From Streptomyces sp. NBC_00513 (GTDB lineage Bacteria > Actinomycetota > Actinomycetes > Streptomycetales > Streptomycetaceae), in contig NZ_CP107845.1 of assembly GCF_041431415.1 (NCBI RefSeq), positions 6,944,001 through 7,008,000 of the forward strand: a stretch of 64,000 bases of DNA. Reading direction: 5' to 3'. A model generated the notes under the pieces. That model ran no database searches. It was not told where the DNA came from and saw only the letters and a program-made list of their open reading frames with translations. Position 1 is the first letter of the stretch; each line of letters starts with the position of its first letter. Position numbers and translations under genes: made by a program. Positions 1-64,000 of this stretch are shown here, in pieces.

Positions 1-201
1 GAGGCCGCTCAGGCCACCTTGGAGTTCGCCCTCCAGGACCGGGGCCTGGACCGCGTCATCGCCGTCAACCGGACGGGCAACGAGGAGTCCGAGAACGTGC
101 TGCGCAAGCTCGACATGGAGCGGGACCGCGACACGAGCCACCCCGAGCACGCCTCCATGCTGACCCTCTACAGCATCGACCTGACCGAGTACGAGGCCTG
201 A
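1..201 (+). CDS. GNAT-family acetyltransferase, C-terminal fragment
   Basis: The frame is open from base 1 and ends in TGA, leaving 66 residues of a protein cut by the left edge. The stretch NEESENVLRKLDM resembles the N-x-x-S-x-x-V-x-x-K-L-G-M segment near the C-terminus of RimJ/RimL-type GNAT acetyltransferases, where it contacts acetyl-CoA. The upstream half with the main CoA-binding loop is missing, so the substrate cannot be guessed. The stop codon is the first of three TGACCGGGCA direct repeats (199-208, 216-225, 232-241) in the short spacer that follows. Confidence 0.55.
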   Translation, partial: EAAQATLEFALQDRGLDRVIAVNRTGNEESENVLRKLDMERDRDTSHPEHASMLTLYSIDLTEYEA

Positions 202-442
202 CCGGGCAGCGGGCGTGACCGGGCACGCGGCCTGACCGGGCAGGGCCCTGATCAAGGTCGCCCGACGGGGACCGGCGGACGGCGCCCGGGCATCAGCCGA
301 TCGGAGGACCCGGGGGTCCCCCGGACCGCTCGCCGGATCCCGCCGGCGGGTCGACCGGCCGGCCGGGGGCACGGGACCACCATGGAACCGGGGGAGAGGG
401 CGGACCCGTACACCGCCCCGCCCCGGACCCGGGAGGGACACC

Positions 443-1042
443 ATGAACCCGCACGACCGATCCCTGACGGCCGCCGCAGCCCGAGGTGACGCGCCCGCCG
501 TCGCCGCCGCCCTCGCGGCGGGCGCCACCGTGGACGCGCGGGACGAGCAGCTCCGCACGCCCCTGCTGCTCGCCGTACTCGGCGATCACGTGGCCGTCGC
601 CGAACTGCTGATCGCCGCCGGCGCCGACCCAGACGCCCCGGACTCCCGGGAGGACAGCCCCTGGCTGGTCACCGGGGTCACCGGGAGCGTCCCCATGATG
701 CGGGTGCTGCTCCCCGCCGGGCCGGACCTGGGCCAACTCAACCGCTTCGGCGGGATCTCGCTCATCCCGGCCGCGGAGCGCGGGCACACCGCGTACGTCC
801 GGGCCGTGCTGCGCGAGACCGACATCCGCGTCGACCACGTCAACCGGCTCGGCTGGACCGCGTTGCTGGAGGCGGTGATCCTCGGCGACGGCGGGCCCCG
901 CCACGAGGAGATCGTGGCGCTGCTCCTGGAGGCGGGAGCCGATCCGCGCCTCGGCGACCTCGACGGGGTGACCCCGTACGAGCACGCCGTGCGGCGCGGC
1001 TTCGACTCGATGGCCCGGCTGCTGGGCGGGGCGCGGCGATGA
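443..1042 (+). CDS. ankyrin-repeat protein
   Basis: A 199-residue soluble protein starting at ATG 443 behind a GGGAGGG ribosome-binding site. It is built of ankyrin-type units throughout: TPLLLAVLGDHVAVAELLIAAGAD near residues 33-55, a second unit near 62-90, a third near 95-125, then WTALLEAVILGDGG...ALLLEAGADP and a final TPYEHAVRRGFDSMARLL. No signal peptide or membrane segment is visible. Ankyrin repeats bind proteins, and the partner is unknown. It is followed at once by the beta-propeller lipoprotein reading frame, so the two may be co-transcribed. Confidence 0.85.
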   Translation: MNPHDRSLTAAAARGDAPAVAAALAAGATVDARDEQLRTPLLLAVLGDHVAVAELLIAAGADPDAPDSREDSPWLVTGVTGSVPMMRVLLPAGPDLGQLNRFGGISLIPAAERGHTAYVRAVLRETDIRVDHVNRLGWTALLEAVILGDGGPRHEEIVALLLEAGADPRLGDLDGVTPYEHAVRRGFDSMARLLGGARR

Positions 1043-1097
1043 GCGCGCACCCGGTGGTGGAGCGCGGCGCGCGGCGCGCACGGCCCTCGCGAGCGCG

Positions 1098-2153
1098 GTG
1101 GCGGTGCTGTTGGCCGCTGCCTGCACGGCGCCGGGATCGGCCGCCGCGCCGGCGCCGACCGCCACCGTGAGCGGCGCCACCCCGGACGGCACCCTCCTGG
1201 TCGCCGACTTCGGCGCCGACACCGTCACCTTCGTGGACCCCGAGCGCGGCCCGGTCGCCGTCGTCCCCGTCGGCGAGGCCCCGTACGGCCTGGTGGTGGG
1301 GCGGGACGGCCGGGCGTGGGTGGCCACCGCCGATGGGGTCGCCGTGGTCGACACGGCGACCCGCACCCGGGTCGCGCTCATCCCGTACCGCACCGACTCC
1401 GGCCCGGTCACCGACGGCGAGTACCGGGGCGGCGGCATGGGCATCGCCCTCGCGCCGGACGGCTCCCGCGCCTACGTGGGGGTCAACGTCCCGGGAACCA
1501 CGGGCGTCCTCGAAGTGATCGACACGGCGACGCGGCGGACCACCGGTGTCGTCGCGGTGGGCCGCCGTCCCTTCGACGTGGACGTGGCCCGTGACGGCTC
1601 CGAGATCTACGTCACCGGCCACGACTCCTTCGACGTCACCGTCGTCGCGACCTCCACGCTGCGTCCGCGCCGAGTGGAGGTCGCTCCGTACGGGACGGAA
1701 GGCGGCCTCGGATCCTGGCTCAAACCGCACTACGCGGCCGTCCGGCCCTCCGACGGAATGCTGCTGCTTCCCTTCGAGGGGGAGCGCCTCGCGGTGGTGG
1801 AACCGAGAACCGGTCGCGTCACGGTGGAGCGGATGACCGCCGACACCCACCAGCACGGGGTGGTGGCCACCCCGGACGGCCGGCTCCTGGTGGTCGGCAC
1901 GGGCGCCGTGGACCCCTCCGACGGCAAGGGACCGTCCCTCACCGTCCGGGCCCCGGACGGCACCGAGCGGGTCCATCCGCTGGAGGGCCCGCACGAAGAC
2001 GTGGCCGTCTCCCGCGACGGCCGTACGGCCTACGTGACCGGCGGTTTCACCCGCGACGGGTACTGGAACGGCATCACGGTCGTCGACCTGGACAGCGGCC
2101 GGACCCACCGACTGCCCGCCGGGTCGCGTCCGCTGGGCATCGCCGTCCTCTGA
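1098..2153 (+). CDS. YVTN-type beta-propeller lipoprotein (start uncertain)
   Basis: About 350 residues made of repeated blades such as TLLVADFGADTVTFVDPERG, PYGLVVGRDGRAWVAT and RAYVGVNVPGTTGVLEVID. This is typical of secreted YVTN/SMP-30-like beta-propellers. The first residues from GTG 1098 (VLLAAACTA) look like the end of a lipoprotein signal peptide with its lipobox cysteine, but there is no basic N-region. In-frame codons upstream to about 1041 read RRAARTALASAVAVLLAAAC, a proper signal peptide, yet offer no start. The only good start, ATG 1039 overlapping the ankyrin stop, lies in another frame. A one-base indel between 1039 and 1080 would repair it. The ligand is unknown. Confidence 0.75.
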   Translation: MAVLLAAACTAPGSAAAPAPTATVSGATPDGTLLVADFGADTVTFVDPERGPVAVVPVGEAPYGLVVGRDGRAWVATADGVAVVDTATRTRVALIPYRTDSGPVTDGEYRGGGMGIALAPDGSRAYVGVNVPGTTGVLEVIDTATRRTTGVVAVGRRPFDVDVARDGSEIYVTGHDSFDVTVVATSTLRPRRVEVAPYGTEGGLGSWLKPHYAAVRPSDGMLLLPFEGERLAVVEPRTGRVTVERMTADTHQHGVVATPDGRLLVVGTGAVDPSDGKGPSLTVRAPDGTERVHPLEGPHEDVAVSRDGRTAYVTGGFTRDGYWNGITVVDLDSGRTHRLPAGSRPLGIAVL

Positions 2154-2271
2154 TGCCCTCGGGCGTGCCGCACTCCCGGGGTTTCGTGCCGCCCTCCCGA
2201 GGGGGCAAAGAGAGCCTTGGGGAAGTCATAAGGTCTGTTTATGGGGTCATAACCAGGGGGCGGGTGCCGGG

Positions 2272-2290
2272 TTAGGGTGGCCTTAGTTTA
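2272..2290 (+). promoter_or_regulatory. possible iron-box-like element upstream of the reductase gene
   Basis: TTAGGGTGGCCTTAGTTTA lies 46 bases before the reductase start. It matches roughly 12 of 19 positions of the actinobacterial DmdR/IdeR iron-box palindrome as I remember it. The spacer (2154-2335) is more AT-rich than its surroundings and also holds two GTCATAA repeats near 2225 and 2246. Weak match; it may be chance. Confidence 0.25.
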
Positions 2291-2335
2291 GGGTTCCTTT
2301 GATCAGTCTGTTTTTCGGTCGAAGGGAACCCACTC

Positions 2336-3697
2336 ATGCCTCGCCCTCTGCGGGTAGCAATCGTCGGCGCCGGCCCCGCCGGCATCTACGCGGCAGACGC
2401 GCTGCTGAAGTCCGAGGCAGCCGCCGAGCCGGGCGTGTCCATCGACCTCTTCGAGCGGATGCCCGCGCCCTTCGGGCTGATCCGGTACGGGGTCGCCCCC
2501 GACCACCCCCGCATCAAGGGCATCATCACCGCCCTGCACCAGGTGCTCGACAAGCCGCAGGTCCGCCTCTTCGGCAACGTCGACTACCCGAACGACATCT
2601 CCCTCGACGAGCTGCACGCGTTCTACGACGCCGTCGTCTTCTCCACGGGCGCCACCGCCGACCGGGACCTGCGCATCCCCGGCGTCGAGCTCGACGGCTC
2701 CTACGGCGCCGCCGACTTCGTGTCCTGGTACGACGGTCACCCGGACGTCCCGCGCACCTGGCCGCTGGAGGCGGAGAAGGTCGCCGTCCTCGGCGTCGGC
2801 AACGTCGCCCTCGACGTGGCGCGCGTCCTCGCCAAGACCGGCGACGAACTGCTCCCGACCGAGATCCCGGCCAACGTGTACGAGGGCCTCAAGGCGAACA
2901 AGGCGCTGGAGGTGCACGTCTTCGGCCGTCGCGGCCCGGCGCAGGCGAAGTTCAGCCCGATGGAGCTGCGCGAGCTCGACCACTCGCCGACCATCGAGGT
3001 CATCGTCAACCCCGAGGACATCGACTACGACGAGGGCTCGATCGCCACCCGCCGCTCCAACAAGCAGGCGGACATGGTCGCCAAGACCCTGGAGAACTGG
3101 GCGATCCGCGACATCGGCGACCGCCCGCACAAGCTCTTCCTCCACTTCTTCGAGTCGCCCGTCGAGGTGCTCGGCGAGGACGGCAAGGTCGTGGGCCTGC
3201 GCACCGAGCGCACCGAGCTCGACGGCACCGGCAACGTCAAGGGCACCGGCGCCTTCACCGACTGGGACGTCCAGTCCGTCTACCGCGCCGTCGGCTACCT
3301 CTCGGACGAGCTGCCCAAGCTCCCCTGGGACGTCGAGTCCGGCACCGTCCCGGACGAGGGCGGCCGGGTGATCGAGGCCGGCGAGCACCTCGCGTCCACG
3401 TACGTCACCGGCTGGATCCGCCGCGGCCCGGTCGGCCTCATCGGCCACACCAAGGGCGACGCGAACGAGACCGTCGCGAACCTCCTGGCCGACCACGCCG
3501 AGGGCCGGCTCCTCACCCCGGCCACGCCCGCGCCGGAGGCCGTCGAGGCCTTCCTCGTCGAGCGGGAGGTCCGCTTCACGACGTGGGAGGGCTGGTACCG
3601 CCTGGACGCCGCCGAGAAGGCGCTGGGCGAGCCGCAGGGCCGCGAGCGCGTGAAGATCGTCGAGCGCGAGGACATGCTCGACGCGAGCGGCGCGTAA
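2336..3697 (+). CDS. fprA: ferredoxin/adrenodoxin-type NADP+ reductase, FprA family
   Basis: A 453-residue FAD protein that moves electrons between NADPH and ferredoxin, for example to supply cytochrome P450s. The FAD-binding GAGPAG motif is at residues 11-16, followed by the family signature PAPFGLIRYGVAPDHPRIK. The NADPH-binding VLGVGNVALDVAR is near residue 150, and the C-terminal GWIRRGPVGLIGHTK closes the FAD site. The length fits the mycobacterial FprA/adrenodoxin reductase family. ATG 2336 follows a GAAGGGAA site. The gene stands alone and ends at a strong bidirectional terminator. Confidence 0.93.
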   Translation: MPRPLRVAIVGAGPAGIYAADALLKSEAAAEPGVSIDLFERMPAPFGLIRYGVAPDHPRIKGIITALHQVLDKPQVRLFGNVDYPNDISLDELHAFYDAVVFSTGATADRDLRIPGVELDGSYGAADFVSWYDGHPDVPRTWPLEAEKVAVLGVGNVALDVARVLAKTGDELLPTEIPANVYEGLKANKALEVHVFGRRGPAQAKFSPMELRELDHSPTIEVIVNPEDIDYDEGSIATRRSNKQADMVAKTLENWAIRDIGDRPHKLFLHFFESPVEVLGEDGKVVGLRTERTELDGTGNVKGTGAFTDWDVQSVYRAVGYLSDELPKLPWDVESGTVPDEGGRVIEAGEHLASTYVTGWIRRGPVGLIGHTKGDANETVANLLADHAEGRLLTPATPAPEAVEAFLVEREVRFTTWEGWYRLDAAEKALGEPQGRERVKIVEREDMLDASGA

Positions 3698-3702
3698 CCG
3701 AA

Positions 3703-3746
3703 CGCGCGAAGGGGGGCCCACCCGCCGGTGGGCCCCCCTTCGCGCG
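3703..3746. terminator. bidirectional terminator between convergent genes
   Basis: A perfect 20-bp inverted repeat (3703-3722 with 3727-3746) with a CGCC loop sits six bases after the reductase stop and 14 bases before the stop of the minus-strand gene at 3760. It lacks a T tract, as many Streptomyces terminators do. Confidence 0.85.
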
Positions 3747-3759
3747 TCGCGGGACCGGG

Positions 3760-4251
3760 TCAGTCCGCGATGGACGTGATCTTCTTCGTCCTCAGGTCGG
3801 CCTGGACGTGGATCCGGGTGGTGTCCCCGCCGCCCCAGGTGAGGGTCACCGTGGCGTTGGTCTTGCCCGCGCCGCTGCCGGTGGAGTCGACCTTCCACTG
3901 CGTCGGCACGTTCTGGGCGCGCAGCACCCCGTTCGCGTGGTTGGTCTCCTCCCACTTCTTCAGCTCCGCCTGGAGGGGCGCGGAGAGGTAGAAGGAACGC
4001 AGCTGGTCGGCCGTCTTGCCGTCGTGGTCGTAGACGGCGTCGATGTACGAACCGTAGAAGTCGGCGATGCGGGTGAACGCGCCCTCCGGGCTGCCCGACA
4101 CCGACGGCAGCGCGGCGGCGGCCTGCCCGGCGCGCGGGGCGGCCCCGTCCGCGGTCGCCGTGGTGACGAAGGCGAGGGAGAGGGTCGCCACGGCGGCGGC
4201 GGCCGTGGCGGTGATCGCGATGGCGGTGCGCTTGCTCACGTGCTTGGACAT
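3760..4251 (-). CDS. small secreted protein of unknown function
   Basis: 163 residues from ATG 4251, preceded by a GGGGAAAGG site. The N-terminus MSKHVSKRTAIAITATAAAA followed by a hydrophobic stretch and ATA-DGA is a Sec signal peptide cleaved near residue 35. The mature part begins with a helix-rich segment (FYGSYIDAVYDHDGK) and ends in alternating beta-type sequence (TNATVTLTWGGGDTTRIHVQADL). This resembles a small cystatin/NTF2-like fold, but no family was recognised. Monocistronic, facing the reductase across a shared terminator. Confidence 0.75.
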   Translation of the reverse strand: MSKHVSKRTAIAITATAAAAVATLSLAFVTTATADGAAPRAGQAAAALPSVSGSPEGAFTRIADFYGSYIDAVYDHDGKTADQLRSFYLSAPLQAELKKWEETNHANGVLRAQNVPTQWKVDSTGSGAGKTNATVTLTWGGGDTTRIHVQADLRTKKITSIAD

Positions 4252-4387
4252 CGATGGTGCCTTTCCCCGTGGTCCAGTGCTTGCCGAGGGGATCCCCGGC
4301 ACTGCCCTGATCGACGTCACGGGACCCGCGGTGGTTCTCCATTCGAGCAAAATGGCTGAAAAGTGGACACGCCTGGCGGACCGGGCA

Positions 4388-5647
4388 CTACGCGGGTGAT
4401 CCGAGACAGGACAGGGCCGCCGCGGTCAGTGCCCGCACCCCCGCCGGCAGCGCCGTGCGCGCGTCCGGCGCGAAGTCCGCCGCGTGGTTCGCCGGCAGCG
4501 CGGCCAACTTGGCCGCCGCGTCCGCGCCCGGCGCCGCGGCCCAGGCACCGGGCCCCACCACCCCGAACATCCAATAGGCGAGCCGTACCCCCGACGCCCC
4601 GTGCCACTCCCGGCCGGCGTCGCCGAACAGCCCGAAGTCCTCCGTCGCCAGGGTCGGCGGCCACATCGCCACCCGCTCCGCGCCGAACTCCGCCGCGTGG
4701 ACCCCGCGTACCGCGGCGGTCGTCGCCGGGTCGGGATGCGTGACGGGCGAGGTCGACACCCGCTCGATCTCCGGGTCACGGGGGCACCCCGACGCCGCGC
4801 ACTCGGCGCGCACGATCCGCTCCACCGCTCCGGCCGCCCGGGCCAGGGCGGCGTCCCCCGCCGCCCGCACGGTGATCCCCAACTCGGCCCGGTCCGGCAC
4901 GACGTTGGCCCGTTCGCCCGCCCGCAGCGATCCGACCGTGACGGCGACCTGCTCGGAGGGGGCCGCCTCACGGGCCACCACCGTCTGGAGCCGCGTCACG
5001 ACGTGCGCGGCCGTCACCACCGGATCCACCGTCAGGTGCGGGGCGCCGGCGTGCCCGCCCCGACCATGCACCACGACCCGGAAGGTGACGCTCCCGGCCG
5101 TCATCGGACCGTAGCCGTGCGCCACCATCCCCGCCGGCAGCGGGGCCGCGTGCTGGGCCAGCGCCACGTCCGGCACTCCGACGCGCTCGTAGAGCCCGTC
5201 GGCGAGCATCGCCCGCGCGCCCTCCAGGGTCTCCTCGGCGGGCTGCCCGACGACCACCAGCGTCCCGCGCCAGGCCCCCGGCTTCGCGCGGGCCAGCAGT
5301 TCGGCGGCCCCGGCCGCCGCGGCCAGGTGGAGGTCGTGCCCACAGGCGTGCGACACCTCGCCCTCGCTCGCGTACGCCAGCCCGGTGGTCTCCCGCACCG
5401 GCAGGGCGTCCAACTCGGCGCGCAGCAACACCACGGGCCCCTCACCGCGCCGCAGCACCCCGGCCACGCCGTGTCCGCCGATCCCGCGCACGGTCCGGTA
5501 CCCGGCGGCCTCCAGCCGGTCCGCGAACCGCCCGGCCGTGCGCCGCTCCTCGCCCGACAGCTCGGGATGCCGGTGCAGATCGAGGTAGAACACGGTCAAC
5601 GGCCTGAGCAGATCGGGAAGTCCGGCGAGGACGGCGGCACTGGTCAT
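4388..5647 (-). CDS. M20-family amidohydrolase/peptidase
   Basis: 419 residues from ATG 5647 (MTSAAVLAGL). The M20D hallmarks are visible: HRHPELSGEE near residue 25, the metal-binding HACGHDLH near residue 98, PAEET near 135, a dimerisation domain around 175-290 (HGRGGHAG), and the last metal ligand within ATEDFGLFG. Family members cleave N-acyl amino acids or hippurate-type amides, and the substrate here cannot be read. It diverges from the RiPP precursor gene at 5816. Whether it belongs to the cluster is open: an amidohydrolase could act on the peptide, but it is probably a neighbour. Confidence 0.88.
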   Translation of the reverse strand: MTSAAVLAGLPDLLRPLTVFYLDLHRHPELSGEERRTAGRFADRLEAAGYRTVRGIGGHGVAGVLRRGEGPVVLLRAELDALPVRETTGLAYASEGEVSHACGHDLHLAAAAGAAELLARAKPGAWRGTLVVVGQPAEETLEGARAMLADGLYERVGVPDVALAQHAAPLPAGMVAHGYGPMTAGSVTFRVVVHGRGGHAGAPHLTVDPVVTAAHVVTRLQTVVAREAAPSEQVAVTVGSLRAGERANVVPDRAELGITVRAAGDAALARAAGAVERIVRAECAASGCPRDPEIERVSTSPVTHPDPATTAAVRGVHAAEFGAERVAMWPPTLATEDFGLFGDAGREWHGASGVRLAYWMFGVVGPGAWAAAPGADAAAKLAALPANHAADFAPDARTALPAGVRALTAAALSCLGSPA

Positions 5648-5682
5648 TCCCCCATGATCGGCCGATCGGGCCGGACGGGGGG

Positions 5683-5743
5683 AGACAGGGCGCTGACACT
5701 TCCTGTCAGAGAGGTGACAGCGGGAGGCCGGGTGAGGTGACGG
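5683..5743 (+). promoter_or_regulatory. phased TGACAG-like repeats, candidate SARP box for the precursor gene
   Basis: Hexamers AGACAG (5683), TGACAC (5694), TGTCAG (5704), TGACAG (5715) and TGACGG (5738) follow each other at 11, 10, 11 and 23 bases. SARP regulators are known to bind direct repeats spaced by about 11 or 22 bp just upstream of the -10 region. The array lies 70-130 bases before the precursor start, in the spacer shared with the divergent amidohydrolase. Direct sequence observation; the link to the SARP gene at 20826 is inferred. Confidence 0.5.
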
Positions 5744-5815
5744 CGCGACCGGTTCTGATGGAAGGGCACCACAGCAAGGGCACCACAACCACCGCACTCG
5801 ACCGAAGGAGTCACC

Positions 5816-5989
5816 ATGGAGAAGTCCCCCCTCGCCTCGCTCGCCGACGAGATCCTGGAGCTGGAGTCCGAGACCTTCGAGATCTCCGACTACTCGGACG
5901 CCAGCGAGGTCGTGCTCGCCGGCTCCACGAGCTGCAGCTCCACGTCGACCTGTTCCTCGACGACCAGCACCACCTCCTGCAGCGCCTGA
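5816..5989 (+). CDS. RiPP precursor peptide (azole/dehydroamino-acid class)
   Basis: A 57-residue peptide from ATG 5816 with a GAAGGAG site five bases upstream. Residues 1-36 are an acidic leader (LADEILELESETFEISDYSD) ending in VVLAG. The FEI-S-D stretch resembles thiopeptide leaders such as berninamycin and nosiheptide types. Residues 37-57 are the putative core, starting STSCSSTSTC and ending TTSCSA: 10 Ser, 7 Thr, 3 Cys and a last Ala. So every residue but one could be cyclised to an azol(in)e or dehydrated. The gene stands alone on the + strand, convergent to the modification operon, with its own upstream repeats and terminator. The exact cleavage site is not known; the AG/S junction is a guess. 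Confidence 0.88.
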   Translation: MEKSPLASLADEILELESETFEISDYSDASEVVLAGSTSCSSTSTCSSTTSTTSCSA

Positions 5990-6002
5990 CCCGAGCGCGG
6001 GA

Positions 6003-6038
6003 ACGCCCCGGTCCCCGCACGCGCGGGGGCCGGGGCGT
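6003..6038. terminator. terminator after the precursor gene
   Basis: ACGCCCCGG-T-CCCCGC (6003-6018) pairs with GCGGGG-G-CCGGGGCGT (6023-6038), giving 16 pairs with one G-T wobble and an ACGC loop, 14 bases after the precursor stop. It lies between convergent transcription units and could serve both. Confidence 0.75.
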
Positions 6039-6045
6039 CGTGCGT

Positions 6046-6117
6046 CGCCGGGGCGCCAGAGGACGCCGGGGCGCCAGAGGACGCCGGCACGCCAGAGGAA
6101 CCGGGCGCGCCGGCGGA
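6046..6117. repeat. 18-bp tandem repeat, three to four copies
   Basis: CGCCGGGGCGCCAGAGGA occurs at 6046-6063 and 6064-6081 exactly, at 6082-6099 with two changes, and as a degenerate copy at 6100-6117. The block fills the gap between the precursor terminator and the stop codon of the minus-strand YcaO gene. The unit length is a multiple of three, but no convincing gene reads through it. Confidence 0.8.
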
Positions 6118-6128
6118 ACCGGGGGCCG

Positions 6129-8120
6129 TCAGGGGAACGGGTGCGGCACCATCCGGATGTCGGCGTCCGTCAGGTCCGTCCCGCGGAGTCCCGCCCGCCG
6201 TGCGGCCGTCCTCAACCGGGGCATGTACGGGGCCCTTTGCCGCGACCAACCGAAGTCGATGGGCAACAGCCCCGGCACGATCGCGCACACCGTGCTCAGT
6301 CCCGCCCGCAGTTGCTCCGGCGTCGTCTGGTCGACCACGATCACCTCGTGCCCGATGCGCGCCAACTCCGCGACGACCCAACGGAGATCATTCCGCAGGT
6401 CCTCCGACGCGGGTCGCCCGTCCGGCCCCGTCGACGGGTCGAGATCCGCCAGGGGACGAACGGCCGGCGGATCCAGGTACGTCCCCACGTGCGGGGCCAT
6501 CTCGGGCAGCCCGTACAACTGCGCGTGGTCCTTCAGGTGTCGCACCCGACCGAAGTCGGCCGCCATGGCACGGAGTTCGCCCAGCCGCTCCGCCACCTGC
6601 CCCGGCAGATGCGGGATGTAGGTGAGCACCTCCGACAAGGCGGCCTCCACCGCCGCCGCCGGCTCCAGCGCCGCGCCCGCCCCGAAGGAGAACAGGCCCG
6701 GCCCGCCGTCGCGACGCACCGCCAGCGCGGTCACCACCGGGACCGCCATGTCGATCCGGTTGTCGAAGGCGTGCACGTCGTACCCCTGGAGAGCCGCCCG
6801 ATCCACCATCATGCGGACCGCGGCGCCCGGTACCGTCGCCAGGTCGATCTCCGGCAGCCGCAGGCCGCCGTACCAGGCCAGCAGGAAGGCGTCGCGCTCG
6901 ATCAGTTCGAGCAGCGCCCCGAGCAGCGCCTCCTCCACACAGCTGCCGATGGCGCAGCCGTTGGAGCACTCGAAGACGAAGTTGTCGGCCTCCACCCCCG
7001 CGCTGTAGTGCACCAGCCGCGCCGGCACCAGCACGGGCCGGTCCGCACCCAGCGCGTGCCCGTACACCCAGGGGATGGGGCGCCGCGGATCGAACGGGGA
7101 GACCAGCGGGTCGTCCCGGTAGGTGGCGGGCGCGTAGAAACCGCACCGCGCCGGATCCAGGGCCCGATCGCCCAACTCCGCGTAGGAGGCCATCAGCAGG
7201 GAGCTCCCCGTCCTGCGGTGGGTCCCCGCATAGCGCTCCAGCCCCTCCAGGAACGCGAGGTCGCGGCTCCCCTCGAAACTGTTGGCCTGCCCGCTCCAGG
7301 TGACGTCCGTCAGACCGGCGTAACCGCGCATGAACACGCTGCCCGCGACCGGCGCGGTGGTGGGGGAGGTGACGTTGATCCAGGTGCCCCCGCCCAGCAC
7401 CCCCGTGACCGGATTGGCCAGCGCCTCCCGCGGCAACGGGTACGAGGAGGCCGCGCGCAGCCGTCGCGCGCCCGGGTGGGGCTTCGGCCGCGACCGCGCG
7501 ACGAACGGCCGGGGCCCGTCGGTCCCGCGCGGTCCGCAGTCCGGACACAGCGGGTCGGCGGCCAGCGGATGGTGGGTGACCGCCAGCGTCTCCAGGTCCA
7601 ACCGGGACACCCGCGGCAGCGCCCGGTCGGCCGCCGACGGGCCGACCTCGGCCACCTCCCCGCCGAAGACCGCGCGGTGCAGGGCGTGGACGGCATCCCG
7701 CGCGAACGCGGTCAGCCAGGGCCGCTCCCGGGCCGCCGGGACCGGCGTGCCGACGCCGGTCTCCAGCGCGTCCCGCTCGCTGCGGCTGCGCAACCGCTGC
7801 CGCCGCATCGCCAGACACTGCCCGCAGGCCGGGGCCGTACCGTCGCCGCCCCAGGGGCCCACCAGGACGTCCCGCGCGCTCAGGTGCACCGTGGCGGCCG
7901 GCCGGACCCCGGCGAAGGGGTCGGCGGCGCGCGGTCCGAGGGCGTCGTGGACGCCGAGGGTGACCACCGTCGCACCGAGCCCGGCGAGGGCCCCCGCCAG
8001 CTCCCGGCGGGCCCGCTCCAACGGAGTCCCGTCGGGGGCCGAGGGCGCCGTCGACCGGGGAGCCCCGGATCCGGGGCCCGCCGGCTCCGGGGTCGTCGCG
8101 TCCGCGAGGGTCCCGGTCAT
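6129..8120 (-). CDS. YcaO-domain protein 1 (azoline-forming cyclodehydratase)
   Basis: 663 residues from ATG 8120. The N-terminal part (about 1-220) is a reduced E1/ThiF-like region with two Cys pairs, CGQC near residue 98 and CPDC near 191, likely binding zinc. The C-terminal YcaO domain follows (about 235-663). It carries the ATP-site elements FLEGLERYAG, ECSNGCAIG and LIERDAFLLAWYG, then VVDQTTPEQ and the terminal PHPFP, a PxPxP tail needed for cyclodehydratase activity. YcaO enzymes use ATP to cyclise Cys/Ser/Thr to azolines, or to make thioamides or amidines. The start overlaps the permease stop by four bases, so it is the last gene of the operon. It is a clear paralogue of the YcaO at 16556. 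Confidence 0.92.
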   Translation of the reverse strand: MTGTLADATTPEPAGPGSGAPRSTAPSAPDGTPLERARRELAGALAGLGATVVTLGVHDALGPRAADPFAGVRPAATVHLSARDVLVGPWGGDGTAPACGQCLAMRRQRLRSRSERDALETGVGTPVPAARERPWLTAFARDAVHALHRAVFGGEVAEVGPSAADRALPRVSRLDLETLAVTHHPLAADPLCPDCGPRGTDGPRPFVARSRPKPHPGARRLRAASSYPLPREALANPVTGVLGGGTWINVTSPTTAPVAGSVFMRGYAGLTDVTWSGQANSFEGSRDLAFLEGLERYAGTHRRTGSSLLMASYAELGDRALDPARCGFYAPATYRDDPLVSPFDPRRPIPWVYGHALGADRPVLVPARLVHYSAGVEADNFVFECSNGCAIGSCVEEALLGALLELIERDAFLLAWYGGLRLPEIDLATVPGAAVRMMVDRAALQGYDVHAFDNRIDMAVPVVTALAVRRDGGPGLFSFGAGAALEPAAAVEAALSEVLTYIPHLPGQVAERLGELRAMAADFGRVRHLKDHAQLYGLPEMAPHVGTYLDPPAVRPLADLDPSTGPDGRPASEDLRNDLRWVVAELARIGHEVIVVDQTTPEQLRAGLSTVCAIVPGLLPIDFGWSRQRAPYMPRLRTAARRAGLRGTDLTDADIRMVPHPFP

Positions 8121-8872
8121 GCCTGGTTGCTCCACCGGAAGGTCTTCAGGCCGATGGCCCCGAACAGGAGGGCGAAGCCGGCCAGCGCCGCGCACCCGAC
8201 ACCGATCGTGGCGAGCGAGCCCGACCCCGTCAGCGAGCCGGTCGCGGCGTCGTTGAGGTACCGCAACGGCAACACCCGGGAGACCGACCGGAGCCAGGAC
8301 GGCATCATGTCCAGCGGCAGGAACGACCCGGACAGGAACGCCATCGGCACCATCATGCAGTTGGCGATGGCCGCGACCGCCTCGGGCGTGTTCGCGTAGG
8401 TGCCCACGATCACCCCGATCGCCATGAAGGCGGTGATGCCCAGCACCAGCGCGGGCAGCACCAACGGCCAGCGCCCGTCCAGCTCCAGCCCGAAGCCGGG
8501 CAGCATCGCCACCGCCACGAACACCGCGGCCTGCACCACGCCGACGACCAGCGCCAGTACGTACCGCGAGGCGAGCACCGTGGTCAACGGCGTCGGCGTC
8601 AACCGGATCAGCCGCAGCAGGTCGTCGCGCCGCCACTGCATGAGGGTGAAGGCGATGCCGAACACCGCGGCGTTGGCGACGCCCCACGACATCACGCCCG
8701 GCGCGATGTACGAGATGTAGGGGCGGCCGCTCTCCTCGACGTCCTGCCCGCTGAAGATCAGCCCGAAGACGACCAGGAAGAGCAGGGGGAAGGCGAAGGT
8801 GAAGAAGAGGGTGGCCTTGTCCCGGACCTGCGCCCGGTAGCCGGCTGCGGTCAGGGCCGTGTACGCGCTCAT
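8117..8872 (-). CDS. ABC-2 type transporter permease
   Basis: 251 residues with about six hydrophobic segments (for example LFFTFAFPLLFLVVFGLIF and YVLALVVGVVQAAVFVAVAML). A C-terminal PLRYLNDA is typical of ABC-2/DrrB-like drug-export permeases. ATG 8872 overlaps the ATPase stop in an ATGA, so the two are translationally coupled. With the ATPase it probably exports the finished peptide or gives self-protection. Confidence 0.9.
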   Translation of the reverse strand: MSAYTALTAAGYRAQVRDKATLFFTFAFPLLFLVVFGLIFSGQDVEESGRPYISYIAPGVMSWGVANAAVFGIAFTLMQWRRDDLLRLIRLTPTPLTTVLASRYVLALVVGVVQAAVFVAVAMLPGFGLELDGRWPLVLPALVLGITAFMAIGVIVGTYANTPEAVAAIANCMMVPMAFLSGSFLPLDMMPSWLRSVSRVLPLRYLNDAATGSLTGSGSLATIGVGCAALAGFALLFGAIGLKTFRWSNQA

Positions 8873-9816
8873 GCCTGGGACTCCGTCGGGTGGTGGTGTG
8901 CTGTGCCGGTCAGTTCGAGGTAGACGTCCTCCAGGGTGGCCGTCCGGGTCATCACCCCGTCGAGCCCGGTGAGTCCGTCCAGGGCCTGGAGGACCTTGCC
9001 GGGCACGGCGGTCTCCAGGACCAGCGAGCCGCCCTGGAGGTCGGCCCGGTCCACCCCGGGCAGAGCCGAGGCCTCCTCGACGCCGATCCTGCCGAGGGGC
9101 AACAGCAGCCGGGCCGGGGCCCCGGCCGCCGTGACGAGCCGGTGCGGCGAGTCCAGGGCGGCCACCTTGCCGCCGACCAGGATCGCCACCCGGTCGCACA
9201 AGGCCTCTGCCTCGTCCAGGTGGTGGGTGGTGTAGACGATGGTGCGGCCCTCGCTCTTGAGGGTGCGCAGCACCTCCCACAGGTCCCGGCGGGCCTGCGG
9301 GTCGAGAGCGGCGGTCGGCTCGTCCAGGAAGATCAGCTCGGGGTCGTGGACCAGGGCCGAGGCGATGGCCAGGCGCTGGCGCTGACCGCCGGAGAGGTTC
9401 TCGACCAGCACCCCGCCCTGCTCGGTCAGCGCGACCGTCTCCAACGTGCGGGCGGCGGCGGCCCGGTCGCGGCGGTAGAGACCCGCGACGGTGGAGAGGT
9501 GTTCGAGGGCGGTCTGTCGTACGAAGAAGGCCGACGCCTGGGTCTGCACGCCGATGCGGGGCAGCAGCGCGGTGTTGCGCGGCCAGGGACTCTGGCCGAG
9601 GACCCGGACGGTGCCCGAGTCGGCCTGGCGCAGTCCTTCCATGATCTCGATGAGGGTGGTCTTGCCCGCGCCGTTGGGGCCGAGCAGGCCGAAGAACTCG
9701 CCGCGGCGCACGTCGAGGGATATCCCGTCGACGGCATGCCGGTCGCCGTAGCGCTTGCGGACGTCCTCGATGGTGACGGCGGACTCGTCGGCCGGCCGGT
9801 TGCTGTCAGTTGTCAT
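8869..9816 (-). CDS. ABC transporter ATPase (ABC-2/DrrA-like)
   Basis: 315 residues from ATG 9816. Walker A GPNGAGKTT is near residue 46, the Q-loop lies in GVQTQ, the signature LSGGQRQR is near 145, Walker B FLDEPTAALD near 165 and the switch His in TTHHLDEAE near 200. The C-terminal tail of about 90 residues is of the drug-exporter type. An extended upstream frame exists, but it is low-complexity (repeated GATCGGG-like DNA at 9840-9925), so the internal ATG was chosen. It pairs with the permease at 8117 for peptide export or immunity. Confidence 0.92.
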   Translation of the reverse strand: MTTDSNRPADESAVTIEDVRKRYGDRHAVDGISLDVRRGEFFGLLGPNGAGKTTLIEIMEGLRQADSGTVRVLGQSPWPRNTALLPRIGVQTQASAFFVRQTALEHLSTVAGLYRRDRAAAARTLETVALTEQGGVLVENLSGGQRQRLAIASALVHDPELIFLDEPTAALDPQARRDLWEVLRTLKSEGRTIVYTTHHLDEAEALCDRVAILVGGKVAALDSPHRLVTAAGAPARLLLPLGRIGVEEASALPGVDRADLQGGSLVLETAVPGKVLQALDGLTGLDGVMTRTATLEDVYLELTGTAHHHPTESQA

Positions 9817-9928
9817 GGGATGTGCGGTTCCCTCGGTGTCGGGATCGGAATCGGTGCGGGTCGTGCGAGGAGCGGATTCGGGGTCGGATCGGGGACGGGG
9901 ACGGTTGCGGACACGGATCGGGTCGGGG

Positions 9929-11053
9929 TCAGGTCGTGGTGGCCACCGCGTACCAACAGGCGGCCGCCGCACCGCAGAGGAGCAGCAGCACGAGAACGGC
10001 CGAACCGATGCCGTACGCGAGGTAGATCCGGCGCGCCCGGGCGGGGTACGCGGCCGCGGCGGTCCGGTCGCGCAGCCGCAGCCGCAGGTAGGCCGAACCG
10101 GCCGGAGCCAGCCGGGTCACCCGCAGGCCGTGGCCGAGCATCGTGTAGCCGTCGAGCGGCGGCAGCGGAAGGAGGTTGACCAGGGCCTGGACACTGCCGA
10201 GCAGCAGCAGCGCCCCCAGCACCCGGCCGGTGGGGTCGCCGACCGGCAGGGCGGCCCACCACCCGAGGAAGGGCAGCAGGAACAGCAGGTTGGCGAAGGC
10301 CCCCGCCCCGGCGACGGCCAGCTGGTGACGACGGCGGCGCAGGTAGCGGTAGTTGTCGACGGTGCAGTACATGAGGGCGGCGGGCAGCCGCCACCGCAGC
10401 CCGATCTCGCCGACGCTCCCCCCGACGTGGCGGGCGGCCACCCCGTGCGCGAACTCGTGGAGGGCGGTGCTGAGCCACATGAGCGTGGCCACGGCCAGCA
10501 GCGGCACCGGACGCGAGAGCAGCCACCACAGGTCGCCCACGAGCCGGCCCGCCGACGCGGCGAGCACCCCTTCCATGGCGAGGCAGCACAGCAGCAGCGC
10601 GACCAGTGCCACCGGACGCAACACGGGCCGCAGGAAGCGGTGCAGCCGGGCGGTCGTGGCGTCCGCGTCGGAGACCAGCCGCAGCGTGCCCCGCAGCAGG
10701 GTTCCGGTGCGTTGCGGCCCCGGGCCGGCCGCCGGCTCGGGCGGCGGTCCGCCCGCGAGCAGCCGCCGTGTACCGAGCAGGCCCAGCAACTGCTGCCAGT
10801 TCCGTTCGCCGAGCCTGCGTCCGAAGGCCTGGGCGTAGGCCTCGCCGATCTCCGCGAGGCTGCGCCGCCCGTCGAGCCGTGAGACGAGGAAGAACTCCTT
10901 GGGCCCGATCTCGAACGAGGCACCGGACACGGGGTCCTTGACCAGATGGACGGTCGCCGGGCCGTTGAGCAGCGGCGGCGACAGCAGGATCCCGGGCCGC
11001 AGCGCGGGCCGGTGCGCCGACATCCCGGAGGGCGCGGGGGAGGGGGCGCTCAC
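9929..11053 (-). CDS. M50-type membrane metalloprotease-like protein with N-terminal RRE-like domain
   Basis: 374 residues from GTG 11053, which overlaps the previous stop in a GTGA. Residues 20-105 (ATVHLVKDPVSGASFEIGPKEFFLVSRLDG...) look like a small winged-helix/PqqD-like module, the fold that binds RiPP leaders. Several membrane segments follow. The HEFAH zinc motif is near residue 198, and LLPLPPLDGY near 295 supplies the expected Asp of site-2-protease-like M50 enzymes. Its place between the dehydratase and exporter genes suggests leader removal or immunity. That role is inference. Confidence 0.82.
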   Translation of the reverse strand: MSAPSPAPSGMSAHRPALRPGILLSPPLLNGPATVHLVKDPVSGASFEIGPKEFFLVSRLDGRRSLAEIGEAYAQAFGRRLGERNWQQLLGLLGTRRLLAGGPPPEPAAGPGPQRTGTLLRGTLRLVSDADATTARLHRFLRPVLRPVALVALLLCCLAMEGVLAASAGRLVGDLWWLLSRPVPLLAVATLMWLSTALHEFAHGVAARHVGGSVGEIGLRWRLPAALMYCTVDNYRYLRRRRHQLAVAGAGAFANLLFLLPFLGWWAALPVGDPTGRVLGALLLLGSVQALVNLLPLPPLDGYTMLGHGLRVTRLAPAGSAYLRLRLRDRTAAAAYPARARRIYLAYGIGSAVLVLLLLCGAAAACWYAVATTT

Positions 11054-12111
11054 GGCCGGGCCGCCTCGGCGGCCCCGCTGCCCACGCCCTCCCGCAGCAC
11101 CCGACCCAGCAGGTGGGCGAGGTAGGCCTCGTCCCGGATCGTCACGTGCAGCCGATTGTTGGTCATGTGCATGTACGGGGACAGCAGCAGCGGCAGCGCC
11201 ACCGCCGGATCCGTCACCCGCTCGTCCCGGGTGCCGTCCCAGGAACGGAACACCAGCTCCCCGGAGGCGGCCAGCGCCCCCGCCCGCTCGCGCAGCTCCC
11301 GGCAGTGCTCGGCCCACCCGGCCAGGAACGCGGGCAGCCGCCCGGTCTCCCCGGACCCGAGCGCCTCTCGGACGGCCGCGAACCTGCGGGCGATCCCCGG
11401 CGCGCTCTGCCCGTACGTGCGGTCGTACTCGGCCGAACCGATGAAGCCGGTCCCCGGGAACGCCCGGTGCCAGAACTCGTAGTAGCGGTCCAGGTAGCCG
11501 CCGAGTTCCTCCCGGTCGGGCAGGAAGACCCCGGCCATCACCATCATCAACTGGGCCGACGTGCCCAACAGCACGGTCCGCAGGTGCAGGTTCATCGTTC
11601 CCAGCGCGTCCATGACGAGATCGCTGGAGTGCGCGAAGTGCCATTCGGCCAGCTCGACCCCGGCCGGGCCGCCGTACTTCCCGTACTCGGGCTCGTACGG
11701 CTCGTACGCGTACGAGTTGTTGGGCCGCAGGTTCATCCGGCCGTCCGGCCCCATGAAACCGGCGCGGTCGCCCTCGGGGAACTCGATGTCGAAGAGCGTG
11801 TTGTAGAACTCGTTGAGGAAGCCCGAGTCCACCTCGTACAACGCCGGCCGGGCCTTCAGGAACGCGGCGACGGCCTCCTCGGTGCGGCGCCGCACCTCCG
11901 GGGCGGCCTGCGGGGTCACGGGCCGCAGGCGCAACCGCACGTGCGGGCCCTCCAACCAGTAGTTGATGAAGAAGTGGCCGGCGAGCAGCCCGTCCTCGGT
12001 GAGCGAGGCGATCAACGGCCGCACGCACCGCACCAGCAACGGCTGCGGGTTGGCGGCATAGAAGACGTGCACCGCCTGCCATGCACCGCGCGTCTCGGTC
12101 AGCTCTGACAT
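11050..12111 (-). CDS. SpaB_C-type protein: LanB glutamate-elimination enzyme
   Basis: 353 residues from ATG 12111, overlapping the preceding LanB gene by 13 bases. The start AWQAVHVFYAANPQPLLVR, the core HFFINYWLEGPHVRLRLRP with its paired arginines, and the C-terminal HMTNNRLHVTI (about residue 314) match the elimination domain of LanB enzymes. The same fold is used by the thiopeptide [4+2] cyclase. As the neighbouring LanB protein stops after its glutamylation domain, this is most simply the missing elimination half, as in split thiopeptide and goadsporin dehydratases. It would remove glutamate to leave dehydroalanine or dehydrobutyrine. Confidence 0.85.
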   Translation of the reverse strand: MSELTETRGAWQAVHVFYAANPQPLLVRCVRPLIASLTEDGLLAGHFFINYWLEGPHVRLRLRPVTPQAAPEVRRRTEEAVAAFLKARPALYEVDSGFLNEFYNTLFDIEFPEGDRAGFMGPDGRMNLRPNNSYAYEPYEPEYGKYGGPAGVELAEWHFAHSSDLVMDALGTMNLHLRTVLLGTSAQLMMVMAGVFLPDREELGGYLDRYYEFWHRAFPGTGFIGSAEYDRTYGQSAPGIARRFAAVREALGSGETGRLPAFLAGWAEHCRELRERAGALAASGELVFRSWDGTRDERVTDPAVALPLLLSPYMHMTNNRLHVTIRDEAYLAHLLGRVLREGVGSGAAEAARP

Positions 12112-14903
12112 CGGGAACCGCCTTCCGGGCGTCGGTCGGGGGAGAGGGGTGACTGCGAGGGCTTCGAGGGGCCCGGGGAAGCCGGGAGGTTCGAGGGGCT
12201 CGGGACGGTGAAGGTCTCCACGGCCAGTTCCGCCACGTGGGCGCCCGCCGAGGTGTACGTGTGCAGCCCGTCGGGGTCGGGCAGCATCTCGCGGAAGACG
12301 ACCCGGTGGGCCGGATCCCGCAACAGCGACTCGAAGACGGAGAGGGAGAGCAGCGACGCGAAGTCGACGTACTGCGGCTTCGCACCGAGCGCCGACGACC
12401 CCGCCGACACGGTCGCGAACACCCGCTCGGGCAGTCCGTGCGTCCGGCGCCAGCGCTGCCACTCCACGAAGTGCGCGGCCTCCCGCGCTCCCGACACCGG
12501 CAGCTCACCGGCCGTCGTGCTCCACGAGCGCCGACTGAGCACCAGGTCCCCGTGGACGACCCGGGGACGCGAGGTCACCCCGTCACGCGCCGGACCCTCC
12601 GGCACGCCCGCCCACACGTCCAGCGGCGACATCGACGACGGGGACAGCAGCAGCAGGGTGCGCGGGATCGCGGGAAGGGCCAGCGGGACCAGATACCCCA
12701 GGTAGACGGGGATCACCTCGCGCCCCAACCGGTGCGAACGCAGGCCCACCCGCCCGGTCGCCGGATCGTGCTCGGCGTACAGGTCGCCGAGGTCCAGGCG
12801 GCGGTCCTCGGGAAGGGTCCCGCTCTCTCCCGGGCAGACGATCTCGTAGTCCGTCAGCGGTCCGTGCAGATTCAGGTTGGTCGTCACCGGCCCGCCGGTC
12901 ACCTCCGCGAACACCGCGCCCCCGGGGGTCACCCGGGAGGCCGTCGCGCGCAGCTCCCCGGCGAGGTCCGGGCGTCCTCCCGGCTCCTCCTCGTACACGT
13001 GCGTGAACCGGCTGAAGGGGAACGACAGACCGCCGTACGAGCGGTTCAGCACGGTCATCCGGTCGCCCGTGGCGGGGTCCCGGGCGAACTGAACGTGGTG
13101 GCAGCGCGGCGCGAACCCGGGCGCCACACCCTCCAGTTCGGCGGCGACGGCCGCCACGTCCTCCTCGGTGAGCCGCAGCCCGGCCCCGCCGGCCTCCTCG
13201 TGGTCCGACCAGCGCGCCCGCATCCGCGTCACGAACGCCCGCCGCGCCGCGTCCAGCGCCCGGAGTCCCGACAGACCCAACCAGTTCTCCTCGGGCACGT
13301 ACTCCCCGTGCGCGTCGAACGGGGTGCGCCGGGCCGTGAACGACAGGTACTGGTCGAAGAAGTCCTCATGGAAGTCGTGCACCAGACCCAACAGGTCCTC
13401 ACAACGACCGCCCGCACTGTACCGGGCGGTGAAGAACCCCTCGAAGGTGATGCGCTGCGCCAGCGTGAGGTCGAAGGCGGGCAGGATCCGCTCGACGGAA
13501 CGCAACGCGCCCCCGTCCGCCGTCCAGTCGGGCGCCGGGCACGACAGGTCACGACCCGCGCTGACGTCCTCGTACAACAGGGTCTGCGGCAGCGTCGTGT
13601 CCGGCGGGGCCCCCAACTCGCGTGCCACGGAGCCCAGATCGGCGCGCAGTGTCCGCAACAGGGTGGCCCGTTCCGCCGGCCCGGCGAGCGGGTAGCGCTC
13701 CAACACCCGCGCGGGCCCGTCCAGGAGCGCGACGAGGTCGTCGGCCCACGGTCGCTCCAGGGCGGTCAGCGACCGCCGGAAGGCGGCGAGCGGATCGCCG
13801 TCGTGGACCTCGGTGTCCAGGCACGGCACCCGGACCATGCCCAGCTCGATCAGAGCCGAGACGTACGCCTCGCACTCGGCCGGCGCCGCGCCGTGCTCCG
13901 CCGCCAACCAGTGGACGAGTTCGCGCCGGCGCAGCTCGGGCCGGTCCGCGAACAGGGCGAGCAGCCGGTCCAGGGTGCCGCTGCGCCGCAGGAAGAACAG
14001 CCGGTCCCGGACGGCGTCGAAGGTGACCGCCGCGGTGTCGTCCCCCGGCGTGACCGAGCGGCGGACGTACCGGATCCGCTCGTCCTCGCGCCCCCATCCG
14101 GAGGCCGGCCGCAGCGGCAGGTCCAGGCGGCGCACCGGGTCGTCGAGGATCAGCTCGGCGAGCCGGGCGAGCACCACGACGTTCAGCCGTACGCGACTGC
14201 TCCACCGGTCCTCGGCCCGGATGCCCTCGGTGCCCGCGTCGGCCCTGAACCGGCCGGTCGCCACCGCGGTGAAGGTGCTGAACGGGCTGGTCTTGCAGGC
14301 GGTGCGGTACACGTACGACAGCGCCGACCGCTCGACCTTGCGCGTGCGACCGCCCGGCTCGCGGCCGTCCGCCGTCGCCGCCGCGTACGCGTCGAGCTGC
14401 GCCTCCAGCACCGGCGAGGCCAACAACAGCCCGTGCCGCACCCGCTCGTCGGCGAGCAGCCGACGCAGCGCGTCACGACCGCGCCGCAGATCGGCGGCGA
14501 GCAACGCCTCCCCGTCGCCCCGCAGCTTCTCCAGCGCCGCCCGCCGCTCCAGCCAGCCCGCCAGCCGGTGCCCCACGTCCCCGCCCAGCCCGGCCACCAT
14601 CCGGACGGCCGCGTCCGGATCGGCGGGCGCCCGGCCGTTGTGGACCAGCCGCCGCAGCCTGAGCAGTTCCCGGCGCAGGGCCGCGCCCGGCCCGCCGGGC
14701 GCGGGGTCGGTCGCGCCGACCGCCCGGTGCAGCAGGTCACCGAGGAGCTCCGCGTCCGCGCGGACCACGTCCTCGGCGCTCAGCACATCGGCGGCCCAAC
14801 GCAGCGTGTCCGCGCTGCGCAGCCCGTCGACCGAGGTCAGGGGCAGCCCGGCCACGCGCAGCATGAAGCGGTCGCCCGCGTGCCAATCGGTGGTGGTGTT
14901 CAT
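12099..14903 (-). CDS. LanB-type dehydratase, glutamylation protein (Lant_dehydr_N)
   Basis: 934 residues from ATG 14903 (MNTTTDWHAGDRF). The conserved KTSPFSTFT is near residue 205. LNLHGPL and RTLLLLSPSSMSPLDVW lie in the second half, and WRRTHGLPERVF followed by EMLPDPDGLHTY is near the end. It would use glutamyl-tRNA to glutamylate Ser and Thr of the precursor. The protein ends where full-length LanB enzymes begin their elimination domain, which is encoded by the next gene. A longer start at 14972 is possible but overlaps the SagB gene. Upstream gap 55 bases; a weak AGGACG site precedes the ATG. Confidence 0.9.
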   Translation of the reverse strand: MNTTTDWHAGDRFMLRVAGLPLTSVDGLRSADTLRWAADVLSAEDVVRADAELLGDLLHRAVGATDPAPGGPGAALRRELLRLRRLVHNGRAPADPDAAVRMVAGLGGDVGHRLAGWLERRAALEKLRGDGEALLAADLRRGRDALRRLLADERVRHGLLLASPVLEAQLDAYAAATADGREPGGRTRKVERSALSYVYRTACKTSPFSTFTAVATGRFRADAGTEGIRAEDRWSSRVRLNVVVLARLAELILDDPVRRLDLPLRPASGWGREDERIRYVRRSVTPGDDTAAVTFDAVRDRLFFLRRSGTLDRLLALFADRPELRRRELVHWLAAEHGAAPAECEAYVSALIELGMVRVPCLDTEVHDGDPLAAFRRSLTALERPWADDLVALLDGPARVLERYPLAGPAERATLLRTLRADLGSVARELGAPPDTTLPQTLLYEDVSAGRDLSCPAPDWTADGGALRSVERILPAFDLTLAQRITFEGFFTARYSAGGRCEDLLGLVHDFHEDFFDQYLSFTARRTPFDAHGEYVPEENWLGLSGLRALDAARRAFVTRMRARWSDHEEAGGAGLRLTEEDVAAVAAELEGVAPGFAPRCHHVQFARDPATGDRMTVLNRSYGGLSFPFSRFTHVYEEEPGGRPDLAGELRATASRVTPGGAVFAEVTGGPVTTNLNLHGPLTDYEIVCPGESGTLPEDRRLDLGDLYAEHDPATGRVGLRSHRLGREVIPVYLGYLVPLALPAIPRTLLLLSPSSMSPLDVWAGVPEGPARDGVTSRPRVVHGDLVLSRRSWSTTAGELPVSGAREAAHFVEWQRWRRTHGLPERVFATVSAGSSALGAKPQYVDFASLLSLSVFESLLRDPAHRVVFREMLPDPDGLHTYTSAGAHVAELAVETFTVPSPSNLPASPGPSKPSQSPLSPDRRPEGGSRCQS

Positions 14904-14958
14904 CCTGAACGTCCTGGTTCTCTCGTCGTTGCGCCGAAGGAGTGCGTCGCGGTGCGGC

Positions 14959-16503
14959 TCAGGCGATCTCATGGCGGAAGTCGGCGGGCCGGGGCCGCTC
15001 GTGACCGAGCAGCATGATCAGCAGAGCGGCCTCGTCGGTTCCCGTGAGCCCCAACTCCTCGGCGTACGAGATGTTGTCGAAGCCGAGGGCCACCCCCGCC
15101 CCCAGGTCGTGCGCGGCGGCGGTGGTGTAGAAGGTCTGGGCGACCGCGCCGACGGTGGCCCCGACGAGCCGGTAGCCCCGGTCTCCCACCGCGTCGAGCA
15201 CCGCGGCGGTCCGCACGGTCGGCACCAGGACGGCGCCCGCCTGCTCCAGGTTGTAGTTGGAGAGGAAGTAGGTGCGCTGGAGGAACGGCCCGGGGGGACC
15301 GGGAACCACCAGCCGCAGGGCGTGACCGTCCGGATCGTAGGCGTACGCGCCCGGCTCGACGCCCTCCACGTGGTTGACGAAGACGTACAGCGCGGTGAGC
15401 CGCGGCCCGTCCGGCCCCTCCGCGTCGCTGCCCACCGTGGCCGCGGCGCAGTCGGCCAGCACGGCGGCCAACCGATCGGCGGCCACCGCCCGGGTCGCGT
15501 CGAACCGGCCGAAGCTGCTGCGCCGGGCCCGCAACGCCGCGGTGACCTCCCTGAGCGGGGGCGCCGCCGGCGGCAGCGACACCGGGGCGCCGCCGGCCGG
15601 CGGACCCGCGGCGGCGGCGTCGAGCGCCCCGAGCACGGGCCGGTCCTCGGCGCGCCCGAGCGTGGCGGCGTGGATCCGGCCGGCGGTCTCGAAGGTCAGG
15701 ACGGTACGCGAACGCTCCGCGTCCCGGCGGCGCACGGCGGGAGCCGGGGCGACCGGATCGGACGGCGGCAGCGCCGGCGCGGCGCCCTCCCACTCCAGCG
15801 GCACGACCGCGAAGATCCCCTCCTCGTGCGGGACCACACCGAGCAGCCGGGCCAGCCGTTCCTCGTCGAACCAGAGGGCCGGCGCGATCCGCAGACCGCG
15901 CTCCCTGGCCCACAGCCGCCAGGTCTGGAGCACGGTGCCCACGTCCATGCTCACGGCGTGGAAGGAGAAGTTGTTGTACTTGAAGGCGTTCTGCCAGTAC
16001 TTGACGCTCAGGACCAGGTACTGGCCGGAGTCCGGGAAGCCCGCTCCCAGCGCGCCGCGGACCTCCGCGCCCACCTCTCCGCCCAACAGCCGCCGCAGTC
16101 CGTGCTGGTGCGGCGCGTAGTGGTACACCCCGGGTATGAGCGGCCCGCCCGGGCCCGCCACCCAGTACACGCCGACCGGGTACAGACCGCCCCCGGACGC
16201 CGTGCCCCGCGACCAGTTGGCGTGCGTGTAGTGCGGAAGCGCCGCCAGATCGGTGTTGGCCTGCACGCCCAGGCGGCGGCCGGTCAGACCGTACGAGTCC
16301 CGCAGCATCCCGGACAGCAGCGGCAAGGTGAACACCCCCTCCCCGGAGCCGGGTTCCGGCTCGGGAAGCGGCAGGGTCTCGGCGCCCGGGTAGAACTTCG
16401 CGTCGCGCGGGCGGTCCGCCCAGTCGGGTACGAAGTCGACGGGCTCCATCGGCACCCTGCCCCGGTGCATGATGGCGTCGGCATAGTCATGGGCGAAACC
16501 CAC
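14959..16503 (-). CDS. SagB-type FMN azoline dehydrogenase
   Basis: 514 residues from GTG 16503, with an AGGAGG site four bases upstream. Two nitroreductase-like halves are visible. The first (about 40-255) contains ASGGGLYPVGVYWV, SGQYLVLSVKYWQNAFKYNNFSFHAVSMDVG and the WFDEERLARLLGV segment. The second (about 305-514) contains RRSSFGRF, GVEPGAYAYDPDGH and FYTTAAAHDLGAGVALGFD. SagB-type enzymes oxidise azolines to azoles with FMN. Its presence predicts at least some oxidised thiazoles/oxazoles. A longer N-terminus would overlap the YcaO gene at 16556, so the GTG start is preferred. Confidence 0.9.
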   Translation of the reverse strand: MGFAHDYADAIMHRGRVPMEPVDFVPDWADRPRDAKFYPGAETLPLPEPEPGSGEGVFTLPLLSGMLRDSYGLTGRRLGVQANTDLAALPHYTHANWSRGTASGGGLYPVGVYWVAGPGGPLIPGVYHYAPHQHGLRRLLGGEVGAEVRGALGAGFPDSGQYLVLSVKYWQNAFKYNNFSFHAVSMDVGTVLQTWRLWARERGLRIAPALWFDEERLARLLGVVPHEEGIFAVVPLEWEGAAPALPPSDPVAPAPAVRRRDAERSRTVLTFETAGRIHAATLGRAEDRPVLGALDAAAAGPPAGGAPVSLPPAAPPLREVTAALRARRSSFGRFDATRAVAADRLAAVLADCAAATVGSDAEGPDGPRLTALYVFVNHVEGVEPGAYAYDPDGHALRLVVPGPPGPFLQRTYFLSNYNLEQAGAVLVPTVRTAAVLDAVGDRGYRLVGATVGAVAQTFYTTAAAHDLGAGVALGFDNISYAEELGLTGTDEAALLIMLLGHERPRPADFRHEIA

Positions 16504-16555
16504 ACGTCCTCCTACGGTCGTCGGTGGAGACCGGTCGAAACCGGCTGATGCTGCG

Positions 16556-18505
16556 TCAAGGAAAGGGATGCGGGGCCGGGTTGAAGTCACCGGCGGCCCC
16601 ATCACCGGATTCGCCGGGCTGCGTGTACCTCCGCAGCCGAGGCATCCCGAGCGCCCGCTGCCGCGACCAACCGAAGTCGATCGGCAGCAGCCCCGGCACC
16701 AGGACGCTCACCGTGTGCAGCCCCAGCGTCCGTTGCTCGGGCAGCGTCTGGTCGACGACCACCACGTCGAACCCGGCGCCGGTCACGGCCCCGACGCACC
16801 GGTCCAGGTCCTCGCGGACGTCCGTCGACACACCACCGCCCGAGGCATCCGACCAGGACAGGTCCGACACCGGGGCCGGTGGCCGGTCCCGCGGTCCACG
16901 CAACAGGAAATCGGCGTGTCGGCCCATCTCCGGCACCCCGTACACCAGCGGATGGTCGTGCAGCGCCGTCACCAGGTCGAAGTCGGCGGCCATGGCCCGC
17001 AACCGGGCCTCGTCACGCTCGGTCCGGCCGGCCAGGTTCACGGCGTCCGTCGCGATCTCGCACAGCGCGGAGTCCAGGGCCGATTCCGGGTCCAGGCCGG
17101 CCCCCGCCCCGAAGCACATCCGTCCGAGCCCCCCGTCGAACCGTTCCGCGACGGCGGTCACCACGGGGATCGGGAAGTCGACCCGGGTGTCGAAGAACCG
17201 CGCCCGGTACCCGTACAGGGCCAGCCGGTCGACCATGGCCCGCGTCGATGCCCGCGTGCTGGTCGCCGGGTCGATCTCGGGCAGCCGCCGGCGCCCGTAC
17301 CACGCGAGCAGGAACGCGTCCCGCTCGACGACCTCCATCAGCCCGAAGTAGCAGGCTTCGGCCAGACTCCCCCCGGAGGCGCACCCGTTGGAGCTCTCCT
17401 GCACGAACCGGTTCTCCAGACCCGGCGCGTGATAGTAGGTCAGGATCTCCGGAACCAGCCGCGGTTCCCGATCGCGCAGCGACCAGCCCCACACCCAGGG
17501 AATCTCCCGATCGGGATCGAAGGGTCGCACCCGCGGGTTGTCCCGGTGGAAGTCCGAGTCGTACAGGCCGACCTCGCGCGGATCCACGGCGTGCCCCGCG
17601 AACTCGGCGAGCGAACCGCGCACGTTCGTCACGCGCGACCGAGCGCGCATCCCCGCGTAACGCTCCAATCCCTCCAACACCCCGACCAGTGCGCTCCGTT
17701 CGAACGACTCCGTGTGGCCGCCCCAGAACGTCTCGCGCAAGTAGTCGCCCGACCGCATGGAGAAGCAACCGATCGTCGCGGAGGTGGAGGTGGAGGAGAC
17801 GTCCTGGACCAGGGAGGGCCCCAGGGCCCCGCACAGCGGGTTCGCGAACGCCCCCACGTCGATGCCGTACTCCTCCACGCGCCGAGTACGGAACACCCCC
17901 GGCCGGTACTTCACCGCCGGCGCCGGCTCCAACGACCTCGGTGCGTCCACGACGGGAACGGCGCACACCGGACACTCGGGATCGGGCACCAGCGGATGCC
18001 GTCGGACCGTGCCGGCCCGCAGGTCCAGCACCCGCACCTCGGGGAACGGCCCGGCCCCCGGGCCCGCGCCGGAGGCGACTCCCGCGACCAGCGCCGCGAG
18101 GACATCGGCGGCGAAGGCGTGCGCGTACGGCCACTCACCCGCCGGCCGGGTGCCGCCGCCCAACTCCAGCGCGTCCCGCAGCGCCACCGAGCGGACCCCC
18201 TGCCAACGCCGCTCCAGACAGTGCGGACACCCCGCCCCGCCCGCAGGCCGTACGACCGGACCGACGACGGCCTGGTGGCCGTACAGCCAGACGGGCACGG
18301 CGCCCGGGGAGGCTTCCGCGGCGGTCCCGGACGCGGCGTCCACCGCGGGCGACGACCCGCCGGGACCGGCGAACGCGTCCCGCACCCCGAGCGCCGACAA
18401 CCGCACGGGCGGCGCGCCGAGGGCGTCCAGCGACCGTCGCAGCAGGTCGGCGAACCGCCCGGCCGCCTCGACCCCGAGCCCGTCCACGAGCGCGCTACGC
18501 GTCAT
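16556..18505 (-). CDS. YcaO-domain protein 2 (azoline-forming cyclodehydratase)
   Basis: 649 residues from ATG 18505, overlapping the F-protein stop by 11 bases. The layout copies YcaO protein 1: CPHC near residue 93, CPVC near 179, then the YcaO domain with VLEGLERYAG, ESSNGCASGG, VVERDAFLLAWYGRRRLPEID and VVVDQTLPEQ. The tail NPAPHPFP again ends in PxPxP. Shared stretches such as LLPIDFGWSRQRA show the two arose by duplication. Being next to the F-protein, this copy is the better candidate for the main azoline synthase. Copy 1 may differ in site or residue preference. Confidence 0.92.
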   Translation of the reverse strand: MTRSALVDGLGVEAAGRFADLLRRSLDALGAPPVRLSALGVRDAFAGPGGSSPAVDAASGTAAEASPGAVPVWLYGHQAVVGPVVRPAGGAGCPHCLERRWQGVRSVALRDALELGGGTRPAGEWPYAHAFAADVLAALVAGVASGAGPGAGPFPEVRVLDLRAGTVRRHPLVPDPECPVCAVPVVDAPRSLEPAPAVKYRPGVFRTRRVEEYGIDVGAFANPLCGALGPSLVQDVSSTSTSATIGCFSMRSGDYLRETFWGGHTESFERSALVGVLEGLERYAGMRARSRVTNVRGSLAEFAGHAVDPREVGLYDSDFHRDNPRVRPFDPDREIPWVWGWSLRDREPRLVPEILTYYHAPGLENRFVQESSNGCASGGSLAEACYFGLMEVVERDAFLLAWYGRRRLPEIDPATSTRASTRAMVDRLALYGYRARFFDTRVDFPIPVVTAVAERFDGGLGRMCFGAGAGLDPESALDSALCEIATDAVNLAGRTERDEARLRAMAADFDLVTALHDHPLVYGVPEMGRHADFLLRGPRDRPPAPVSDLSWSDASGGGVSTDVREDLDRCVGAVTGAGFDVVVVDQTLPEQRTLGLHTVSVLVPGLLPIDFGWSRQRALGMPRLRRYTQPGESGDGAAGDFNPAPHPFP

Positions 18506-20717
18506 CGCGGGGCTCCCGCGGCGCGGTCAGCAGCACCCGCACGGTGTGGATGCCCACGCCCGTCACGTCCGCCGACCCGGTCCGTACCACGTACGCGTCC
18601 CGTCCGGCGGCCTCCAGGCGCGCCGACACCGCGGTCCAGTCGGTCCCGGCCCCGCCCCCGACGGGGGCGGCCTCGCCGGCCACCGCGAGCGCGCGCGGGT
18701 CCAGGTCCCGCAGCAGCGGATCACCGGTGTCCGCGACGGAGCCCGTCACCGTCGCGTCGCCCTCGTACTGCGCCGCGCCCAGCAGCTCCCGCAGCGCCTC
18801 CACCGCCGCCGCACGACGATCCAGACCGGCGCCGACCGCCCAGCGCTCCCCGGTCCGGGCCACCATCACCTGCGCACCGCTGTGCGCGCCCTCACCCAGG
18901 TCCAGGAGCTCCACCGGCAACCCCAACCGGTCCGCGGACCGTACGAGGAACACCAGCTCGGCGTCCGACCCTTCGGCCTCCGGCCCGTCCGCGTCGGGCA
19001 GCGGCACGACGGCGGCGCCCCCGCCCCGTACGACGCGCAGCAGCGCGGCGTGCCCCAGCGCCGACAGCAGACCGGCGGCAGCGGCGTCGGCCGTGGAGGG
19101 ACCGGCGCCCGCCCCGGCCCGGGTCCGCTCGAAGAGCCGGTCCGCGTTGTACGGCCCGAACGGTCTGACCGCGCCCGCCGGCACCAGTACGGGCTCCTTC
19201 GTGAGCAGGGACACGGCCCGCTCCCAGGCGTGGACCCGGCCCGGCAGCCCGCTCGCGAGGGCCAGCGCCGCCGCCTCGACGACGGGCAGCGACCCGTCGT
19301 CGGCCAGGGGCCCGCGCGCCGGAACCACGTGCTCGGCGTACACCAGCGCGGCCGCGTCCAACGCGCGCATCCGCGCCCCGGCGACGTGGTGGACGTCGAA
19401 GGCGGCCACCGAGCGCCGGCCGGTGTGACCGATGCCCAGCTCGACCACGCCGAGCTTCAGGGGCAGCTGGGTCAGAGCCTCGTCCGCGTACCGGGTGAAC
19501 ACCCCGGCGCGTGGCCGTACCAGCGTGGAGCGCCGGTTCAGTTCCTCCACCAGGGCGTCGGCCTCGCGGGCCGTCTCCACCGTGGGCAGCGACACCGCGC
19601 CCGACGCGCCGGCCGCGGCGAGGTCCACCGGCTCCGCCTCGCCGGGATCGGCCTCCGCGCAGAACGGACAGCGCGGATGGCGCGGCAGAGGCTCGGCGGT
19701 GACGTCCAGCGACTCCACGTCCTGGACCAGGAGCCGGCCGGAGGTCTCCGCCGGCAGGGCGCCCGAGGCCGTGCGGAACACCTCGTACCCGAGCAGGTTG
19801 CCGATCATCGCGGCCAGCGGCCGTCCCGGCACCGGGCCGACCGGCGCCGGCGCCCCCGGCAGGGTCAGCGCGCTCCACAGCTCGGCCGAGGCACCGGCGG
19901 TGTCCCCGTTCGCGCCGAGCCGCAGGGCCGCGCAGGCCCAGCACCCCGTGGTCCCGTGGGTCATCAACGGTCCGACGACGGCGTCGGAGCCGTACGACCA
20001 GGCCGGCAGGAGGGTGCGGCCCTCGGGTATGCCGGCGCGCAGCAGGGGCAGCAGCCGGGCCGCCGCGGCCGTCCCGCCCGTCACCACCACGGTGTCGAAA
20101 CCGTCCAACGCGGCCCAACCGGGTTCCGCTCCGAGGTCGGCCAGCGGGCGCACCTCCACCGGGGCGCCGTCGGCCGAGGCCTCCGCGGCCTCCCGCTCGA
20201 TCTCCCCGAGGTCCGGTCCCGGCAGCACGCCGACGAGGGCGGAGCCGTTGCGCACCAGGCTCAGGGCGCACCAGCGGGCGATGGGGTCGTCCCCCAGCAC
20301 CGCCACCCGCGTGTCGCGGAACCGCAGGAAGCGGTTCTCGGCGTCGTCGGCGTAGTGGTCGGCGTACGCGATCTGCGGGGCGAAGCGCCGTGCGACGTCG
20401 GGCGGGAGGACCGGTGCCGCGTCCGTCGCCGGCTCGCTGACGGAGCGGGCGAAGTCCCGTTCGTAGAGGGTCTTGACGAGCTCACCGAACATGGCCCGGT
20501 GGTCGTCGCCGAGCCCCTCGCACAACGCGGCGACGGTGTGCTCGCCGGTGAGGTGCGGCACCACGAGAGTGGCGAACCGGTACGCGGTACGGGCGTTGAG
20601 CCGGAACCCGCCGTCGGTGTTGTGGAACAACACGCCCTCGGGCGTCTGCGTGAAGAGCACGTCCCGGCGGATCCGGGGCCGGGTCGTGGCGACGGCTTCG
20701 TAACTGGCTTGGGACAT
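18495..20717 (-). CDS. F-protein / TOMM leader-peptide-binding protein (Ocin-ThiF-like)
   Basis: 740 residues from ATG 20717. Residues 1-110 (RRDVLFTQTPEGVLFHNTDGGF...) form an RRE-like winged helix expected to bind the precursor leader. Then comes an E1/ThiF-like Rossmann region (VAVLGDDPIARWCALSLVRNG) with zinc cysteines CWAC near 259 and CPFC near 350, and a C-terminal part with YcaO-like repeats (LKLGVVELGIGHTGRR). In thiopeptide and related pathways this protein delivers the substrate to a YcaO enzyme and activates it. It is the first enzyme gene after the SARP regulator, 108 bases downstream. Confidence 0.9.
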   Translation of the reverse strand: MSQASYEAVATTRPRIRRDVLFTQTPEGVLFHNTDGGFRLNARTAYRFATLVVPHLTGEHTVAALCEGLGDDHRAMFGELVKTLYERDFARSVSEPATDAAPVLPPDVARRFAPQIAYADHYADDAENRFLRFRDTRVAVLGDDPIARWCALSLVRNGSALVGVLPGPDLGEIEREAAEASADGAPVEVRPLADLGAEPGWAALDGFDTVVVTGGTAAAARLLPLLRAGIPEGRTLLPAWSYGSDAVVGPLMTHGTTGCWACAALRLGANGDTAGASAELWSALTLPGAPAPVGPVPGRPLAAMIGNLLGYEVFRTASGALPAETSGRLLVQDVESLDVTAEPLPRHPRCPFCAEADPGEAEPVDLAAAGASGAVSLPTVETAREADALVEELNRRSTLVRPRAGVFTRYADEALTQLPLKLGVVELGIGHTGRRSVAAFDVHHVAGARMRALDAAALVYAEHVVPARGPLADDGSLPVVEAAALALASGLPGRVHAWERAVSLLTKEPVLVPAGAVRPFGPYNADRLFERTRAGAGAGPSTADAAAAGLLSALGHAALLRVVRGGGAAVVPLPDADGPEAEGSDAELVFLVRSADRLGLPVELLDLGEGAHSGAQVMVARTGERWAVGAGLDRRAAAVEALRELLGAAQYEGDATVTGSVADTGDPLLRDLDPRALAVAGEAAPVGGGAGTDWTAVSARLEAAGRDAYVVRTGSADVTGVGIHTVRVLLTAPREPRDDA

Positions 20718-20825
20718 GGGTCACCCCTGATTGCGGTCTGGGCGGTACGGGGAGCGGAACGGACGGGTCGGGAGGCGCGGTGGGGCCGCCGGGCCGTGGT
20801 CGGCCGCGGCGGGGGTGGTCGGGTG

Positions 20826-22541
20826 TCAGTGCGCCGGGGGAGGGCCGCCGGCACGCTCACGCGCGATGTGACGCGCGTAGCCGTGCAGAAACGCGTGCAG
20901 ACGGTACGGATGGCCGGGCGGTCCGTCCTCCAGCATCCCGGCCTCCACCAGCTGTTCGAGGACGGTCGAGGGCCCGGCGGACGTGAGGTCGGCCCCCGGT
21001 TCGAGCGAGCCGAGGCGCAGGAACGCCTCGCGTGGCTCCGGGCCGAGTGCGGCCAGGGCCTGGCCGAACACCTCGGGCACGGACAGTCGGGGATCCTCCG
21101 CCAGGGCCAGCCGTGCGGGAGGATCCTGCGCGAGCCACGCCGAGCAGTCGGCGACCGAGAGCCCGGGGCGGGTCAGGAGCCGGCCCGCGGCGATGCGCAG
21201 GGCGAGAGGGAAGTACCCGCAGACGGAGGCCAGTTCGCGGGCCGCCTCCTCCTCGGCCGCGATCCGTTCCTCCCCGACGAGTCCGGCGAGCAGCGCGTAC
21301 CCCTCGCTCGCCTTGAGGACGTCCAGCCGGTGCACGGAGCCGCCGCGCGTCGCGACGACGGCCGCGAGTCCGCGTCGGCTGCTGACCACCACGGAGGTGT
21401 CACCCGCGGTCGGCAGCAACGGCAGCACCTGCCCGGCGCCGACGGCGTCGTCGAGGATCAACAGCCTTCTGCCGTCGCCGGGTTCGGGCAGCAGCTTGCG
21501 GGCCTCCTCGACATCGACGGGACTCCCGTCCGACCGGGCCAACGGGACCGTGAACACCCCTCCGGGGAAGGCGTCCTGTACCTCGTACGCGCTCTGCCGG
21601 ACCAGCGCCGACTTGCCGATCCCGGGCGCACCCGACACCACGATCAGCCGCGGCCCGCCCGGGGCGGTCAACCGTGCCGCGATGGCGCCGCGGTCGGCCT
21701 CGCGCCCGGTGAAACCCGTCACGGGTGACACCCGCTCGGTGGTGGCGGCCGGCAACTCCATGACCACCGGCGGTCTTCGCGCGACGACGGGGATCGGCCG
21801 CCCGAGTTCCTCGGCCCGCAGGATGGCCAGCTCCAACCGCCGCAGTCCCGGTCCGGGATCGACCCCGAGTTCGTCGCGCAGTCGATCCTTGATCGCCCGG
21901 TACTCGGCCAGGGCCTCCGCCTGTCTCCCGGTGCGGTAGAGCGCCTCGATGAGCTGCTCGGTGAAGCGTTCGCGCACCGGATGCCGGCGAGCGCCCTCGT
22001 AGAGGTCGACGAGCACCTGGTGGCAGTTCCCGGCGGCGAGTTCCAGATCGCAGACGCGCTCCAGGACTCGCAACCGCTCCTGCTCCAGGGCCGGGACGGC
22101 GTCCCGCTGGAGCATGCGCGAGGCCACGTTGGCCAGTGGCTGCCCCTGCCACAGGGCGAGCGCCGCGCGGAGTCGGTACAACTCCTCTTCCTCGCCGGCG
22201 GCGGCGCGCGCCTGCCCCGCGAGAAATCGGAACAGTGCGAGATCGAGGGTCTCGACGTCATTGGCCATACGGTATCCACCGGGTACGGCTTCAATGGTGG
22301 TGGCGGATATGCCGTACTTGACGAATAGCCGGCGAAGTCGCAGGACGCACGTCTGAAGTGCGGCCCGTGCGGTGGCGGGAGGTTCCTCGTCCCACACGGC
22401 TCGCAACAAATAGTCGGTGGAAACGACCGCGCCCGGATGCAACAGCAAAGCGGCGAGCAGGCTGGTTGGTTTGGATGGTTTGAGAACTACGGTTTCGGGG
22501 CCGTGGGCAATACTCAAGGGCCCCAGAAGCTGGAACCGCAT
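20826..22541 (-). CDS. SARP-family transcriptional activator with NB-ARC ATPase domain
   Basis: 571 residues from ATG 22541. Residues 1-95 are an OmpR-type winged helix (MRFQLLGPLSI, TDYLLRAVWDEEPP, VPGGYRM). Residues 95-245 are the BTAD helical domain (LYRLRAALALWQGQPLANV through EYRAIKDRLRDELGVDPGPGL). Residues 280-520 are an NB-ARC region with P-loop VSGAPGIGKSALVR and LLILDD. This is the medium-length AfsR/RedD-like class that switches on antibiotic clusters. The 5' end of the gene has noticeably lower GC than the rest. It leads the RiPP operon and probably activates both it and the precursor gene. Confidence 0.92.
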   Translation of the reverse strand: MRFQLLGPLSIAHGPETVVLKPSKPTSLLAALLLHPGAVVSTDYLLRAVWDEEPPATARAALQTCVLRLRRLFVKYGISATTIEAVPGGYRMANDVETLDLALFRFLAGQARAAAGEEEELYRLRAALALWQGQPLANVASRMLQRDAVPALEQERLRVLERVCDLELAAGNCHQVLVDLYEGARRHPVRERFTEQLIEALYRTGRQAEALAEYRAIKDRLRDELGVDPGPGLRRLELAILRAEELGRPIPVVARRPPVVMELPAATTERVSPVTGFTGREADRGAIAARLTAPGGPRLIVVSGAPGIGKSALVRQSAYEVQDAFPGGVFTVPLARSDGSPVDVEEARKLLPEPGDGRRLLILDDAVGAGQVLPLLPTAGDTSVVVSSRRGLAAVVATRGGSVHRLDVLKASEGYALLAGLVGEERIAAEEEAARELASVCGYFPLALRIAAGRLLTRPGLSVADCSAWLAQDPPARLALAEDPRLSVPEVFGQALAALGPEPREAFLRLGSLEPGADLTSAGPSTVLEQLVEAGMLEDGPPGHPYRLHAFLHGYARHIARERAGGPPPAH

Positions 22542-23123
22542 GAAGGTCCCCCGTGTCGGGTCACGTATGGAGCGGAACGGCGAATGACGGGGGCGGTGGT
22601 CGGCCGAGCCCGCGAGCGAGGCCCGGCACGGAACTGGTCCATACCAAGCCTGTAGCTGCTCTCCCGCCCCCCGTTGGGCGGTGGATAAACGGAACACTAC
22701 ATAACGGATCTTGTGAAAGTCGAGCCATGCGCCGGCTCGAATCCGATGTGACGGGTGTTCCTCTCCTTTCCGTCACATGACCGCCCCGTGGAGTTACCGG
22801 CGGCTCGTCAAAAAGGTTCAGGCGTAAACGAATCATGAGTGTGAGGCCTGGTCGGCACGAATGAGAATCGCTATCCCGCCGGCGATATGACTGATCCTCG
22901 ACGGTCGAATCCGGCCACGATGGCCTTGAAGAATCGGAAGCCGAGCGCGCGTCACGTCCGGGACGCGCGGCGGCCCGCCGGGACCGCGCCGCACCCGTCG
23001 GGGGGTCCGGGAGTCGTCCGTACGGGGGAACCGTGAAATCGGTCGCCGAAGGGCGGAATGCCGCGCGTCTCCAAGCGGTTCGGACAAGCGCGACACCCGA
23101 ACTCCGCACGCACTGGAGAGCTC
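22542..23123. other. 582-base divergent intergenic region
   Basis: The region lies between the SARP start (minus) and the oxidoreductase start (plus). I see no coding sequence with proper GC3 bias. The middle (22680-22900) is relatively AT-rich and should hold the promoters. The one clear element is the 9-bp dyad at 22746-22778, listed separately. The stretch 22940-23090 is GC-rich without recognisable structure. Confidence 0.6.
22746..22778. promoter_or_regulatory. 9-bp inverted repeat in the SARP promoter region
   Basis: ATGTGACGG (22746-22754) is repeated inverted as CCGTCACAT (22770-22778) with a 15-base spacer, about 205 bases upstream of the SARP start. The core GTGACGG also occurs at 5737-5743 before the precursor gene, and GTGACAG occurs at 5714. 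This suggests a common operator, possibly for the SARP itself or for a higher regulator. The repeat is certain; the function is inferred. Confidence 0.5.
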
Positions 23124-23786
23124 ATGAAGATCGGCATCATCGGCGCCGGCAACATCGGCGGCAACCTCACCCGTCGGCTCACCTCCCTCGGCCACGAGGT
23201 CTCGGTGGCGAACTCCCGCGGCCCCGAAACCCTTTCGGACCTCGCCGAGGAAACCGGAGCCACCCCCGTCACGGTCGCCGACGCCGCCCGCGGCGCCGAG
23301 ATCGTCGTGGTCACCGTCCCGCTGAAGAACGTGCCGGACCTGCCGGCGGGTCTTTTCGACGGGGCGGCGGAGGGCTTCGCCGTCATCGACACCGGCAACT
23401 ACTACCCGAAGCAGCGGGACGGCCGCATCGCCGCCATCGAGGACGAGAGCCTGACCGAGAGCCGCTGGACCCAGAACCACCTGGGCCACCCGGTGATCAA
23501 GGCCTTCAACGGCACCTACGCCGACGACATCCTCGACAAGCCGCTGCCGCCCGGCGCCCCCGGTCGGATCGCCGTACCGGTCGCCGGAGACGACGAGGCG
23601 GCCAAGAAGGCCGTCCGTGACCTCATCGACGAGCTCGGCTTCGACACCGTCGACGCCGGCGGCATCGACGAGTCCTGGCGCCAGCAGCCGAACACCCCGG
23701 TCTACGGACTGCGCGCCGGTGTGACGGCCGTCACCCAGGCACTCGCCGAGGCCTCCCCGGAGCGCACGGCCGACTTCCGCGGCTGA
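23124..23786 (+). CDS. NADP(H)-binding oxidoreductase, COG2085/F420-dependent NADP reductase-like
   Basis: 220 residues from ATG 23124 with a GGAGAG site. The N-terminal Rossmann motif GIIGAGNIGGNLTRRL is followed by VSVANSRGPE, whose Ser-Arg favours the NADP phosphate, and by IVVVTVPLK and VIDTGNYYP. The fold matches COG2085 (NADP oxidoreductase coenzyme F420-dependent family). Such proteins reduce F420 or small metabolites, and the substrate here is not evident. It is followed by a strong hairpin, so it is a single-gene unit. Confidence 0.85.
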   Translation: MKIGIIGAGNIGGNLTRRLTSLGHEVSVANSRGPETLSDLAEETGATPVTVADAARGAEIVVVTVPLKNVPDLPAGLFDGAAEGFAVIDTGNYYPKQRDGRIAAIEDESLTESRWTQNHLGHPVIKAFNGTYADDILDKPLPPGAPGRIAVPVAGDDEAAKKAVRDLIDELGFDTVDAGGIDESWRQQPNTPVYGLRAGVTAVTQALAEASPERTADFRG

Positions 23787-23794
23787 CCGTCCCG

Positions 23795-23846
23795 GGTCGG
23801 ACGAGCGGCGGCCCGCCCCCGGGCGCTACCGCCGCTCGTCCCGACC
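23795..23846. terminator. terminator after the oxidoreductase gene
   Basis: Bases 23795-23811 pair with 23829-23846 over 17 pairs with one bulged C, with a 17-base GC-rich loop, eight bases after the stop codon. Confidence 0.7.
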
Positions 23847-23989
23847 GAGGCACGGCCCTGGCGGCACGTTTCGCCGCCTCGGAGGGGGATCCCTCACCCG
23901 GTCAGGTAAATCTGTGCTCACGAATGTAGTGATTGCAGTGCGGGAGGCCTAGTATTTCTGGCGTAGTGAGCCAGCGAAACGAAGGTGTC

Positions 23990-24328
23990 ATGCCCCCCGA
24001 GAAGTCCCCGCTCGCCGACAGTCTCGACGATGACGACTACCCCGCCTACACGATGGGCAGGGCCGCCGAAATACTGGGCGCCACGCCCGCCTTCCTGCGC
24101 GTGATCGGAGAGGCCGGACTGGTCACCCCACTGCGCTCGGAGGGCGGCCACCGCCGGTACTCCCGCCATCAGCTGCACCTTGCCGCGCGCGCCCGAGAGC
24201 TGGTCGACGCGGGCACGGCGGTCGACGCCGCGTGCCGGATCATCGCGCTGGAGGACCAGTTGGAAGAGGCCCTGCGGGCCAACTCGCGGATGAGCGGGTC
24301 CGGTCACCCCGACGACAAGACCCCCTGA
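23990..24328 (+). CDS. MerR-family-like HTH regulator
   Basis: 112 residues from ATG 23990 with GAAGG upstream. Residues 20-85 form a MerR-type winged helix: YTMGRAAEILGATPAFLRVIGEAGLVTPLRSEGGHRRYSR, where GGHRRYS is the wing signature. A short coiled coil (IIALEDQLEEALRANSR) follows, and there is no ligand-binding domain. It precedes the cold-shock gene by 300 bases on the same strand. This pairing is common in Streptomyces, so it may control the cold-shock module. Confidence 0.85.
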   Translation: MPPEKSPLADSLDDDDYPAYTMGRAAEILGATPAFLRVIGEAGLVTPLRSEGGHRRYSRHQLHLAARARELVDAGTAVDAACRIIALEDQLEEALRANSRMSGSGHPDDKTP

Positions 24329-24625
24329 GGGCCGGGCCGGCGGCTCATACCTGTTGCCGCCGGTGTAGAAATTCAGCGAATACGCGTACAGGGTTTATGT
24401 GGCGACAGGCCGAGACGCGAAAACTTTCCGCGCTCATCGGCTAGCGCTGTGCTACTGTTCTTCTCAGTTGCAGTTGTGGTTCCCAAAGACTTCAAGTGCT
24501 CCCCCCGATTCATTTCGGCGGGTGCACTTTTTATTTCCGGATGTTTTTTCGGACGGGGCAATCATTACTTCGACTCCGGTGCCCGCACAGTGTGGGTCCG
24601 GGTACAGCCCCAAAGGAGAATTCAT
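24329..24625 (+). promoter_or_regulatory. long 5' leader region of the cold-shock gene with attenuator-like hairpin
   Basis: This 297-base stretch is far more AT-rich than its surroundings and holds no gene. At 24496-24527 GTGC...GCAC closes an imperfect stem (inner pairs 24501-24508 with 24515-24522, loop TTCATT). TTTTTATTT follows directly, which looks like an intrinsic terminator or a cold-sensitive fold within the leader. Long structured 5' UTRs are typical of cold-shock mRNAs. The transcription start is not determined. Confidence 0.5.
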
Positions 24626-24829
24626 ATGGCATCTGGCACCGTGAAGTGGTTCAACGCGGAAAAGGGCTTCGGCTTCATCGAGCAGGACGGTGGCGGCGCT
24701 GACGTGTTCGCCCACTACTCGAACATCGCCACCCAGGGCTTCCGTGAGCTTCAGGAAGGCCAGAAGGTGAACTTCGACGTCACGCAGGGCCAGAAGGGCC
24801 CCCAGGCCGAGAACATCGTTCCCGCCTAA
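24626..24829 (+). CDS. CspA-family cold-shock protein
   Basis: 67 residues from ATG 24626 with an AAAGGAG site. The whole protein is one cold-shock domain: [15 protein letters not shown] contains RNP1 (KGFGFI) and DVFAHYSNI contains RNP2. It binds single-stranded RNA/DNA and melts RNA structure. It has a long AT-rich leader and a strong terminator, and is followed by a DEAD-box helicase gene that would act on the same targets. Confidence 0.97.
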
Positions 24830-24848
24830 GCGTTGACAAGTACTGCGT

Positions 24849-24884
24849 AGCTGGGGCCCGCACCTTGGGGTGCGGGCCCCAGCT
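24849..24884 (+). terminator. terminator after the cold-shock gene
   Basis: A perfect 16-bp stem (24849-24864 with 24869-24884) with a TTGG loop is followed by CGTTGCTTTTT, a near-canonical intrinsic terminator. Confidence 0.92.
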
Positions 24885-25152
24885 CGTTGCTTTTTCCCAG
24901 CTCCGCCGGCCGTCACGGCCCGCGTGAGCGGCGCGGCAGCATCGTCTGCCGGAGCGCCCACGACCCGCCCGGGTGGAAGTCCGCCCGGCCGTCGCCCCCG
25001 ATACCCGGCCTGTGCCACGGCCGCCGGGCAGGGTGATGCCCCTTTCAGCAGTGAACCGTTCCGTTCCGCTCCGCGTGTTCGGCTCGGCCCTGTTGTGTCA
25101 TTTCTTCGGCTCGTTCTTGCGAATCCGCTGCGGCTCACGCCAATGCCAGGAA
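24885..25152. other. spacer between cold-shock and helicase genes
   Basis: About 270 bases with no gene. The first part is GC-rich without clear structure. The part near 25040-25110 is slightly more AT-rich and may carry the helicase promoter, but no confident -10/-35 pair was found. Confidence 0.4.
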
Positions 25153-25181
25153 TTCCTCGATACGCGCCGCATCGAGGAAGG
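25153..25181 (+). promoter_or_regulatory. hairpin sequestering the helicase ribosome-binding site
   Basis: TTCCTCGAT (25153-25161) pairs perfectly with ATCGAGGAA (25171-25179) across a 9-base loop. The Shine-Dalgarno GAGGAAGG (25174-25181) of the helicase lies in the 3' arm, seven bases before ATG 25188. This would block translation until melted, by temperature, the cold-shock protein or the helicase itself. The pairing is seen; the regulation is inferred. Confidence 0.65.
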
Positions 25182-25187
25182 TTCTGC

Positions 25188-26798
25188 ATGAACCGCGCAG
25201 CTCGCACCAACGACCGCTCGTCCCGCTCCCGCACGGGGGCCTCTTCCGGCGGCTCCTACAGCTCGTCCGGCTCCTACGGTTCGTCCGGCAGCTCGTACGG
25301 ATCGTCCGGCTCCGGCAGCTCCTACGGCTCTTCCGGCGGCTCCTACGGTTCCTCCGGCGGCAGCCGCGGCAGCCGCTTCGGGTCCTCCGCCCCCAGCCGT
25401 TCCGGCGGCGGCTCCCGCTCCGGCGGGGGGAACCGCTCCGGCGGCTACGGTCGCCGCTCCGCCGCGCCGCAGGGCGAATTCGCCCTGCCCGTGACGTTGA
25501 CCCCGGCGCTGCCCGCCGTCGAGGCCTTCGCCGACCTGGACATGCCCGAGGCGCTGCTCGCGGCCCTCGGCGCCCAGGGCGTCTCGGTACCGTTCCCGAT
25601 CCAGGGCGCCACCCTGCCCAACACGCTCGCGGGCCGTGACGTCCTGGGCCGCGGCCGCACCGGCTCCGGCAAGACGCTCGCCTTCGGCCTGGCCCTGCTG
25701 GCCCGCACCGCCGGTCAGCGCGCCGAACCGGGACAGCCGCTCGCGCTGATCCTCGTACCGACACGTGAACTCGCGCAGCAGGTCACCGACGCGCTGACGC
25801 CGTACGCCAAGGCGATGCGCCTGCGGATGGCCACCGTGGTCGGCGGCATGTCCATCGGCCGCCAGGCCGGCGCGCTGCGCGGCGGGGCCGAGGTCGTCGT
25901 CGCGACGCCCGGCCGGCTGAAGGACCTCATCCAGCGCGGCGACTGCAGGCTCAACCAGGTCGCCATCACCGTCCTGGACGAGGCCGACCAGATGGCCGAC
26001 ATGGGCTTCATGCCGCAGGTCACCGCGCTGCTGGACCAGGTGCGTCCCGAGGGGCAGCGGATGCTGTTCTCGGCGACCCTGGACCGCAACGTGGACCTGC
26101 TCGTGCGCCGGTATCTCACCGACCCGGTCGTCCACTCGGTGGACCCGTCGGCCGGCGCCGTGACGACGATGGAGCACCACGTGCTGCACGTCCAGGGCCA
26201 TGACAAGCAGGCCGCCACGACCGAGATCGCCGCCCGCGAGGGCCGCGTGATCATGTTCCTGGACACCAAGCACGCGGTGGACCGCCTCACGCAGGACCTG
26301 CTCAACAGCGGGGTGCGCGCCGCGGCGCTGCACGGCGGGAAGTCGCAGCCCCAGCGCACGCGCACGCTGGCGCAGTTCAAGACCGGCCACGTGACCGTGC
26401 TGGTCGCGACGAACGTCGCCGCCCGGGGCATCCACGTCGACAACCTCGACCTGGTCGTCAACGTCGACCCGCCGACCGACCACAAGGACTACCTGCACCG
26501 CGGTGGTCGCACCGCGCGCGCCGGCGAGTCCGGCAGCGTCGTCACCCTGGTCCTGCCGAACCAGCGCCGCGACATGGTGCGCCTGATGGCCGCCGCCGGG
26601 ATCACCCCGCAGACCACCCAGGTCCGCTCCGGCGAGGCCGAACTGAACCGCATCACCGGTGCCCAGGCCCCCTCCGGCGTGCCCGTCACCATCACGGCCC
26701 CGGTCACGGAGCGGCGCACGCGCAGCGCCGCCTCCACCCGCGGCCGGCGCAGCCGCCCGGCGCAGGCCCGGCGACGCTCGTACGACAGCGCGGCGTAA
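25188..26798 (+). CDS. DEAD-box RNA helicase
   Basis: 536 residues from ATG 25188. Residues 20-95 are a low-complexity Gly/Ser/Tyr/Arg region of SSGSYGS-type repeats, likely an RNA-binding disordered tail. The helicase core follows with the Q-motif region (VPFPIQGATLPNTLAGRDVLG), motif I GRTGSGKT near 165, Ia PTRELAQQ, Ib TPGRL, motif II DEAD, motif III SAT, and C-terminal motifs including ARGIHVDNLDLVVN and HRGGRTARAG. A short basic tail ends it. It unwinds RNA, probably in cold adaptation next to the cold-shock gene. A longer in-frame upstream extension exists but has no good start. Confidence 0.95.
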   Translation: MNRAARTNDRSSRSRTGASSGGSYSSSGSYGSSGSSYGSSGSGSSYGSSGGSYGSSGGSRGSRFGSSAPSRSGGGSRSGGGNRSGGYGRRSAAPQGEFALPVTLTPALPAVEAFADLDMPEALLAALGAQGVSVPFPIQGATLPNTLAGRDVLGRGRTGSGKTLAFGLALLARTAGQRAEPGQPLALILVPTRELAQQVTDALTPYAKAMRLRMATVVGGMSIGRQAGALRGGAEVVVATPGRLKDLIQRGDCRLNQVAITVLDEADQMADMGFMPQVTALLDQVRPEGQRMLFSATLDRNVDLLVRRYLTDPVVHSVDPSAGAVTTMEHHVLHVQGHDKQAATTEIAAREGRVIMFLDTKHAVDRLTQDLLNSGVRAAALHGGKSQPQRTRTLAQFKTGHVTVLVATNVAARGIHVDNLDLVVNVDPPTDHKDYLHRGGRTARAGESGSVVTLVLPNQRRDMVRLMAAAGITPQTTQVRSGEAELNRITGAQAPSGVPVTITAPVTERRTRSAASTRGRRSRPAQARRRSYDSAA

Positions 26799-26801
26799 CG
26801 C

Positions 26802-26978
26802 GTGCGCAGCGCGGCCCCCACCCGGCTGTGCGACATCCCGCTCGACCGGGGACCCTTCACGGAGTCCTCGGCCGGGGTGGGCGAGGCCCGCACCGCCATG
26901 CGCGGGCGTGTCCTGGACATGTCGCCGGTGATCGACGAGCACGGTTACACCCTGGGCGTCCTCGCCCTCACGTCCTGA
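26802..26978 (+). CDS. small protein of unknown function in the cold-shock module
   Basis: A 58-codon frame from GTG 26802, three bases after the helicase stop, ending in TGA 26976-26978. 55 of 58 codons end in G or C, the bias of real genes here. The product (starting VRSAAPTRLCDIPLDRGPF, ending TLGVLALTS) has one Cys and no recognised domain. No clear ribosome-binding site precedes it, so it may be translated by re-initiation. It could be the remnant of a longer gene. Confidence 0.4.
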   Translation: MRSAAPTRLCDIPLDRGPFTESSAGVGEARTAMRGRVLDMSPVIDEHGYTLGVLALTS

Positions 26979-27033
26979 CCGCCTTCGCGGCCGTCCGGTC
27001 CGGCGTTCACCTTCCCGTCCCCGCGGAGGCATC

Positions 27034-27276
27034 ATGCGTTGCGTCATCGCCCGTTTCCCCTTCGAGCTCACCAAGGCCGAGGTCCTGGAGTCCATGAAGG
27101 GCATCAAGGCCGAGCCCGTCACCGGGGAATCCGTGATCATCGGCCGTCGCACGTACCCGGTCAAGCAGGTCGGCGAGGTGATCACCCGCCAGGACCGTCG
27201 CGACTTCACGGCGGGCGAGGTGACCCGCGCACTGACCCGCCTGGGCTTCGTCTGCCGCACGGTGGAAACGGCTTAG
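27034..27276 (+). CDS. small conserved protein, SCO5918-like
   Basis: 80 residues from ATG 27034. The sequence MRCVIARFPFELTKAEVLES through VIIGRRTYPVKQVGEVITRQ is, from memory, like the short SCO5918-type proteins that sit beside a DEAD-box helicase in Streptomyces genomes. Function unknown. The small basic alpha/beta layout would suit nucleic-acid binding, but that is speculation. A GCGGAGG site lies upstream and a hairpin follows the stop. Confidence 0.75.
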   Translation: MRCVIARFPFELTKAEVLESMKGIKAEPVTGESVIIGRRTYPVKQVGEVITRQDRRDFTAGEVTRALTRLGFVCRTVETA

Positions 27277-27286
27277 ATCCTCGGGT

Positions 27287-27319
27287 GTCCCGGGTCCGGC
27301 GTCGCGCCGGGTCCGGGAC
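27287..27319. terminator. terminator after the SCO5918-like gene
   Basis: GTCCCGG (27287-27293) pairs with CCGGGAC at the far end, and an inner CCGGCG/CGCCGG stem closes on a TCG loop. The 13 pairs are interrupted by a GT/GT mismatch. It starts 11 bases after the stop codon. Confidence 0.65.
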
Positions 27320-27505
27320 ATCGTCGTGTCCGGGCCGTGCCGGCGCGTCCGGTTCGGCACCCGGTGTCCGGGTGGGTCCGGCTCGTACCGCCCGGTGCCG
27401 TCGGACCGGCCCGTAACCGTGACCGAAGCGTCATCGCAGCCCGGCCGCGGCGGGGCGCGGCCTTGCTAGGTTCCTCCCTCAGTCGGGAGCCGCAGGAGGG
27501 CCGCC

Positions 27506-28330
27506 ATGCACGCCGGATGTGCGAACAGACGCGAGAACAGCGACGACAGCGACGACAGACGCCAGGGCGGGAGCGAGGGCGGACGTCGATCCGCCACCCG
27601 GGCGCGTCCGCTCGTCGTCTCGGTACTGATGGCGGCGGCCCTCGCGGGCTGCGGGCCGACCCCGACCGCCTCGACCCGCCCCGATCCCTCCGCCGTCGCC
27701 GCCACGCCGTCCGCCGAGGCTTCTGCCTCTCCCTCCGCTTCCGCCGTCTCCGCCCCGCCCCCGACCACCCGGACCCCGGCACCGGGCACCCCGGCGTCCT
27801 CGTCCCCGAGTCCGGTGCTCGCCCCGACGAGCTCCGCTCCGCCCACGCCCCCGGCTCCCGCGACCGTGCTGTCCATGGCCGTGGCCACCCGCGGCGGCCG
27901 CCTCGACCTGGTGCGCGGCGGTCCCGCGCAGGAGTTCACGGTCACCCTGCGGGGCGGCAACACCCAGGCGTACCGGCACCTGCTGCTCACCTTCCAGATG
28001 GAGAGCCTCGTGCCCGAGCCCGGGGACACCCCCGGTCCCGCCCGGTCCTTCGTCCTGGAGCACCAGGACCCCGCCACCGGCACCTGGCGCCCCGCGGAAC
28101 TGCGCGTCGCGAACGACCTCAAGCCGTACGCGCTCCTCTCGGGCGGCGCCCCCCTGGCCCGCGACGCCGTCCGCACCGAGCGCTACCGCCTGCGCGCCAC
28201 CGCCACCGGCCCCACCGGCAGCTCCCCGGTCGTGGTCGAGGCCATCGACACGGACGCCCCGTCGGGCACACCGAGGGACCGTGAACGGCCGGGCCACTTC
28301 TCCCTTCCCCACACCACCCGTCGCCCCTGA
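27506..28330 (+). CDS. lipoprotein with Pro/Ser/Thr-rich linker
   Basis: 274 residues from ATG 27506 behind a strong AGGAGGG site. A long charged N-region (residues 1-34) precedes LVVSVLMAAALAGCG, a lipoprotein signal with lipobox LAGC near residue 49. Residues 52-115 are an Ala/Pro/Ser/Thr linker. The folded part (117-250) reads as a beta-sandwich (RLDLVRGGPAQEFTVTLRGGN, WRPAELRVANDLKPY). It probably sits on the outer face of the membrane. No catalytic motif seen; function unknown. Confidence 0.8.
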   Translation: MHAGCANRRENSDDSDDRRQGGSEGGRRSATRARPLVVSVLMAAALAGCGPTPTASTRPDPSAVAATPSAEASASPSASAVSAPPPTTRTPAPGTPASSSPSPVLAPTSSAPPTPPAPATVLSMAVATRGGRLDLVRGGPAQEFTVTLRGGNTQAYRHLLLTFQMESLVPEPGDTPGPARSFVLEHQDPATGTWRPAELRVANDLKPYALLSGGAPLARDAVRTERYRLRATATGPTGSSPVVVEAIDTDAPSGTPRDRERPGHFSLPHTTRRP

Positions 28331-28393
28331 CCCGGGAGCCTCGCCGGGGCACGTACTTCCGGGACCGCCGCGGCGCCGGGCAGACTGTCCGCT

Positions 28394-29806
28394 GTGACAT
28401 CACTGAGTAAAGGCGCCAACCTGCCGGTCCCGGCGTCGTCCGTCCGGGCCGTGCTCTGCTGGTCGGCCGGTCCCGGGGTCCCGGACGTCGACGCGTCCGC
28501 CCTGCTGCTCACCGGCGACGGACGGGTCCGCTCCGACGGCGACTTCGTCTTCTACAACCAGCCGCGCCACTCCTCGGACGCCGTGCGGCACCTGGGCAAG
28601 CAGCCCGGCGCCGACTCCCTCCAGGTGGACCTGACCGCGCTGGAGCCGGCGATCGAGCGCGTCGTGCTGTGCGCGTCCGCCGACGGGGGCAGTTTCGGGC
28701 AGGTGCCCGCGCTGCACCTGCGGTTGCTCGACGCGTTGTCCGGAGCGGAGTTGGCCCGCTTCGACATGGCGGCGGACACGGAGACCGCGTACGTGAGCGG
28801 CGAGCTCTACCGGCGGGCGGGCGCGTGGAAGTTCCGGGCCGTGGGCCAGGGATACGCGAGCGGCCTGGCGGGGCTGGCGACCGACTACGGCATCACCGTG
28901 GACGACGCCCCGACCCCGGTGGCCGAGCCGGCCCCGGCAGGCCCGTCGACGGCGCCGCCCGCGCCCGCCTTCACCCCGGCCCCCGTACCCGTGCCGGCCT
29001 CCGCTCCCGTGCCGGCCTCCAGCGGCGCGCCCGCCGTCCGGTTGGTCAAGGGCGAGGAGCGGCTCCCCGTCGAGATGCGCAAGCTCCTGTCGCTGCGCAA
29101 GCAGCAGGTCGCCGTCAGCCTGACGAAGAACGGGGCGGCGGGAGTGACCGCCCGCGTCATCCTCGTCCTCGACGCGTCCGGTTCGATGTCCACGCTCTAC
29201 TCGCGCGGCACGGTGGCCGGTGTCGTGGAGCGGATGGCCGCCGTCGCCGCGCAGCTCGACGACGACGGCGAGATGCAGGCGTGGACCTTCGCCACCAACC
29301 CCGCACGGCTGCCCGACCTGACCATCGGTGAGCTCCCGGAGTGGATCCGCCTGCACGTCCGGGTGGGCCAGATGAGCCTGTTCGGCCGCAAGAAGCCCCC
29401 GAAGGGCCTGACCGGCGGGCAGGTGGACATGCGCGCGGTCGGGTTCCAGAACGAGGAGCAGAAGGTCATCGCGGAGGTGCGCGCCTACGTACGCGACACC
29501 GCGGTGCCCGTGCCCACCCTCGTGCTGTTCTTCTCGGACGGCGGCGTGTACCGCAACAACGAGATCGAACAGGAACTGCGCGCGGCCGTCGAGGAGCCGG
29601 TGTTCTGGCAGTTCGTGGGCCTGGGTCGGGCCGGTTTCGGCGTGCTGGAACGCTTCGACGACATGCCTGGCCGGCGGGTCGACAACGTCGGGTTCTTCGC
29701 GGTGGACGACATCGACGCGATCTCGGACGCCGAGCTGTACGACAGGCTGCTGTCGGAGTTCCCGTCGTGGATCCGGGACGCCGGACGGGCGGGCATCCTG
29801 CGCTGA
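28394..29806 (+). CDS. TerD-vWA fusion protein (tellurium-resistance family)
   Basis: 470 residues from GTG 28394. Residues 1-170 are a TerD/CABP domain ([37 protein letters not shown]) with calcium-binding acidic residues. A Pro/Ala-rich linker (about 172-215) leads to a TerF-like von Willebrand A domain with the MIDAS motif [10 protein letters not shown] near 258 and [12 protein letters not shown] near 380. Ter proteins are linked to tellurite, phage and membrane-stress responses, and the exact job is unknown. It stands outside a visible ter operon. Confidence 0.9.
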
Positions 29807-29875
29807 CCGGTGCGGACCGGGCCGGCCGACGCGGGTGCGCCCTTCGACGGGAAGCGTGTTGTCCGGTTCAAGAAA

Positions 29876-29911
29876 TGGTCTGGACCCTTGACCCGGGGTT
29901 GGTCCAGACCA
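29876..29911 (+). promoter_or_regulatory. two DasR-type (dre) chitinase operators
   Basis: TGGTCTGGACCC (29876-29887) and TGGTCCAGACCA (29900-29911) resemble the 12-bp TGGTCTAGACCA elements known upstream of Streptomyces chitinase genes and bound by the N-acetylglucosamine repressor DasR. They are spaced 24 bases centre to centre, with TTGACC (29888-29893) between them as a possible -35. They end 46 bases before the chitinase start. Confidence 0.75.
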
Positions 29912-29957
29912 ATCATGAGGCGTCCGCCCGTTCGCTCGCGCCCCACCGGGAGCATCG

Positions 29958-31712
29958 ATGAGACGTCGTTCCAGGCCCGTTCACTCGTTACTGGCCGCCC
30001 TGACCACCCTGGTCGCCTCCGCCGGACTCGTGGTCGGGGTGGTCGACGGCACCGCCCATGCCGCGACCCCGCTGCCCGCGCACGTCTTCGCCCCGTACTT
30101 CGAGGCGTACTCCTCCGACAGCCCCGCCGACCTCGCGCTCAAGTCCGGCGCCAAGTACCTGACCATGGCCTTCGTCCAGACCGAGGCCAAGGGATCCTGC
30201 ACGCCGTACTGGAACGGCGACACGGGCAGCCCGATCTCGGGCTCCGTCTTCGGCGCCGACTTCGCCACGATCCGCTCCCGCGGCGGAGACGTGATCCCCT
30301 CCTTCGGCGGATACGCGGCCGACAACGGCGGAACCGAGATCGCCGACAGCTGCACGGACGTGGACGCGATCGTCGCCGCCTACCAGAAGGTCGTCACGAC
30401 CTACGACGTCTCCCGCCTGGACATGGACATCGAGGACAACTCGTTGACCAACAAGGCCGGCATCGACCGCCGCAACCAGGCGATCCGGAAACTCCAGGAC
30501 TGGGCCGCCGCCAACGGCCGCCCCCTCCAGGTCTCTTACACCCTGCCCACCACCACGAGCGGCCTGGCGAGCAGCGGCCTGGCCGTGCTCAAGAGCGCCA
30601 AGACCGCCGGCGCCCGGGTGGACGTGGTCAACCTGATGACCTTCGACTACTACGACGGCGCCGCCCACGCCATGGCCGAGGACACCAAGACCGCCGCCAC
30701 CGGCCTCCAGGCCCAACTCGCCACTCTGTACCCGACCAAGACCCCCGCCCAGCTCTGGGGCATGATCGGCGTCACCGAGATGCCGGGCATCGACGACTAC
30801 GGACCCGCCGAGACCTTCACCACCGCCGACGCGAAGGTCGTCTACGACTGGGCCACCGCGAAGGGCCTCAACACCCTGTCCTTCTGGGCGCTCCAGCGCG
30901 ACAACGGCGGCTGCCCCGGGACCGGCGGCTCCGACACCTGCTCCGGCATCGTCCAGGACCCGTGGTACTTCAGCCACACCTTCGCCCCGTTCACCGGCGG
31001 CGGCGGACCGGTCGTCGACGACTTCTCCGTCGCGGTGACCCCCGGCTCGGCCTCGGTCGCCCCCGGCGGCACGACCACCGCGACCATCGCCACGACCCTC
31101 ACCTCGGGAACCGCGCGGCCCCTCGCGCTGACGGTCACCGCAGCGCCCGCCGGGGTGAGCGCCACCCTCGCCCCGGGCTCCGTCACCACGGGCGGATCCG
31201 CCGCGCTGACGGTCACCGCCGCCGGCACGGCGACCCCCGGCACGTACCCCCTGACCGTCACCGGGACCGGCGGCGGACTCACCCGCTCGGCCCCCTTCAC
31301 CCTCACGGTGTCGGGCCCGGGCGGCGGCGCGGGAGCGCTGGTCAACGGCGGCTTCGAGAGCGGAGCGCTCGCGCCGTGGAGCTGCCAGAGCGGCGGGGCG
31401 GTGGTCACCGCCCCGGCGCACGGCGGCTCGTACGCCCTGAAGGCCTCGCCCACCGCCGGACAGACGGGGGAGTGCGCGCAGACCCTCACCCTCGCTCCGA
31501 ACACCGCGTACACGCTCGGCGGGTGGGTCCAGGGCGGCTACGCCTACCTGGGCGTACGCGGCGGGGCCACCGGCAGCGCGTGGACCGGCTCCACCGGGTG
31601 GTCCAAGTTGACCGTCCCCTTCACCACCGGCGCCTCCGGCACCGTGACCGTCTACCTGCACGGCTGGTACGGGCAGGGCGCGGTGTACGGCGACGACCTC
31701 TCCGTCAACTAG
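29958..31712 (+). CDS. secreted GH18 chitinase with C-terminal binding modules
   Basis: 584 residues from ATG 29958. A Sec signal peptide (MRRRSRPVHSLLAALTTLVA...) is cleaved near AHA-ATP. Residues 40-345 are a GH18 TIM barrel: FAPYFEAYSSD, SFGGYAADNGG, and SRLDMDIEDNSL containing the DxDxE catalytic motif. VNLMTFDYY and LSFWALQRDNGGCPG follow. Residues 355-450 are an Ig-like domain, and residues 455-584 (LVNGGFESGALAPWSC...) are a jelly-roll CBM. It hydrolyses chitin outside the cell. Expression is probably released by glucosamine metabolites through the DasR-type sites just upstream. Confidence 0.93.
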   Translation: MRRRSRPVHSLLAALTTLVASAGLVVGVVDGTAHAATPLPAHVFAPYFEAYSSDSPADLALKSGAKYLTMAFVQTEAKGSCTPYWNGDTGSPISGSVFGADFATIRSRGGDVIPSFGGYAADNGGTEIADSCTDVDAIVAAYQKVVTTYDVSRLDMDIEDNSLTNKAGIDRRNQAIRKLQDWAAANGRPLQVSYTLPTTTSGLASSGLAVLKSAKTAGARVDVVNLMTFDYYDGAAHAMAEDTKTAATGLQAQLATLYPTKTPAQLWGMIGVTEMPGIDDYGPAETFTTADAKVVYDWATAKGLNTLSFWALQRDNGGCPGTGGSDTCSGIVQDPWYFSHTFAPFTGGGGPVVDDFSVAVTPGSASVAPGGTTTATIATTLTSGTARPLALTVTAAPAGVSATLAPGSVTTGGSAALTVTAAGTATPGTYPLTVTGTGGGLTRSAPFTLTVSGPGGGAGALVNGGFESGALAPWSCQSGGAVVTAPAHGGSYALKASPTAGQTGECAQTLTLAPNTAYTLGGWVQGGYAYLGVRGGATGSAWTGSTGWSKLTVPFTTGASGTVTVYLHGWYGQGAVYGDDLSVN

Positions 31713-31726
31713 AGCGTTAGGCTCGG

Positions 31727-31754
31727 CCGGGCCCGGGAGAGCACCCGGGCCCGG
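31727..31754. terminator. terminator after the chitinase gene
   Basis: CCGGGCCCGGG (31727-31737) pairs perfectly with CCCGGGCCCGG (31744-31754) around an AGAGCA loop, 14 bases after the stop. Confidence 0.8.
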
Positions 31755-31766
31755 AAGGGCGGCAGC

Positions 31767-32384
31767 ATGACCAGCGGTACGGGCAGCGGTGCGACCGGCG
31801 GGGGAACGACGCGGATCCACCGGGCGGTCGACCGGCCCGCGGCGCCGTGGAAGAACGGCGGGGGAATCACCCGGGAGATCGCGGTCTGGCCCGACGGCGC
31901 GGACACGAACGACTTCGCGTGGCGGGTCAGCCTCGCCGACGTCACCGCGGACGGCCCCTTCTCGTCCTTCCCCGGCGTCGACCGGATCCTCACCGTCGCC
32001 GAGGGCGCGGGCATGGACCTGACCATCGCGGGGGAGCGCAGCCTCCTGGACCTGCGCTTCGCACCCGGGCACTTTCCCGGCGACCGGCCCACCGACTGCC
32101 GCCTCCTGGACGGACCGGTCGTCAACTTCAACGTGATGTACCGCCGGGAGGGCGCGAGCGCCGAGGTCCGCGTCACGACCGGCGAACGGATCCTCGCGCC
32201 GGAGCCCGGCGAGACCCTGCTCGTGGTCGCACTGGAGGGGACCGCGGTGATCGACGGGCCGACACCGGGAAGCGCCACCGCACTGGGTCGGTATGACGCC
32301 GGCCTGCTGACGGGCCCGGACGTCCGCCGGCTACGGTCGTCCGGACGCGCCGCCGTGGTGCGGCTGCGGCCCCGTTCCTCCTGA
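31767..32384 (+). CDS. HutD/Ves family protein
   Basis: 205 residues from ATG 31767. The double-stranded beta-helix (cupin-like) HutD signature is clear: WKNGGGITREIAVWPDG, FAWRVSLADVTADGPFSSFPGVDR, then VVNFNVMYRR and LLVVALEG. HutD is associated with histidine utilisation in other bacteria, probably as a regulator or formylglutamate-related protein. Here no other hut gene is nearby, so its role is unknown. It starts just after the chitinase terminator. Confidence 0.85.
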   Translation: MTSGTGSGATGGGTTRIHRAVDRPAAPWKNGGGITREIAVWPDGADTNDFAWRVSLADVTADGPFSSFPGVDRILTVAEGAGMDLTIAGERSLLDLRFAPGHFPGDRPTDCRLLDGPVVNFNVMYRREGASAEVRVTTGERILAPEPGETLLVVALEGTAVIDGPTPGSATALGRYDAGLLTGPDVRRLRSSGRAAVVRLRPRSS

Positions 32385-32433
32385 TCCCGGTCCGACCGGG
32401 ACAAGCCGATCGGACGGTGCGCGCCCTCACGCC

Positions 32434-32470
32434 ATGGCCGGATGTGACAGACAACCGTCATTGCGGCCAT
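32434..32470. promoter_or_regulatory. nested inverted repeat upstream of the GlxA-type regulator
   Basis: ATGGCCG (32434-32440) is mirrored by CGGCCAT (32464-32470). Inside it TGAC (32445-32448) is mirrored by GTCA (32457-32460), both centred near 32452, 26 bases before the regulator start. Candidate autoregulatory operator. Confidence 0.4.
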
Positions 32471-32495
32471 CCCGGCGCGCGACGACGATGGACGC

Positions 32496-33476
32496 ATGCC
32501 CACGCCCCACCGGGTCGTCATCGCGGTCTTCACCGATGTCGACCTCCTCGATGTCACCGGCCCCGCCGAGGTCTTCGCCCTCGCCAACCGGGTGGCCGGC
32601 CGTCGCCTCTACGAGGTGCGGCTGGCAGCCCCCGAAGGCGGTCAGATCACCACCTCCGCCGGTGTCCGCCTGGTCTGCGACCTGGCGTTCGCGGAGGTCG
32701 GCGCCGCCGTGGACACGCTGCTGGTCCCCGGCGCCGTCTCCGTGGGCGAGGCGGGCCCCGTCGCGCTCGTCGACCCGGAGGTGGTGGAGTGGATCGCCGC
32801 CACCGCGCCGCACGCCCGGCGCGTGGCATCGGTCTGCGTGGGCGCCCACCTGCTCGCCGCGGCCGGCCTGCTCGACGGACGCCGGGCCACCACCCACTGG
32901 TCCACGGCCGCCCAACTGGCCGCGGAACACCCCCGGGTGGAGGTCGACGCGGACCCCATCTTCGTCCGCTCGGGCCGCCTGTGGACCGGGGCCGGCATCA
33001 GCGCCTGCATGGACCTGACCCTGGCCCTGGTGGCCGAGGACCACGGGGAGGAACTGGCCCTGGGCGTCGCCCGACAGCTGGTGATGTACCTCAAACGACA
33101 AGGAGGACAGAGCCAGTTCAGCGTTCCCCTCAGCCGACCGGCCGGCAACCGCAGGGACATCGACGAACTGCGGGCCCACGTCACCGAACACCTCGACACG
33201 GACCTGTCGGCCGCCGCGCTCGCGGCCCGCATGTGCATGAGCGAGCGCCACTTCGCCCGGGTCTTCCGCAAGGAGACGGGCACCAGCCCCGCCGCCTACG
33301 TCGAGGCGGTACGGGTCGAAGCCGCCCGACGCCTCCTCGAAACCACCGACGACCCCCTGGAACAGGTCGCCTCGGCAGCCGGTCTCGGTTCGGTGGAAAC
33401 CCTCCACCGCGCCTTCCGCAAGCAGCTCGCGACCACCCCGGCCGCATACCGCCGCCGGTTCCGCACCACTGACTGA
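32496..33476 (+). CDS. GlxA-family AraC-type regulator with DJ-1/PfpI domain
   Basis: 326 residues from ATG 32496. The N-terminal DJ-1/PfpI amidase-like domain (about 1-190) shows FTDVDLLDVTGPAEVFALANR and ASVCVGAHLLAAAGLLDGR. The Cys sits in the nucleophile-elbow position. The C-terminal AraC HTH (about 225-326) shows LAARMCMSERHFARVFRKETGTSPAAYVEAVRVEAARRLLE. Such regulators sense small nitrogen compounds and usually control adjacent genes. Here the likely target is the isochorismatase-like gene 15 bases downstream, and possibly its own promoter through the nearby dyad. Confidence 0.92.
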   Translation: MPTPHRVVIAVFTDVDLLDVTGPAEVFALANRVAGRRLYEVRLAAPEGGQITTSAGVRLVCDLAFAEVGAAVDTLLVPGAVSVGEAGPVALVDPEVVEWIAATAPHARRVASVCVGAHLLAAAGLLDGRRATTHWSTAAQLAAEHPRVEVDADPIFVRSGRLWTGAGISACMDLTLALVAEDHGEELALGVARQLVMYLKRQGGQSQFSVPLSRPAGNRRDIDELRAHVTEHLDTDLSAAALAARMCMSERHFARVFRKETGTSPAAYVEAVRVEAARRLLETTDDPLEQVASAAGLGSVETLHRAFRKQLATTPAAYRRRFRTTD

Positions 33477-33491
33477 CCGAAGGAATCGACT

Positions 33492-34100
33492 GTGAACACC
33501 TCGACCTCCAGCACCCTGCGCCAGGTCATGGGCCTCGACGACACGCCCGCCCGCCTCGCGGACTCCACCCTCCTCCTGATCGACTTCCAGAACACCTACC
33601 GCACCGGCGTGATGGCCCTCGAAGGCGCCGAACCCGCCCTGGAAGCGGCCGGCCGCCTGCTCGCCGCCGCCCGGGCCGCCGGAACGCGGGTGATCCACAT
33701 CATCAACGACGGCGGCGAGGGCACCCCGTACGACATCCGCGCCGAGATAGGGGCCATCAGCGCCGAGGTGGCCCCCCGCGACGGCGAACCGGTCGTCGTC
33801 AAGCAGCTCCCGAACTCCTTCCACGCCACGGAGCTGGAGAAGACCCTGACGGAACTGGGCGCCGGCCAAGACCTGATCCTGGCCGGGTTCATGACCCACA
33901 TGTGCGTCACCTTCACCGCCCAGGGAGCCTTCAACCTGGGCTACCGGCCCACCGTGGTCGCCGAGGCGACCGCCACCCGCCCACTGTCCGGGCCCGACGG
34001 AACCCCGGTTCCCGCCGCCACCCTCCAGGCGGCGAGCCTCACCACCATCGCCGACCTCTTCGGCGTCGTCGTCCCCACGGCCGCGCACCTCACCGCCTGA
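33492..34100 (+). CDS. isochorismatase-family cysteine hydrolase
   Basis: 202 residues from GTG 33492 with an AAGGA site. Features of the family: LLIDFQNTYRTG (catalytic Asp), a Lys in VVVKQLPNSFHAT, and LAGFMTHMCVTFTAQGAF with the nucleophile Cys in the MCV motif. Members hydrolyse amides or vinyl ethers such as nicotinamide, N-carbamoyl compounds or isochorismate. The substrate is unknown. It is co-transcribed with the GlxA-type regulator, a pairing common in actinobacteria. Confidence 0.9.
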   Translation: MNTSTSSTLRQVMGLDDTPARLADSTLLLIDFQNTYRTGVMALEGAEPALEAAGRLLAAARAAGTRVIHIINDGGEGTPYDIRAEIGAISAEVAPRDGEPVVVKQLPNSFHATELEKTLTELGAGQDLILAGFMTHMCVTFTAQGAFNLGYRPTVVAEATATRPLSGPDGTPVPAATLQAASLTTIADLFGVVVPTAAHLTA

Positions 34101-34246
34101 CGGCCCCACCCACGCCGGCTCCGTCGCGTGGGTGACCGCGCGCGGGTCGCGAAGGGTGAAATCGCACCCATGTCGGGGGTGTTGATCGAGGTACCGGTCA
34201 GGGGATTCTCCTTTCGGTCCACCGGTCCGAGGGCCAGACTCACACC

Positions 34247-35107
34247 ATGACCGGTGACGAGTCCGGCCCTCCGCCGGAACCCGACGAGTACCTCGAACGC
34301 GTCCTGTGGGAAGCCTTCCGCGAGGCGTGCGCCACGATGCGCCTGCACGGCGCACTCCCCGGCAGGGTCCGGGCCCACCGTCCTCCCGAGGTGGCGCCCG
34401 TGGGAACGTTTCCCGACCTCGGCGCTTCGGACACGCTGCGCGAACTGCTCGCGCGGGTCGAGGCCGAATGCGCGGTGTACGTGCACGAGTCGCCGGCCCC
34501 GCGCGGGACCGGCGGGCAGGACACCGGCCGACTGGTCGTCGCCGCGGCGGTCTGGCCGGGGGAGGGCCTCTCGGGGCTGCGCGTCTCCTCGTACCGGCGC
34601 GACGGCACGCTGGAGGAGATCACCGCCGAGGGCGTACGCCTGGAGGACACCCACCTCGACGTGCCCTGGCTGCGCGGCTGCCTGCCGGCCGCCCGTCGGA
34701 CCGATCCGGACACGTACCCGGCCTCCGCTCCGGCCTCCGCCCCCGCCGGCTCCTCGGGGCCGGTCACCTCCCCGATGTCCGCCCCGGCTCGGACTTCGCG
34801 CACGGGAGCGGGTCTCGTCGCGCTCGCCCTCGTGGGCCTGTTCGGATGCGTGACAGCCGTCCTGGGAGTGACCGGGCTGCTCGCCGGCACCTGGGACCGG
34901 CCCACCTGCGGCGGGCGGACCATGACTCCGGGAGACACCTGCGTCGGGTTCGGCGCCACCACCACCTACGAGGAGCGGCGCGCGGCCATGGGCCACCGGC
35001 CGGACCCGGCCCTCTTCGCCCTCGGCGGGACGGCGGTCATGGTCGCCTGCGTGGCGTGGGGCCGCGGTCTGGACCGGCGACACGGGAGAACCCGGGACGC
35101 GGGCTGA
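34247..35107 (+). CDS. membrane protein of unknown function
   Basis: 286 residues from ATG 34247. Residues 1-150 look cytosolic and alpha/beta (YLERVLWEAFREACATMRLHG, GLRVSSYRRDGTLEEITAEGVRL). A Pro/Ala/Ser linker (about 155-185) leads to two transmembrane helices near 193-215 (GLVALALVGLFGCVTAVLGV) and 258-275 (ALGGTAVMVACVAW). A short loop between them holds two Cys (RPTCGGRTMTPGDTCVGF). No family recognised. The Shine-Dalgarno is weak. Confidence 0.75.
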   Translation: MTGDESGPPPEPDEYLERVLWEAFREACATMRLHGALPGRVRAHRPPEVAPVGTFPDLGASDTLRELLARVEAECAVYVHESPAPRGTGGQDTGRLVVAAAVWPGEGLSGLRVSSYRRDGTLEEITAEGVRLEDTHLDVPWLRGCLPAARRTDPDTYPASAPASAPAGSSGPVTSPMSAPARTSRTGAGLVALALVGLFGCVTAVLGVTGLLAGTWDRPTCGGRTMTPGDTCVGFGATTTYEERRAAMGHRPDPALFALGGTAVMVACVAWGRGLDRRHGRTRDAG

Positions 35108-35213
35108 GTCCCCGCGCCGGTCCTCGCGGCCGGCCGGGGAGCGCGCCGTAGGCCCCTCGGGCGCTCTCACAGTGACACGCCGGCGGACGTCCGCGAGACG
35201 AACCGGTCTCGGC

Positions 35214-35247
35214 GGCGCGCCTCGCCCTCGCGGGGGCGAGACGCGCC
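35214..35247. terminator. bidirectional terminator between convergent genes
   Basis: GGCGCG-C-CTCGCCC (35214-35227) pairs with GGGCGAG-A-CGCGCC (35234-35247) with one C/A mismatch, about 105 bases after one stop and 10 before the other. Confidence 0.6.
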
Positions 35248-35256
35248 TGGTCGGGG

Positions 35257-35760
35257 TCAGTGGAACAGCATGGACGCGTCCCCGGCCGGGGTGGTGACGG
35301 AGCCCGGGCAGAGGAAGCTTCCCGAGGTCTTGGTCGCGGTGAAGGCCTGGTTGACGTACTTCCGTGTGGACCCGTCACGGTTCCACACGATGTTCGTCGC
35401 CTTGTAGCGACAGGAGATGAAACTCTGTTTGCCGGTGATGTCGATGGCGTCGGTCTTCGCGAGCGCGGCCGCGTCGTCGAAGGTGAACGACGGGTTGTTG
35501 TTGAGGGAGGCGGTGATTCCGCCGCCGCAGGCCAGGTTGCCGCCGGGGGTGTTGACGGTGGTGCGGTCGACGGTGAGGGTGCTCGGGGGGACGGCGCTGG
35601 TGCGGGCGTTGGTCCAGGCGCAGGTGTTGCCCGCCACGACCATCACCCCGTCGATCCTCTGATCGGCGGTGGGTCCCAGGGCCAGTGCGGTGGTCGAGCC
35701 GCCGAGAACCAGCGCGGCGGCCAGTACGGTGACGCGGGACCATGTGGAGATCGTCCTCAT
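35257..35760 (-). CDS. secreted protein of unknown function
   Basis: 167 residues from ATG 35760 with an AGAGGAG site. The signal peptide MRTISTWSRVTVLAAALVLG is cleaved near ALA-LG. The mature domain has three cysteines (NTCAWTN, NLACGGG, FISCRYK), a fourth near the end (SFLCPGS), and many beta-type stretches with NNNPSFTF. No family recognised. Two disulphides are plausible in the extracellular protein. Single-gene unit. Confidence 0.78.
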   Translation of the reverse strand: MRTISTWSRVTVLAAALVLGGSTTALALGPTADQRIDGVMVVAGNTCAWTNARTSAVPPSTLTVDRTTVNTPGGNLACGGGITASLNNNPSFTFDDAAALAKTDAIDITGKQSFISCRYKATNIVWNRDGSTRKYVNQAFTATKTSGSFLCPGSVTTPAGDASMLFH

Positions 35761-35975
35761 GTCGCTCCTCTTTGCCACGTCCTTGTGGGGGTGTACGGCG
35801 AGGCGTGGGGGCCGCGCCGCTCGGAACGTCCCACAGGGGTCTTGAAATGTCAGGCCCATGCCAATCTATTGGCCGGATGGCATCAGTGTGGCGGGAGGTC
35901 GTCCGTCGAGCCCCCCCTCGCGGTCGGGGCGCGCCGGCCGTCGGAGACCGGACGCGGCGCGCACCGCGGGCGATG

Positions 35976-36569
35976 TCAGAGGCGGGCGCCGAGGCGGGAC
36001 TTGGCGTCCGGCCATTCCTCGGCGAGCAGCGAGAAGTAGACGGTGTCCCGCCAGGTGCCGTCCGGGCGGCGGCGGTGGCGACGCAGTACGCCCTCACGCC
36101 GCGCGCCGAGTCGGGCGATGGCCGCCTGTGAGCGGAGGTTCATGTGGTCCGTCTTCAACTGGACCCGCCCCATGCCGAGTTCCTCGAAGGCGTGGGTCAT
36201 GAGAAGCAGCTTGGTCTCGGTGTTGACCGCCGAGCGCCAGTGGGCGCGGCCGTACCAGGTCCAGCCGATCTCCAGTCGCTCGTGGGCGGCGTCGACGTCC
36301 ATGAAGGTCGTCCAGCCGATCGCCTTGCCGCTCGCGCGGTGGATGACGGCGAAGGGGAGGTAAGTGCCGCGCTCCGCGTCCTCGAGCAGTCCCGTGAGCG
36401 TCGCGCCCAGTTCCGCCTCGGTGCGCGGTGCCACGCCTCCTTGCCAGCGCCAGACCTCGTCGTCACCGCCTCCGGCCGCGAACAGGTCGCCGAGGTGGTC
36501 CATCGACAGGGGGACGAGGGTGACGTGCCGGCCGGTCAGGGTGACGGGGGCGGGGATCTTCGCAGACAT
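35976..36569 (-). CDS. GNAT-family N-acetyltransferase (RimJ/RimL type)
   Basis: 197 residues from ATG 36569. Acetyl-CoA-binding features: HERLEIGWTWYGRAHWRSAVNTETKLLLMTHAFE, then LGMGRVQLKTDHMNLRSQAAIARLGARREGVLR, typical of RimJ/RimL relatives that acetylate protein N-termini, antibiotics or small amines. Substrate unknown. It is divergent from the HelD-like helicase across an AT-rich, repeat-containing spacer. Confidence 0.9.
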   Translation of the reverse strand: MSAKIPAPVTLTGRHVTLVPLSMDHLGDLFAAGGGDDEVWRWQGGVAPRTEAELGATLTGLLEDAERGTYLPFAVIHRASGKAIGWTTFMDVDAAHERLEIGWTWYGRAHWRSAVNTETKLLLMTHAFEELGMGRVQLKTDHMNLRSQAAIARLGARREGVLRRHRRRPDGTWRDTVYFSLLAEEWPDAKSRLGARL

Positions 36570-36633
36570 GGCGGCACTCTAGCTCTATGAACTAGGAACA
36601 TCAAATGTCTGCACTAGTGCAAAATTCGATGGG

Positions 36634-36676
36634 ATCCGGTCTGGGGGTGCGAATCCGGTCTGGGTGTGCGATCCGG
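36634..36676. repeat. tandem repeat of about 19 bp in a divergent promoter region
   Basis: ATCCGGTCTGGGGGTGCGA (36634-36652) is repeated at 36653-36670 with one change and one base missing, then starts a third time (ATCCGG 36671-36676). It lies in the AT-rich spacer between the GNAT and HelD-like genes and could be stacked operator sites. Confidence 0.6.
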
Positions 36677-36715
36677 CCCGTGAATGGCGCCTTCGGTCCA
36701 TTGGTTCCGGGGACG

Positions 36716-36749
36716 CAAAAAAGCTCCGAGCCGAATGGCGGCCGGAGCT
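36716..36749 (-). terminator. minus-strand intrinsic-terminator-like hairpin
   Basis: AGCTCCG-A-GCCG (36722-36733) pairs with CGGCCGGAGCT (36739-36749) with one bulge and an AATGG loop. On the minus strand the stem is followed by six T (36722-36717), the form of an intrinsic terminator. No minus-strand gene is known upstream, so it could end an unannotated RNA or a leader of the GNAT gene. Confidence 0.5.
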
Positions 36750-36776
36750 CTCGTCTGGGGGGTATATTTGACGTTT

Positions 36777-36801
36777 CATGTTCGGGCGGAATGTGAACAT
36801 G
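36777..36801. promoter_or_regulatory. CATGTTC-N11-GAACATG inverted repeat upstream of the HelD-like gene
   Basis: A perfect 7-bp dyad with an 11-base spacer lies 42-66 bases before the helicase start, just after the AT-rich TATATTTGACG. Candidate operator. Confidence 0.45.
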
Positions 36802-36842
36802 AAGCAGCTTTACGAGGACATCGTACCGCGTCAGGAGTGGAA

Positions 36843-39110
36843 TTGTCAACCGAAGAATTCCGTGTCGAGCAGCAATTCATCGACGGGATCTACGCCCGCC
36901 TCGATGGCCTGCGTGACCAGGCCGAACGCGCGATGAGCGGCGCTCTGGCCGACGTCGGGAGCGGGTTTCAGGCGCGCCTGGAGCGGGATGTGCTGGTCGC
37001 CGAGCAGTCCGGTCTCCTTTCCGCTCTGGACTCGGGGGAAAACGGTCTCTGTTTCGGCCGCCTGGAGTTCTCCGACGGTCGGGACCACCACATCGGCCGT
37101 ATCGGAATCCGGCAGGACGACAGCGAGCGCACCCCTCTCGTGCTCGACTGGCGCGCCGATGTCGCGCGTCCGTTCTACCTCGCGACCGGGCACGTGCCGA
37201 TGGGGCTGCGCAGGCGCCGACACCTCACCACCCGGGGCCGGGAGGTCGTCGCGCTGCACGACGAGATCCTCGACCTCGCCGACACCGAGCGCACCGGACA
37301 CGAGGGGACCGACGCGGACGCCGTGCTGCTCGCCGCGCTCGACGCGGCCCGGACCGGCCGGATGCACGACATCGTGCGGACCATCCAGGCCGAGCAGGAC
37401 CGGATCATCCGCTCCTCCCACCACGGGGTGCTCGTGGTGGAGGGCGGACCGGGCACCGGGAAGACGGCCGTCGCACTGCACCGCGCCGCCTACCTGCTGT
37501 ACGCCCACCGCGAGACGCTCGCCAAGCGCGGCGTCCTCATCGTCGGGCCCAATCCGGCCTTCCTCGGCTACATCGGGGAGGTGCTGCCCTCCCTCGGCGA
37601 GACCGGTGTCCTGCTCGCCACCCCGGGCGAGTTGTACCCCGGCGTCCACGCCACCGGTACCGACCGCCCCGGCGCCGCCGCCGTCAAGGGCGACATCCGG
37701 ATGGCGGAGGTCCTCGCCCGGGTCGTGGCGGACCGGCAGGCGCTGCCGGAGTCCGTACCCGCCGGTGCGGGTGAGGAGGCCGACGTGGTGCCCGAGCCCG
37801 CCCTGGAGATCGACCACGACGACTACGGCACGCTGCTGCTCGACCGCACCATGGCGCACGAGGCCCGGGACCGGGCCCGTGCCACCGGGCTGCCGCACAA
37901 CCTGGCCCGGCCCTACTTCGCGTTCCGTGTCATCGACGCGCTGACCGAGCAGCTCGCGGACCGCCTCGGGGCGGATCCGTACGGCGGCCCCAACCTGCTC
38001 GGCCCCGATGACGTCGCGCAGCTCGGCAAGGAGATCGCGACCAGCGCCGAGGTGCACGCGGCCATCGACACGCTCTGGCCCTCGCTCACACCCCTGCGAC
38101 TGGTCTCCGAGTTCCTCGCGGACCCCGAGCACCTCTCCGAGCGGGACGCCGAGCTGATCCGCCGCACCACGGACGACTGGACGCCCGCGGACGTCCCGTT
38201 GCTCGACGAGGCGGCCGAACTCCTCGGCTTCGACGACAGCGCGCGGCGCGCCGCCGAGGAACGCGAGCGACTGGAGCGCATCGCCTATGCCCAGGGCGTC
38301 CTGGACCTTTCGCTCGGTTCGGAGTCGTACGAGTTCGAGGACACCGAGAACGAGTTCCTCGCCGCGCACGACCTCATCGACGCGGAGCGGATGGCGGAGC
38401 GGCACGAGGAAGCCGACCACCGCAGCGCGGCCGAGCGGGCCGCCGCCGACCGCACCTGGGCCTTCGGGCACGTCATCGTGGACGAGGCGCAGGAACTCTC
38501 CGCGATGGCCTGGCGGCTGCTCATGCGACGCTGCCCGACGCGCTCCATGACCCTCGTCGGAGACCCGGCGCAGACCGGTGACGAGGCGGGCTGCGGCTCG
38601 TGGGAACAGATCCTGGACCCGTACGTCGAGAACCGTTGGGAACTGGTGCGCCTCGCGGTCAACTACCGCACACCCGCGGAGATCATGGACCTCGCGGCCG
38701 CCGTGCTCCGGGCCCGGCACCCCGGTTTCGAACCGCCCGGTTCGGTGCGTTCCACCGGGGTGCGCCCCTGGGTGCGGGCCACGGACGACCTGCCCGGCGC
38801 GGTCGCGGAGGCCGTGCGCGACTGCGCGCCCGCGGAGGGCCGGCTCGCGGTGATCGCCCCGCGCCCGCTGCACGAGGACCTCGCGGGCGCGCTGCCCGGC
38901 GTACCGGCCGGCGAGGAACCGGACCTGACCCGCGACGTCGTGCTGCTGGAGCCCCGCCAGGCGAAGGGCCTGGAGTTCGACACGGTGATCGTGGTGGAGC
39001 CCGCGGACCATCAACCGAGCGACCTGTACGTGGCCGTCACCCGTGCCACCCAGACCCTGGGGGTACTGCACACCGGGCGCCTGCCGGAAGGGCTGGAGGA
39101 CACGCCGTAG
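36843..39110 (+). CDS. HelD-like UvrD/Rep-family helicase
   Basis: 755 residues from TTG 36843, chosen because AGGAG (36833-36837) sits five bases upstream; a longer frame has no good start. An N-terminal coiled segment (EEFRVEQQFIDGIYARLDGLRDQAERAM) is typical of HelD. Walker A GGPGTGKTAVALHRAAYLL is near residue 200, DEAQELSAMAWRLLMRRCP near 548, and the helicase C-terminal part has RQAKGLEFDTVIVVEP and LYVAVTRATQTLGVLH. HelD proteins bind RNA polymerase and free stalled enzyme. Some actinobacterial forms (HelR) give rifamycin tolerance. Upstream repeats suggest tight regulation. Confidence 0.88.
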   Translation: MSTEEFRVEQQFIDGIYARLDGLRDQAERAMSGALADVGSGFQARLERDVLVAEQSGLLSALDSGENGLCFGRLEFSDGRDHHIGRIGIRQDDSERTPLVLDWRADVARPFYLATGHVPMGLRRRRHLTTRGREVVALHDEILDLADTERTGHEGTDADAVLLAALDAARTGRMHDIVRTIQAEQDRIIRSSHHGVLVVEGGPGTGKTAVALHRAAYLLYAHRETLAKRGVLIVGPNPAFLGYIGEVLPSLGETGVLLATPGELYPGVHATGTDRPGAAAVKGDIRMAEVLARVVADRQALPESVPAGAGEEADVVPEPALEIDHDDYGTLLLDRTMAHEARDRARATGLPHNLARPYFAFRVIDALTEQLADRLGADPYGGPNLLGPDDVAQLGKEIATSAEVHAAIDTLWPSLTPLRLVSEFLADPEHLSERDAELIRRTTDDWTPADVPLLDEAAELLGFDDSARRAAEERERLERIAYAQGVLDLSLGSESYEFEDTENEFLAAHDLIDAERMAERHEEADHRSAAERAAADRTWAFGHVIVDEAQELSAMAWRLLMRRCPTRSMTLVGDPAQTGDEAGCGSWEQILDPYVENRWELVRLAVNYRTPAEIMDLAAAVLRARHPGFEPPGSVRSTGVRPWVRATDDLPGAVAEAVRDCAPAEGRLAVIAPRPLHEDLAGALPGVPAGEEPDLTRDVVLLEPRQAKGLEFDTVIVVEPADHQPSDLYVAVTRATQTLGVLHTGRLPEGLEDTP

Positions 39111-39137
39111 GGCGTCCTGCCGATCGGACGGGGCCGA

Positions 39138-39161
39138 CCCCGGCGCACGAGGGCGCCGGGG
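39138..39161. terminator. bidirectional terminator between convergent genes
   Basis: CCCCGGCGC (39138-39146) pairs perfectly with GCGCCGGGG (39153-39161) around ACGAGG, between the helicase stop and the minus-strand regulator stop. Confidence 0.7.
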
Positions 39162-39173
39162 TGCCGGGTGTCG

Positions 39174-41259
39174 TCATCGGGCCGACAAGCCGTGCAGTCG
39201 CAGGGCGAGTTGCAGCTCCAGGGCGGAGCCCGGGGTGTTCCAGTCGTCGCCGAGGAGTCGGCGGATCCGCTCCAGCCGCTGCACGACCGTGTTCACGTGG
39301 ACGTGCAGGGCGTCCTTGGCCTGGGACAGGCTCCCGCCGTGGGCGTAGTACGCGTCGAGGGTTCGAACGAGTTCGGTGCCGCGCCGGTCGTCGTAGGCGA
39401 TGACCGGCCCGAGCACCCGCTCGACGTAGCCGCACACGTCGGCCCGGTCGCCGAGCAGCACCCCGAGGAATCCCAGATCGGGCAGGCCGGCGCCGTGGCC
39501 GGTGCGATTGAGCGTGTGCAGGGCCTCCACGCAGCGCAGGGCCTCGGAGTGGGCGGCCGACAACCCGTTCGGTCGATCCGCCGGACCGGCCGCGCCCACC
39601 GTCACCGGGGTCTCCAGTACGCGCCCGCCCCAGTTCCGCGGCCAGGGACCGGGCGACCGGGCCGGGCCGGTCGCCCGGTTCGACGGCGGGCACGACCAGC
39701 ACCACGCGCCCCTCGTACACCCCCGAGAGCCCCCGCAGGGAACGCGCCCGGCGGGCCGTCTCGGCGGCCAGGCGCGCCCGCACGGCCTCCTCGCAGTGCA
39801 GGACCAGCACCGAGTGGGGCCGCGCCAGGTCGAGGCCCAGCCTGCGGGCCCGCAGGGTCAGGCTCCCGGCATCGCGGGCCCGGTCGCCGTCCTCCGGCGC
39901 CAGCAGATCGCCGAGGAGCTCGCCGCGCACCCGGTCCTCGGCCTCCGCTATGGAGCGCCGGAGCAGCAACAGCAGGGCGGTGACCAGCCCGGCGCGCTCG
40001 AACAGTCGCCGTTCGGAGTCGGTGAGCGGAGCCCGCCCGGTGAGCGGGCCCCGCCCGGTGAGGGCGATGCTGCCCAGGAGTTCCGGCCCGGCCAGCACGG
40101 CCCACACCCAGGTCCCGTCCACCGGGACGGCCCGGCCGCCCGAGCGGGACTCCGCGGCGCCCCGTACGGGCGGGGCGATCGGTTCGGAGGCGACCCGCGC
40201 GAGTTCGGTGCCGTCGACGTCGTGGATGACGATGCCGCCGCCCAGCAGGGCCGCGACCTCACGGGCGAGATCCTCGATCTCGCCGCCGCGCAGCACCAGT
40301 TCGGTGAGCCGGTCGTGCGTCTCGGTGGCCAGCCGCATCGCCTCGCTGTGCGCGCGGACCGTCGCGTTGGCCTCGTTCAGGTCGACGAGCGCGGCGCGCG
40401 TCTCCTCCAACAGCCGGGCGCCGTCGATGGCCACGGCCGCGTGATCGGCGAGGGAGGACAGCAGGGCCACGGCGTCGGGAGCGAAGGCGCGGACCGCCCG
40501 GTCCGCCGCGTACAGCACCCCGATCACCCGTGTACCGACCCGCAGCGGGACCCCGAGGATGCCCCGGATCCCCTCCTCGCCGACGCCGCGGTCGATCGCG
40601 ATTGTGTGCCGGAAGCGGCCGTCGGCGCGGTAGTCGCTGCTGGCGTAGGGCCGGGCCGTCTGCGCCACCAGCCCGCCCAGCCCCTCGCCCATGCCGAGCC
40701 GCAACTGCTGGAAGGCGGCCGACACCGAACCGTCGGTGACGCGCATGAACGTGTCCCCGACGGCCGCGTCGTTGAGGGTCAGGTAGGCGACGTCGGTACC
40801 CAGCAGGGTGCGGGCCCGCCGGACGATCGCCCGCAGTACGGAGTCCAGATCGCGCAGGGCCGCCAGGTCGCCGGCCGTGTCGAACAGCGCCGTCAACTCC
40901 GCCTCCCGGCGCCTGTGTTGGTCGAGGGTGCGCCGGATGCCCAGCGCGGCTCGCGCGGCCTCCTCCACGAGCGCCGCCTCCGCCGCGCAGGCACCCCCGT
41001 CGCGTGCCCGCGCGGCGGCCGTGGTCAGCCGCTCGGCCGGCGCCCCCTCGGCCAGCAGGCGCAGCAGCCCGCTCAGGGCCGCTGCGGCGGGATTGGCGTC
41101 GGGGAGCCTGGGGTGGGTGGATTCGGTGCCGGTCGGGCCCGGGCCGGTGGCTTCGGGACCGACGGGGTCGGGGCCGGTCGCGTAGGAGGGGAGGGCGCCG
41201 GGGGTGATGGCGCCGCGGTCGGTCGCGTCGTGGTTGGTCGCGTCGTTCACGAGGCCCAT
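39174..41259 (-). pseudogene. PucR/CdaR-type regulator with GAF domain, frameshifted
   Basis: From ATG 41259 (MGLVNDATNHD) the frame encodes an N-terminal variable part and a GAF domain around residues 125-290 (ELTALFDTAGDLAALRDLDSVL..., GILGVPLRVGTRVIGVLYAADR). A middle CdaR-like region then runs to LAAELG. At about 39621-39630 the sense sequence moves to another frame, RVLETPVTVGAAG, which continues through the PucR helix-turn-helix (LDAYYAHGGSLSQAKDALHVHVNTVVQRLERIR) to the stop at 39174. Removing one base in the GC-run GCGCCCGCCC restores LAAELGRRVLETP. It is either a mutation or a sequencing error. It adjoins the MHS transporter and probably regulated it. Confidence 0.8.
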
Positions 41260-41291
41260 GCTGGCAGCTCCCGGGGGCGCGTTCGCCCCGG

Positions 41292-42686
41292 TCAGGCGAT
41301 GTCGGAGGGCTGTCCGGCGCGGGCGGGCGGGCGCCGCTCGGCCGGTGCGGAAGCGGGGGTGGGCGCCGTGAGATCCCGACCGCGGGTCTCCTTGGCGATG
41401 GCCACGGTGAAGGTGGTGACGATGGCGGCGGCGCACAGGTACACGGAGACCGGCAGTGAGGAGCCGTGGTCCTTGAGGAGTTCGACGGCGATGATCGGCG
41501 CCAGTGCCCCCGCGACGATCGAGGCGAGTTGGGAGCCCATGGAGGCGCCGGAGTAGCGGACTCTGGTGTCGAACATCTCCGAGATGAACGCCGCCTGCGG
41601 ACCGTACATCGCGCCGTGCAGCAACAGGCCGACCGTCACCGCCACCGTGATCACCGGGAACGACCGGGAGTCCACCAGGGCGAAGAAGGCGAACGCCCAC
41701 AGGGCCATTCCCACCGAGCCGATCATCGTGACCGGCCGGCGCCCGACCCGGTCCGACAGCGCGCCCCAGGCGGGGATGGTGACGAAGTGGACGGCGGACC
41801 CGATCAGCACGGCGTTGAGCGCCGTTCCCTTGGACATCCCGAGGTGAGTGGTCACGTAGACGAGGAGGAAGGAGGTCAGGACGTAGTACGAGATGTTCTC
41901 GCCGAACCGGGTCCCGATCGCCGTGAGCACCTCACGCCAACTCCTGCGGAACACCTCGACCACGGGCGCCTTCCGCGCGACCTCACCGGACGTCCTGGCT
42001 TCGGCCGCCGCTTTCGCCTGCGCGGCGAGGAAGACCGGCGACTCGGAGACCGAGATCCGGATCCACAGGCCGGCGATCACCAGCACCCCCGACAGGAGGA
42101 ACGGGACGCGCCAACCCCAGGCGAGGAAGGCCGCCTCGGACTGTACGGAGGCGAGCAGCGCCAGTACCCCGGTGGCCAGCAGGTTCCCGCCGGGCGCACC
42201 CGACTGCGGCCACGACGCCCAGAAGCCGCGGTGCTTGTCGCCCCCGTGCTCGGAGACGATCAGCACGGCACCGCCCCACTCGCCGCCCAACGCGAAGCCC
42301 TGCACGAGCCGCAGGACCGTGAGCAGAACGGGTGCCCCGACCCCGATCGTGGCGTACGTGGGCAACAGCCCCATGGCGAAGGTGGCCCCGCCCATCAAGA
42401 GCAGGCTGAGCACGAGCAGCTTCTTGCGCCCGACCTTGTCGCCGAAGTGCCCGAAGACGACCCCGCCGAGTGGACGCGCGAGGAAACCGATGGCGTAGGT
42501 GACGAACGCGATCAGCGTTCCGGTCAGCGGGTCCGCGGTGGGGAAGAACAGCTTGTTGAAGACGAGGGCGGCGGCGCTTCCGTAGAGGAAGAAGTCGTAC
42601 CACTCGATGGTGGTGCCGATCAGGCTGGCCGCGACGATCCTTCTGATGCCGGACCGGGTCTGCGGAGCCGCTGCGGGGGAGACCAT
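41292..42686 (-). CDS. MHS-family MFS metabolite:H+ symporter
   Basis: 464 residues from ATG 42686 with about 12 membrane segments. Family motifs: ASLIGTTIEWYDFFLYG at the first helix, GHFGDKVGRKKLLV in loop 2-3, GGEWGGAVLIVSEHGG, and GALSDRVGRRPV in loop 8-9. These mark the metabolite:proton symporter branch (ProP, KgtP, ShiA relatives), which takes up organic acids, betaines or shikimate. Substrate unknown. The neighbouring PucR-type regulator gene is on the same strand 32 bases downstream, so they may share a transcript. Confidence 0.92.
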   Translation of the reverse strand: MVSPAAAPQTRSGIRRIVAASLIGTTIEWYDFFLYGSAAALVFNKLFFPTADPLTGTLIAFVTYAIGFLARPLGGVVFGHFGDKVGRKKLLVLSLLLMGGATFAMGLLPTYATIGVGAPVLLTVLRLVQGFALGGEWGGAVLIVSEHGGDKHRGFWASWPQSGAPGGNLLATGVLALLASVQSEAAFLAWGWRVPFLLSGVLVIAGLWIRISVSESPVFLAAQAKAAAEARTSGEVARKAPVVEVFRRSWREVLTAIGTRFGENISYYVLTSFLLVYVTTHLGMSKGTALNAVLIGSAVHFVTIPAWGALSDRVGRRPVTMIGSVGMALWAFAFFALVDSRSFPVITVAVTVGLLLHGAMYGPQAAFISEMFDTRVRYSGASMGSQLASIVAGALAPIIAVELLKDHGSSLPVSVYLCAAAIVTTFTVAIAKETRGRDLTAPTPASAPAERRPPARAGQPSDIA

Positions 42687-42850
42687 GTGCACCACTTCCA
42701 GGGGCCTGTGGGGACGTTCCGTGTCGGCACAACGTAGAAGTCCGCAGGTCGGCGGTACATGTGGTCGGTCATCACAATCAGGCACCTTCCTGTGTGCCCG
42801 AACGCCACAGCGTCGACGTCGACGCCTTCCGATGTCCTCGGCGCCCATGG

Positions 42851-42900
42851 CGACGAGCAAGGCCCCGCGTCGTTCCCCGGACGCGGGACCTTGCTCGTCG
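42851..42900. terminator. terminator downstream of the DUF4232-type lipoprotein gene
   Basis: CGACGAGCAAGG (42851-42862) pairs with CCTTGCTCGTCG (42889-42900), and CCGCGTC with GACGCGG inside, giving 19 pairs with one small internal loop. It lies 35 bases after the minus-strand stop at 42935. Confidence 0.85.
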
Positions 42901-42934
42901 GCAGGTGGGGCGACTCGCGTCGATGCCCCCGAGG

Positions 42935-43615
42935 TCAGCCGCCCTGGCCGGCGCTTCCGATCGGGCCGACCTTGACGGGGGAGCCGGTGCCCTCCGTGAC
43001 GGGCAGGGTGGCGGCGCCCGGCCAGGCGAGGGTGACCGACTTCGTCTCGTCCGGCGGGGTCACGACCAGTCCCGTGATGCGGACTCCGGAGCCGCCCGAG
43101 GTGTTGAGCGGGTAGTTGACGCCGAAGGAGACCGCAGCGCCCTTCTTGAGGGTGGTCGCGCCGGGGTGCTCACCGGTGCGCTTCGCGGACAGGGAACCCG
43201 AGGCCGTCTTCACGTCGACGCCCGCGTACTCGGAGAGGGTGCAGTCCTTGCCGCCGCGGTTCTTCAGCTGCACGGCGACGGTACCTTCGGTGTCGCCGCC
43301 GACGGTGCCGTCGATCGCCGTGATCTCCAGGTCGTCGGTGCGGCACTTGTTGGTCTTGCCGTTGTCGGAGCCGGTCCCGGCCGCCGTGCCCTTCCCGTTG
43401 CCGCCTGTCCCCGCAGAGGTCTTGCCGCCGCTCTGGTCCGAACTGCCGGAGCTCGAAGCGCCGCCCGAGGAGGGCGGGGTGGACGCGGCCGGTGACGCGG
43501 TGGACGCGGACGACGGGCTGCCTTGTGCCGCACCGTCTTCGCCGTTCTGGCACGCCGTGAGCGAGAGACCGGCGACGATGGCCAGGGCGGTGAAGGTGAG
43601 CTTGTGAACGCGCAT
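42935..43615 (-). CDS. DUF4232-type lipoprotein
   Basis: 226 residues from ATG 43615. Lipoprotein signal MRVHKLTFTALAIVAGLSLTAC with lipobox LTAC (Cys 22), then a Ser/Gly/Ala linker to about residue 88. The C-terminal domain starts CRTDDLEITAIDGTVGG and continues VAVQLKNRGGKDCTLSEYAGVDV, matching the DUF4232 beta-sandwich with its paired Cys, common on actinomycete cell surfaces. Function unknown. Monocistronic. Confidence 0.88.
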   Translation of the reverse strand: MRVHKLTFTALAIVAGLSLTACQNGEDGAAQGSPSSASTASPAASTPPSSGGASSSGSSDQSGGKTSAGTGGNGKGTAAGTGSDNGKTNKCRTDDLEITAIDGTVGGDTEGTVAVQLKNRGGKDCTLSEYAGVDVKTASGSLSAKRTGEHPGATTLKKGAAVSFGVNYPLNTSGGSGVRITGLVVTPPDETKSVTLAWPGAATLPVTEGTGSPVKVGPIGSAGQGG

Positions 43616-44113
43616 CGTTTCTTCCTCGGAATCGGTGGGTGGTATCGGCCGCTCGGGTCGGTACGGGTCGGTACGAGCGAACGCTTCTGATCACCAAGAG
43701 CGGTCCGACCGGCGGGCCGTTCCGCCCAACCGTGCCCTCATACCTTCCTGTTACACGCACAGCCCGGGGTCGCGTGCGCGACCATCGCGCTCGTCGCGTC
43801 GGGGGATGCCGTCGACCTGCCGAGACGACGGTTCTCGCCACCTCCGGGACCTGTTCTCGGCCACCCGTCCGTTGGAACAGTTCCGTGACGCGATTGATCT
43901 TGACCGCAAGCGGTGGCATGCCCTCCTCAAGCTCGATGCGTCACGGAGCGTGAAAGACGAGTCACCGCCGGCCGCGGCTCCCGGCGGGTGGCGGACCGGT
44001 GGTTCGGGGGTGTCGGCTCGTACCCGGCAGTGGCCGCCGGTGGTGTCACGCGGGCCGGCCGAGGCGGAGTGTTCACGTGGTGGACGGTCGTTCCCGACGC
44101 TCCCACCTGCTGC
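43616..44113. other. about 500-base intergenic region
   Basis: No gene with convincing codon bias is seen between the lipoprotein start and the leader-peptide promoter. The first 130 bases are AT-richer and should carry the lipoprotein promoter, and direct repeats of GGTCGGTAC occur near 43655-43675. The middle (about 43840-43960) has an open + frame reading RPLEQFRDAIDLDRKRWHALL, too short and isolated to call. Confidence 0.5.
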
Positions 44114-44119
44114 TACAGT
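44114..44119 (+). promoter_or_regulatory. -10 element giving a leaderless transcript
   Basis: TACAGT fits the actinobacterial TANNNT -10 and ends exactly seven bases before ATG 44127, so transcription would start at the AUG itself. The -35 is weak (TTCCCG at 44091). The same layout occurs at 45275-45288. Confidence 0.55.
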
Positions 44120-44126
44120 CCCGTCC

Positions 44127-44192
44127 ATGCAGCACACCACCACCCTCGCCATGATGCGAATGATGCCCCCACCCCCGGAGGCGCTTCGCTAG
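44127..44192 (+). CDS. methionine-rich leader peptide (attenuation)
   Basis: A 21-residue peptide from ATG 44127 with no Shine-Dalgarno, apparently translated from a leaderless transcript. Residues 8-17 read AMMRMMPPPP: four Met codons in five, then four Pro. TAG 44190 lies inside the palindrome GCTTCGCTAGCGAAGC (44183-44198). A terminator follows at 44219, then the SAM hydroxide adenosyltransferase gene. The placement is that of a ribosome-mediated attenuator sensing methionine (or slow poly-Pro translation). Too short for database hits; the call rests on architecture. Confidence 0.7.
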   Translation: MQHTTTLAMMRMMPPPPEALR

Positions 44193-44250
44193 CGAAGCCG
44201 TGTGCGCACCAGCTGCGACGGACCCTCCGGAAACGGAGGGTCCGTTTTTT
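44175..44250 (+). promoter_or_regulatory. transcription attenuator: terminator with alternative antiterminator
   Basis: CGGACCCTCCG (44219-44229) pairs perfectly with CGGAGGGTCCG (44234-44244) around a GAAA tetraloop, followed by T6 (44245-44250): a canonical intrinsic terminator, 126 bases before the next start codon. CCGGAGG (44175-44181), within leader codons 17-19, is an exact complement of CCTCCGG (44224-44230) in the terminator arm. A ribosome held on Met codons 9-13 would leave it free to form an antiterminator. A ribosome at the stop codon would cover it. Confidence 0.75.
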
Positions 44251-44375
44251 GTTGTCCGGACCCACCCGGACCCACCCGGATCCAGGCCCCGGTCGTCGTC
44301 AGTCCCCGGTCGTCAGCTCGTCCCGCTCCCCGCCACCCGACCCGCCCGTCACCGACAGAAGGCGAAGTACCCGCC

Positions 44376-45212
44376 ATGTCCCACTTGCCAGTCGTCGCCC
44401 TCACCGACTGCGCCGATCCCAACGCGCTGGCCCGTCAGTCCGCCCGGATCGCCACCCTCTTCGGCGCCACACCGACGGTCCTGCCGCTCGGCGGACCGGA
44501 CCCGGAGGGCGCCGCCGCCCTCACCCTGCTCGACCTTCTGCGTTCCACGGACCTGACCGGCGGGCCGACCCGGCCGGTGGTCGTCATGGTCAACATCGCC
44601 CCGCGCGACGGGCACTGGCCCAACGGCGTGCCGTTCTGCTACTTCCGCCACGGGCAGCACCTGGTCATCAGCACGGTGAACCACCGCGTCCTCGCCCCGC
44701 TGGCGACCTACCTGGGCCTGGAGGAGGTCCAGGTCACCGACGTCCGTGAGGTGCTGGAGGCCGCTGCCGCCGACTGGGCCGAGCTGGCGGACGCCGAGGT
44801 CGAGGAGATCGTACGGACCCAGTTCCGAAGCCTCTGGTACGTACCGTTGCTGGCCCGCTGGCTGGCGGACGGCCGCCCCGTTCCCGCGCGGGCCCTGGCG
44901 GTGCGCCCGCCCGCCGAGCAGGCGGTGCGGGTCGCCGTCGTGGACAACTTCGGCAACTGCAAGTTGGACCGTCCCGCCGTCGAACTGCCCGGCTACGACG
45001 GTACGGACGGGCTGACCGTCCACAGTCGGCGCGACGGCCGCGGCGTCCGGGTGCGATGTTACGACCGGCTGCCCGACGTCCCGCTCGGCGAGCCCGGCAT
45101 CACCGTCGGGAGCTCCGGGATCGGCTTCGCCGAGCTGGTCGTTCGCGGCGGCTCGGCAGCCGAACTCTTCGGTCTGCGCCAGGGCGACCAGGTGTTCGGT
45201 CTCGCCGGCTGA
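44376..45212 (+). CDS. SAM hydroxide adenosyltransferase (DUF62 family)
   Basis: 278 residues from ATG 44376. The N-terminal domain shows VVALTDCADPNALARQSARI, VVMVNIAPRDGHWPNG and VISTVNHRVLAPLATYLG. The C-terminal beta-barrel shows VRVAVVDNFGNCKLDRP and SSGIGFAELVVRGGSAAELFGLRQGD. This matches the SAM-hydrolysing family related to fluorinase/chlorinase, which converts SAM plus water to adenosine and methionine. The methionine-rich attenuator upstream fits a role in SAM/methionine balance. The amino-acid ABC transporter follows on the same strand after a second leader peptide. Confidence 0.9.
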   Translation: MSHLPVVALTDCADPNALARQSARIATLFGATPTVLPLGGPDPEGAAALTLLDLLRSTDLTGGPTRPVVVMVNIAPRDGHWPNGVPFCYFRHGQHLVISTVNHRVLAPLATYLGLEEVQVTDVREVLEAAAADWAELADAEVEEIVRTQFRSLWYVPLLARWLADGRPVPARALAVRPPAEQAVRVAVVDNFGNCKLDRPAVELPGYDGTDGLTVHSRRDGRGVRVRCYDRLPDVPLGEPGITVGSSGIGFAELVVRGGSAAELFGLRQGDQVFGLAG

Positions 45213-45250
45213 CATGTGATCAGCGCGTTACCCCATGGTGGCCGGCGAGA

Positions 45251-45280
45251 TTGACACCGCGCTCCACCGCCCGGAATGCT
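45251..45280 (+). promoter_or_regulatory. promoter of the second leaderless leader peptide
   Basis: TTGACA (45251-45256) and AATGCT (45275-45280) are 18 bases apart, with ATG 45288 exactly seven bases after the -10, so the transcript should begin at the AUG. Confidence 0.65.
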
Positions 45281-45287
45281 GAAACGC

Positions 45288-45362
45288 ATGTCCGGAACGA
45301 TCCCGCTGGTACGCCGCCGCCACGTGGACAACGTGCGCTGCGCCGCCGATCTGTGTCGCTGA
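45288..45362 (+). CDS. HVD-type leader peptide (cysteine-linked)
   Basis: A 24-residue peptide whose C-terminal part reads RRRHVDNVRCAADLCR. It resembles, from memory, the short RRHVDLxRxxSALC-type putative leader peptides found before sulphur-assimilation and transport genes in Streptomyces. Cys codons are 18 and 23. It is leaderless (promoter seven bases upstream) and ends 58 bases before the solute-binding protein gene. No clear terminator lies in between, so control may be translational. Confidence 0.7.
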   Translation: MSGTIPLVRRRHVDNVRCAADLCR

Positions 45363-45420
45363 GCGCACGGCTTCGGCCCGTTCTCGTACCCCCTTTCCGG
45401 ACCCCTTCGAAGGACCCTCC

Positions 45421-46290
45421 ATGTTCCGCACCCGCATAACCGTCGCGGCTTCCACCGTCGCCGTCCTGCTGACGGCCTCCGCCTGCGCACCCCAGCCGGA
45501 GGGCCCTGCCGGCGCGGCCGGATCCGCCGGCCCCACCTGCACCACCGGCAGCCCGAGCCTCCACAAGAGCGGGCAGTTGACCGTCGCGACGGATTCCCCG
45601 GCCTACGCCCCCTGGTTCGACGACAACACCCCCTCCAACGGGAAGGGCTTCGAAAGCGCGGTGGCCTACGCGGTCGCCGGGAAACTCGGCTTCAGCCGGG
45701 ACCAGGTGAAGTGGGTCGTCGAACCGTTCGCGCATTCCTACGCGCCCGGGGCGAAGAACTTCGACTTCGACATCAACCAGATCTCCATCACCCCGCAGCG
45801 CGCGAAGGCGGTGGACTTCTCCACCAGTTACTACACGGCCGACCAGGCCATCCTGACCCTGGACAACTCCGGCTTCGCGAAGGCCACTTCGCTGGGTGAA
45901 CTGAAGGACGCCAGGATCGGCGTCCAGGTCGCCACCACCAGCTACCAGGCGGTACTGGACCAGCTCAAGCCCTCGCGCCGGCCGAGCGTCTTCAACACCA
46001 CCAACGACGAGGTCAACGCACTGAAGAACGGCCAGATCGACGCGATCGTCACCGATCTGCCGACCGTGTTCTACCTCGCCGGCTCGGAGCTGGACAACGC
46101 CAAGATCGTCGGCCAGTTCGGCTACGCGGGCGGAACCCCCGAGGAGTTCGGCCTGCTCCTGCCCAAGGGCAGCGGGTACACCCCCTGCGTGAACCAGGCC
46201 CTGAGCGCCCTCAAGGCCGACGGCACGCTCGCCAGGCTCACGTCGCAGTGGCTGTCCGCCTCGGCGAACGTCCCCGAGCTGAAGCCGTAG
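45421..46290 (+). CDS. polar amino-acid ABC transporter, substrate-binding lipoprotein
   Basis: 289 residues from ATG 45421 with GAAGGA upstream. Lipoprotein signal with TASACA (Cys 22). Periplasmic-binding-protein family 3 features: LTVATDSPAYAPWFDDNTP, GFESAVAYAVAGKLGF, FDFDINQISITPQRAKAVDFSTSYY, LKDARIGVQVATTSYQAVLD and NALKNGQIDAIVTDLPTVFY. It captures an amino acid outside the membrane. The HVD-type leader suggests cystine or another sulphur compound. First gene of a three-gene transporter operon. Confidence 0.93.
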   Translation: MFRTRITVAASTVAVLLTASACAPQPEGPAGAAGSAGPTCTTGSPSLHKSGQLTVATDSPAYAPWFDDNTPSNGKGFESAVAYAVAGKLGFSRDQVKWVVEPFAHSYAPGAKNFDFDINQISITPQRAKAVDFSTSYYTADQAILTLDNSGFAKATSLGELKDARIGVQVATTSYQAVLDQLKPSRRPSVFNTTNDEVNALKNGQIDAIVTDLPTVFYLAGSELDNAKIVGQFGYAGGTPEEFGLLLPKGSGYTPCVNQALSALKADGTLARLTSQWLSASANVPELKP

Positions 46291-46300
46291 CGGGCCGACC

Positions 46301-47200
46301 GTGGACCTCGTGAAGACGGCCGCTCAGAACCGGCAGGCCGCACCGCCGAACGACACCCACCGACCGAGCGAACGCGAGCGGGAGCGGGAGCGGTTCCGCC
46401 GCTCCCGCAAACGACGCCACACCTGGATCGCCGCCCTGTGCACCCTGCTCTGCCTGGCGGTGATGGCGGCGGCAGCGGTCGCCTCGCCGGGCTGGGAGCG
46501 CGTCCACAGCCTCTTCCTGGACGGCGCCGAGTTCCGGGAGGCGTTCCCCGAACTCCTGCGGGCCTTCTGGCTCAACATCCAGATGTTCCTGATCGCCGAA
46601 GTGCTGATCCTCGTCCTCGGACTGCTGATCGCCCTGGTACGCGTGACCCGCGCGCCCGGACTGGCGCCGCTGAGGCTGGCCGCGACCGTCTACGTCGACG
46701 TCTTTCGCGGCGTGCCGACCCTGCTCCTGGTCTTCCTCGTCGGATTCGGGCTGCCGGCTCTGAGGTTGCAGGGCACCCCCTCGGAGCCCTGGGTGCTCGG
46801 AGTGATCGCCCTGGTCCTCTCCTACAGCGCCTACGTCGGCGAAGTGCTGCGCGCCGGACTGAACTCCGTCCACCCCGCGCAACGCAACGCCGCGCGGGCC
46901 CTGGGGCTGGGCGAACGACAGACCCTGCGGCACGTGGTGCTGCCACAAGCGGTGCGCAACGTCCTTCCGCCCCTGCTCAACGACTTCATCGCGCTACAGA
47001 AGGACACCGCGCTGGTCGCCGTGCTCGGTCCGCTGGAAGCGCTGCGCGCCGCGCAGATCAAGGCGGACTACGACTTCAACTACACCCCGTACCTGGGAGC
47101 GGCTCTCTTGTTCATCGCGGTGACCATTCCGTTGACCCGCTTCGCCGACCGGCTCCAGCGCCGTGCGGCGCAGCGCACCTGGGCGGAGACGAGCCGATGA
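46301..47200 (+). CDS. polar amino-acid ABC transporter permease
   Basis: 299 residues from GTG 46301, 10 bases after the binding-protein stop. A charged N-terminus with a run of Glu-Arg pairs (SERERERERFRRSRKRR) precedes about five membrane helices. The permease EAA-loop reads GLNSVHPAQRNAARALGLGERQTLRHVVLPQAVRNVLPPLLNDFIALQKDTAL, as in HisM/GlnP relatives. A ribosome-binding site is not obvious, and coupling to the upstream gene is likely. Confidence 0.93.
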   Translation: MDLVKTAAQNRQAAPPNDTHRPSERERERERFRRSRKRRHTWIAALCTLLCLAVMAAAAVASPGWERVHSLFLDGAEFREAFPELLRAFWLNIQMFLIAEVLILVLGLLIALVRVTRAPGLAPLRLAATVYVDVFRGVPTLLLVFLVGFGLPALRLQGTPSEPWVLGVIALVLSYSAYVGEVLRAGLNSVHPAQRNAARALGLGERQTLRHVVLPQAVRNVLPPLLNDFIALQKDTALVAVLGPLEALRAAQIKADYDFNYTPYLGAALLFIAVTIPLTRFADRLQRRAAQRTWAETSR

Positions 47201-47943
47201 GCCTTCCGCTGCTGCGCATCCGCGGCGTACGCAAGCAGTACGGATCGCGTCTCGTGCTGCGTTCGATCGACCTCGACGTCGCCGAGCACCAGGTCGTCTG
47301 CCTCATCGGCGGCTCGGGTTCGGGCAAGTCCACCCTGCTGCGCTGCGTGGACCTGTTGGACGTCGTCGACGACGGCACCATCCACCTGGGCGACAGCGAA
47401 CTGACCGACCCCCGCCTGGATCCCAACGTCGCCCGCCGGCGGATCGGCATCGTCTTCCAGGCCTACAACCTGTTCCCGCACCTGAGCGTGCTGGACAACA
47501 TCACGCTCGCGCCGCGCCAGGTCCACGGCGTCCCGCGCAAACGGGCCGAGGAGTCGGCCCGCGAGCTGCTGGCCCGGCTCGGACTCGCGGACAAGGCGCA
47601 CGAACACCCCGACCGGCTGTCCGGCGGCCAACAACAGCGCGCCGCCATCGCCCGGGCACTGGCCACCGAGCCCGAGCTGCTCCTCTTCGACGAGATCACC
47701 TCGGCGCTCGACCCCGAGCTGGTGGGCGAGGTCCTCGACGTGGTCGCGGACCTCAAGCAGCGCGGCCTGACCATCCTCATGGCCACGCACGAGATGGGCT
47801 TCGCCCGACAGGTCGCGGACCAGGTCTGCTTCCTGGAGGACGGTGTGATCGTGGAACAGGGCACCGCGGAGCAAGTCCTCACCGCCCCGAGGGAGCAGGC
47901 CACACAACGCTTCCTCACCCGGGTACTCGACCGCTCGCAGTGA
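47197..47943 (+). CDS. polar amino-acid ABC transporter ATPase
   Basis: 248 residues from ATG 47197, overlapping the permease stop in ATGA. Walker A GGSGSGKSTLLR is near residue 38, then QAYNLFPHLSVLDNI, signature LSGGQQQR near 146, Walker B LLFDEITSALDPE, switch His in ATHEMGFARQVAD. GlnQ/HisP type. It powers uptake through the permease encoded upstream. Confidence 0.95.
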   Translation: MSLPLLRIRGVRKQYGSRLVLRSIDLDVAEHQVVCLIGGSGSGKSTLLRCVDLLDVVDDGTIHLGDSELTDPRLDPNVARRRIGIVFQAYNLFPHLSVLDNITLAPRQVHGVPRKRAEESARELLARLGLADKAHEHPDRLSGGQQQRAAIARALATEPELLLFDEITSALDPELVGEVLDVVADLKQRGLTILMATHEMGFARQVADQVCFLEDGVIVEQGTAEQVLTAPREQATQRFLTRVLDRSQ

Positions 47944-47966
47944 CATGGTGTGGCGCGACCGGATTG

Positions 47967-47995
47967 TTGACTAGGGTGTCGAGGAGACGTACAGG
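47967..47995 (+). promoter_or_regulatory. probable promoter of the PAP2 gene
   Basis: TTGACT (47967-47972) and TACAGG (47990-47995) are separated by 17 bases, 68 bases before the TTG start at 48064. Confidence 0.45.
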
Positions 47996-48063
47996 CCAGG
48001 AGCCGCTGTGCGCGGGGCAGTTGGTCGGCCTGATGGTCGGTCGGACATGACGGAGGGCTCGCG

Positions 48064-48783
48064 TTGGATCGTCTGGCCGGAGCGGACCCGCGCGGTGGGC
48101 GTGTGCCCGGCCGACCGGCGCCCGCGGTGCTGCCCCCGTCGCTCCGCGCGCGGATCGGGCTGATCGCGGCCCTCGCCGCACTGGTGGTCGTCGCGCTCGG
48201 CTTCCTGTACGCCGGCCACAGCGAGCCCGGCACGGTGGACGCGTGGATCCACTCGGCGGTGTACGGGGTGCGACCGCCATGGAGCCACGTCGCTCTGGCC
48301 ACGGACTTCCTGGGGGAGCCCGCCGGAGCTGCGGTGGTGGTCGCGGCCGTGGTCACGGGCTGCCTGCTGCTCCGCAGCCCGCGCACGGCGGTCCTCGTCG
48401 TCACCGGCGCCGGCGTGACCGTGGGCACGACGACGGCCCTCAAGTACCTGGTGGGAAGAACCATCAACGGCGGGTACCTGTCGTACCCGAGCGGGCACAC
48501 CGCCTTCCTCACCGCCCTCGCCCTCGCGTTGGCGCTGCTCGCGACCGGCCGCCTCGGCCTCGGCCGGACGGCCGGCACGCTCCTGGTGCTCGCTGCGGCG
48601 CTGGTCGCCGGCGCCGCCATGGGCTGGGCGCAGGTCGCCCTGGGAGCGCACTACCCGACCGACGTCCTCGGCGGTTGGTGCACCGCGCTGGCGCTGGTAC
48701 CGGCGACGGCGTGGCTGGTCGACCGGACGGCTGACCGAAGGGCCGAGCGGACAACCAACACCGTTCACCAACAGCCACGCTGA
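48064..48783 (+). CDS. PAP2-family membrane phosphatase
   Basis: 239 residues. TTG 48064 was chosen because GGAGGG (48052-48057) lies six bases upstream. Six membrane helices are visible. The PAP2 catalytic motifs are KYLVGRTINGG (motif 1), YPSGHTAF (motif 2) and GAHYPTDVLGGW (motif 3, with the nucleophilic His). Such enzymes dephosphorylate lipid phosphates such as undecaprenyl diphosphate or phosphatidic acid at the outer membrane face. It converges on the polysaccharide operon, which depends on undecaprenyl phosphate, but is on the other strand. Confidence 0.9.
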   Translation: MDRLAGADPRGGRVPGRPAPAVLPPSLRARIGLIAALAALVVVALGFLYAGHSEPGTVDAWIHSAVYGVRPPWSHVALATDFLGEPAGAAVVVAAVVTGCLLLRSPRTAVLVVTGAGVTVGTTTALKYLVGRTINGGYLSYPSGHTAFLTALALALALLATGRLGLGRTAGTLLVLAAALVAGAAMGWAQVALGAHYPTDVLGGWCTALALVPATAWLVDRTADRRAERTTNTVHQQPR

Positions 48784-48795
48784 CGATCCGTCACC

Positions 48796-50157
48796 TCATG
48801 CGAGGCGGCGGAACACGGGCTTCACCGGTCGTCCGCCCAGCCAGGGGCCGGGATCGGCGGCGTCCAATGCCTTCCGATACACCGCACACGCCTGCGCCAC
48901 CACGTCGACGGTGTGATCGATGTCGATGTCGTCGAGCGCGCTGCTCACCACGAACGACGGGGCCAGCACCCCGCCCGCGAGGAGCCGGCGCAGGAACAGG
49001 GTGCGATACCGCTGCGACGGCCGCAGGTCCTCGTCGAGGGTGGCGAAGACCAGGTTGCTGGCACGGCCCTTGACGACGAGGTGATCGCCGACGCCCATGG
49101 CCGCCGCGGCCTCGCGGACACCGGCGGCCAGCCGCTCGCCGAGGTCGTGCAACCGTGCGGTGACACCCTCCTCGACGTAGGTGGCCTGCACGGCCATCGC
49201 GGCGGCCAGCGCGTGCGTCTCCGCACCGTGCGTGGTGGACAGCAGGAACACCCGGTCGCCGGAGTGACGCAGTCCGCCCCGCTCCATCAGGTCGCGGCGG
49301 CCGGCCAGCGCCGAGACGGCGAATCCGTTGCCCAGCGCCTTGCCGAACGTGGAGAGGTCGGGGGTGACGCCGTACAGGCCCTGGGCGCCCGCCTCGGACC
49401 AGCGGAAGCCCGTGATCATCTCGTCGAAGACCAGTACGCAGCCGTGCCGGTCGGCCAGTTCGCGCAGGCCGGCGAGGTACCCGGGCGGCGGCTCGGTGTG
49501 GCCGGCGGGTTCGAGGATCAGGCAGGCGATCTCGTCCTGGTACCGGGTGAGCAGCTCCTCCGTGGCGGCCAGGTCCCCGTAGGGGAAGGCCACGGTGAGT
49601 TCGGTGGTCGCCGCCGGAATGCCGGCGGACATCGGTGTGGTGCCGATGAACCAGTCGTCGACGGAGAAGAACGGATGGTCGCCGCAGAGGGCGACCCGGG
49701 GGCGCCCGGTGGCGGCGCGGGCCAGACGGACCGCGGCGGTGGTGGCATCGGATCCGTTCTTCGCGAACTTCACCATCTCGGCGGTCGGCACCGTGGCCAG
49801 GAAGCGTTCCGCCGCCTCGACCTCGACGATGGAGGGTCGGACGAAGTTGCTGCCGCGGTCGAGTTCCCGCCGCACCGCCTCGATCACCCGGGGGTGGGCG
49901 TGGCCCAGGCTGACCGACCGCAGGCCGGAGCCGTACTCGATGTAGCGGTTGCCGTCCACGTCCCACACGTGGGCACCGCGACCGTGGCTGATGACCGGAG
50001 CCAGGTTCTCGGGGTACTGGTCGTCGCCCTTGGCGTAGGTGTGCGCGCCCCCCGGGATCAGGGAGTGCAGCCGTTCGTTGGCCGCCCGCGAGCGGGGCAG
50101 ACGGAACTCGTCCGATTCCGCGCCGACTTCGGTGTCCTCGGTGTCTTCGGTGTGCAC
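48796..50157 (-). CDS. class III PLP aminotransferase (glutamate-1-semialdehyde aminomutase-like)
   Basis: 453 residues from ATG 50157. Start RLHSLIPGGAHTYAKGDDQYP and VWDVDGNRYIEYGSGLRSVSLGHAHP, then FAKNGSDATTAAVRLARAATGR and LVFDEMITGFRW (the PLP Asp). The Schiff-base Lys is in DLSTFGKALGNGF. This is the GSA-aminomutase branch of class III, but its place in a glycopolymer operon argues for transamination of a sugar or side-chain aldehyde rather than haem synthesis. Last gene of the operon. Confidence 0.88.
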   Translation of the reverse strand: MHTEDTEDTEVGAESDEFRLPRSRAANERLHSLIPGGAHTYAKGDDQYPENLAPVISHGRGAHVWDVDGNRYIEYGSGLRSVSLGHAHPRVIEAVRRELDRGSNFVRPSIVEVEAAERFLATVPTAEMVKFAKNGSDATTAAVRLARAATGRPRVALCGDHPFFSVDDWFIGTTPMSAGIPAATTELTVAFPYGDLAATEELLTRYQDEIACLILEPAGHTEPPPGYLAGLRELADRHGCVLVFDEMITGFRWSEAGAQGLYGVTPDLSTFGKALGNGFAVSALAGRRDLMERGGLRHSGDRVFLLSTTHGAETHALAAAMAVQATYVEEGVTARLHDLGERLAAGVREAAAAMGVGDHLVVKGRASNLVFATLDEDLRPSQRYRTLFLRRLLAGGVLAPSFVVSSALDDIDIDHTVDVVAQACAVYRKALDAADPGPWLGGRPVKPVFRRLA

Positions 50158-50164
50158 GCCGACC

Positions 50165-50716
50165 TCAACCTTCCTGGTGCTTGAGGACCTCGGCGAGGCT
50201 CGGCGCCTCCCGGTCCCGCCGGGACATGGATACGACCGGCAGCGGCCAGGGGATGGCGAGCTCCGGGTCGTCGAAGGCGATCGTCACGTCCTCGGCCGGA
50301 TCGTGCGCGCGGTCGATCCGGTACGAGGTGTCGGCGGTGTCGGTGAGCGCCTGGAAGCCGTGCGCGCACCCGGCCGGGATGTACAGGGTCGCCTGCGTCT
50401 CGCCGGACAGCTCGAAGAAGGCCCGGTCGCGGTAGGTGGGCGAATCGGGCCGCAGGTCCACGACGACGTCGAAGATCTTCCCGTACGAGCACCGCACCAA
50501 CTTGGCCTCGCCCGCGCCGGAGCGCAGGTGCAGGCCGCGCAGCACCCCCCGGACCGAGCGGGACACGCTGTCCTGGATGAAGGCGCCCGGGTCGAGGCCC
50601 ACCGAGCGGACCAGGTCGGCGTCGAAGGTACGGCAGAAGAAGCCGCGCTCGTCGGCGTACGGCGTCGGTTCGAACAGGTACGCGCCCGCGATCGTCGGGA
50701 CTTCGGTCGCCTTCAT
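50165..50716 (-). CDS. dTDP-4-dehydrorhamnose 3,5-epimerase-like protein
   Basis: 183 residues from ATG 50716. RmlC-like cupin: FEPTPYADERGFFCRTFD, SVSRSVRGVLRGLHLRSG, LVRCSYGKIFDVVVDLR and IPAGCAHGFQALTDTA carry the catalytic His and other conserved residues. It epimerises C3/C5 of a nucleotide-4-keto-6-deoxy sugar. With the cytidylyltransferase and C-methyltransferase in the operon, the sugar is probably CDP-linked. It overlaps the pyruvyltransferase stop by four bases. Confidence 0.9.
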   Translation of the reverse strand: MKATEVPTIAGAYLFEPTPYADERGFFCRTFDADLVRSVGLDPGAFIQDSVSRSVRGVLRGLHLRSGAGEAKLVRCSYGKIFDVVVDLRPDSPTYRDRAFFELSGETQATLYIPAGCAHGFQALTDTADTSYRIDRAHDPAEDVTIAFDDPELAIPWPLPVVSMSRRDREAPSLAEVLKHQEG

Positions 50717-51945
50717 GGAGTCTCCCGCAGGGCGTGGGTGGGGGCGGCCGTCGGGAAGACGGCCGCGGTCAGGGCGGTGAACTGCCCGTCGAGTTGCCGG
50801 ACGGCGACCGCGTTGCGCTCGGTGAGGATCCGGCGCAGCTCCGCCGTCCGCTTCTCCAGCTCCCGGAACTGTTCGAGCAGCCGGTCGGCGTCGACCTCGC
50901 GCGCCGGGTGGCAGTACGCCTCCAGGCCCATCCGAGCCATGAGGGCGTCGCTCTTCGCCGCGTAGCTGACTGCGAGCGTCGGCGTGCCGACCTTCAGCGC
51001 GCAGATCAGGTTGTGGTAGCGGGTCGCCACCACGGTGTCGGCAGCCGCCATCTCCTCCATCAGGTCGGCCAGCGAGGCCGCCTCGGAAGCGGTGACCAGC
51101 GGCGAGTCCACCGCGTCGAGGATCGCGGCGACCACCGGCGCGTCGCACGCGTCGCCGGTGAGCAGCCGGACCGGCCTGCCGTCCTCGACCAGCGCGCGGA
51201 CGAAACGGATCGTCCCGTCGAGGTAGCGCCGGTGGATCTCCTCGGCGCGGGCGCGGTCGTCGTTGCCGCCGTGGAAGGCCATGACACCCACGGCTACCCG
51301 GCCCGGCGGGTCCTCGGGCGCGCCGGCCCGCGGCGTCGGCAGGGCGAACGCCAGGTCCGGGTAGACCTCGTCGCGCGAGGTGTCCACGCCCATCGCCCGC
51401 ATCGCGTCGCGGGACAGGGAGTCCCGGTACGACCGGTAGCCGGCCAGCCGCGCCGACCAGCGCACGAGGGCTCGGGTCGGCCGGTCGCCGATCGCGGCGG
51501 CCCCGACACCGACCAGCGCGACCCGGGTGTCGAACAGCCGGCCGGACGCGCAGAGCAGGAACAGCGAGTACGGGAAGCCCCACGGCCGCAGCGGCAGCGT
51601 GGCCTCCAGGACGCCCATGCCCGGCACGATCACCACGTCGTGCCGGCGCACCCAGGCGGCGGTGCGCAAGACGTCGACGAGTTTGCCCAGACCCTTCCCC
51701 GCGACCGCGCCCGCACGCGACGCGGTCCGGTACTCCCCGCGATACCAGTGCAGCCGGGTCGCCGGGATGCCGTACCGGGCCGACACCACCTCGGGCCCGC
51801 CGCACAGCGCGTCCACGACCGCCCCCGGGTGCTCGGCGCGGAGGTAGCCGAGGACGGCCTCGAGCGACCCGTCGTTGCCGAGATTGCCGGAGCCGAGCAG
51901 ACCGAACACCCCGACACGCAACGGAGTTCCGTCTCCGGAGGTCAT
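50713..51945 (-). CDS. polysaccharide pyruvyl transferase family protein
   Basis: 410 residues from ATG 51945. Rossmann-like start RVGVFGLLGSGNLGNDGSLEAVLGYL, VVIVPGMGVLEATLPLR, then VAVGVMAFHGGND and ADTVVATRYHNLICALKVGTPTLAVSYAAKSDALM near residue 340, matching the CsaB/WcaK pyruvyltransferase family. It would add pyruvate ketals to sugars of the polymer. Coupled to both neighbours by ATGA overlaps. Confidence 0.88.
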   Translation of the reverse strand: MTSGDGTPLRVGVFGLLGSGNLGNDGSLEAVLGYLRAEHPGAVVDALCGGPEVVSARYGIPATRLHWYRGEYRTASRAGAVAGKGLGKLVDVLRTAAWVRRHDVVIVPGMGVLEATLPLRPWGFPYSLFLLCASGRLFDTRVALVGVGAAAIGDRPTRALVRWSARLAGYRSYRDSLSRDAMRAMGVDTSRDEVYPDLAFALPTPRAGAPEDPPGRVAVGVMAFHGGNDDRARAEEIHRRYLDGTIRFVRALVEDGRPVRLLTGDACDAPVVAAILDAVDSPLVTASEAASLADLMEEMAAADTVVATRYHNLICALKVGTPTLAVSYAAKSDALMARMGLEAYCHPAREVDADRLLEQFRELEKRTAELRRILTERNAVAVRQLDGQFTALTAAVFPTAAPTHALRETP

Positions 51946-52889
51946 GCCGGCCTCCCCTCTCGGCCGGCGACGAGGGCGTCGACGGAGACATCGAGGAGGG
52001 ACGCGTCGACCGGGGCACGGTCCTCGACCCGCTCGCCGGCGCCCGGCCGGAGCCGGCTGGTCATCCACGCGGCCAGGTGGCGCCGGCACGCGCGCCGGTC
52101 GGACGGGGACAACGGCGCCCGCCGGATCGCGGAGGCGAAGCCCCACACGTACTCGGCGAGCAGCCGGGGCGTCGGGTGCAGCGGGCCCGCCCGACGCGGG
52201 TCCAGGTTGACGCACCGGGAGCGCTTGGACGGGTTCGCCCGCTCGGCGCGGGTGGGATGGTCGCGGCGGAAGTACAGCAGCTCCGGCACTTGGTGGAAGG
52301 GCCCGTGCAGGGTGATCTCGGCGACGAACGTGCGGTCCGCGTGGTGGTAGCTGTCGTGCGGTTTCACCCGGCGCAGCACGTCCGCCCGCATCACCCCGTA
52401 GAAGTCGTCGCCACCGGGTTCGAACAGCAGACTGCGGAAGCGCTCCGGCGCGTGGGGGGAGTCGGTGGCGAGCCCGTACTCGTACGGGACCTTCACCTTG
52501 CCGTCGCCGTCGATGACCGCCTGGCCGCTGTGCGCGAGGATCACCTCGGGCCGCTCGTCCAGGGTCTCCACACAGCGCCGCAGCAGGTCCCGGGCGTACA
52601 GATCGTCGTGCGAGGCCCACTTGAACAGTTCGCCGCGGCACTCGGTGAACACGTGGTTGTGGTTCGGCGCCGCACCGATGTTCCGGGGCAGCCCGAGGTA
52701 GCGGATGCGTGAGTCCCGGGCGGCGTACCGGCGGCAGATGTCCCGGGTCCCGTCGGTCGAGGCGTTGTCGGAGATGACCAGCTCGAAATCCTCGTAGGTC
52801 TGGCCGAGCAGGGCGTCGAGCGACTGCGCCAGGTACTCCTCGCCGTTGTAGACGGGCAGGCCGATGCTCAGCCGGGGTTGGGCGGTCAT
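51942..52889 (-). CDS. family 2 glycosyltransferase
   Basis: 315 residues from ATG 52889. GT-A fold: RLSIGLPVYNGEEYLAQSLDALLGQTYEDFELVISDNASTDGTRDI at the N-terminus, RDSRIRYLGLPRNIGAAPNHNHVF, and WASHDDLYARDLL supplying the DxD-like metal site. It transfers one sugar in assembly of the glycan repeat. The C-terminal 60 residues are basic and variable. ATGA overlaps on both sides. Confidence 0.92.
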   Translation of the reverse strand: MTAQPRLSIGLPVYNGEEYLAQSLDALLGQTYEDFELVISDNASTDGTRDICRRYAARDSRIRYLGLPRNIGAAPNHNHVFTECRGELFKWASHDDLYARDLLRRCVETLDERPEVILAHSGQAVIDGDGKVKVPYEYGLATDSPHAPERFRSLLFEPGGDDFYGVMRADVLRRVKPHDSYHHADRTFVAEITLHGPFHQVPELLYFRRDHPTRAERANPSKRSRCVNLDPRRAGPLHPTPRLLAEYVWGFASAIRRAPLSPSDRRACRRHLAAWMTSRLRPGAGERVEDRAPVDASLLDVSVDALVAGREGRPA

Positions 52890-54205
52890 GATGTCCTCAC
52901 TTCGGGGATGTGGTCGTGGTGGCCCTCGCGCAGGGCGGACCGCAGCTGCTGCCACCACACGGCCGAGCCGCAGACGGTCGCGGCGGCGACGCCCCAGGCC
53001 GAGCCGACCGTGCCGGCCACGGCGGCCCCGCCGAGTCCGCCGCCGACGTAGCAGACGGAGGCGAACAGTTGGCAGCGCAGACCGCGCCGCGCCGCGGCGA
53101 GCGCGCGCAGCCCGGCTGCCGCGCCGCTGCCGAGACCGGCGCCCGCGACGCCGAGGGTGGCCGGCACGATGAGTTGCGAGGCGGAATGCCAGACGCTGCC
53201 GAGTACGAGCTCGCCGAGCCGGTCGGGCACCAGGAGCAGCGCCGCGCCCCAGAGCAGCGCGGCGGCGGCCTGCCCGCCGCCCAGCGCGAGGCAGAACGGG
53301 CCCAGCCGGTGCGGGGCCCGCCGCAGCACCCGCGCCGCCTCGGCGACGGTCACGAGCGAGAGCCCCATCAGCAGGGCGAGGAACGGACCGAGCAGCAGTT
53401 CCGCGCCCCGGACCGCCCCCACCGCGCCGACCCCGACGATCACGCCGAGCCCGTACGCCCGCAGCTGGCTCGCGCCGCTGAGGCTGACGTTCTCGACCAG
53501 GTACCGGTAGCCGAGGTCGCGCTGCTCGCGCAGCCACCCGCGAGCCTGGGCCGGCCGTGGTCGCATGCCGGACTGGAAGCAGCCGTACGCCGCGGCCACC
53601 GCCGCGGACGCGCCCCAGGCGAGCACGAAGGCGGCCACGCTGCCCACGCGGGCCGCCACGACCATGGCCGGGACGAGCGCGACGCCCCACACCAGGTCGT
53701 TGACGAAGGCCTTGCGGCCGGCGCCGGCGGCGAAGAACGCGAACCGCCAGGCGTCCTGAAGCAACAGCGCCGGCAGCACGACGCCGAGGCAGGCGAACGC
53801 GGAACCCACGCTGCCGCCCAGGCCGAGCCCGACCGCCAGGCACACCGCGCCGAGGACCATGCCGACGCCGAGCGCGGCCCCCGACGAGCGGGCCGCCGCC
53901 GCCCGCCATGAGGCTTCCGGCGCGCCGCTGAAGCGCACCACGAGCGGGTCGGTGGCCAGCCCGCGCGCGACGTTGAGCACCACGCCGTAGGTCAGCCAGG
54001 CCAGGCTGAACACGCCGAACGCGGCAAGCCCCAGCGAGCGTGCCACGTAGATGCCCACCGCGAAGTTGGTCATGCTGGAGGCCGCCTGATCGGCCAGCCC
54101 CCAGGACAGCCGGCCGACGACGGCCCGCGCGGCGGACCGCCGGCCCTCCTCGGCCCGGACCGCCGGTGTCGCCGTCTTCTCCCCCTCGGTGGTCATCGGT
54201 GTCAC
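52886..54205 (-). CDS. polysaccharide flippase-like membrane protein (MATE/Wzx fold)
   Basis: 439 residues from GTG 54205 (a GTGA overlap with the upstream stop); ATG 54196 is an alternative. About 12 to 14 hydrophobic segments, beginning LSWGLADQAASSMTNFAVGIYVARSLGLAAFGVFSLAWLTYGV, the usual Wzx/flippase opening. It probably turns lipid-linked repeat units to the outer face of the membrane for the polymerase encoded at 60476. Confidence 0.85.
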   Translation of the reverse strand: MTPMTTEGEKTATPAVRAEEGRRSAARAVVGRLSWGLADQAASSMTNFAVGIYVARSLGLAAFGVFSLAWLTYGVVLNVARGLATDPLVVRFSGAPEASWRAAAARSSGAALGVGMVLGAVCLAVGLGLGGSVGSAFACLGVVLPALLLQDAWRFAFFAAGAGRKAFVNDLVWGVALVPAMVVAARVGSVAAFVLAWGASAAVAAAYGCFQSGMRPRPAQARGWLREQRDLGYRYLVENVSLSGASQLRAYGLGVIVGVGAVGAVRGAELLLGPFLALLMGLSLVTVAEAARVLRRAPHRLGPFCLALGGGQAAAALLWGAALLLVPDRLGELVLGSVWHSASQLIVPATLGVAGAGLGSGAAAGLRALAAARRGLRCQLFASVCYVGGGLGGAAVAGTVGSAWGVAAATVCGSAVWWQQLRSALREGHHDHIPEVRTS

Positions 54206-55476
54206 GCCTTGATCAGCCCGGCGCCGCACAGGGCGTCGGCCGCCGCGGCGACGGTGTCGAACGGCAGCCCGGACCGCTCGGCCACGTCCAGCAGACCGTG
54301 CTCGCCGTCGGAGAGGCTGAGCACCCAGAGCATGGCCATCTGGGCCTGCTTCGCATCGCTGCGGCCGCCGAGCGACTCGTACAACCCGCGCCGCCCCAAC
54401 TGCGGTTCTCCGTAGGGGCTGAGGTTGAGGTACCGCCGGTTGCGGTCGAGCACGGCGAACGCCTCCCGGCAGACGGCGAGCGTGTCCGCCATCGCCTCCG
54501 GGGAGACGAAGTCCGGGTTGTCCGCCGAGGTGTGGTACTCGGGGTAGCCCGCGTACGGGGTCCGGCTGAGCGAGCCCACGCCGAGATCGAACCCCGGCGA
54601 GCAGAACTGCCGCTCGTCGTAGCCGTACGGAGTGAACTCGGCCACGTGGTGCGGGCGTTGGGAGGTAGTCAGTACATGCCGCATCACCCGGTCGATCTCC
54701 GCGTCACCGCGTCGGCTCTGCTTGTACGTCAGCCGGCCGGAGTCTCCGGCGCAGGCCAGCACCAGCCCGTGCTTGACGTGTTCCACCCGCTCCGCGTTGC
54801 GGGCCAGCCAGGTGATCGCCCCGATGGTGCCGGGCGCGAAGAGGAACCGGTAGGTGTAGTACGGCGTCCGCTCCGAGAGCGCCCGGGCCAGGAACGTCGC
54901 CACCGCGATGCCGGCCAGGTTGTCGTTGGCCAGCGACGGGTGGCACACGTGGCAGGAGACGATCACCTCGTCGGCGACCTGCCCGGGGACCACGTGCTCC
55001 GCGTAGGTGAGGTGTCCGTCCGCGAGCGTGGAGTCGACGCGCACCTCGTAGTCGCCGTCCGCAAGCGCGTCCAAGGTCTCCTGGGCCAGGCAGAACCCCC
55101 ATTCCGGTGTGTAGTAGCTGGTGCGGTACGGCACCCAGCTCGGGTGCTCCGGCAGGGTGTGCAGGTGTTCACGCAGCTCGGCCAGTGGCATGGTCGCCGA
55201 CACCGGCACGCTGTAGCCGAGGACGTGCAGGTTGGACGCGGCGAAGTCGACGACCCGGTTGCCGGCCGGATCGGCGATGTACGCGTCCCGGATGTTCCAC
55301 TCCTGCGGCACCGTCCAGTCGAGCACCTGGGTCCCGGTCGGCACCTCGTGCACCTGTAACGGGATGTACTCGCCGACGATCTCCAGGGTGGCGCGCACAC
55401 CGTCGCCGGTGATGCTCCGGCACAGCGGATACAACCGCTCCACCAGCTCGTGCATGTCCTCGCCGGTCGCGGTCAT
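54202..55476 (-). CDS. DUF4910/DUF2172 aminopeptidase-like protein
   Basis: 424 residues from ATG 55476. N-terminal MHELVERLYPLCRSITGDGVRATLEIV and VPQEWNIRDAYIAD are typical of the DUF2172/DUF4910 family. The M28-like core has SCHVCHPSLANDNLAGIAVATFLAR (metal-ligand His, Asp), GDSGRLTYKQSRRGD and EYHTSADNPDFVSPEAM. A small winged-helix tail follows. These proteins recur in sugar and natural-product clusters, with peptidase- or transferase-like roles not established. Its place amid nucleotide-sugar genes suggests work on an amide-bearing sugar. Confidence 0.85.
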   Translation of the reverse strand: MTATGEDMHELVERLYPLCRSITGDGVRATLEIVGEYIPLQVHEVPTGTQVLDWTVPQEWNIRDAYIADPAGNRVVDFAASNLHVLGYSVPVSATMPLAELREHLHTLPEHPSWVPYRTSYYTPEWGFCLAQETLDALADGDYEVRVDSTLADGHLTYAEHVVPGQVADEVIVSCHVCHPSLANDNLAGIAVATFLARALSERTPYYTYRFLFAPGTIGAITWLARNAERVEHVKHGLVLACAGDSGRLTYKQSRRGDAEIDRVMRHVLTTSQRPHHVAEFTPYGYDERQFCSPGFDLGVGSLSRTPYAGYPEYHTSADNPDFVSPEAMADTLAVCREAFAVLDRNRRYLNLSPYGEPQLGRRGLYESLGGRSDAKQAQMAMLWVLSLSDGEHGLLDVAERSGLPFDTVAAAADALCGAGLIKA

Positions 55477-56498
55477 CGGCGCCACCGCAGGGTGTCGTCG
55501 ACGGCGCCGGACTCGGACGCCGCGCGCAGCACGGCCAGCCGGGTGAAACGCTGCTCGAAGTCCGCCCGGGTCAGACCGTGTTGCCGGTAGGCGTCGGCGA
55601 GTTCGAGCGCGCCCCGCTTCACCGTCCACTCACAGTCGAAACCGGGCACGGCGGCGCGGAACCGGGAGAAGTCCACCCGGTACGACCGCGGATCGGCACC
55701 CGTCTCCCCGGTGATCACCACCTTCGAGCCGTCCACCGCCTCGGCGACCTGCTCGGCGATCTCGGCGACCGTGACGTTGTTGGTCTCGCTGCCGATGTTG
55801 AACGCCCGGTCGTGCACCGCCTCGCGCGGCGCGGTCAGCGCGGCGGCGAAGGCCCGTGCGATGTCGGCGGCGTGCACCAGCGGGCGCCAGGGAGTGCCGT
55901 CGGAGAGCACCAACACCTCACCGGACAGCAGCGCGTGACCCACCAGGTTGTTCAGCACGATGTCGGCGCGCAGTCGGGGCGAGTAGCCGAACGCGGTGGC
56001 GTTGCGCATGAACACCGGGCTGAAGTCGCCGTCGGACAGGGCGTGCAGATCGTCCTCCACCCGCACCTTGGACTCCGCGTACGGTGTCACCGGGCGCAGC
56101 GGGGCGTCCTCGGTCACCAGGTCGTCACCGCCGGCCGCGCCGTACACGGAGCAGGTCGACGCGTACAGGAAGCGCCGCACCCCGGCGTCGCGCGCCAGCT
56201 CGGCCAGCCGTACGGAGGCGTGGTGGTTGATGTCGTAGGTGAGCTCCGGTGCCAGCGATCCCAGGGGGTCGTTGGACAGCGCGGCCAGATGGATCACGGC
56301 GTCCACCCCGGCCACGTGGTCGGCCGTGATGTCACGCAGGTCCACCCGAGCCCCCGGCGGGTCCGCGGGCGTCGGGCCCAGCACGCAGTCGGCGAACAGG
56401 CCGGCGTCGAGGCCGACGACCTCGTGCCCGGCGGCGGCGAGGACCGGGGCCATCACGGTGCCCAGATAGCCCTGGTGTCCGGTCAGAAGTACGCGCAA
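55473..56498 (-). CDS. NAD-dependent sugar epimerase/dehydratase (extended SDR)
   Basis: 341 residues from ATG 56498. NAD-binding GHQGYLG at residues 7-13, active-site Ser/Thr region YASTCSVYG, and catalytic YAESK near residue 140. C-terminal substrate part with RPLVHAADIARAFAAAL and FNIGSETNNVTVAEIAE. It would oxidise, epimerise or dehydrate a nucleotide sugar. No separate CDP-glucose 4,6-dehydratase is seen in the window, so this or an outside gene must supply that step. Confidence 0.9.
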   Translation of the reverse strand: MRVLLTGHQGYLGTVMAPVLAAAGHEVVGLDAGLFADCVLGPTPADPPGARVDLRDITADHVAGVDAVIHLAALSNDPLGSLAPELTYDINHHASVRLAELARDAGVRRFLYASTCSVYGAAGGDDLVTEDAPLRPVTPYAESKVRVEDDLHALSDGDFSPVFMRNATAFGYSPRLRADIVLNNLVGHALLSGEVLVLSDGTPWRPLVHAADIARAFAAALTAPREAVHDRAFNIGSETNNVTVAEIAEQVAEAVDGSKVVITGETGADPRSYRVDFSRFRAAVPGFDCEWTVKRGALELADAYRQHGLTRADFEQRFTRLAVLRAASESGAVDDTLRWRR

Positions 56499-56501
56499 GG
56501 T

Positions 56502-57149
56502 TCATTCCCCCAGGTCGAGAGTGAGTTTGGTGACGGCGAACGCCTCGGCGTAGCGCGCGTTGCTTTCGATGCCCCGGATCCGGGCCAGCCCGAGGAAGGC
56601 CTCCCGGTCGTACCAGGGCCGGTGCTGCTGTGAGGGGTAGTGCTCCTGCAACAGCCGCACCTTCTGTTCGGCGATCTCCGGCAACAGCGGCTGGTACGCC
56701 GTCGGCCGGCCGAGATCGCCGTCCCACTTGACGATCTCGTAGCCGAGCACGAGGTGGTCGCGGAACGCGGTGGTCATCAGCTTCGCCAGACCGCGGTGGT
56801 CCTGGTGCGCGTCGTCGGTACGCGGCGCGAGCACCAGATCCGGCTCGGTCTGCCCGCGCAGCTCCTCGACCGCGGCCTTGGCCTCGTCCCAGTGCGCGGG
56901 CAGCCGGCCGTCCGGCAGCTTGAGAACGGTCAGCCGCAGGTCGGCGCCCGGGCAGAACGCGGCGAGCGCGGCCCGCTCCTCCTGCTCCCGCTCGCCGCCC
57001 CCACCGGAGAGCACCAGCACGTCGACGCGGATGCCCGGCCGCGCGAGGCACAACGTCAGCAGCGTGCCGCCGGCGCCGATGGCGACGTCGTCGCAGTGCG
57101 CGCCCACCGCGACGATCCCGTCCAGTCGCCCGGTCCCGAGCCGGATCAC
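56502..57149 (-). CDS. PIG-L/LmbE-family deacetylase
   Basis: 215 residues from GTG 57149, overlapping the cytidylyltransferase stop in GTGA. VAVGAHCDDVAIGAGGTLL holds the zinc-binding AHxDD motif, PRTDDAHQDHRGLAKLM the HxxH part, and VKWDGDL follows. The family removes N-acetyl groups from sugars such as GlcNAc conjugates. Here it probably exposes an amine on a sugar of the polymer. Confidence 0.9.
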   Translation of the reverse strand: MIRLGTGRLDGIVAVGAHCDDVAIGAGGTLLTLCLARPGIRVDVLVLSGGGGEREQEERAALAAFCPGADLRLTVLKLPDGRLPAHWDEAKAAVEELRGQTEPDLVLAPRTDDAHQDHRGLAKLMTTAFRDHLVLGYEIVKWDGDLGRPTAYQPLLPEIAEQKVRLLQEHYPSQQHRPWYDREAFLGLARIRGIESNARYAEAFAVTKLTLDLGE

Positions 57150-57976
57150 GCGGTCCACGCCCCGGCGCCGTCCCTGCCGCCGGTCGCGCCCGCTCCCGCG
57201 CCGTCCCGTTCCCACACGGCCCACGGGCGGTCGCCGACGGCGTAGGCGGCGTCGAGCGCGGCCCGCTCCTTCACGGTGTCCGTGGGCTTCCAGAAACCGC
57301 GGTGCCGGTGCGCCACCAGCCGTCCCTGCTTCGCCAGTTGGGAGCAACCATCGGCGACCAGGTCCCCGTTCTCCGGTATGTGGTCGAAGACCTCCTGGCG
57401 GAGCACGAAGTAGCCGCCGTTCTCCCACAGCGGCATGTCGCTCACTGCGGTGATGCCCCCCACCAGCCCGTTCTCGCCCAGCTCCACACAGTGGAACGAG
57501 GATTGTGGCGGCACCACCATCATCGACGCACCGGCGTCGCGCCGCGAGAAGGAGTCGATCATCTCCGGCAGCGGGGCGTCGGTGAGCACGTCGGCGTAGT
57601 TGGCGAGGAACATCTCGTCGCCGTCCAGGTGTTGCCGCACCCGGCGCAGCCGCTCCCCGATCGGGGACTCGATGCCGGTCTGCACGAACGTGATCGTCCA
57701 GGAGGAGATGTCGGTGGACAACAGCTCGGTCCGCCCGCCCCGCAGCACGAAGTCGTTGGACGTCGTCTCCTCGTAGTTGAGGAAGAAGTCCTTGATGTGG
57801 TGCGCCCCGTACCCCAGGCACAGGATGAACTCCGTGTGCCCGAAGTACGCGTAATAGCGCATGACGTGCCAGATCAGCGGCCGCGGGCCGACCATGGCCA
57901 TCGGCTTGGGCACGTCGTCGGAGGTTCCGCTGCGCATCCGCAGCCCGTAACCGCCGCAGAAAAGTACGACCTTCAC
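57146..57976 (-). CDS. glucose-1-phosphate cytidylyltransferase-like nucleotidyltransferase
   Basis: 276 residues from GTG 57976 (GTGA overlap with the methyltransferase stop). VVLFCGGYGLRMR is the nucleotide-binding loop, then VPKPMAMVGPRPLIWHVMRYYAYFGHTEF, FLANYADVLTDAPL (metal Asp) and WKPTDTVKE near the end, as in RfbF/DdhA. It makes CDP-glucose from CTP and glucose-1-phosphate, the entry to CDP-deoxysugars. The C-terminal 20 residues are a Gly/Ala-rich tail. Confidence 0.9.
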   Translation of the reverse strand: MKVVLFCGGYGLRMRSGTSDDVPKPMAMVGPRPLIWHVMRYYAYFGHTEFILCLGYGAHHIKDFFLNYEETTSNDFVLRGGRTELLSTDISSWTITFVQTGIESPIGERLRRVRQHLDGDEMFLANYADVLTDAPLPEMIDSFSRRDAGASMMVVPPQSSFHCVELGENGLVGGITAVSDMPLWENGGYFVLRQEVFDHIPENGDLVADGCSQLAKQGRLVAHRHRGFWKPTDTVKERAALDAAYAVGDRPWAVWERDGAGAGATGGRDGAGAWTA

Positions 57977-59208
57977 GGCTTGACCTCCACGATGCTCAGT
58001 TCCGGGATGGGGAAGACCAGTCGGCCGCCCCAGGCGCCCACGAAGGACAGTTGCTCGACGAGCTCGTCCCGCAGGTTCCACGGGAGGACGAGCACGTAGT
58101 CCGGTCGGTCGATGCCGATCCGCTCGGGCGACAGGATCGGGATGCGGGTGCCCGGGGTGAACCTGCCGTGCTTGTAGGGGTTGCGGTCGACCGTGTACCC
58201 GAGCAGATCGGGGCGGATGCCGCAGTGGTTGAGCAGGGTGTTGCCCTTGCCGGGGGCGCCGTATCCGACGACCGTCTCACCGCGCTCGGCCGCCTCGATG
58301 AGGAACCGCAGGAGGTCCCGGCGGACCTTGGCCACCCGATCGGAGAACTCGGTGTACCCGGACAGGTCCTGCAACCCGGCGGCCTTCTCCCGGTCCAGCA
58401 CGTCGGCCACGCGCCGGCTCGGCTCGCCGGCCACCTCGTCCGGCCGGGCCCACAGCCGGATGGAGCCGCCGTGCGTGGGCAGCAACTCGACGTCCACGAG
58501 GCAGAGTCCGCCGCTCGCCAGCGCCCGGATCGCGGACGCGACCGTGTAGTACTGGAAGTGCTCGTGGTAGATCGTGTCGTACTGGTTCTCCTCGATCAGG
58601 GTCAGCAGGTGCTGCACCTCGATGGAGACCCAGCCGTCGTCGGCGACCAGGGCGCGCAACCCCCGGGTGAACCCGACCACGTCGGGGATGTGCGCGTACA
58701 CGTTGTTGGCCACGACCAGGTTCGCCGGGCCGTGCTCGGCGCGGACGGCCGCGCCGGTGGCGGGGTCCAGGAACTCCGTGAGCGTGGGCACGCCCGCCTC
58801 CCGCGCCGCGGCCCCGACGTTCACCGACGGCTCGATGCCGAGGCAGCGGACCCCCCGGTCCACCATGTGCCGCAGGAGGTACCCGTCGTTGCTCGCGACC
58901 TCGACCACGAAGGCGTCGGGGCCGAGGGCGAGGCGCTGTACGGCGTCGGCGACGAAGGTCCGCGCGTGCTCCACCCAGGAGGTCGAGTAGGAGGAGAAGT
59001 ACGCGTACTGCGTGAAGGTCTCCTCCGGCGTGATCAGCGGCGGGATCTGCGCGAGCCAGCAGTCGGTGCAGACCCGAAGGTGCAGCGGGTACGTCGGCTC
59101 CGGCCGGTCCAGATCGTCCGCGGCGAGAAAGCTCTCGCACGGCGGGGTCGCCCCCAGGTCGACGACGCTCGCGAGCGTCGCCGATCCGCAGAGTCGGCAT
59201 CCTGTCAT
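57973..59208 (-). CDS. SAM-dependent sugar C-methyltransferase (TylCIII/NovU type)
   Basis: 411 residues from ATG 59208. The N-terminal zinc-binding region has CRLCG and CTDCWLAQIP. SAM-binding VVEVASNDGYLLRHMVDRG is near residue 95, then IYHEHFQYYTV and VGYGAPGKGNTLLNHCGI, and the C-terminal PELSIVEV. This three-part layout marks the 3-C-methyltransferases of 4-keto deoxysugars. It predicts a C-methyl-branched sugar in the polymer. Confidence 0.92.
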   Translation of the reverse strand: MTGCRLCGSATLASVVDLGATPPCESFLAADDLDRPEPTYPLHLRVCTDCWLAQIPPLITPEETFTQYAYFSSYSTSWVEHARTFVADAVQRLALGPDAFVVEVASNDGYLLRHMVDRGVRCLGIEPSVNVGAAAREAGVPTLTEFLDPATGAAVRAEHGPANLVVANNVYAHIPDVVGFTRGLRALVADDGWVSIEVQHLLTLIEENQYDTIYHEHFQYYTVASAIRALASGGLCLVDVELLPTHGGSIRLWARPDEVAGEPSRRVADVLDREKAAGLQDLSGYTEFSDRVAKVRRDLLRFLIEAAERGETVVGYGAPGKGNTLLNHCGIRPDLLGYTVDRNPYKHGRFTPGTRIPILSPERIGIDRPDYVLVLPWNLRDELVEQLSFVGAWGGRLVFPIPELSIVEVKP

Positions 59209-60473
59209 CTACTGCCCCCATCCCTGCCCGCGCGGGTCTCCCGCGGCGGGCCTCCATTTCCGACCGGTGGCGCGCCATGCCCGCCACCGGACCGCACCGC
59301 GATCGCGGTGCGGTACCCCTCCACCAGGCGCTCCAGCCCGACGGTCGGGCTGAACCCCTGTTCGTAACGGCGTCGGGCGGCCCGCCCCATCTCCTGGTTG
59401 CGGTCCGGATCGGCCGTGACCCGGCGCACGCAGGCCGCGAGCGAGGCGGGCTCGCCCGGCCGGTGGAGCAGACCACTCACCCCGTCCTCGACGAGTTCGA
59501 CGAAGGCGCCGTGACCGGCGGCGACGGCCGGGACCCCCGCCGCCATCGCCTCCACGACCACCAGGCCGAACGCCTCCAGCCAGGTCGAGGGAGCCACCAC
59601 GGCGACCGACCGCGCGATGGCCCGCCGGCACTGGGCCTCGTCGTACAGGCCGACGTACCGCACGTCGTCCCGACCCGCCGCCCAGGCGGTCACCTCCCGC
59701 TCCAGCGGCCCCGTCCCGGCGACCACCAGTGGCACGCCCACACCGCCGCCGGCTGCGATCTCGTCCCACGCGGCCATCAGCAGCCGTACGCCCTTGGCCT
59801 CCGCGAGCCGGCCGAGATAGAGCAGGTGCTCGCCGTCGCCCGTTCTGACCGTGCCCGGTTCGGGCACGAAGTTGTGTTTCACCGCCAGCCGATCGGCCGG
59901 CATGCCGGCCCGCACCAGGACGTCGCGCTGCGCCCCGGAGATGCAGAAGAACCGCTCCACACCGGACCACCACCGCCGCCGGTTGACCGACAGGCTGACC
60001 GCGAGCGGCACCGTCGCCAGCCGGGAGCCCCGGTAGCAGCCGTGCCGGACGGCCGGCAGCGGCGCCGCCCCGACGCACTCGGTACACGGCCGGCCGTCCC
60101 GCTGGAGCGTGCCGGGCGGGCAGACCTGGGTGTAGTTGTGCAGGGTGGCGACGGCGGGCACACCGGCGTCGGCGCAGGCCGCCAGCACCGCGGGCGACAG
60201 GAGCGGGAAGACGTTGTGGACGTGCACCACGTCCGGCCGCTCGTCGCGCAGCCGCGCGGCGAGCTCCGTGCGGACCGCCGGGTTCCACGGGACGAGGAAC
60301 GGCAGCGCGGCCTTGGACACCAGGGACCGGGCGGCGATGTCGTCGCTGCGCCGCTCGAACACCTCGACCCGGTGGCCGGCCTCGCGCAGCAGCCCCACCT
60401 CCTGGTCGACGACCTTGTTCTCACCGCTCGGCTGCGCCGAGGCGTAGCGGTTGTGCACCACGAGGACGTGCAT
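59205..60473 (-). CDS. family 4 glycosyltransferase
   Basis: 422 residues from ATG 60473. GT-B fold: MHVLVVHNRYASAQPSGENKVVD, VVHVHNVFPLLSPAVL, acceptor-side CPPGTLQRDGRPCTECVG, then LLYLGRLAEAKGVRLLMAAW and PSTWLEAFGLVVVEAMAAGVPAVAAG, containing the E-x7-E motif. It adds a sugar from a nucleotide donor in repeat-unit assembly. The start overlaps nothing upstream; the stop overlaps the methyltransferase start in ATGA. Confidence 0.93.
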   Translation of the reverse strand: MHVLVVHNRYASAQPSGENKVVDQEVGLLREAGHRVEVFERRSDDIAARSLVSKAALPFLVPWNPAVRTELAARLRDERPDVVHVHNVFPLLSPAVLAACADAGVPAVATLHNYTQVCPPGTLQRDGRPCTECVGAAPLPAVRHGCYRGSRLATVPLAVSLSVNRRRWWSGVERFFCISGAQRDVLVRAGMPADRLAVKHNFVPEPGTVRTGDGEHLLYLGRLAEAKGVRLLMAAWDEIAAGGGVGVPLVVAGTGPLEREVTAWAAGRDDVRYVGLYDEAQCRRAIARSVAVVAPSTWLEAFGLVVVEAMAAGVPAVAAGHGAFVELVEDGVSGLLHRPGEPASLAACVRRVTADPDRNQEMGRAARRRYEQGFSPTVGLERLVEGYRTAIAVRSGGGHGAPPVGNGGPPRETRAGRDGGSR

Positions 60474-60475
60474 GC

Positions 60476-61825
60476 TCAGATCACCTCCGATTTCCGGGCC
60501 CACTGGGGTGTGCGTCGTCGAGACACTTCGGGCGTCGAGAGGGCAGTGGCCGCGGCGGGTGACGCCAACAGCGAGGCGGCCACGGTCAGGTGCAACAGAT
60601 ACGGCGAGGCGTCGCCGAGCCCGGCCTCGGTGTACGACGCGATGGCGCAGTAGCTGATCAGGAACAGCGCGCAGGCCCGCTGGAGTGAGGGTGGGCGCAG
60701 CAACGCGACGCCGCCCAGCACGATCACGATCGCGCCCACGATCGTCACACCGGTCAGACCCTGCTCGTTGTAGACGGCCAGCCAACTGTTGTCGATCGGC
60801 AGCCCCCCGAACGACTTGTCGCCCAGGCCGGCGCCGAACAACTGCTCCGATCCCGTCCTGGGGGCCGCCAGCAGGGCGTCCCACACCTTGGCCCGACCGG
60901 TGAGGTTCGAGAAGTTCTCCTGGCTCTGCCCGCGCAGGAACCACGCCTGGAGCGCGGAGTTGAACCCCACCGCGGCCACGACGGAGCACAGCACCGCCCA
61001 GGCGAAGAACCGGCGGGCGGCGGCACTGGTCAGGACGAGCGAGCCGATCGCCAGCACCAGCCCGATCAGCAGGCCGAGGGTGGCCGTCCGGGTATGGGTC
61101 AGCGCGAGCAGGACGAGCGACGGCACGATGACCAGCGCGGCGTTGCCCCGGTCGGTCCGGCGGCCCAGGAGGAGCAGCACGGTGAGCCCGATGATCACCG
61201 CGGCGTACTGTCCGATCTGCGGCGGGGTGAGCGGCCACAGCGCGCCGACCAGCCGCCCGCCGTAGACGTCGGGCATGGCCGCGCCCGGTGAGACGAGCAG
61301 ACCGGCGGCCACCGAGGCGAGCACCGCGAAGTACATGCGGATGTGATGCCGGACGAACGTGTGCCCGCCGTCCCACCAGCGGCTGAGCAGCCACAGCGTG
61401 CCGACGAAGAGGGCCAGCCGGGTACAGCGGAACAGGGCGCCGAACCCGGACTCCAGGTGCGCGCTGGAGATCACGCTCGGCACCAACAGCAGAGTGAGCA
61501 GGAACAGGTAGGCGCTCGCCCGGATGCGCAGCCGGAGATTGACGGCGAGCGCCAGCACGAACGCGGCGACCAGCGAGCCCATGGTGACCATCTGGATGAG
61601 GGAGCGGGGCAGCGGGATGATGGTCTGCGCGCCGGCGGAGCCGAGCGTGTTGAGGATCAGCAGTCCCCAGACGATCCCGACGATCCTCGGAGCGCCGGGA
61701 GGGCCCGGTTCGGCGCCGGGCCGCGTGCCCGCGCTGTCCGGTCCGCCCGGCAGTCCGTCGCGCGCCGGCATGTCGCGGGTCAGTCCGTCGCGCGTCAGTC
61801 CGTCGCGCGTCAGGTTCCGGCCCAT
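60476..61825 (-). CDS. O-antigen ligase/polymerase-like membrane protein
   Basis: 449 residues from ATG 61825; GTG 61834 is an alternative. The first 15 residues contain LTRDG repeats from a 15-bp DNA repeat, then a Pro/Gly-rich cytosolic tail to about 50. About 11 to 12 membrane helices follow, with a large extracytoplasmic loop (WFLRGQSQENFSNLTGRAKVWDALLAAPRTGSEQLFGAGLGD), as in Wzy/WaaL enzymes. It probably polymerises or ligates the glycan outside the membrane. Confidence 0.85.
   Translation of the reverse strand: MGRNLTRDGLTRDGLTRDMPARDGLPGGPDSAGTRPGAEPGPPGAPRIVGIVWGLLILNTLGSAGAQTIIPLPRSLIQMVTMGSLVAAFVLALAVNLRLRIRASAYLFLLTLLLVPSVISSAHLESGFGALFRCTRLALFVGTLWLLSRWWDGGHTFVRHHIRMYFAVLASVAAGLLVSPGAAMPDVYGGRLVGALWPLTPPQIGQYAAVIIGLTVLLLLGRRTDRGNAALVIVPSLVLLALTHTRTATLGLLIGLVLAIGSLVLTSAAARRFFAWAVLCSVVAAVGFNSALQAWFLRGQSQENFSNLTGRAKVWDALLAAPRTGSEQLFGAGLGDKSFGGLPIDNSWLAVYNEQGLTGVTIVGAIVIVLGGVALLRPPSLQRACALFLISYCAIASYTEAGLGDASPYLLHLTVAASLLASPAAATALSTPEVSRRRTPQWARKSEVI
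61751..61813. repeat. 15-bp repeat in the 5' end of the polymerase gene
   Basis: CAGTCCGTCGCGCGT occurs in tandem at 61781-61795 and 61796-61810, with a near copy at 61751-61765. It encodes the LTRDG repeats at the protein N-terminus; the copy number is likely to vary. Confidence 0.7.
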
Positions 61826-61826
61826 C

Positions 61827-63353
61827 TCAACCACCCGCCTGTGGCTGGAAGGTGCTGCCCGCGTCCTGCCGGTACGGCGTGCCCTGCCACTGCCCGAAGT
61901 CGAGCTCTCGGCTCGGGTCGTGGGCGACGAAGCTCCACGGTCCGACGTAGACGTTGTCGTGCCAGCGGTTCTCCTGCTCGTGGGTGATCGCCTCGGCCAC
62001 CGGTTCGCCCTTGTACGGCGACCAGTCCGGATAGGTGCCGTAGTTGGCCAGCACCGCCATGCGGCCGCACTTCACCGTGCATCCGACGACGGACGTGTCC
62101 AGCACGAAGCGGTTGTCGTGGATGTCCACCCGCTGTGTCTTCCACCGGCAGTCGGCGTAGAGCGGCGCGGTGGTGATGGTCGGCTGCGCGCAGGTGTCGG
62201 TGTCCTTCACCAGCAGCGTGCAGTCACCGGACGAGGTGTTGGCGGGGCTGTTGCAGAACCGGTCGGCGTTCTCCCAGAGGGTGATCCCGGACCAGTTGTT
62301 CTCCAGCACGTTGTCATGGATCTCGATCTTGTCCGTGCGGGCTCGGACCCGCGGCTCGCCGCCGGACTCGGACAGGTAGACGGTCGCGAACGGGAAGGCG
62401 TCGCCGACGTCGGCCTTCTTGCGGCCCTCGACCCAGTTGTTCCGCCGGATCGTGTTCTTCCGGATGACCGCGTTGTAACTGGTCTCGTAGATCAGCGCGG
62501 CACCGTCGTTGGCCTCGACCACGTTCTCCTCGATGCGGAAGTCGTTGTTGTTGGTGTCCGCCCACATCCCGGGACCCCGGTTGTCGTGCACCCAATTGCC
62601 GCGCACGTCGGCGCCGTTGACGGCCCAGAACTTGACCCCTCCGGTACAGCCGCAGCCCGGCTGCCGGCGCTCCCAGTCGTCGACGTTGTTGCCCACGATC
62701 TCGTTGCCCTCGACCACCAGGTCGCTGATGGAGCCGCCGGACTTGTACGCGTTCACTCCGTACTGTCCGTTGCCGCGAAGGCAGTTGGCGCGGATCCGCT
62801 GGCGGGCACCGGCCATCAGCCCGGCACCGGAGTTGTTCTGGATCGTCGCGTTCTCGACCACCCACCCGTCGGCCGAGTCGTGGTTGACCACGCCCTCGTT
62901 CTGCGGCGCGACGAACCCCTGCACGGTCAGCCGGCGGATGGTGACGTTCCCGGCGGCACCACCGAACGCGTACTGGTTGGTCTTGCGGCCGTCGAGCACC
63001 GCGCCCGGCGCCCCGAGGTAGCTGTCCCCCTCCTTCGGCAGGACCTGGGCGTAACGGTCGGCTTCGAGCGTGTGCGTCCCCGGTCCCAGCCAGAACGTCG
63101 TGTCCGGGGGGCTGCTCCTGGTCTTCGCGGCCAGGTCTCCGACCACCGCGGGATCGACCGTCACCGCCCCCGCCGGAGCCCGCGCCGGCCCGGCCGAGGG
63201 CGTGTCGCACACCCGGGCCACGGACGTGGTCGGGGTGACGGTCGGCTCCGCCGACGGGCCCGGTGCGCCCGGCGCGCCCACGCACCCGGTCGCCGGCAGG
63301 AGCAGCACCAGCGTCGCCGTCGGCAGCGTCCAGTGCCGCTTCTTGATCACCAC
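61827..63353 (-). CDS. parallel beta-helix lipoprotein
   Basis: 508 residues from ATG 63353. A lipoprotein signal (LPTATLVLLLPATGC) anchors Cys 24, followed by a Pro/Thr linker. Residues 70-120 (TTFWLGPGTHTLEADRYAQVLPKEGD) and many turns such as NVTIRRLTVQGF, GWVVENATIQNNSGAGL, VRGNWVHDNRGPGMW and KIEIHDNVLENNWSGI form a right-handed beta-helix of PbH1 repeats. Such folds bind or cleave polysaccharides. It may tailor, trim or hold the polymer at the cell surface. Confidence 0.85.
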   Translation of the reverse strand: MVIKKRHWTLPTATLVLLLPATGCVGAPGAPGPSAEPTVTPTTSVARVCDTPSAGPARAPAGAVTVDPAVVGDLAAKTRSSPPDTTFWLGPGTHTLEADRYAQVLPKEGDSYLGAPGAVLDGRKTNQYAFGGAAGNVTIRRLTVQGFVAPQNEGVVNHDSADGWVVENATIQNNSGAGLMAGARQRIRANCLRGNGQYGVNAYKSGGSISDLVVEGNEIVGNNVDDWERRQPGCGCTGGVKFWAVNGADVRGNWVHDNRGPGMWADTNNNDFRIEENVVEANDGAALIYETSYNAVIRKNTIRRNNWVEGRKKADVGDAFPFATVYLSESGGEPRVRARTDKIEIHDNVLENNWSGITLWENADRFCNSPANTSSGDCTLLVKDTDTCAQPTITTAPLYADCRWKTQRVDIHDNRFVLDTSVVGCTVKCGRMAVLANYGTYPDWSPYKGEPVAEAITHEQENRWHDNVYVGPWSFVAHDPSRELDFGQWQGTPYRQDAGSTFQPQAGG

Positions 63354-63362
63354 GCGTTCTCC

Positions 63363-64000
63363 CTAGTCGCGGAACCTGAGTACGGTGGTGAACCCCTCCG
63401 TGCCGTCGACGAAACCGGTGCCGATCAGCGTGGTGGCGGGTTCCTTGCGCCCGAAGCCGTCGGAGTACCAGCCCAGGGGCGGGTCCGTCTCGCCGCGATG
63501 CGCCCGCCAGGACAACTGCCCGGGCAGGTCGAGCACGGCGGAACGGTCCTCGCCGTCCCGGCTCCAGGTGAGCTCCGCCCGGTTGCCCACCAGATCCGCG
63601 GCGATCACCGGGCCGAGGTGGAACGCCAACCGCGCCGCCCGGCGCGGTCCGCGCACCTCGTCGACCACCCGCAGCTCCCGGCTCTCGGCGGTCAGCTCCA
63701 CCCGGCGCCGGTGCACGGACCCCTCGTAGCCGTCGTGCTCGGCGCACCAGCGGGCCGTCCCCCCGTCCGAGGTGGCGGACGCGTCCGCGACCAGGACCCG
63801 GCTGCGGGCGTGCCGGGTCCACAGGAACGGGCCGCCGGAGACGGACTGGTCACCGCCGTCCAACCCCAGGGTGTTGTGGGCGACGGTCGACCGGAAGTAC
63901 CGCCGCCACTCGGGCTGCCCGTGGTAGCAGAACGTCCCCGGGTCGGCGAGCACGTCGACCCCGTCGTGGCGGACCTCCACGGACAGCGCGTCCGCGTGGG
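63363..64000 (-). CDS. heparinase II/III-like protein, C-terminal part
   Basis: The frame runs off the right end; 212 residues remain. HADALSVEVRHDGVDVLADPGTFCYHG and WRRYFRSTVAHNTLGLDGGDQS carry the His-rich signature of the heparinase II/III catalytic/beta-sandwich domain. A C-terminal beta-rich segment to GFTTVLRFRD follows. In polysaccharide operons these lyases cut uronate-type glycans, often to set chain length. Its stop lies 10 bases upstream of the beta-helix lipoprotein start, so it belongs to the same operon. Confidence 0.82.
   Translation of the reverse strand, partial: HADALSVEVRHDGVDVLADPGTFCYHGQPEWRRYFRSTVAHNTLGLDGGDQSVSGGPFLWTRHARSRVLVADASATSDGGTARWCAEHDGYEGSVHRRRVELTAESRELRVVDEVRGPRRAARLAFHLGPVIAADLVGNRAELTWSRDGEDRSAVLDLPGQLSWRAHRGETDPPLGWYSDGFGRKEPATTLIGTGFVDGTEGFTTVLRFRD

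Follow-up and report, generated by a model that had tools for sequence, protein, structure and literature searches.

A widespread Streptomyces gene cluster for a predicted linear peptide rich in azoles and dehydroamino acids, with a nearly fixed Ser/Thr/Cys core

The window, which is the whole stretch of DNA analysed here (64,000 nucleotides of Streptomyces sp. NBC_00513), carries a RiPP gene cluster that, as judged by sequence comparison, is real, complete and widespread, with a core that is unusually fixed and consists almost entirely of modifiable residues. Its product is probably a linear, goadsporin-like peptide that contains azoles and many dehydroamino acids. The original prediction had proposed an azole- and dehydroamino-acid RiPP, and this class stood, being sharpened to a predicted linear, goadsporin-like type because the only PF14028 protein of the cluster appears to be of the elimination type.

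The minus-strand genes of the cluster run from 22541 to 6129 in the order SARP, F-protein, YcaO-1, SagB, LanB_N, LanB_C, M50-like protease, ABC ATPase, ABC-2 permease and YcaO-2, as assigned by domain search, and the precursor gene lies on the opposite (+) strand (Table 1). All of these components had been named in the original prediction and were recovered. The extent proposed there, 5683..22778, held for the main gene block but not for the left limit, since the M20 gene had been missed, as had the SARP-like repeat upstream of the precursor. The SARP gene most likely starts at 22541. The two YcaO proteins are both of the SagD type (308 and 333 bits, with a cut-off of 219) and end in PHPFP, PxPxP being a mark of active cyclodehydratases, and the YcaO-like tail of the F-protein is without PxPxP at its C-terminus. 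The M50-like protease is a probable leader peptidase by its sequence features, and the M20 hydrolase is likely a cluster member that may serve in trimming or self-protection. The nearest solved relative of LanB_N, 6ec7, is presumably TbtB.

Table 1. Features of the cluster and its flank, with positions in the window.
Feature	Position	Strand	Basis or remark
M20-family amidohydrolase, 419 aa	4388..5647	-	divergent from precursor; PF01546/PF07687; TIGR01891 242 bits, cut-off 154
SARP-like direct repeat TGTCAG-N5-TGACAG, 11-bp period	5704..5720	+	112 bp upstream of precursor start
Precursor peptide, 57 aa; leader of ~36 aa, then core STSCSSTSTCSSTTSTTSCSA	5816..5989	+	ORF and NCBIfam matches
YcaO-2, fused cyclodehydratase (TIGR03882 + TIGR03604), C-terminal PHPFP	6129..8120	-	domain search
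ABC-2 type exporter permease	8117..8872	-	PF01061 92 bits
ABC exporter ATPase (DrrA-like)	8869..9816	-	PF00005 102 bits; top model drrA, under cut-off
M50-like intramembrane protease, HExxH	9929..11023	-	NF041824 (daptide_HExxH) 103 bits, cut-off 300; Pfam M50 27.5, cut-off 27.2
LanB C-terminal-type glutamate-elimination enzyme (predicted)	11050..12111	-	PF14028; elimination type by sequence comparison
LanB N-terminal-type tRNA-dependent glutamyl transferase	12099..14903	-	PF04738; nearest solved relative 6ec7, E 1.6e-42
SagB-type FMN azoline dehydrogenase, start uncertain	14959..16605	-	TIGR03605 131 bits, cut-off 78; PF00881
YcaO-1, fused cyclodehydratase, C-terminal PHPFP	16556..18505	-	domain search
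F-protein, ocin-ThiF-like leader-binding scaffold	18495..20717	-	TIGR03882 66 bits, cut-off 37; TIGR03693 (ocin_ThiF) 53, cut-off 562; PF02624 51
SARP regulator (BTAD + NB-ARC)	20826..22541	-	PF03704 120 bits

The precursor proved to be real: its ORF is preceded by AAGGAG, and the peptide scored above the cut-offs of two NCBIfam families, TIGR03892 thiopep_precurs (49.5 bits vs 25) and NF033400 thiazolyl_B (41 vs 30), with no Pfam family match at E 0.01. A recount of the core, STSCSSTSTCSSTTSTTSCSA, gave 10 Ser, 7 Thr, 3 Cys and 1 Ala in 21 residues, in agreement with the earlier statement that 20 of the 21 are Ser, Thr or Cys. Written as triplets, the core and its flanks read LA[G S T][S C S][S T S][T C S][S T T][S T T][S C S]A, and distant members carry tandem variants, for example TTSTSSTSTCSSCTSCTSCASF.

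A scan of genome contigs with LanB_N gave 93 confirmed loci, of which 80 were kept; these came from Streptomyces, apart from one record named Streptomycetaceae bacterium, two from Micromonospora and one from Sphaerimonospora. All ten enzyme, transport and regulator genes were matched in 60 of the 80 loci and were in the same order in 60/60, indicating that the gene set is not a chance assembly. When the window was included, 69 precursors were recovered from 66 of 81 loci; 12 of the 15 precursor-less loci end at a contig edge, and the other three (L017, L030 and L037) were without a recognisable precursor. The M20 gene was matched in 64/80 loci: in 57 it lies no more than 1.5 kb from the precursor, in 6 it is found at the far end of the cluster, and the remaining locus is the precursor-less L037. 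The precursor was located at the SARP end in six loci (L027, L033, L039, L065, L078 and L083). The C-terminal PHPFP was present in 66/66 orthologues of each YcaO protein, and HExxH in 74/74 orthologues of the M50-like protease. In samples that overlap and that each count the window genome, 47 of 295 genomes of the genus, 15 of 394 of the class and 15 of 100 of the relatives carried the precursor, and G063, which belongs to a different family within the order, had a core identical to that of the window. Precursor relatives were not found among the 600 pattern stretches examined in viral contigs, and among plasmids four records had LanB relatives, the best with 38.6% identity.

The repeat TGNCAG-N5-TGNCAG was present in 49 of the 69 precursor upstream regions and absent from 20, at 93–135 bp 5' of the start with one exception at 156. 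The corresponding count was 0 in 50 mononucleotide shuffles and at most 9 for alternative spacings of 0 to 15, all counts being raw values over 69 related upstream regions and uncorrected for kinship. SARP sites are direct repeats with an 11-bp period, and we regard the conserved repeat as a candidate SARP-binding site.

The exact core of the window was found in 36 of the 69 precursors, and the remaining cores, aligned from the C-terminus, vary only at positions 1, 2, 4, 10, 12, 14 and 20. Among single-precursor loci with length-filtered ORFs (n = 36 to 63 per enzyme and 64 cores), the core and the 28-residue part of the leader had mean pairwise identities of 0.935 and 0.954, compared with 0.631 for LanB_N, 0.722 for LanB_C, 0.579 for the F-protein, 0.570 for the M50-like protease, 0.581 for SARP and 0.749 for the ABC permease; a separate comparison gave 0.682 and 0.675 for the YcaO proteins. 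Cores in most RiPP families diversify faster than the enzymes. Here, they were identical in 29% of the 479 pairs with a LanB_N identity of 0.55–0.60, and in 0/20 pairs below 0.55. At the DNA level, the other 35 identical cores have 34 distinct coding sequences, with 0 to 16 differences from the window in 63 bases (8.5 on average); for most of them, therefore, the identity does not result from recent DNA copying. The Nei–Gojobori ratios, 0.60 for the core and 0.15 for the leader, as determined after two of the 69 precursors (from Micromonospora) had been dropped for a length difference, oppose a simple reading of the core as the most constrained part; we gave them little weight because the two Ser codon families probably inflate the non-synonymous counts, and relied on the amino-acid identities, which are similar for leader and core.

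The description of the cluster as apparently undescribed holds in a limited sense. Pieces of the precursor sequence had no match in the main text of the open-access full-text literature, and the precursor family was not found in the accessible portions of the open-access literature on azole peptides, goadsporin, nostatin, dehydrazoles, Streptomyces metabolites, RiPP proteases, bacteriocins and FAST-RiPPs, but the precursor is already contained in the curated NCBIfam families, in the genus genomes counted above and in Streptomyces pacificus CWH03. The last of these raised the question of whether the product could be equated with the spongiicolazolicins, which were reported from that strain (Streptomyces sp. 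CWH03) and belong, according to the accessible descriptions, to the same class: CWH03 has a syntenic cluster (L067) with an identical core, and the lengths of 29 and 28 residues given for spongiicolazolicins A and B in the accessible part of a review would be obtained by cleavage ahead of AAEVVLAG-core and AEVVLAG-core, respectively. This identity was weakened by a second CWH03 locus on another contig, which encodes a YcaO protein, a nitroreductase and a Lant_dehydr_C protein. It also contains three small ORFs in tandem (52, 59 and 61 aa); their ends can be read as X-(S/T/C)-Y triplets and likewise allow 29-residue cores. Moreover, the nostatin paper, in its accessible part, describes the spongiicolazolicins as nostatin A-like with dehydro residues less common, which fits the second locus better. 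Thus, by comparison with these secondary descriptions, the second locus is the likelier source of the spongiicolazolicins, and we consider it unlikely that the product of the window's cluster is already known under that name.

A thiopeptide, in which a [4+2] cycloaddition joins two Dha residues into a pyridine macrocycle, was considered in view of the precursor scores above the TIGR03892 and NF033400 cut-offs, the relation of LanB_N to 6ec7, and the position of TbtD as the solved structure closest in fold to the PF14028 protein. In the Foldseek search with the latter, TbtD (TM 0.70 by query and 0.78 by target) and PbtD (0.65/0.75) were top-ranked, LanB dehydratases followed behind with 0.47–0.54 by query, and a stand-alone elimination enzyme was not named among the matches listed. 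The top NCBIfam score of the protein was also that of the pyridine-synthase model, under its cut-off, which we counted against a linear product, and its match to the MibB motifs was weak (12.6 and −0.7 bits, with Lys in place of Arg before YGG). A profile contest and a motif alignment led to the opposite assignment. In the 6 of 150 sampled genus genomes that passed the cut-off of 325 for the pyridine synthase (TbtD model), the profile built from orthologues of the PF14028 protein favoured the neighbour that we take to be of the TbtC type over the one that we take to be of the TbtD type in 6/6 loci, with scores of 133.5/54.8, 132.1/56.3, 127.7/53.0, 78.7/48.9, 70.9/31.4 and 56.7/52.8, the last being narrow. 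The His of the HMxxNR motif (HMTNNR) is present in the PF14028 protein and in 6/6 TbtC-type proteins and is Tyr in 6/6 TbtD-type proteins, and the preceding RLR is common to the PF14028 protein and 6/6 TbtC-type proteins (one with RFR) and is found in 1/6 TbtD-type proteins; the compared His and RxR residues have catalytic roles in NisB. Hence, the PF14028 protein, the only one in the cluster, is predicted to be of the elimination type and not of the pyridine-synthase type. A search of the window genome with the TbtD model gave a single match, this same protein with 98 bits, so that no [4+2] pyridine synthase was found in the cluster or by that search of the genome, which a very divergent synthase located elsewhere could have escaped. 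The one PF04738 protein found in the genome is the LanB_N of the cluster, and the other TIGR03891 protein of the genome lies 6 Mb away, with no adjoining YcaO or PF04738 protein and no TbtD-model match. The thiopeptide was therefore set aside as improbable on the profile contest and the motif alignment, the fold search alone having leaned the other way, and the product is predicted to be linear, as the sole PF14028 protein of the cluster is of the predicted elimination type. A lanthipeptide-like product formed by the addition of Cys thiols to Dha/Dhb, for which the LanB-type dehydratase and the core Cys could speak, is highly improbable, given that LanC cyclase is absent among the scanned cluster genes and that SagB and two cyclodehydratases with intact PHPFP ends are conserved.

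The positions of Cys gave an indication of the azole register of the linear peptide. Among 16 distinct aligned cores (10 from the set of 69 precursors and 6 from distant members, trimmed to 21 residues, with two divergent G037 precursors, a long L124 core and a short L125 core omitted as having no gap-free alignment), 45 of 54 Cys occupy positions 1 mod 3, a class of seven positions of which six have Cys in at least one core. In a test devised after the cores had been viewed, 48 of 20000 column permutations reached 45/54 in any class. The 9 out-of-register Cys count against the linear reading. Residues other than Ser, Thr and Cys occur before position 21 at position 20 in five of the 16 cores and at position 12 in one. 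From this pattern, a maximum of 7 azoles and 6 Dha/Dhb is predicted for the core. The goadsporin core is reportedly composed of X-azole-Y triplets, and by analogy the register would correspond to the X-azole-Y grammar of goadsporin and nostatin A. In the accessible part of the goadsporin study (PMC5303826), glutamylation was not seen without azoles, and azoles at T5 and S15 were required for Dha at S4 and S14; the nostatin paper, likewise in its accessible part, describes Dha-azole-X triplets.

We propose the following pathway, including the order of its steps, the division of labour between the YcaO proteins, the cleavage site, the product and its role. SARP would activate the precursor gene from the TGNCAG-N5-TGNCAG site, and the F-protein, together with the C-like domains of both YcaO proteins, would bind the leader. 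The YcaO proteins would then cyclise every third residue and SagB would oxidise the rings, yielding azoles at core positions 1, 4, 7, 10, 13, 16 and 19, with C4, C10 and C19 converted to thiazoles and S1, T7, T13 and T16 to an oxazole or methyloxazoles. Thereafter, the split LanB would glutamylate and eliminate the residue preceding each ring to give Dha/Dhb at S3, S6, T9, S12, S15 and S18, and residues 2, 5, 8, 11, 14, 17 and 20 would be left unmodified. Because no pyridine synthase was found, the chain would stay linear. Leader removal would fall to the M50-like protease, with possible trimming of the end by the M20 hydrolase, and secretion of the product to the ABC exporter.

That a near-fixed peptide occurs in about a sixth of the genomes sampled from this antibiotic-producing genus, and also in other families, raises the question of a common target or sensor. 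It is possible, as a tentative suggestion, that the product serves Streptomyces and its kin as a conserved chemical signal or morphogen, in the form of a largely fixed, alternating strand of azoles and dehydroamino acids that is recognised by a conserved receptor; if so, the receptor would hold the core fixed while the enzymes drift. The loci also represent a natural set of enzyme variants on a near-constant substrate, which could help in understanding how two cyclodehydratases and a dehydratase split identical-looking Ser/Thr residues, and the predicted product masses are searchable in existing Streptomyces metabolomes. For 7 azoles and 6 Dha/Dhb, the calculated neutral mass is 1784.504 for the 22-mer GSTSC...SA, 1855.541 for the 23-mer (AG-) and 1968.625 for the 24-mer (LAG-); for the 21-mer it is 1747.509 with 6 azoles and 6 Dha/Dhb, since ring formation at S1 requires the Gly in front of it.

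Among known systems, thiopeptides of the thiomuracin TbtA-D type share the precursor family model, LanB_N and the F/YcaO enzymes with this cluster and differ in their pyridine synthase, which was not found here. The coryneazolisins of Corynebacterium, as far as described in the accessible part of Cox et al. (2015), have in common two D proteins, lanthipeptide-like dehydratases, a near-invariant precursor and the lack of a [4+2] enzyme, but their core consists of about 10 C/S/T, an Ile and then 5–7 C/S/T, and Ile is in none of the 10 distinct cores from the 69 precursors. The dehydrazoles (carnazolamide) and nostatin A, according to the accessible descriptions, contain similar Dha/Dhb-azole units but employ a LanM-type dehydratase and nitrile-hydratase-like leaders, whereas the window has LanB and a short acidic leader, and the scanned cluster genes show LanB domains only, with no DUF4135 LanM-type dehydratase. 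As for goadsporin (god cluster, Streptomyces sp. TP-A0584), again as described in the accessible sources, the window differs in having two fused YcaO proteins as well as the F-protein, M50-like, M20 and SARP genes, in its predicted 6 dehydro residues compared with 2, and in a core of Ser/Thr/Cys and one Ala. No equivalents of its GNAT N-acetyltransferase and peptidase-ABC (GodH/GodB) were found among the scanned cluster genes, and transport and leader removal would be served here by a separate ABC ATPase/permease and the M50-like protease, unlike the peptidase-ABC of goadsporin. The two systems share the combination of YcaO, dehydrogenase and split LanB in the absence of a [4+2] enzyme, together with a linear product, predicted in the present case, that contains azoles and Dha, with Dha preceding an azole.

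The precursor gene was found relocated to the SARP end of the cluster in six related loci (L027, L033, L039, L065, L078 and L083), and the variant core CTSTSSTSTSSSTCSTTSCSA was carried by the same six. The two divergent precursors arranged in tandem in L095, a locus of another genome (G037), kept the leader family with altered cores, one of which has Asp after a Cys. A search of the related clusters L017, L030 and L037 for a precursor gave none that was recognisable; L037 retains both the YcaO-2 and M20 genes, between which the precursor would be expected.

Coordinates of additional features outside the window
Feature	Genome	Position in locus	Position in genome
Orphan thiopeptide-type (TIGR03891) protein	window's genome	L111 9560-10597	G000:C1:977559-978596
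Second azole/dehydro peptide locus (L093/L094)	CWH03		G001:C1:41939-54900
Two divergent precursors in tandem	G037	L095 13814-14273

The neighbours of the orphan TIGR03891 protein in the window's genome were without a YcaO or PF04738 match. The window also contains, outside the cluster, a tellurite-resistance-type gene encoding a TerD plus TerF-type vWA protein (28394-29806), and a gene whose product carries the PF20257 domain (SAM hydroxide adenosyltransferase C-terminal; 44202-45212).

The second locus of Streptomyces pacificus CWH03 encodes a YcaO protein, a nitroreductase, a Lant_dehydr_C protein and a LuxR-type regulator, together with three small ORFs in tandem (52, 59 and 61 aa), at the ends of all of which X-(S/T/C)-Y triplets are readable. 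This locus is likely the source of spongiicolazolicin.
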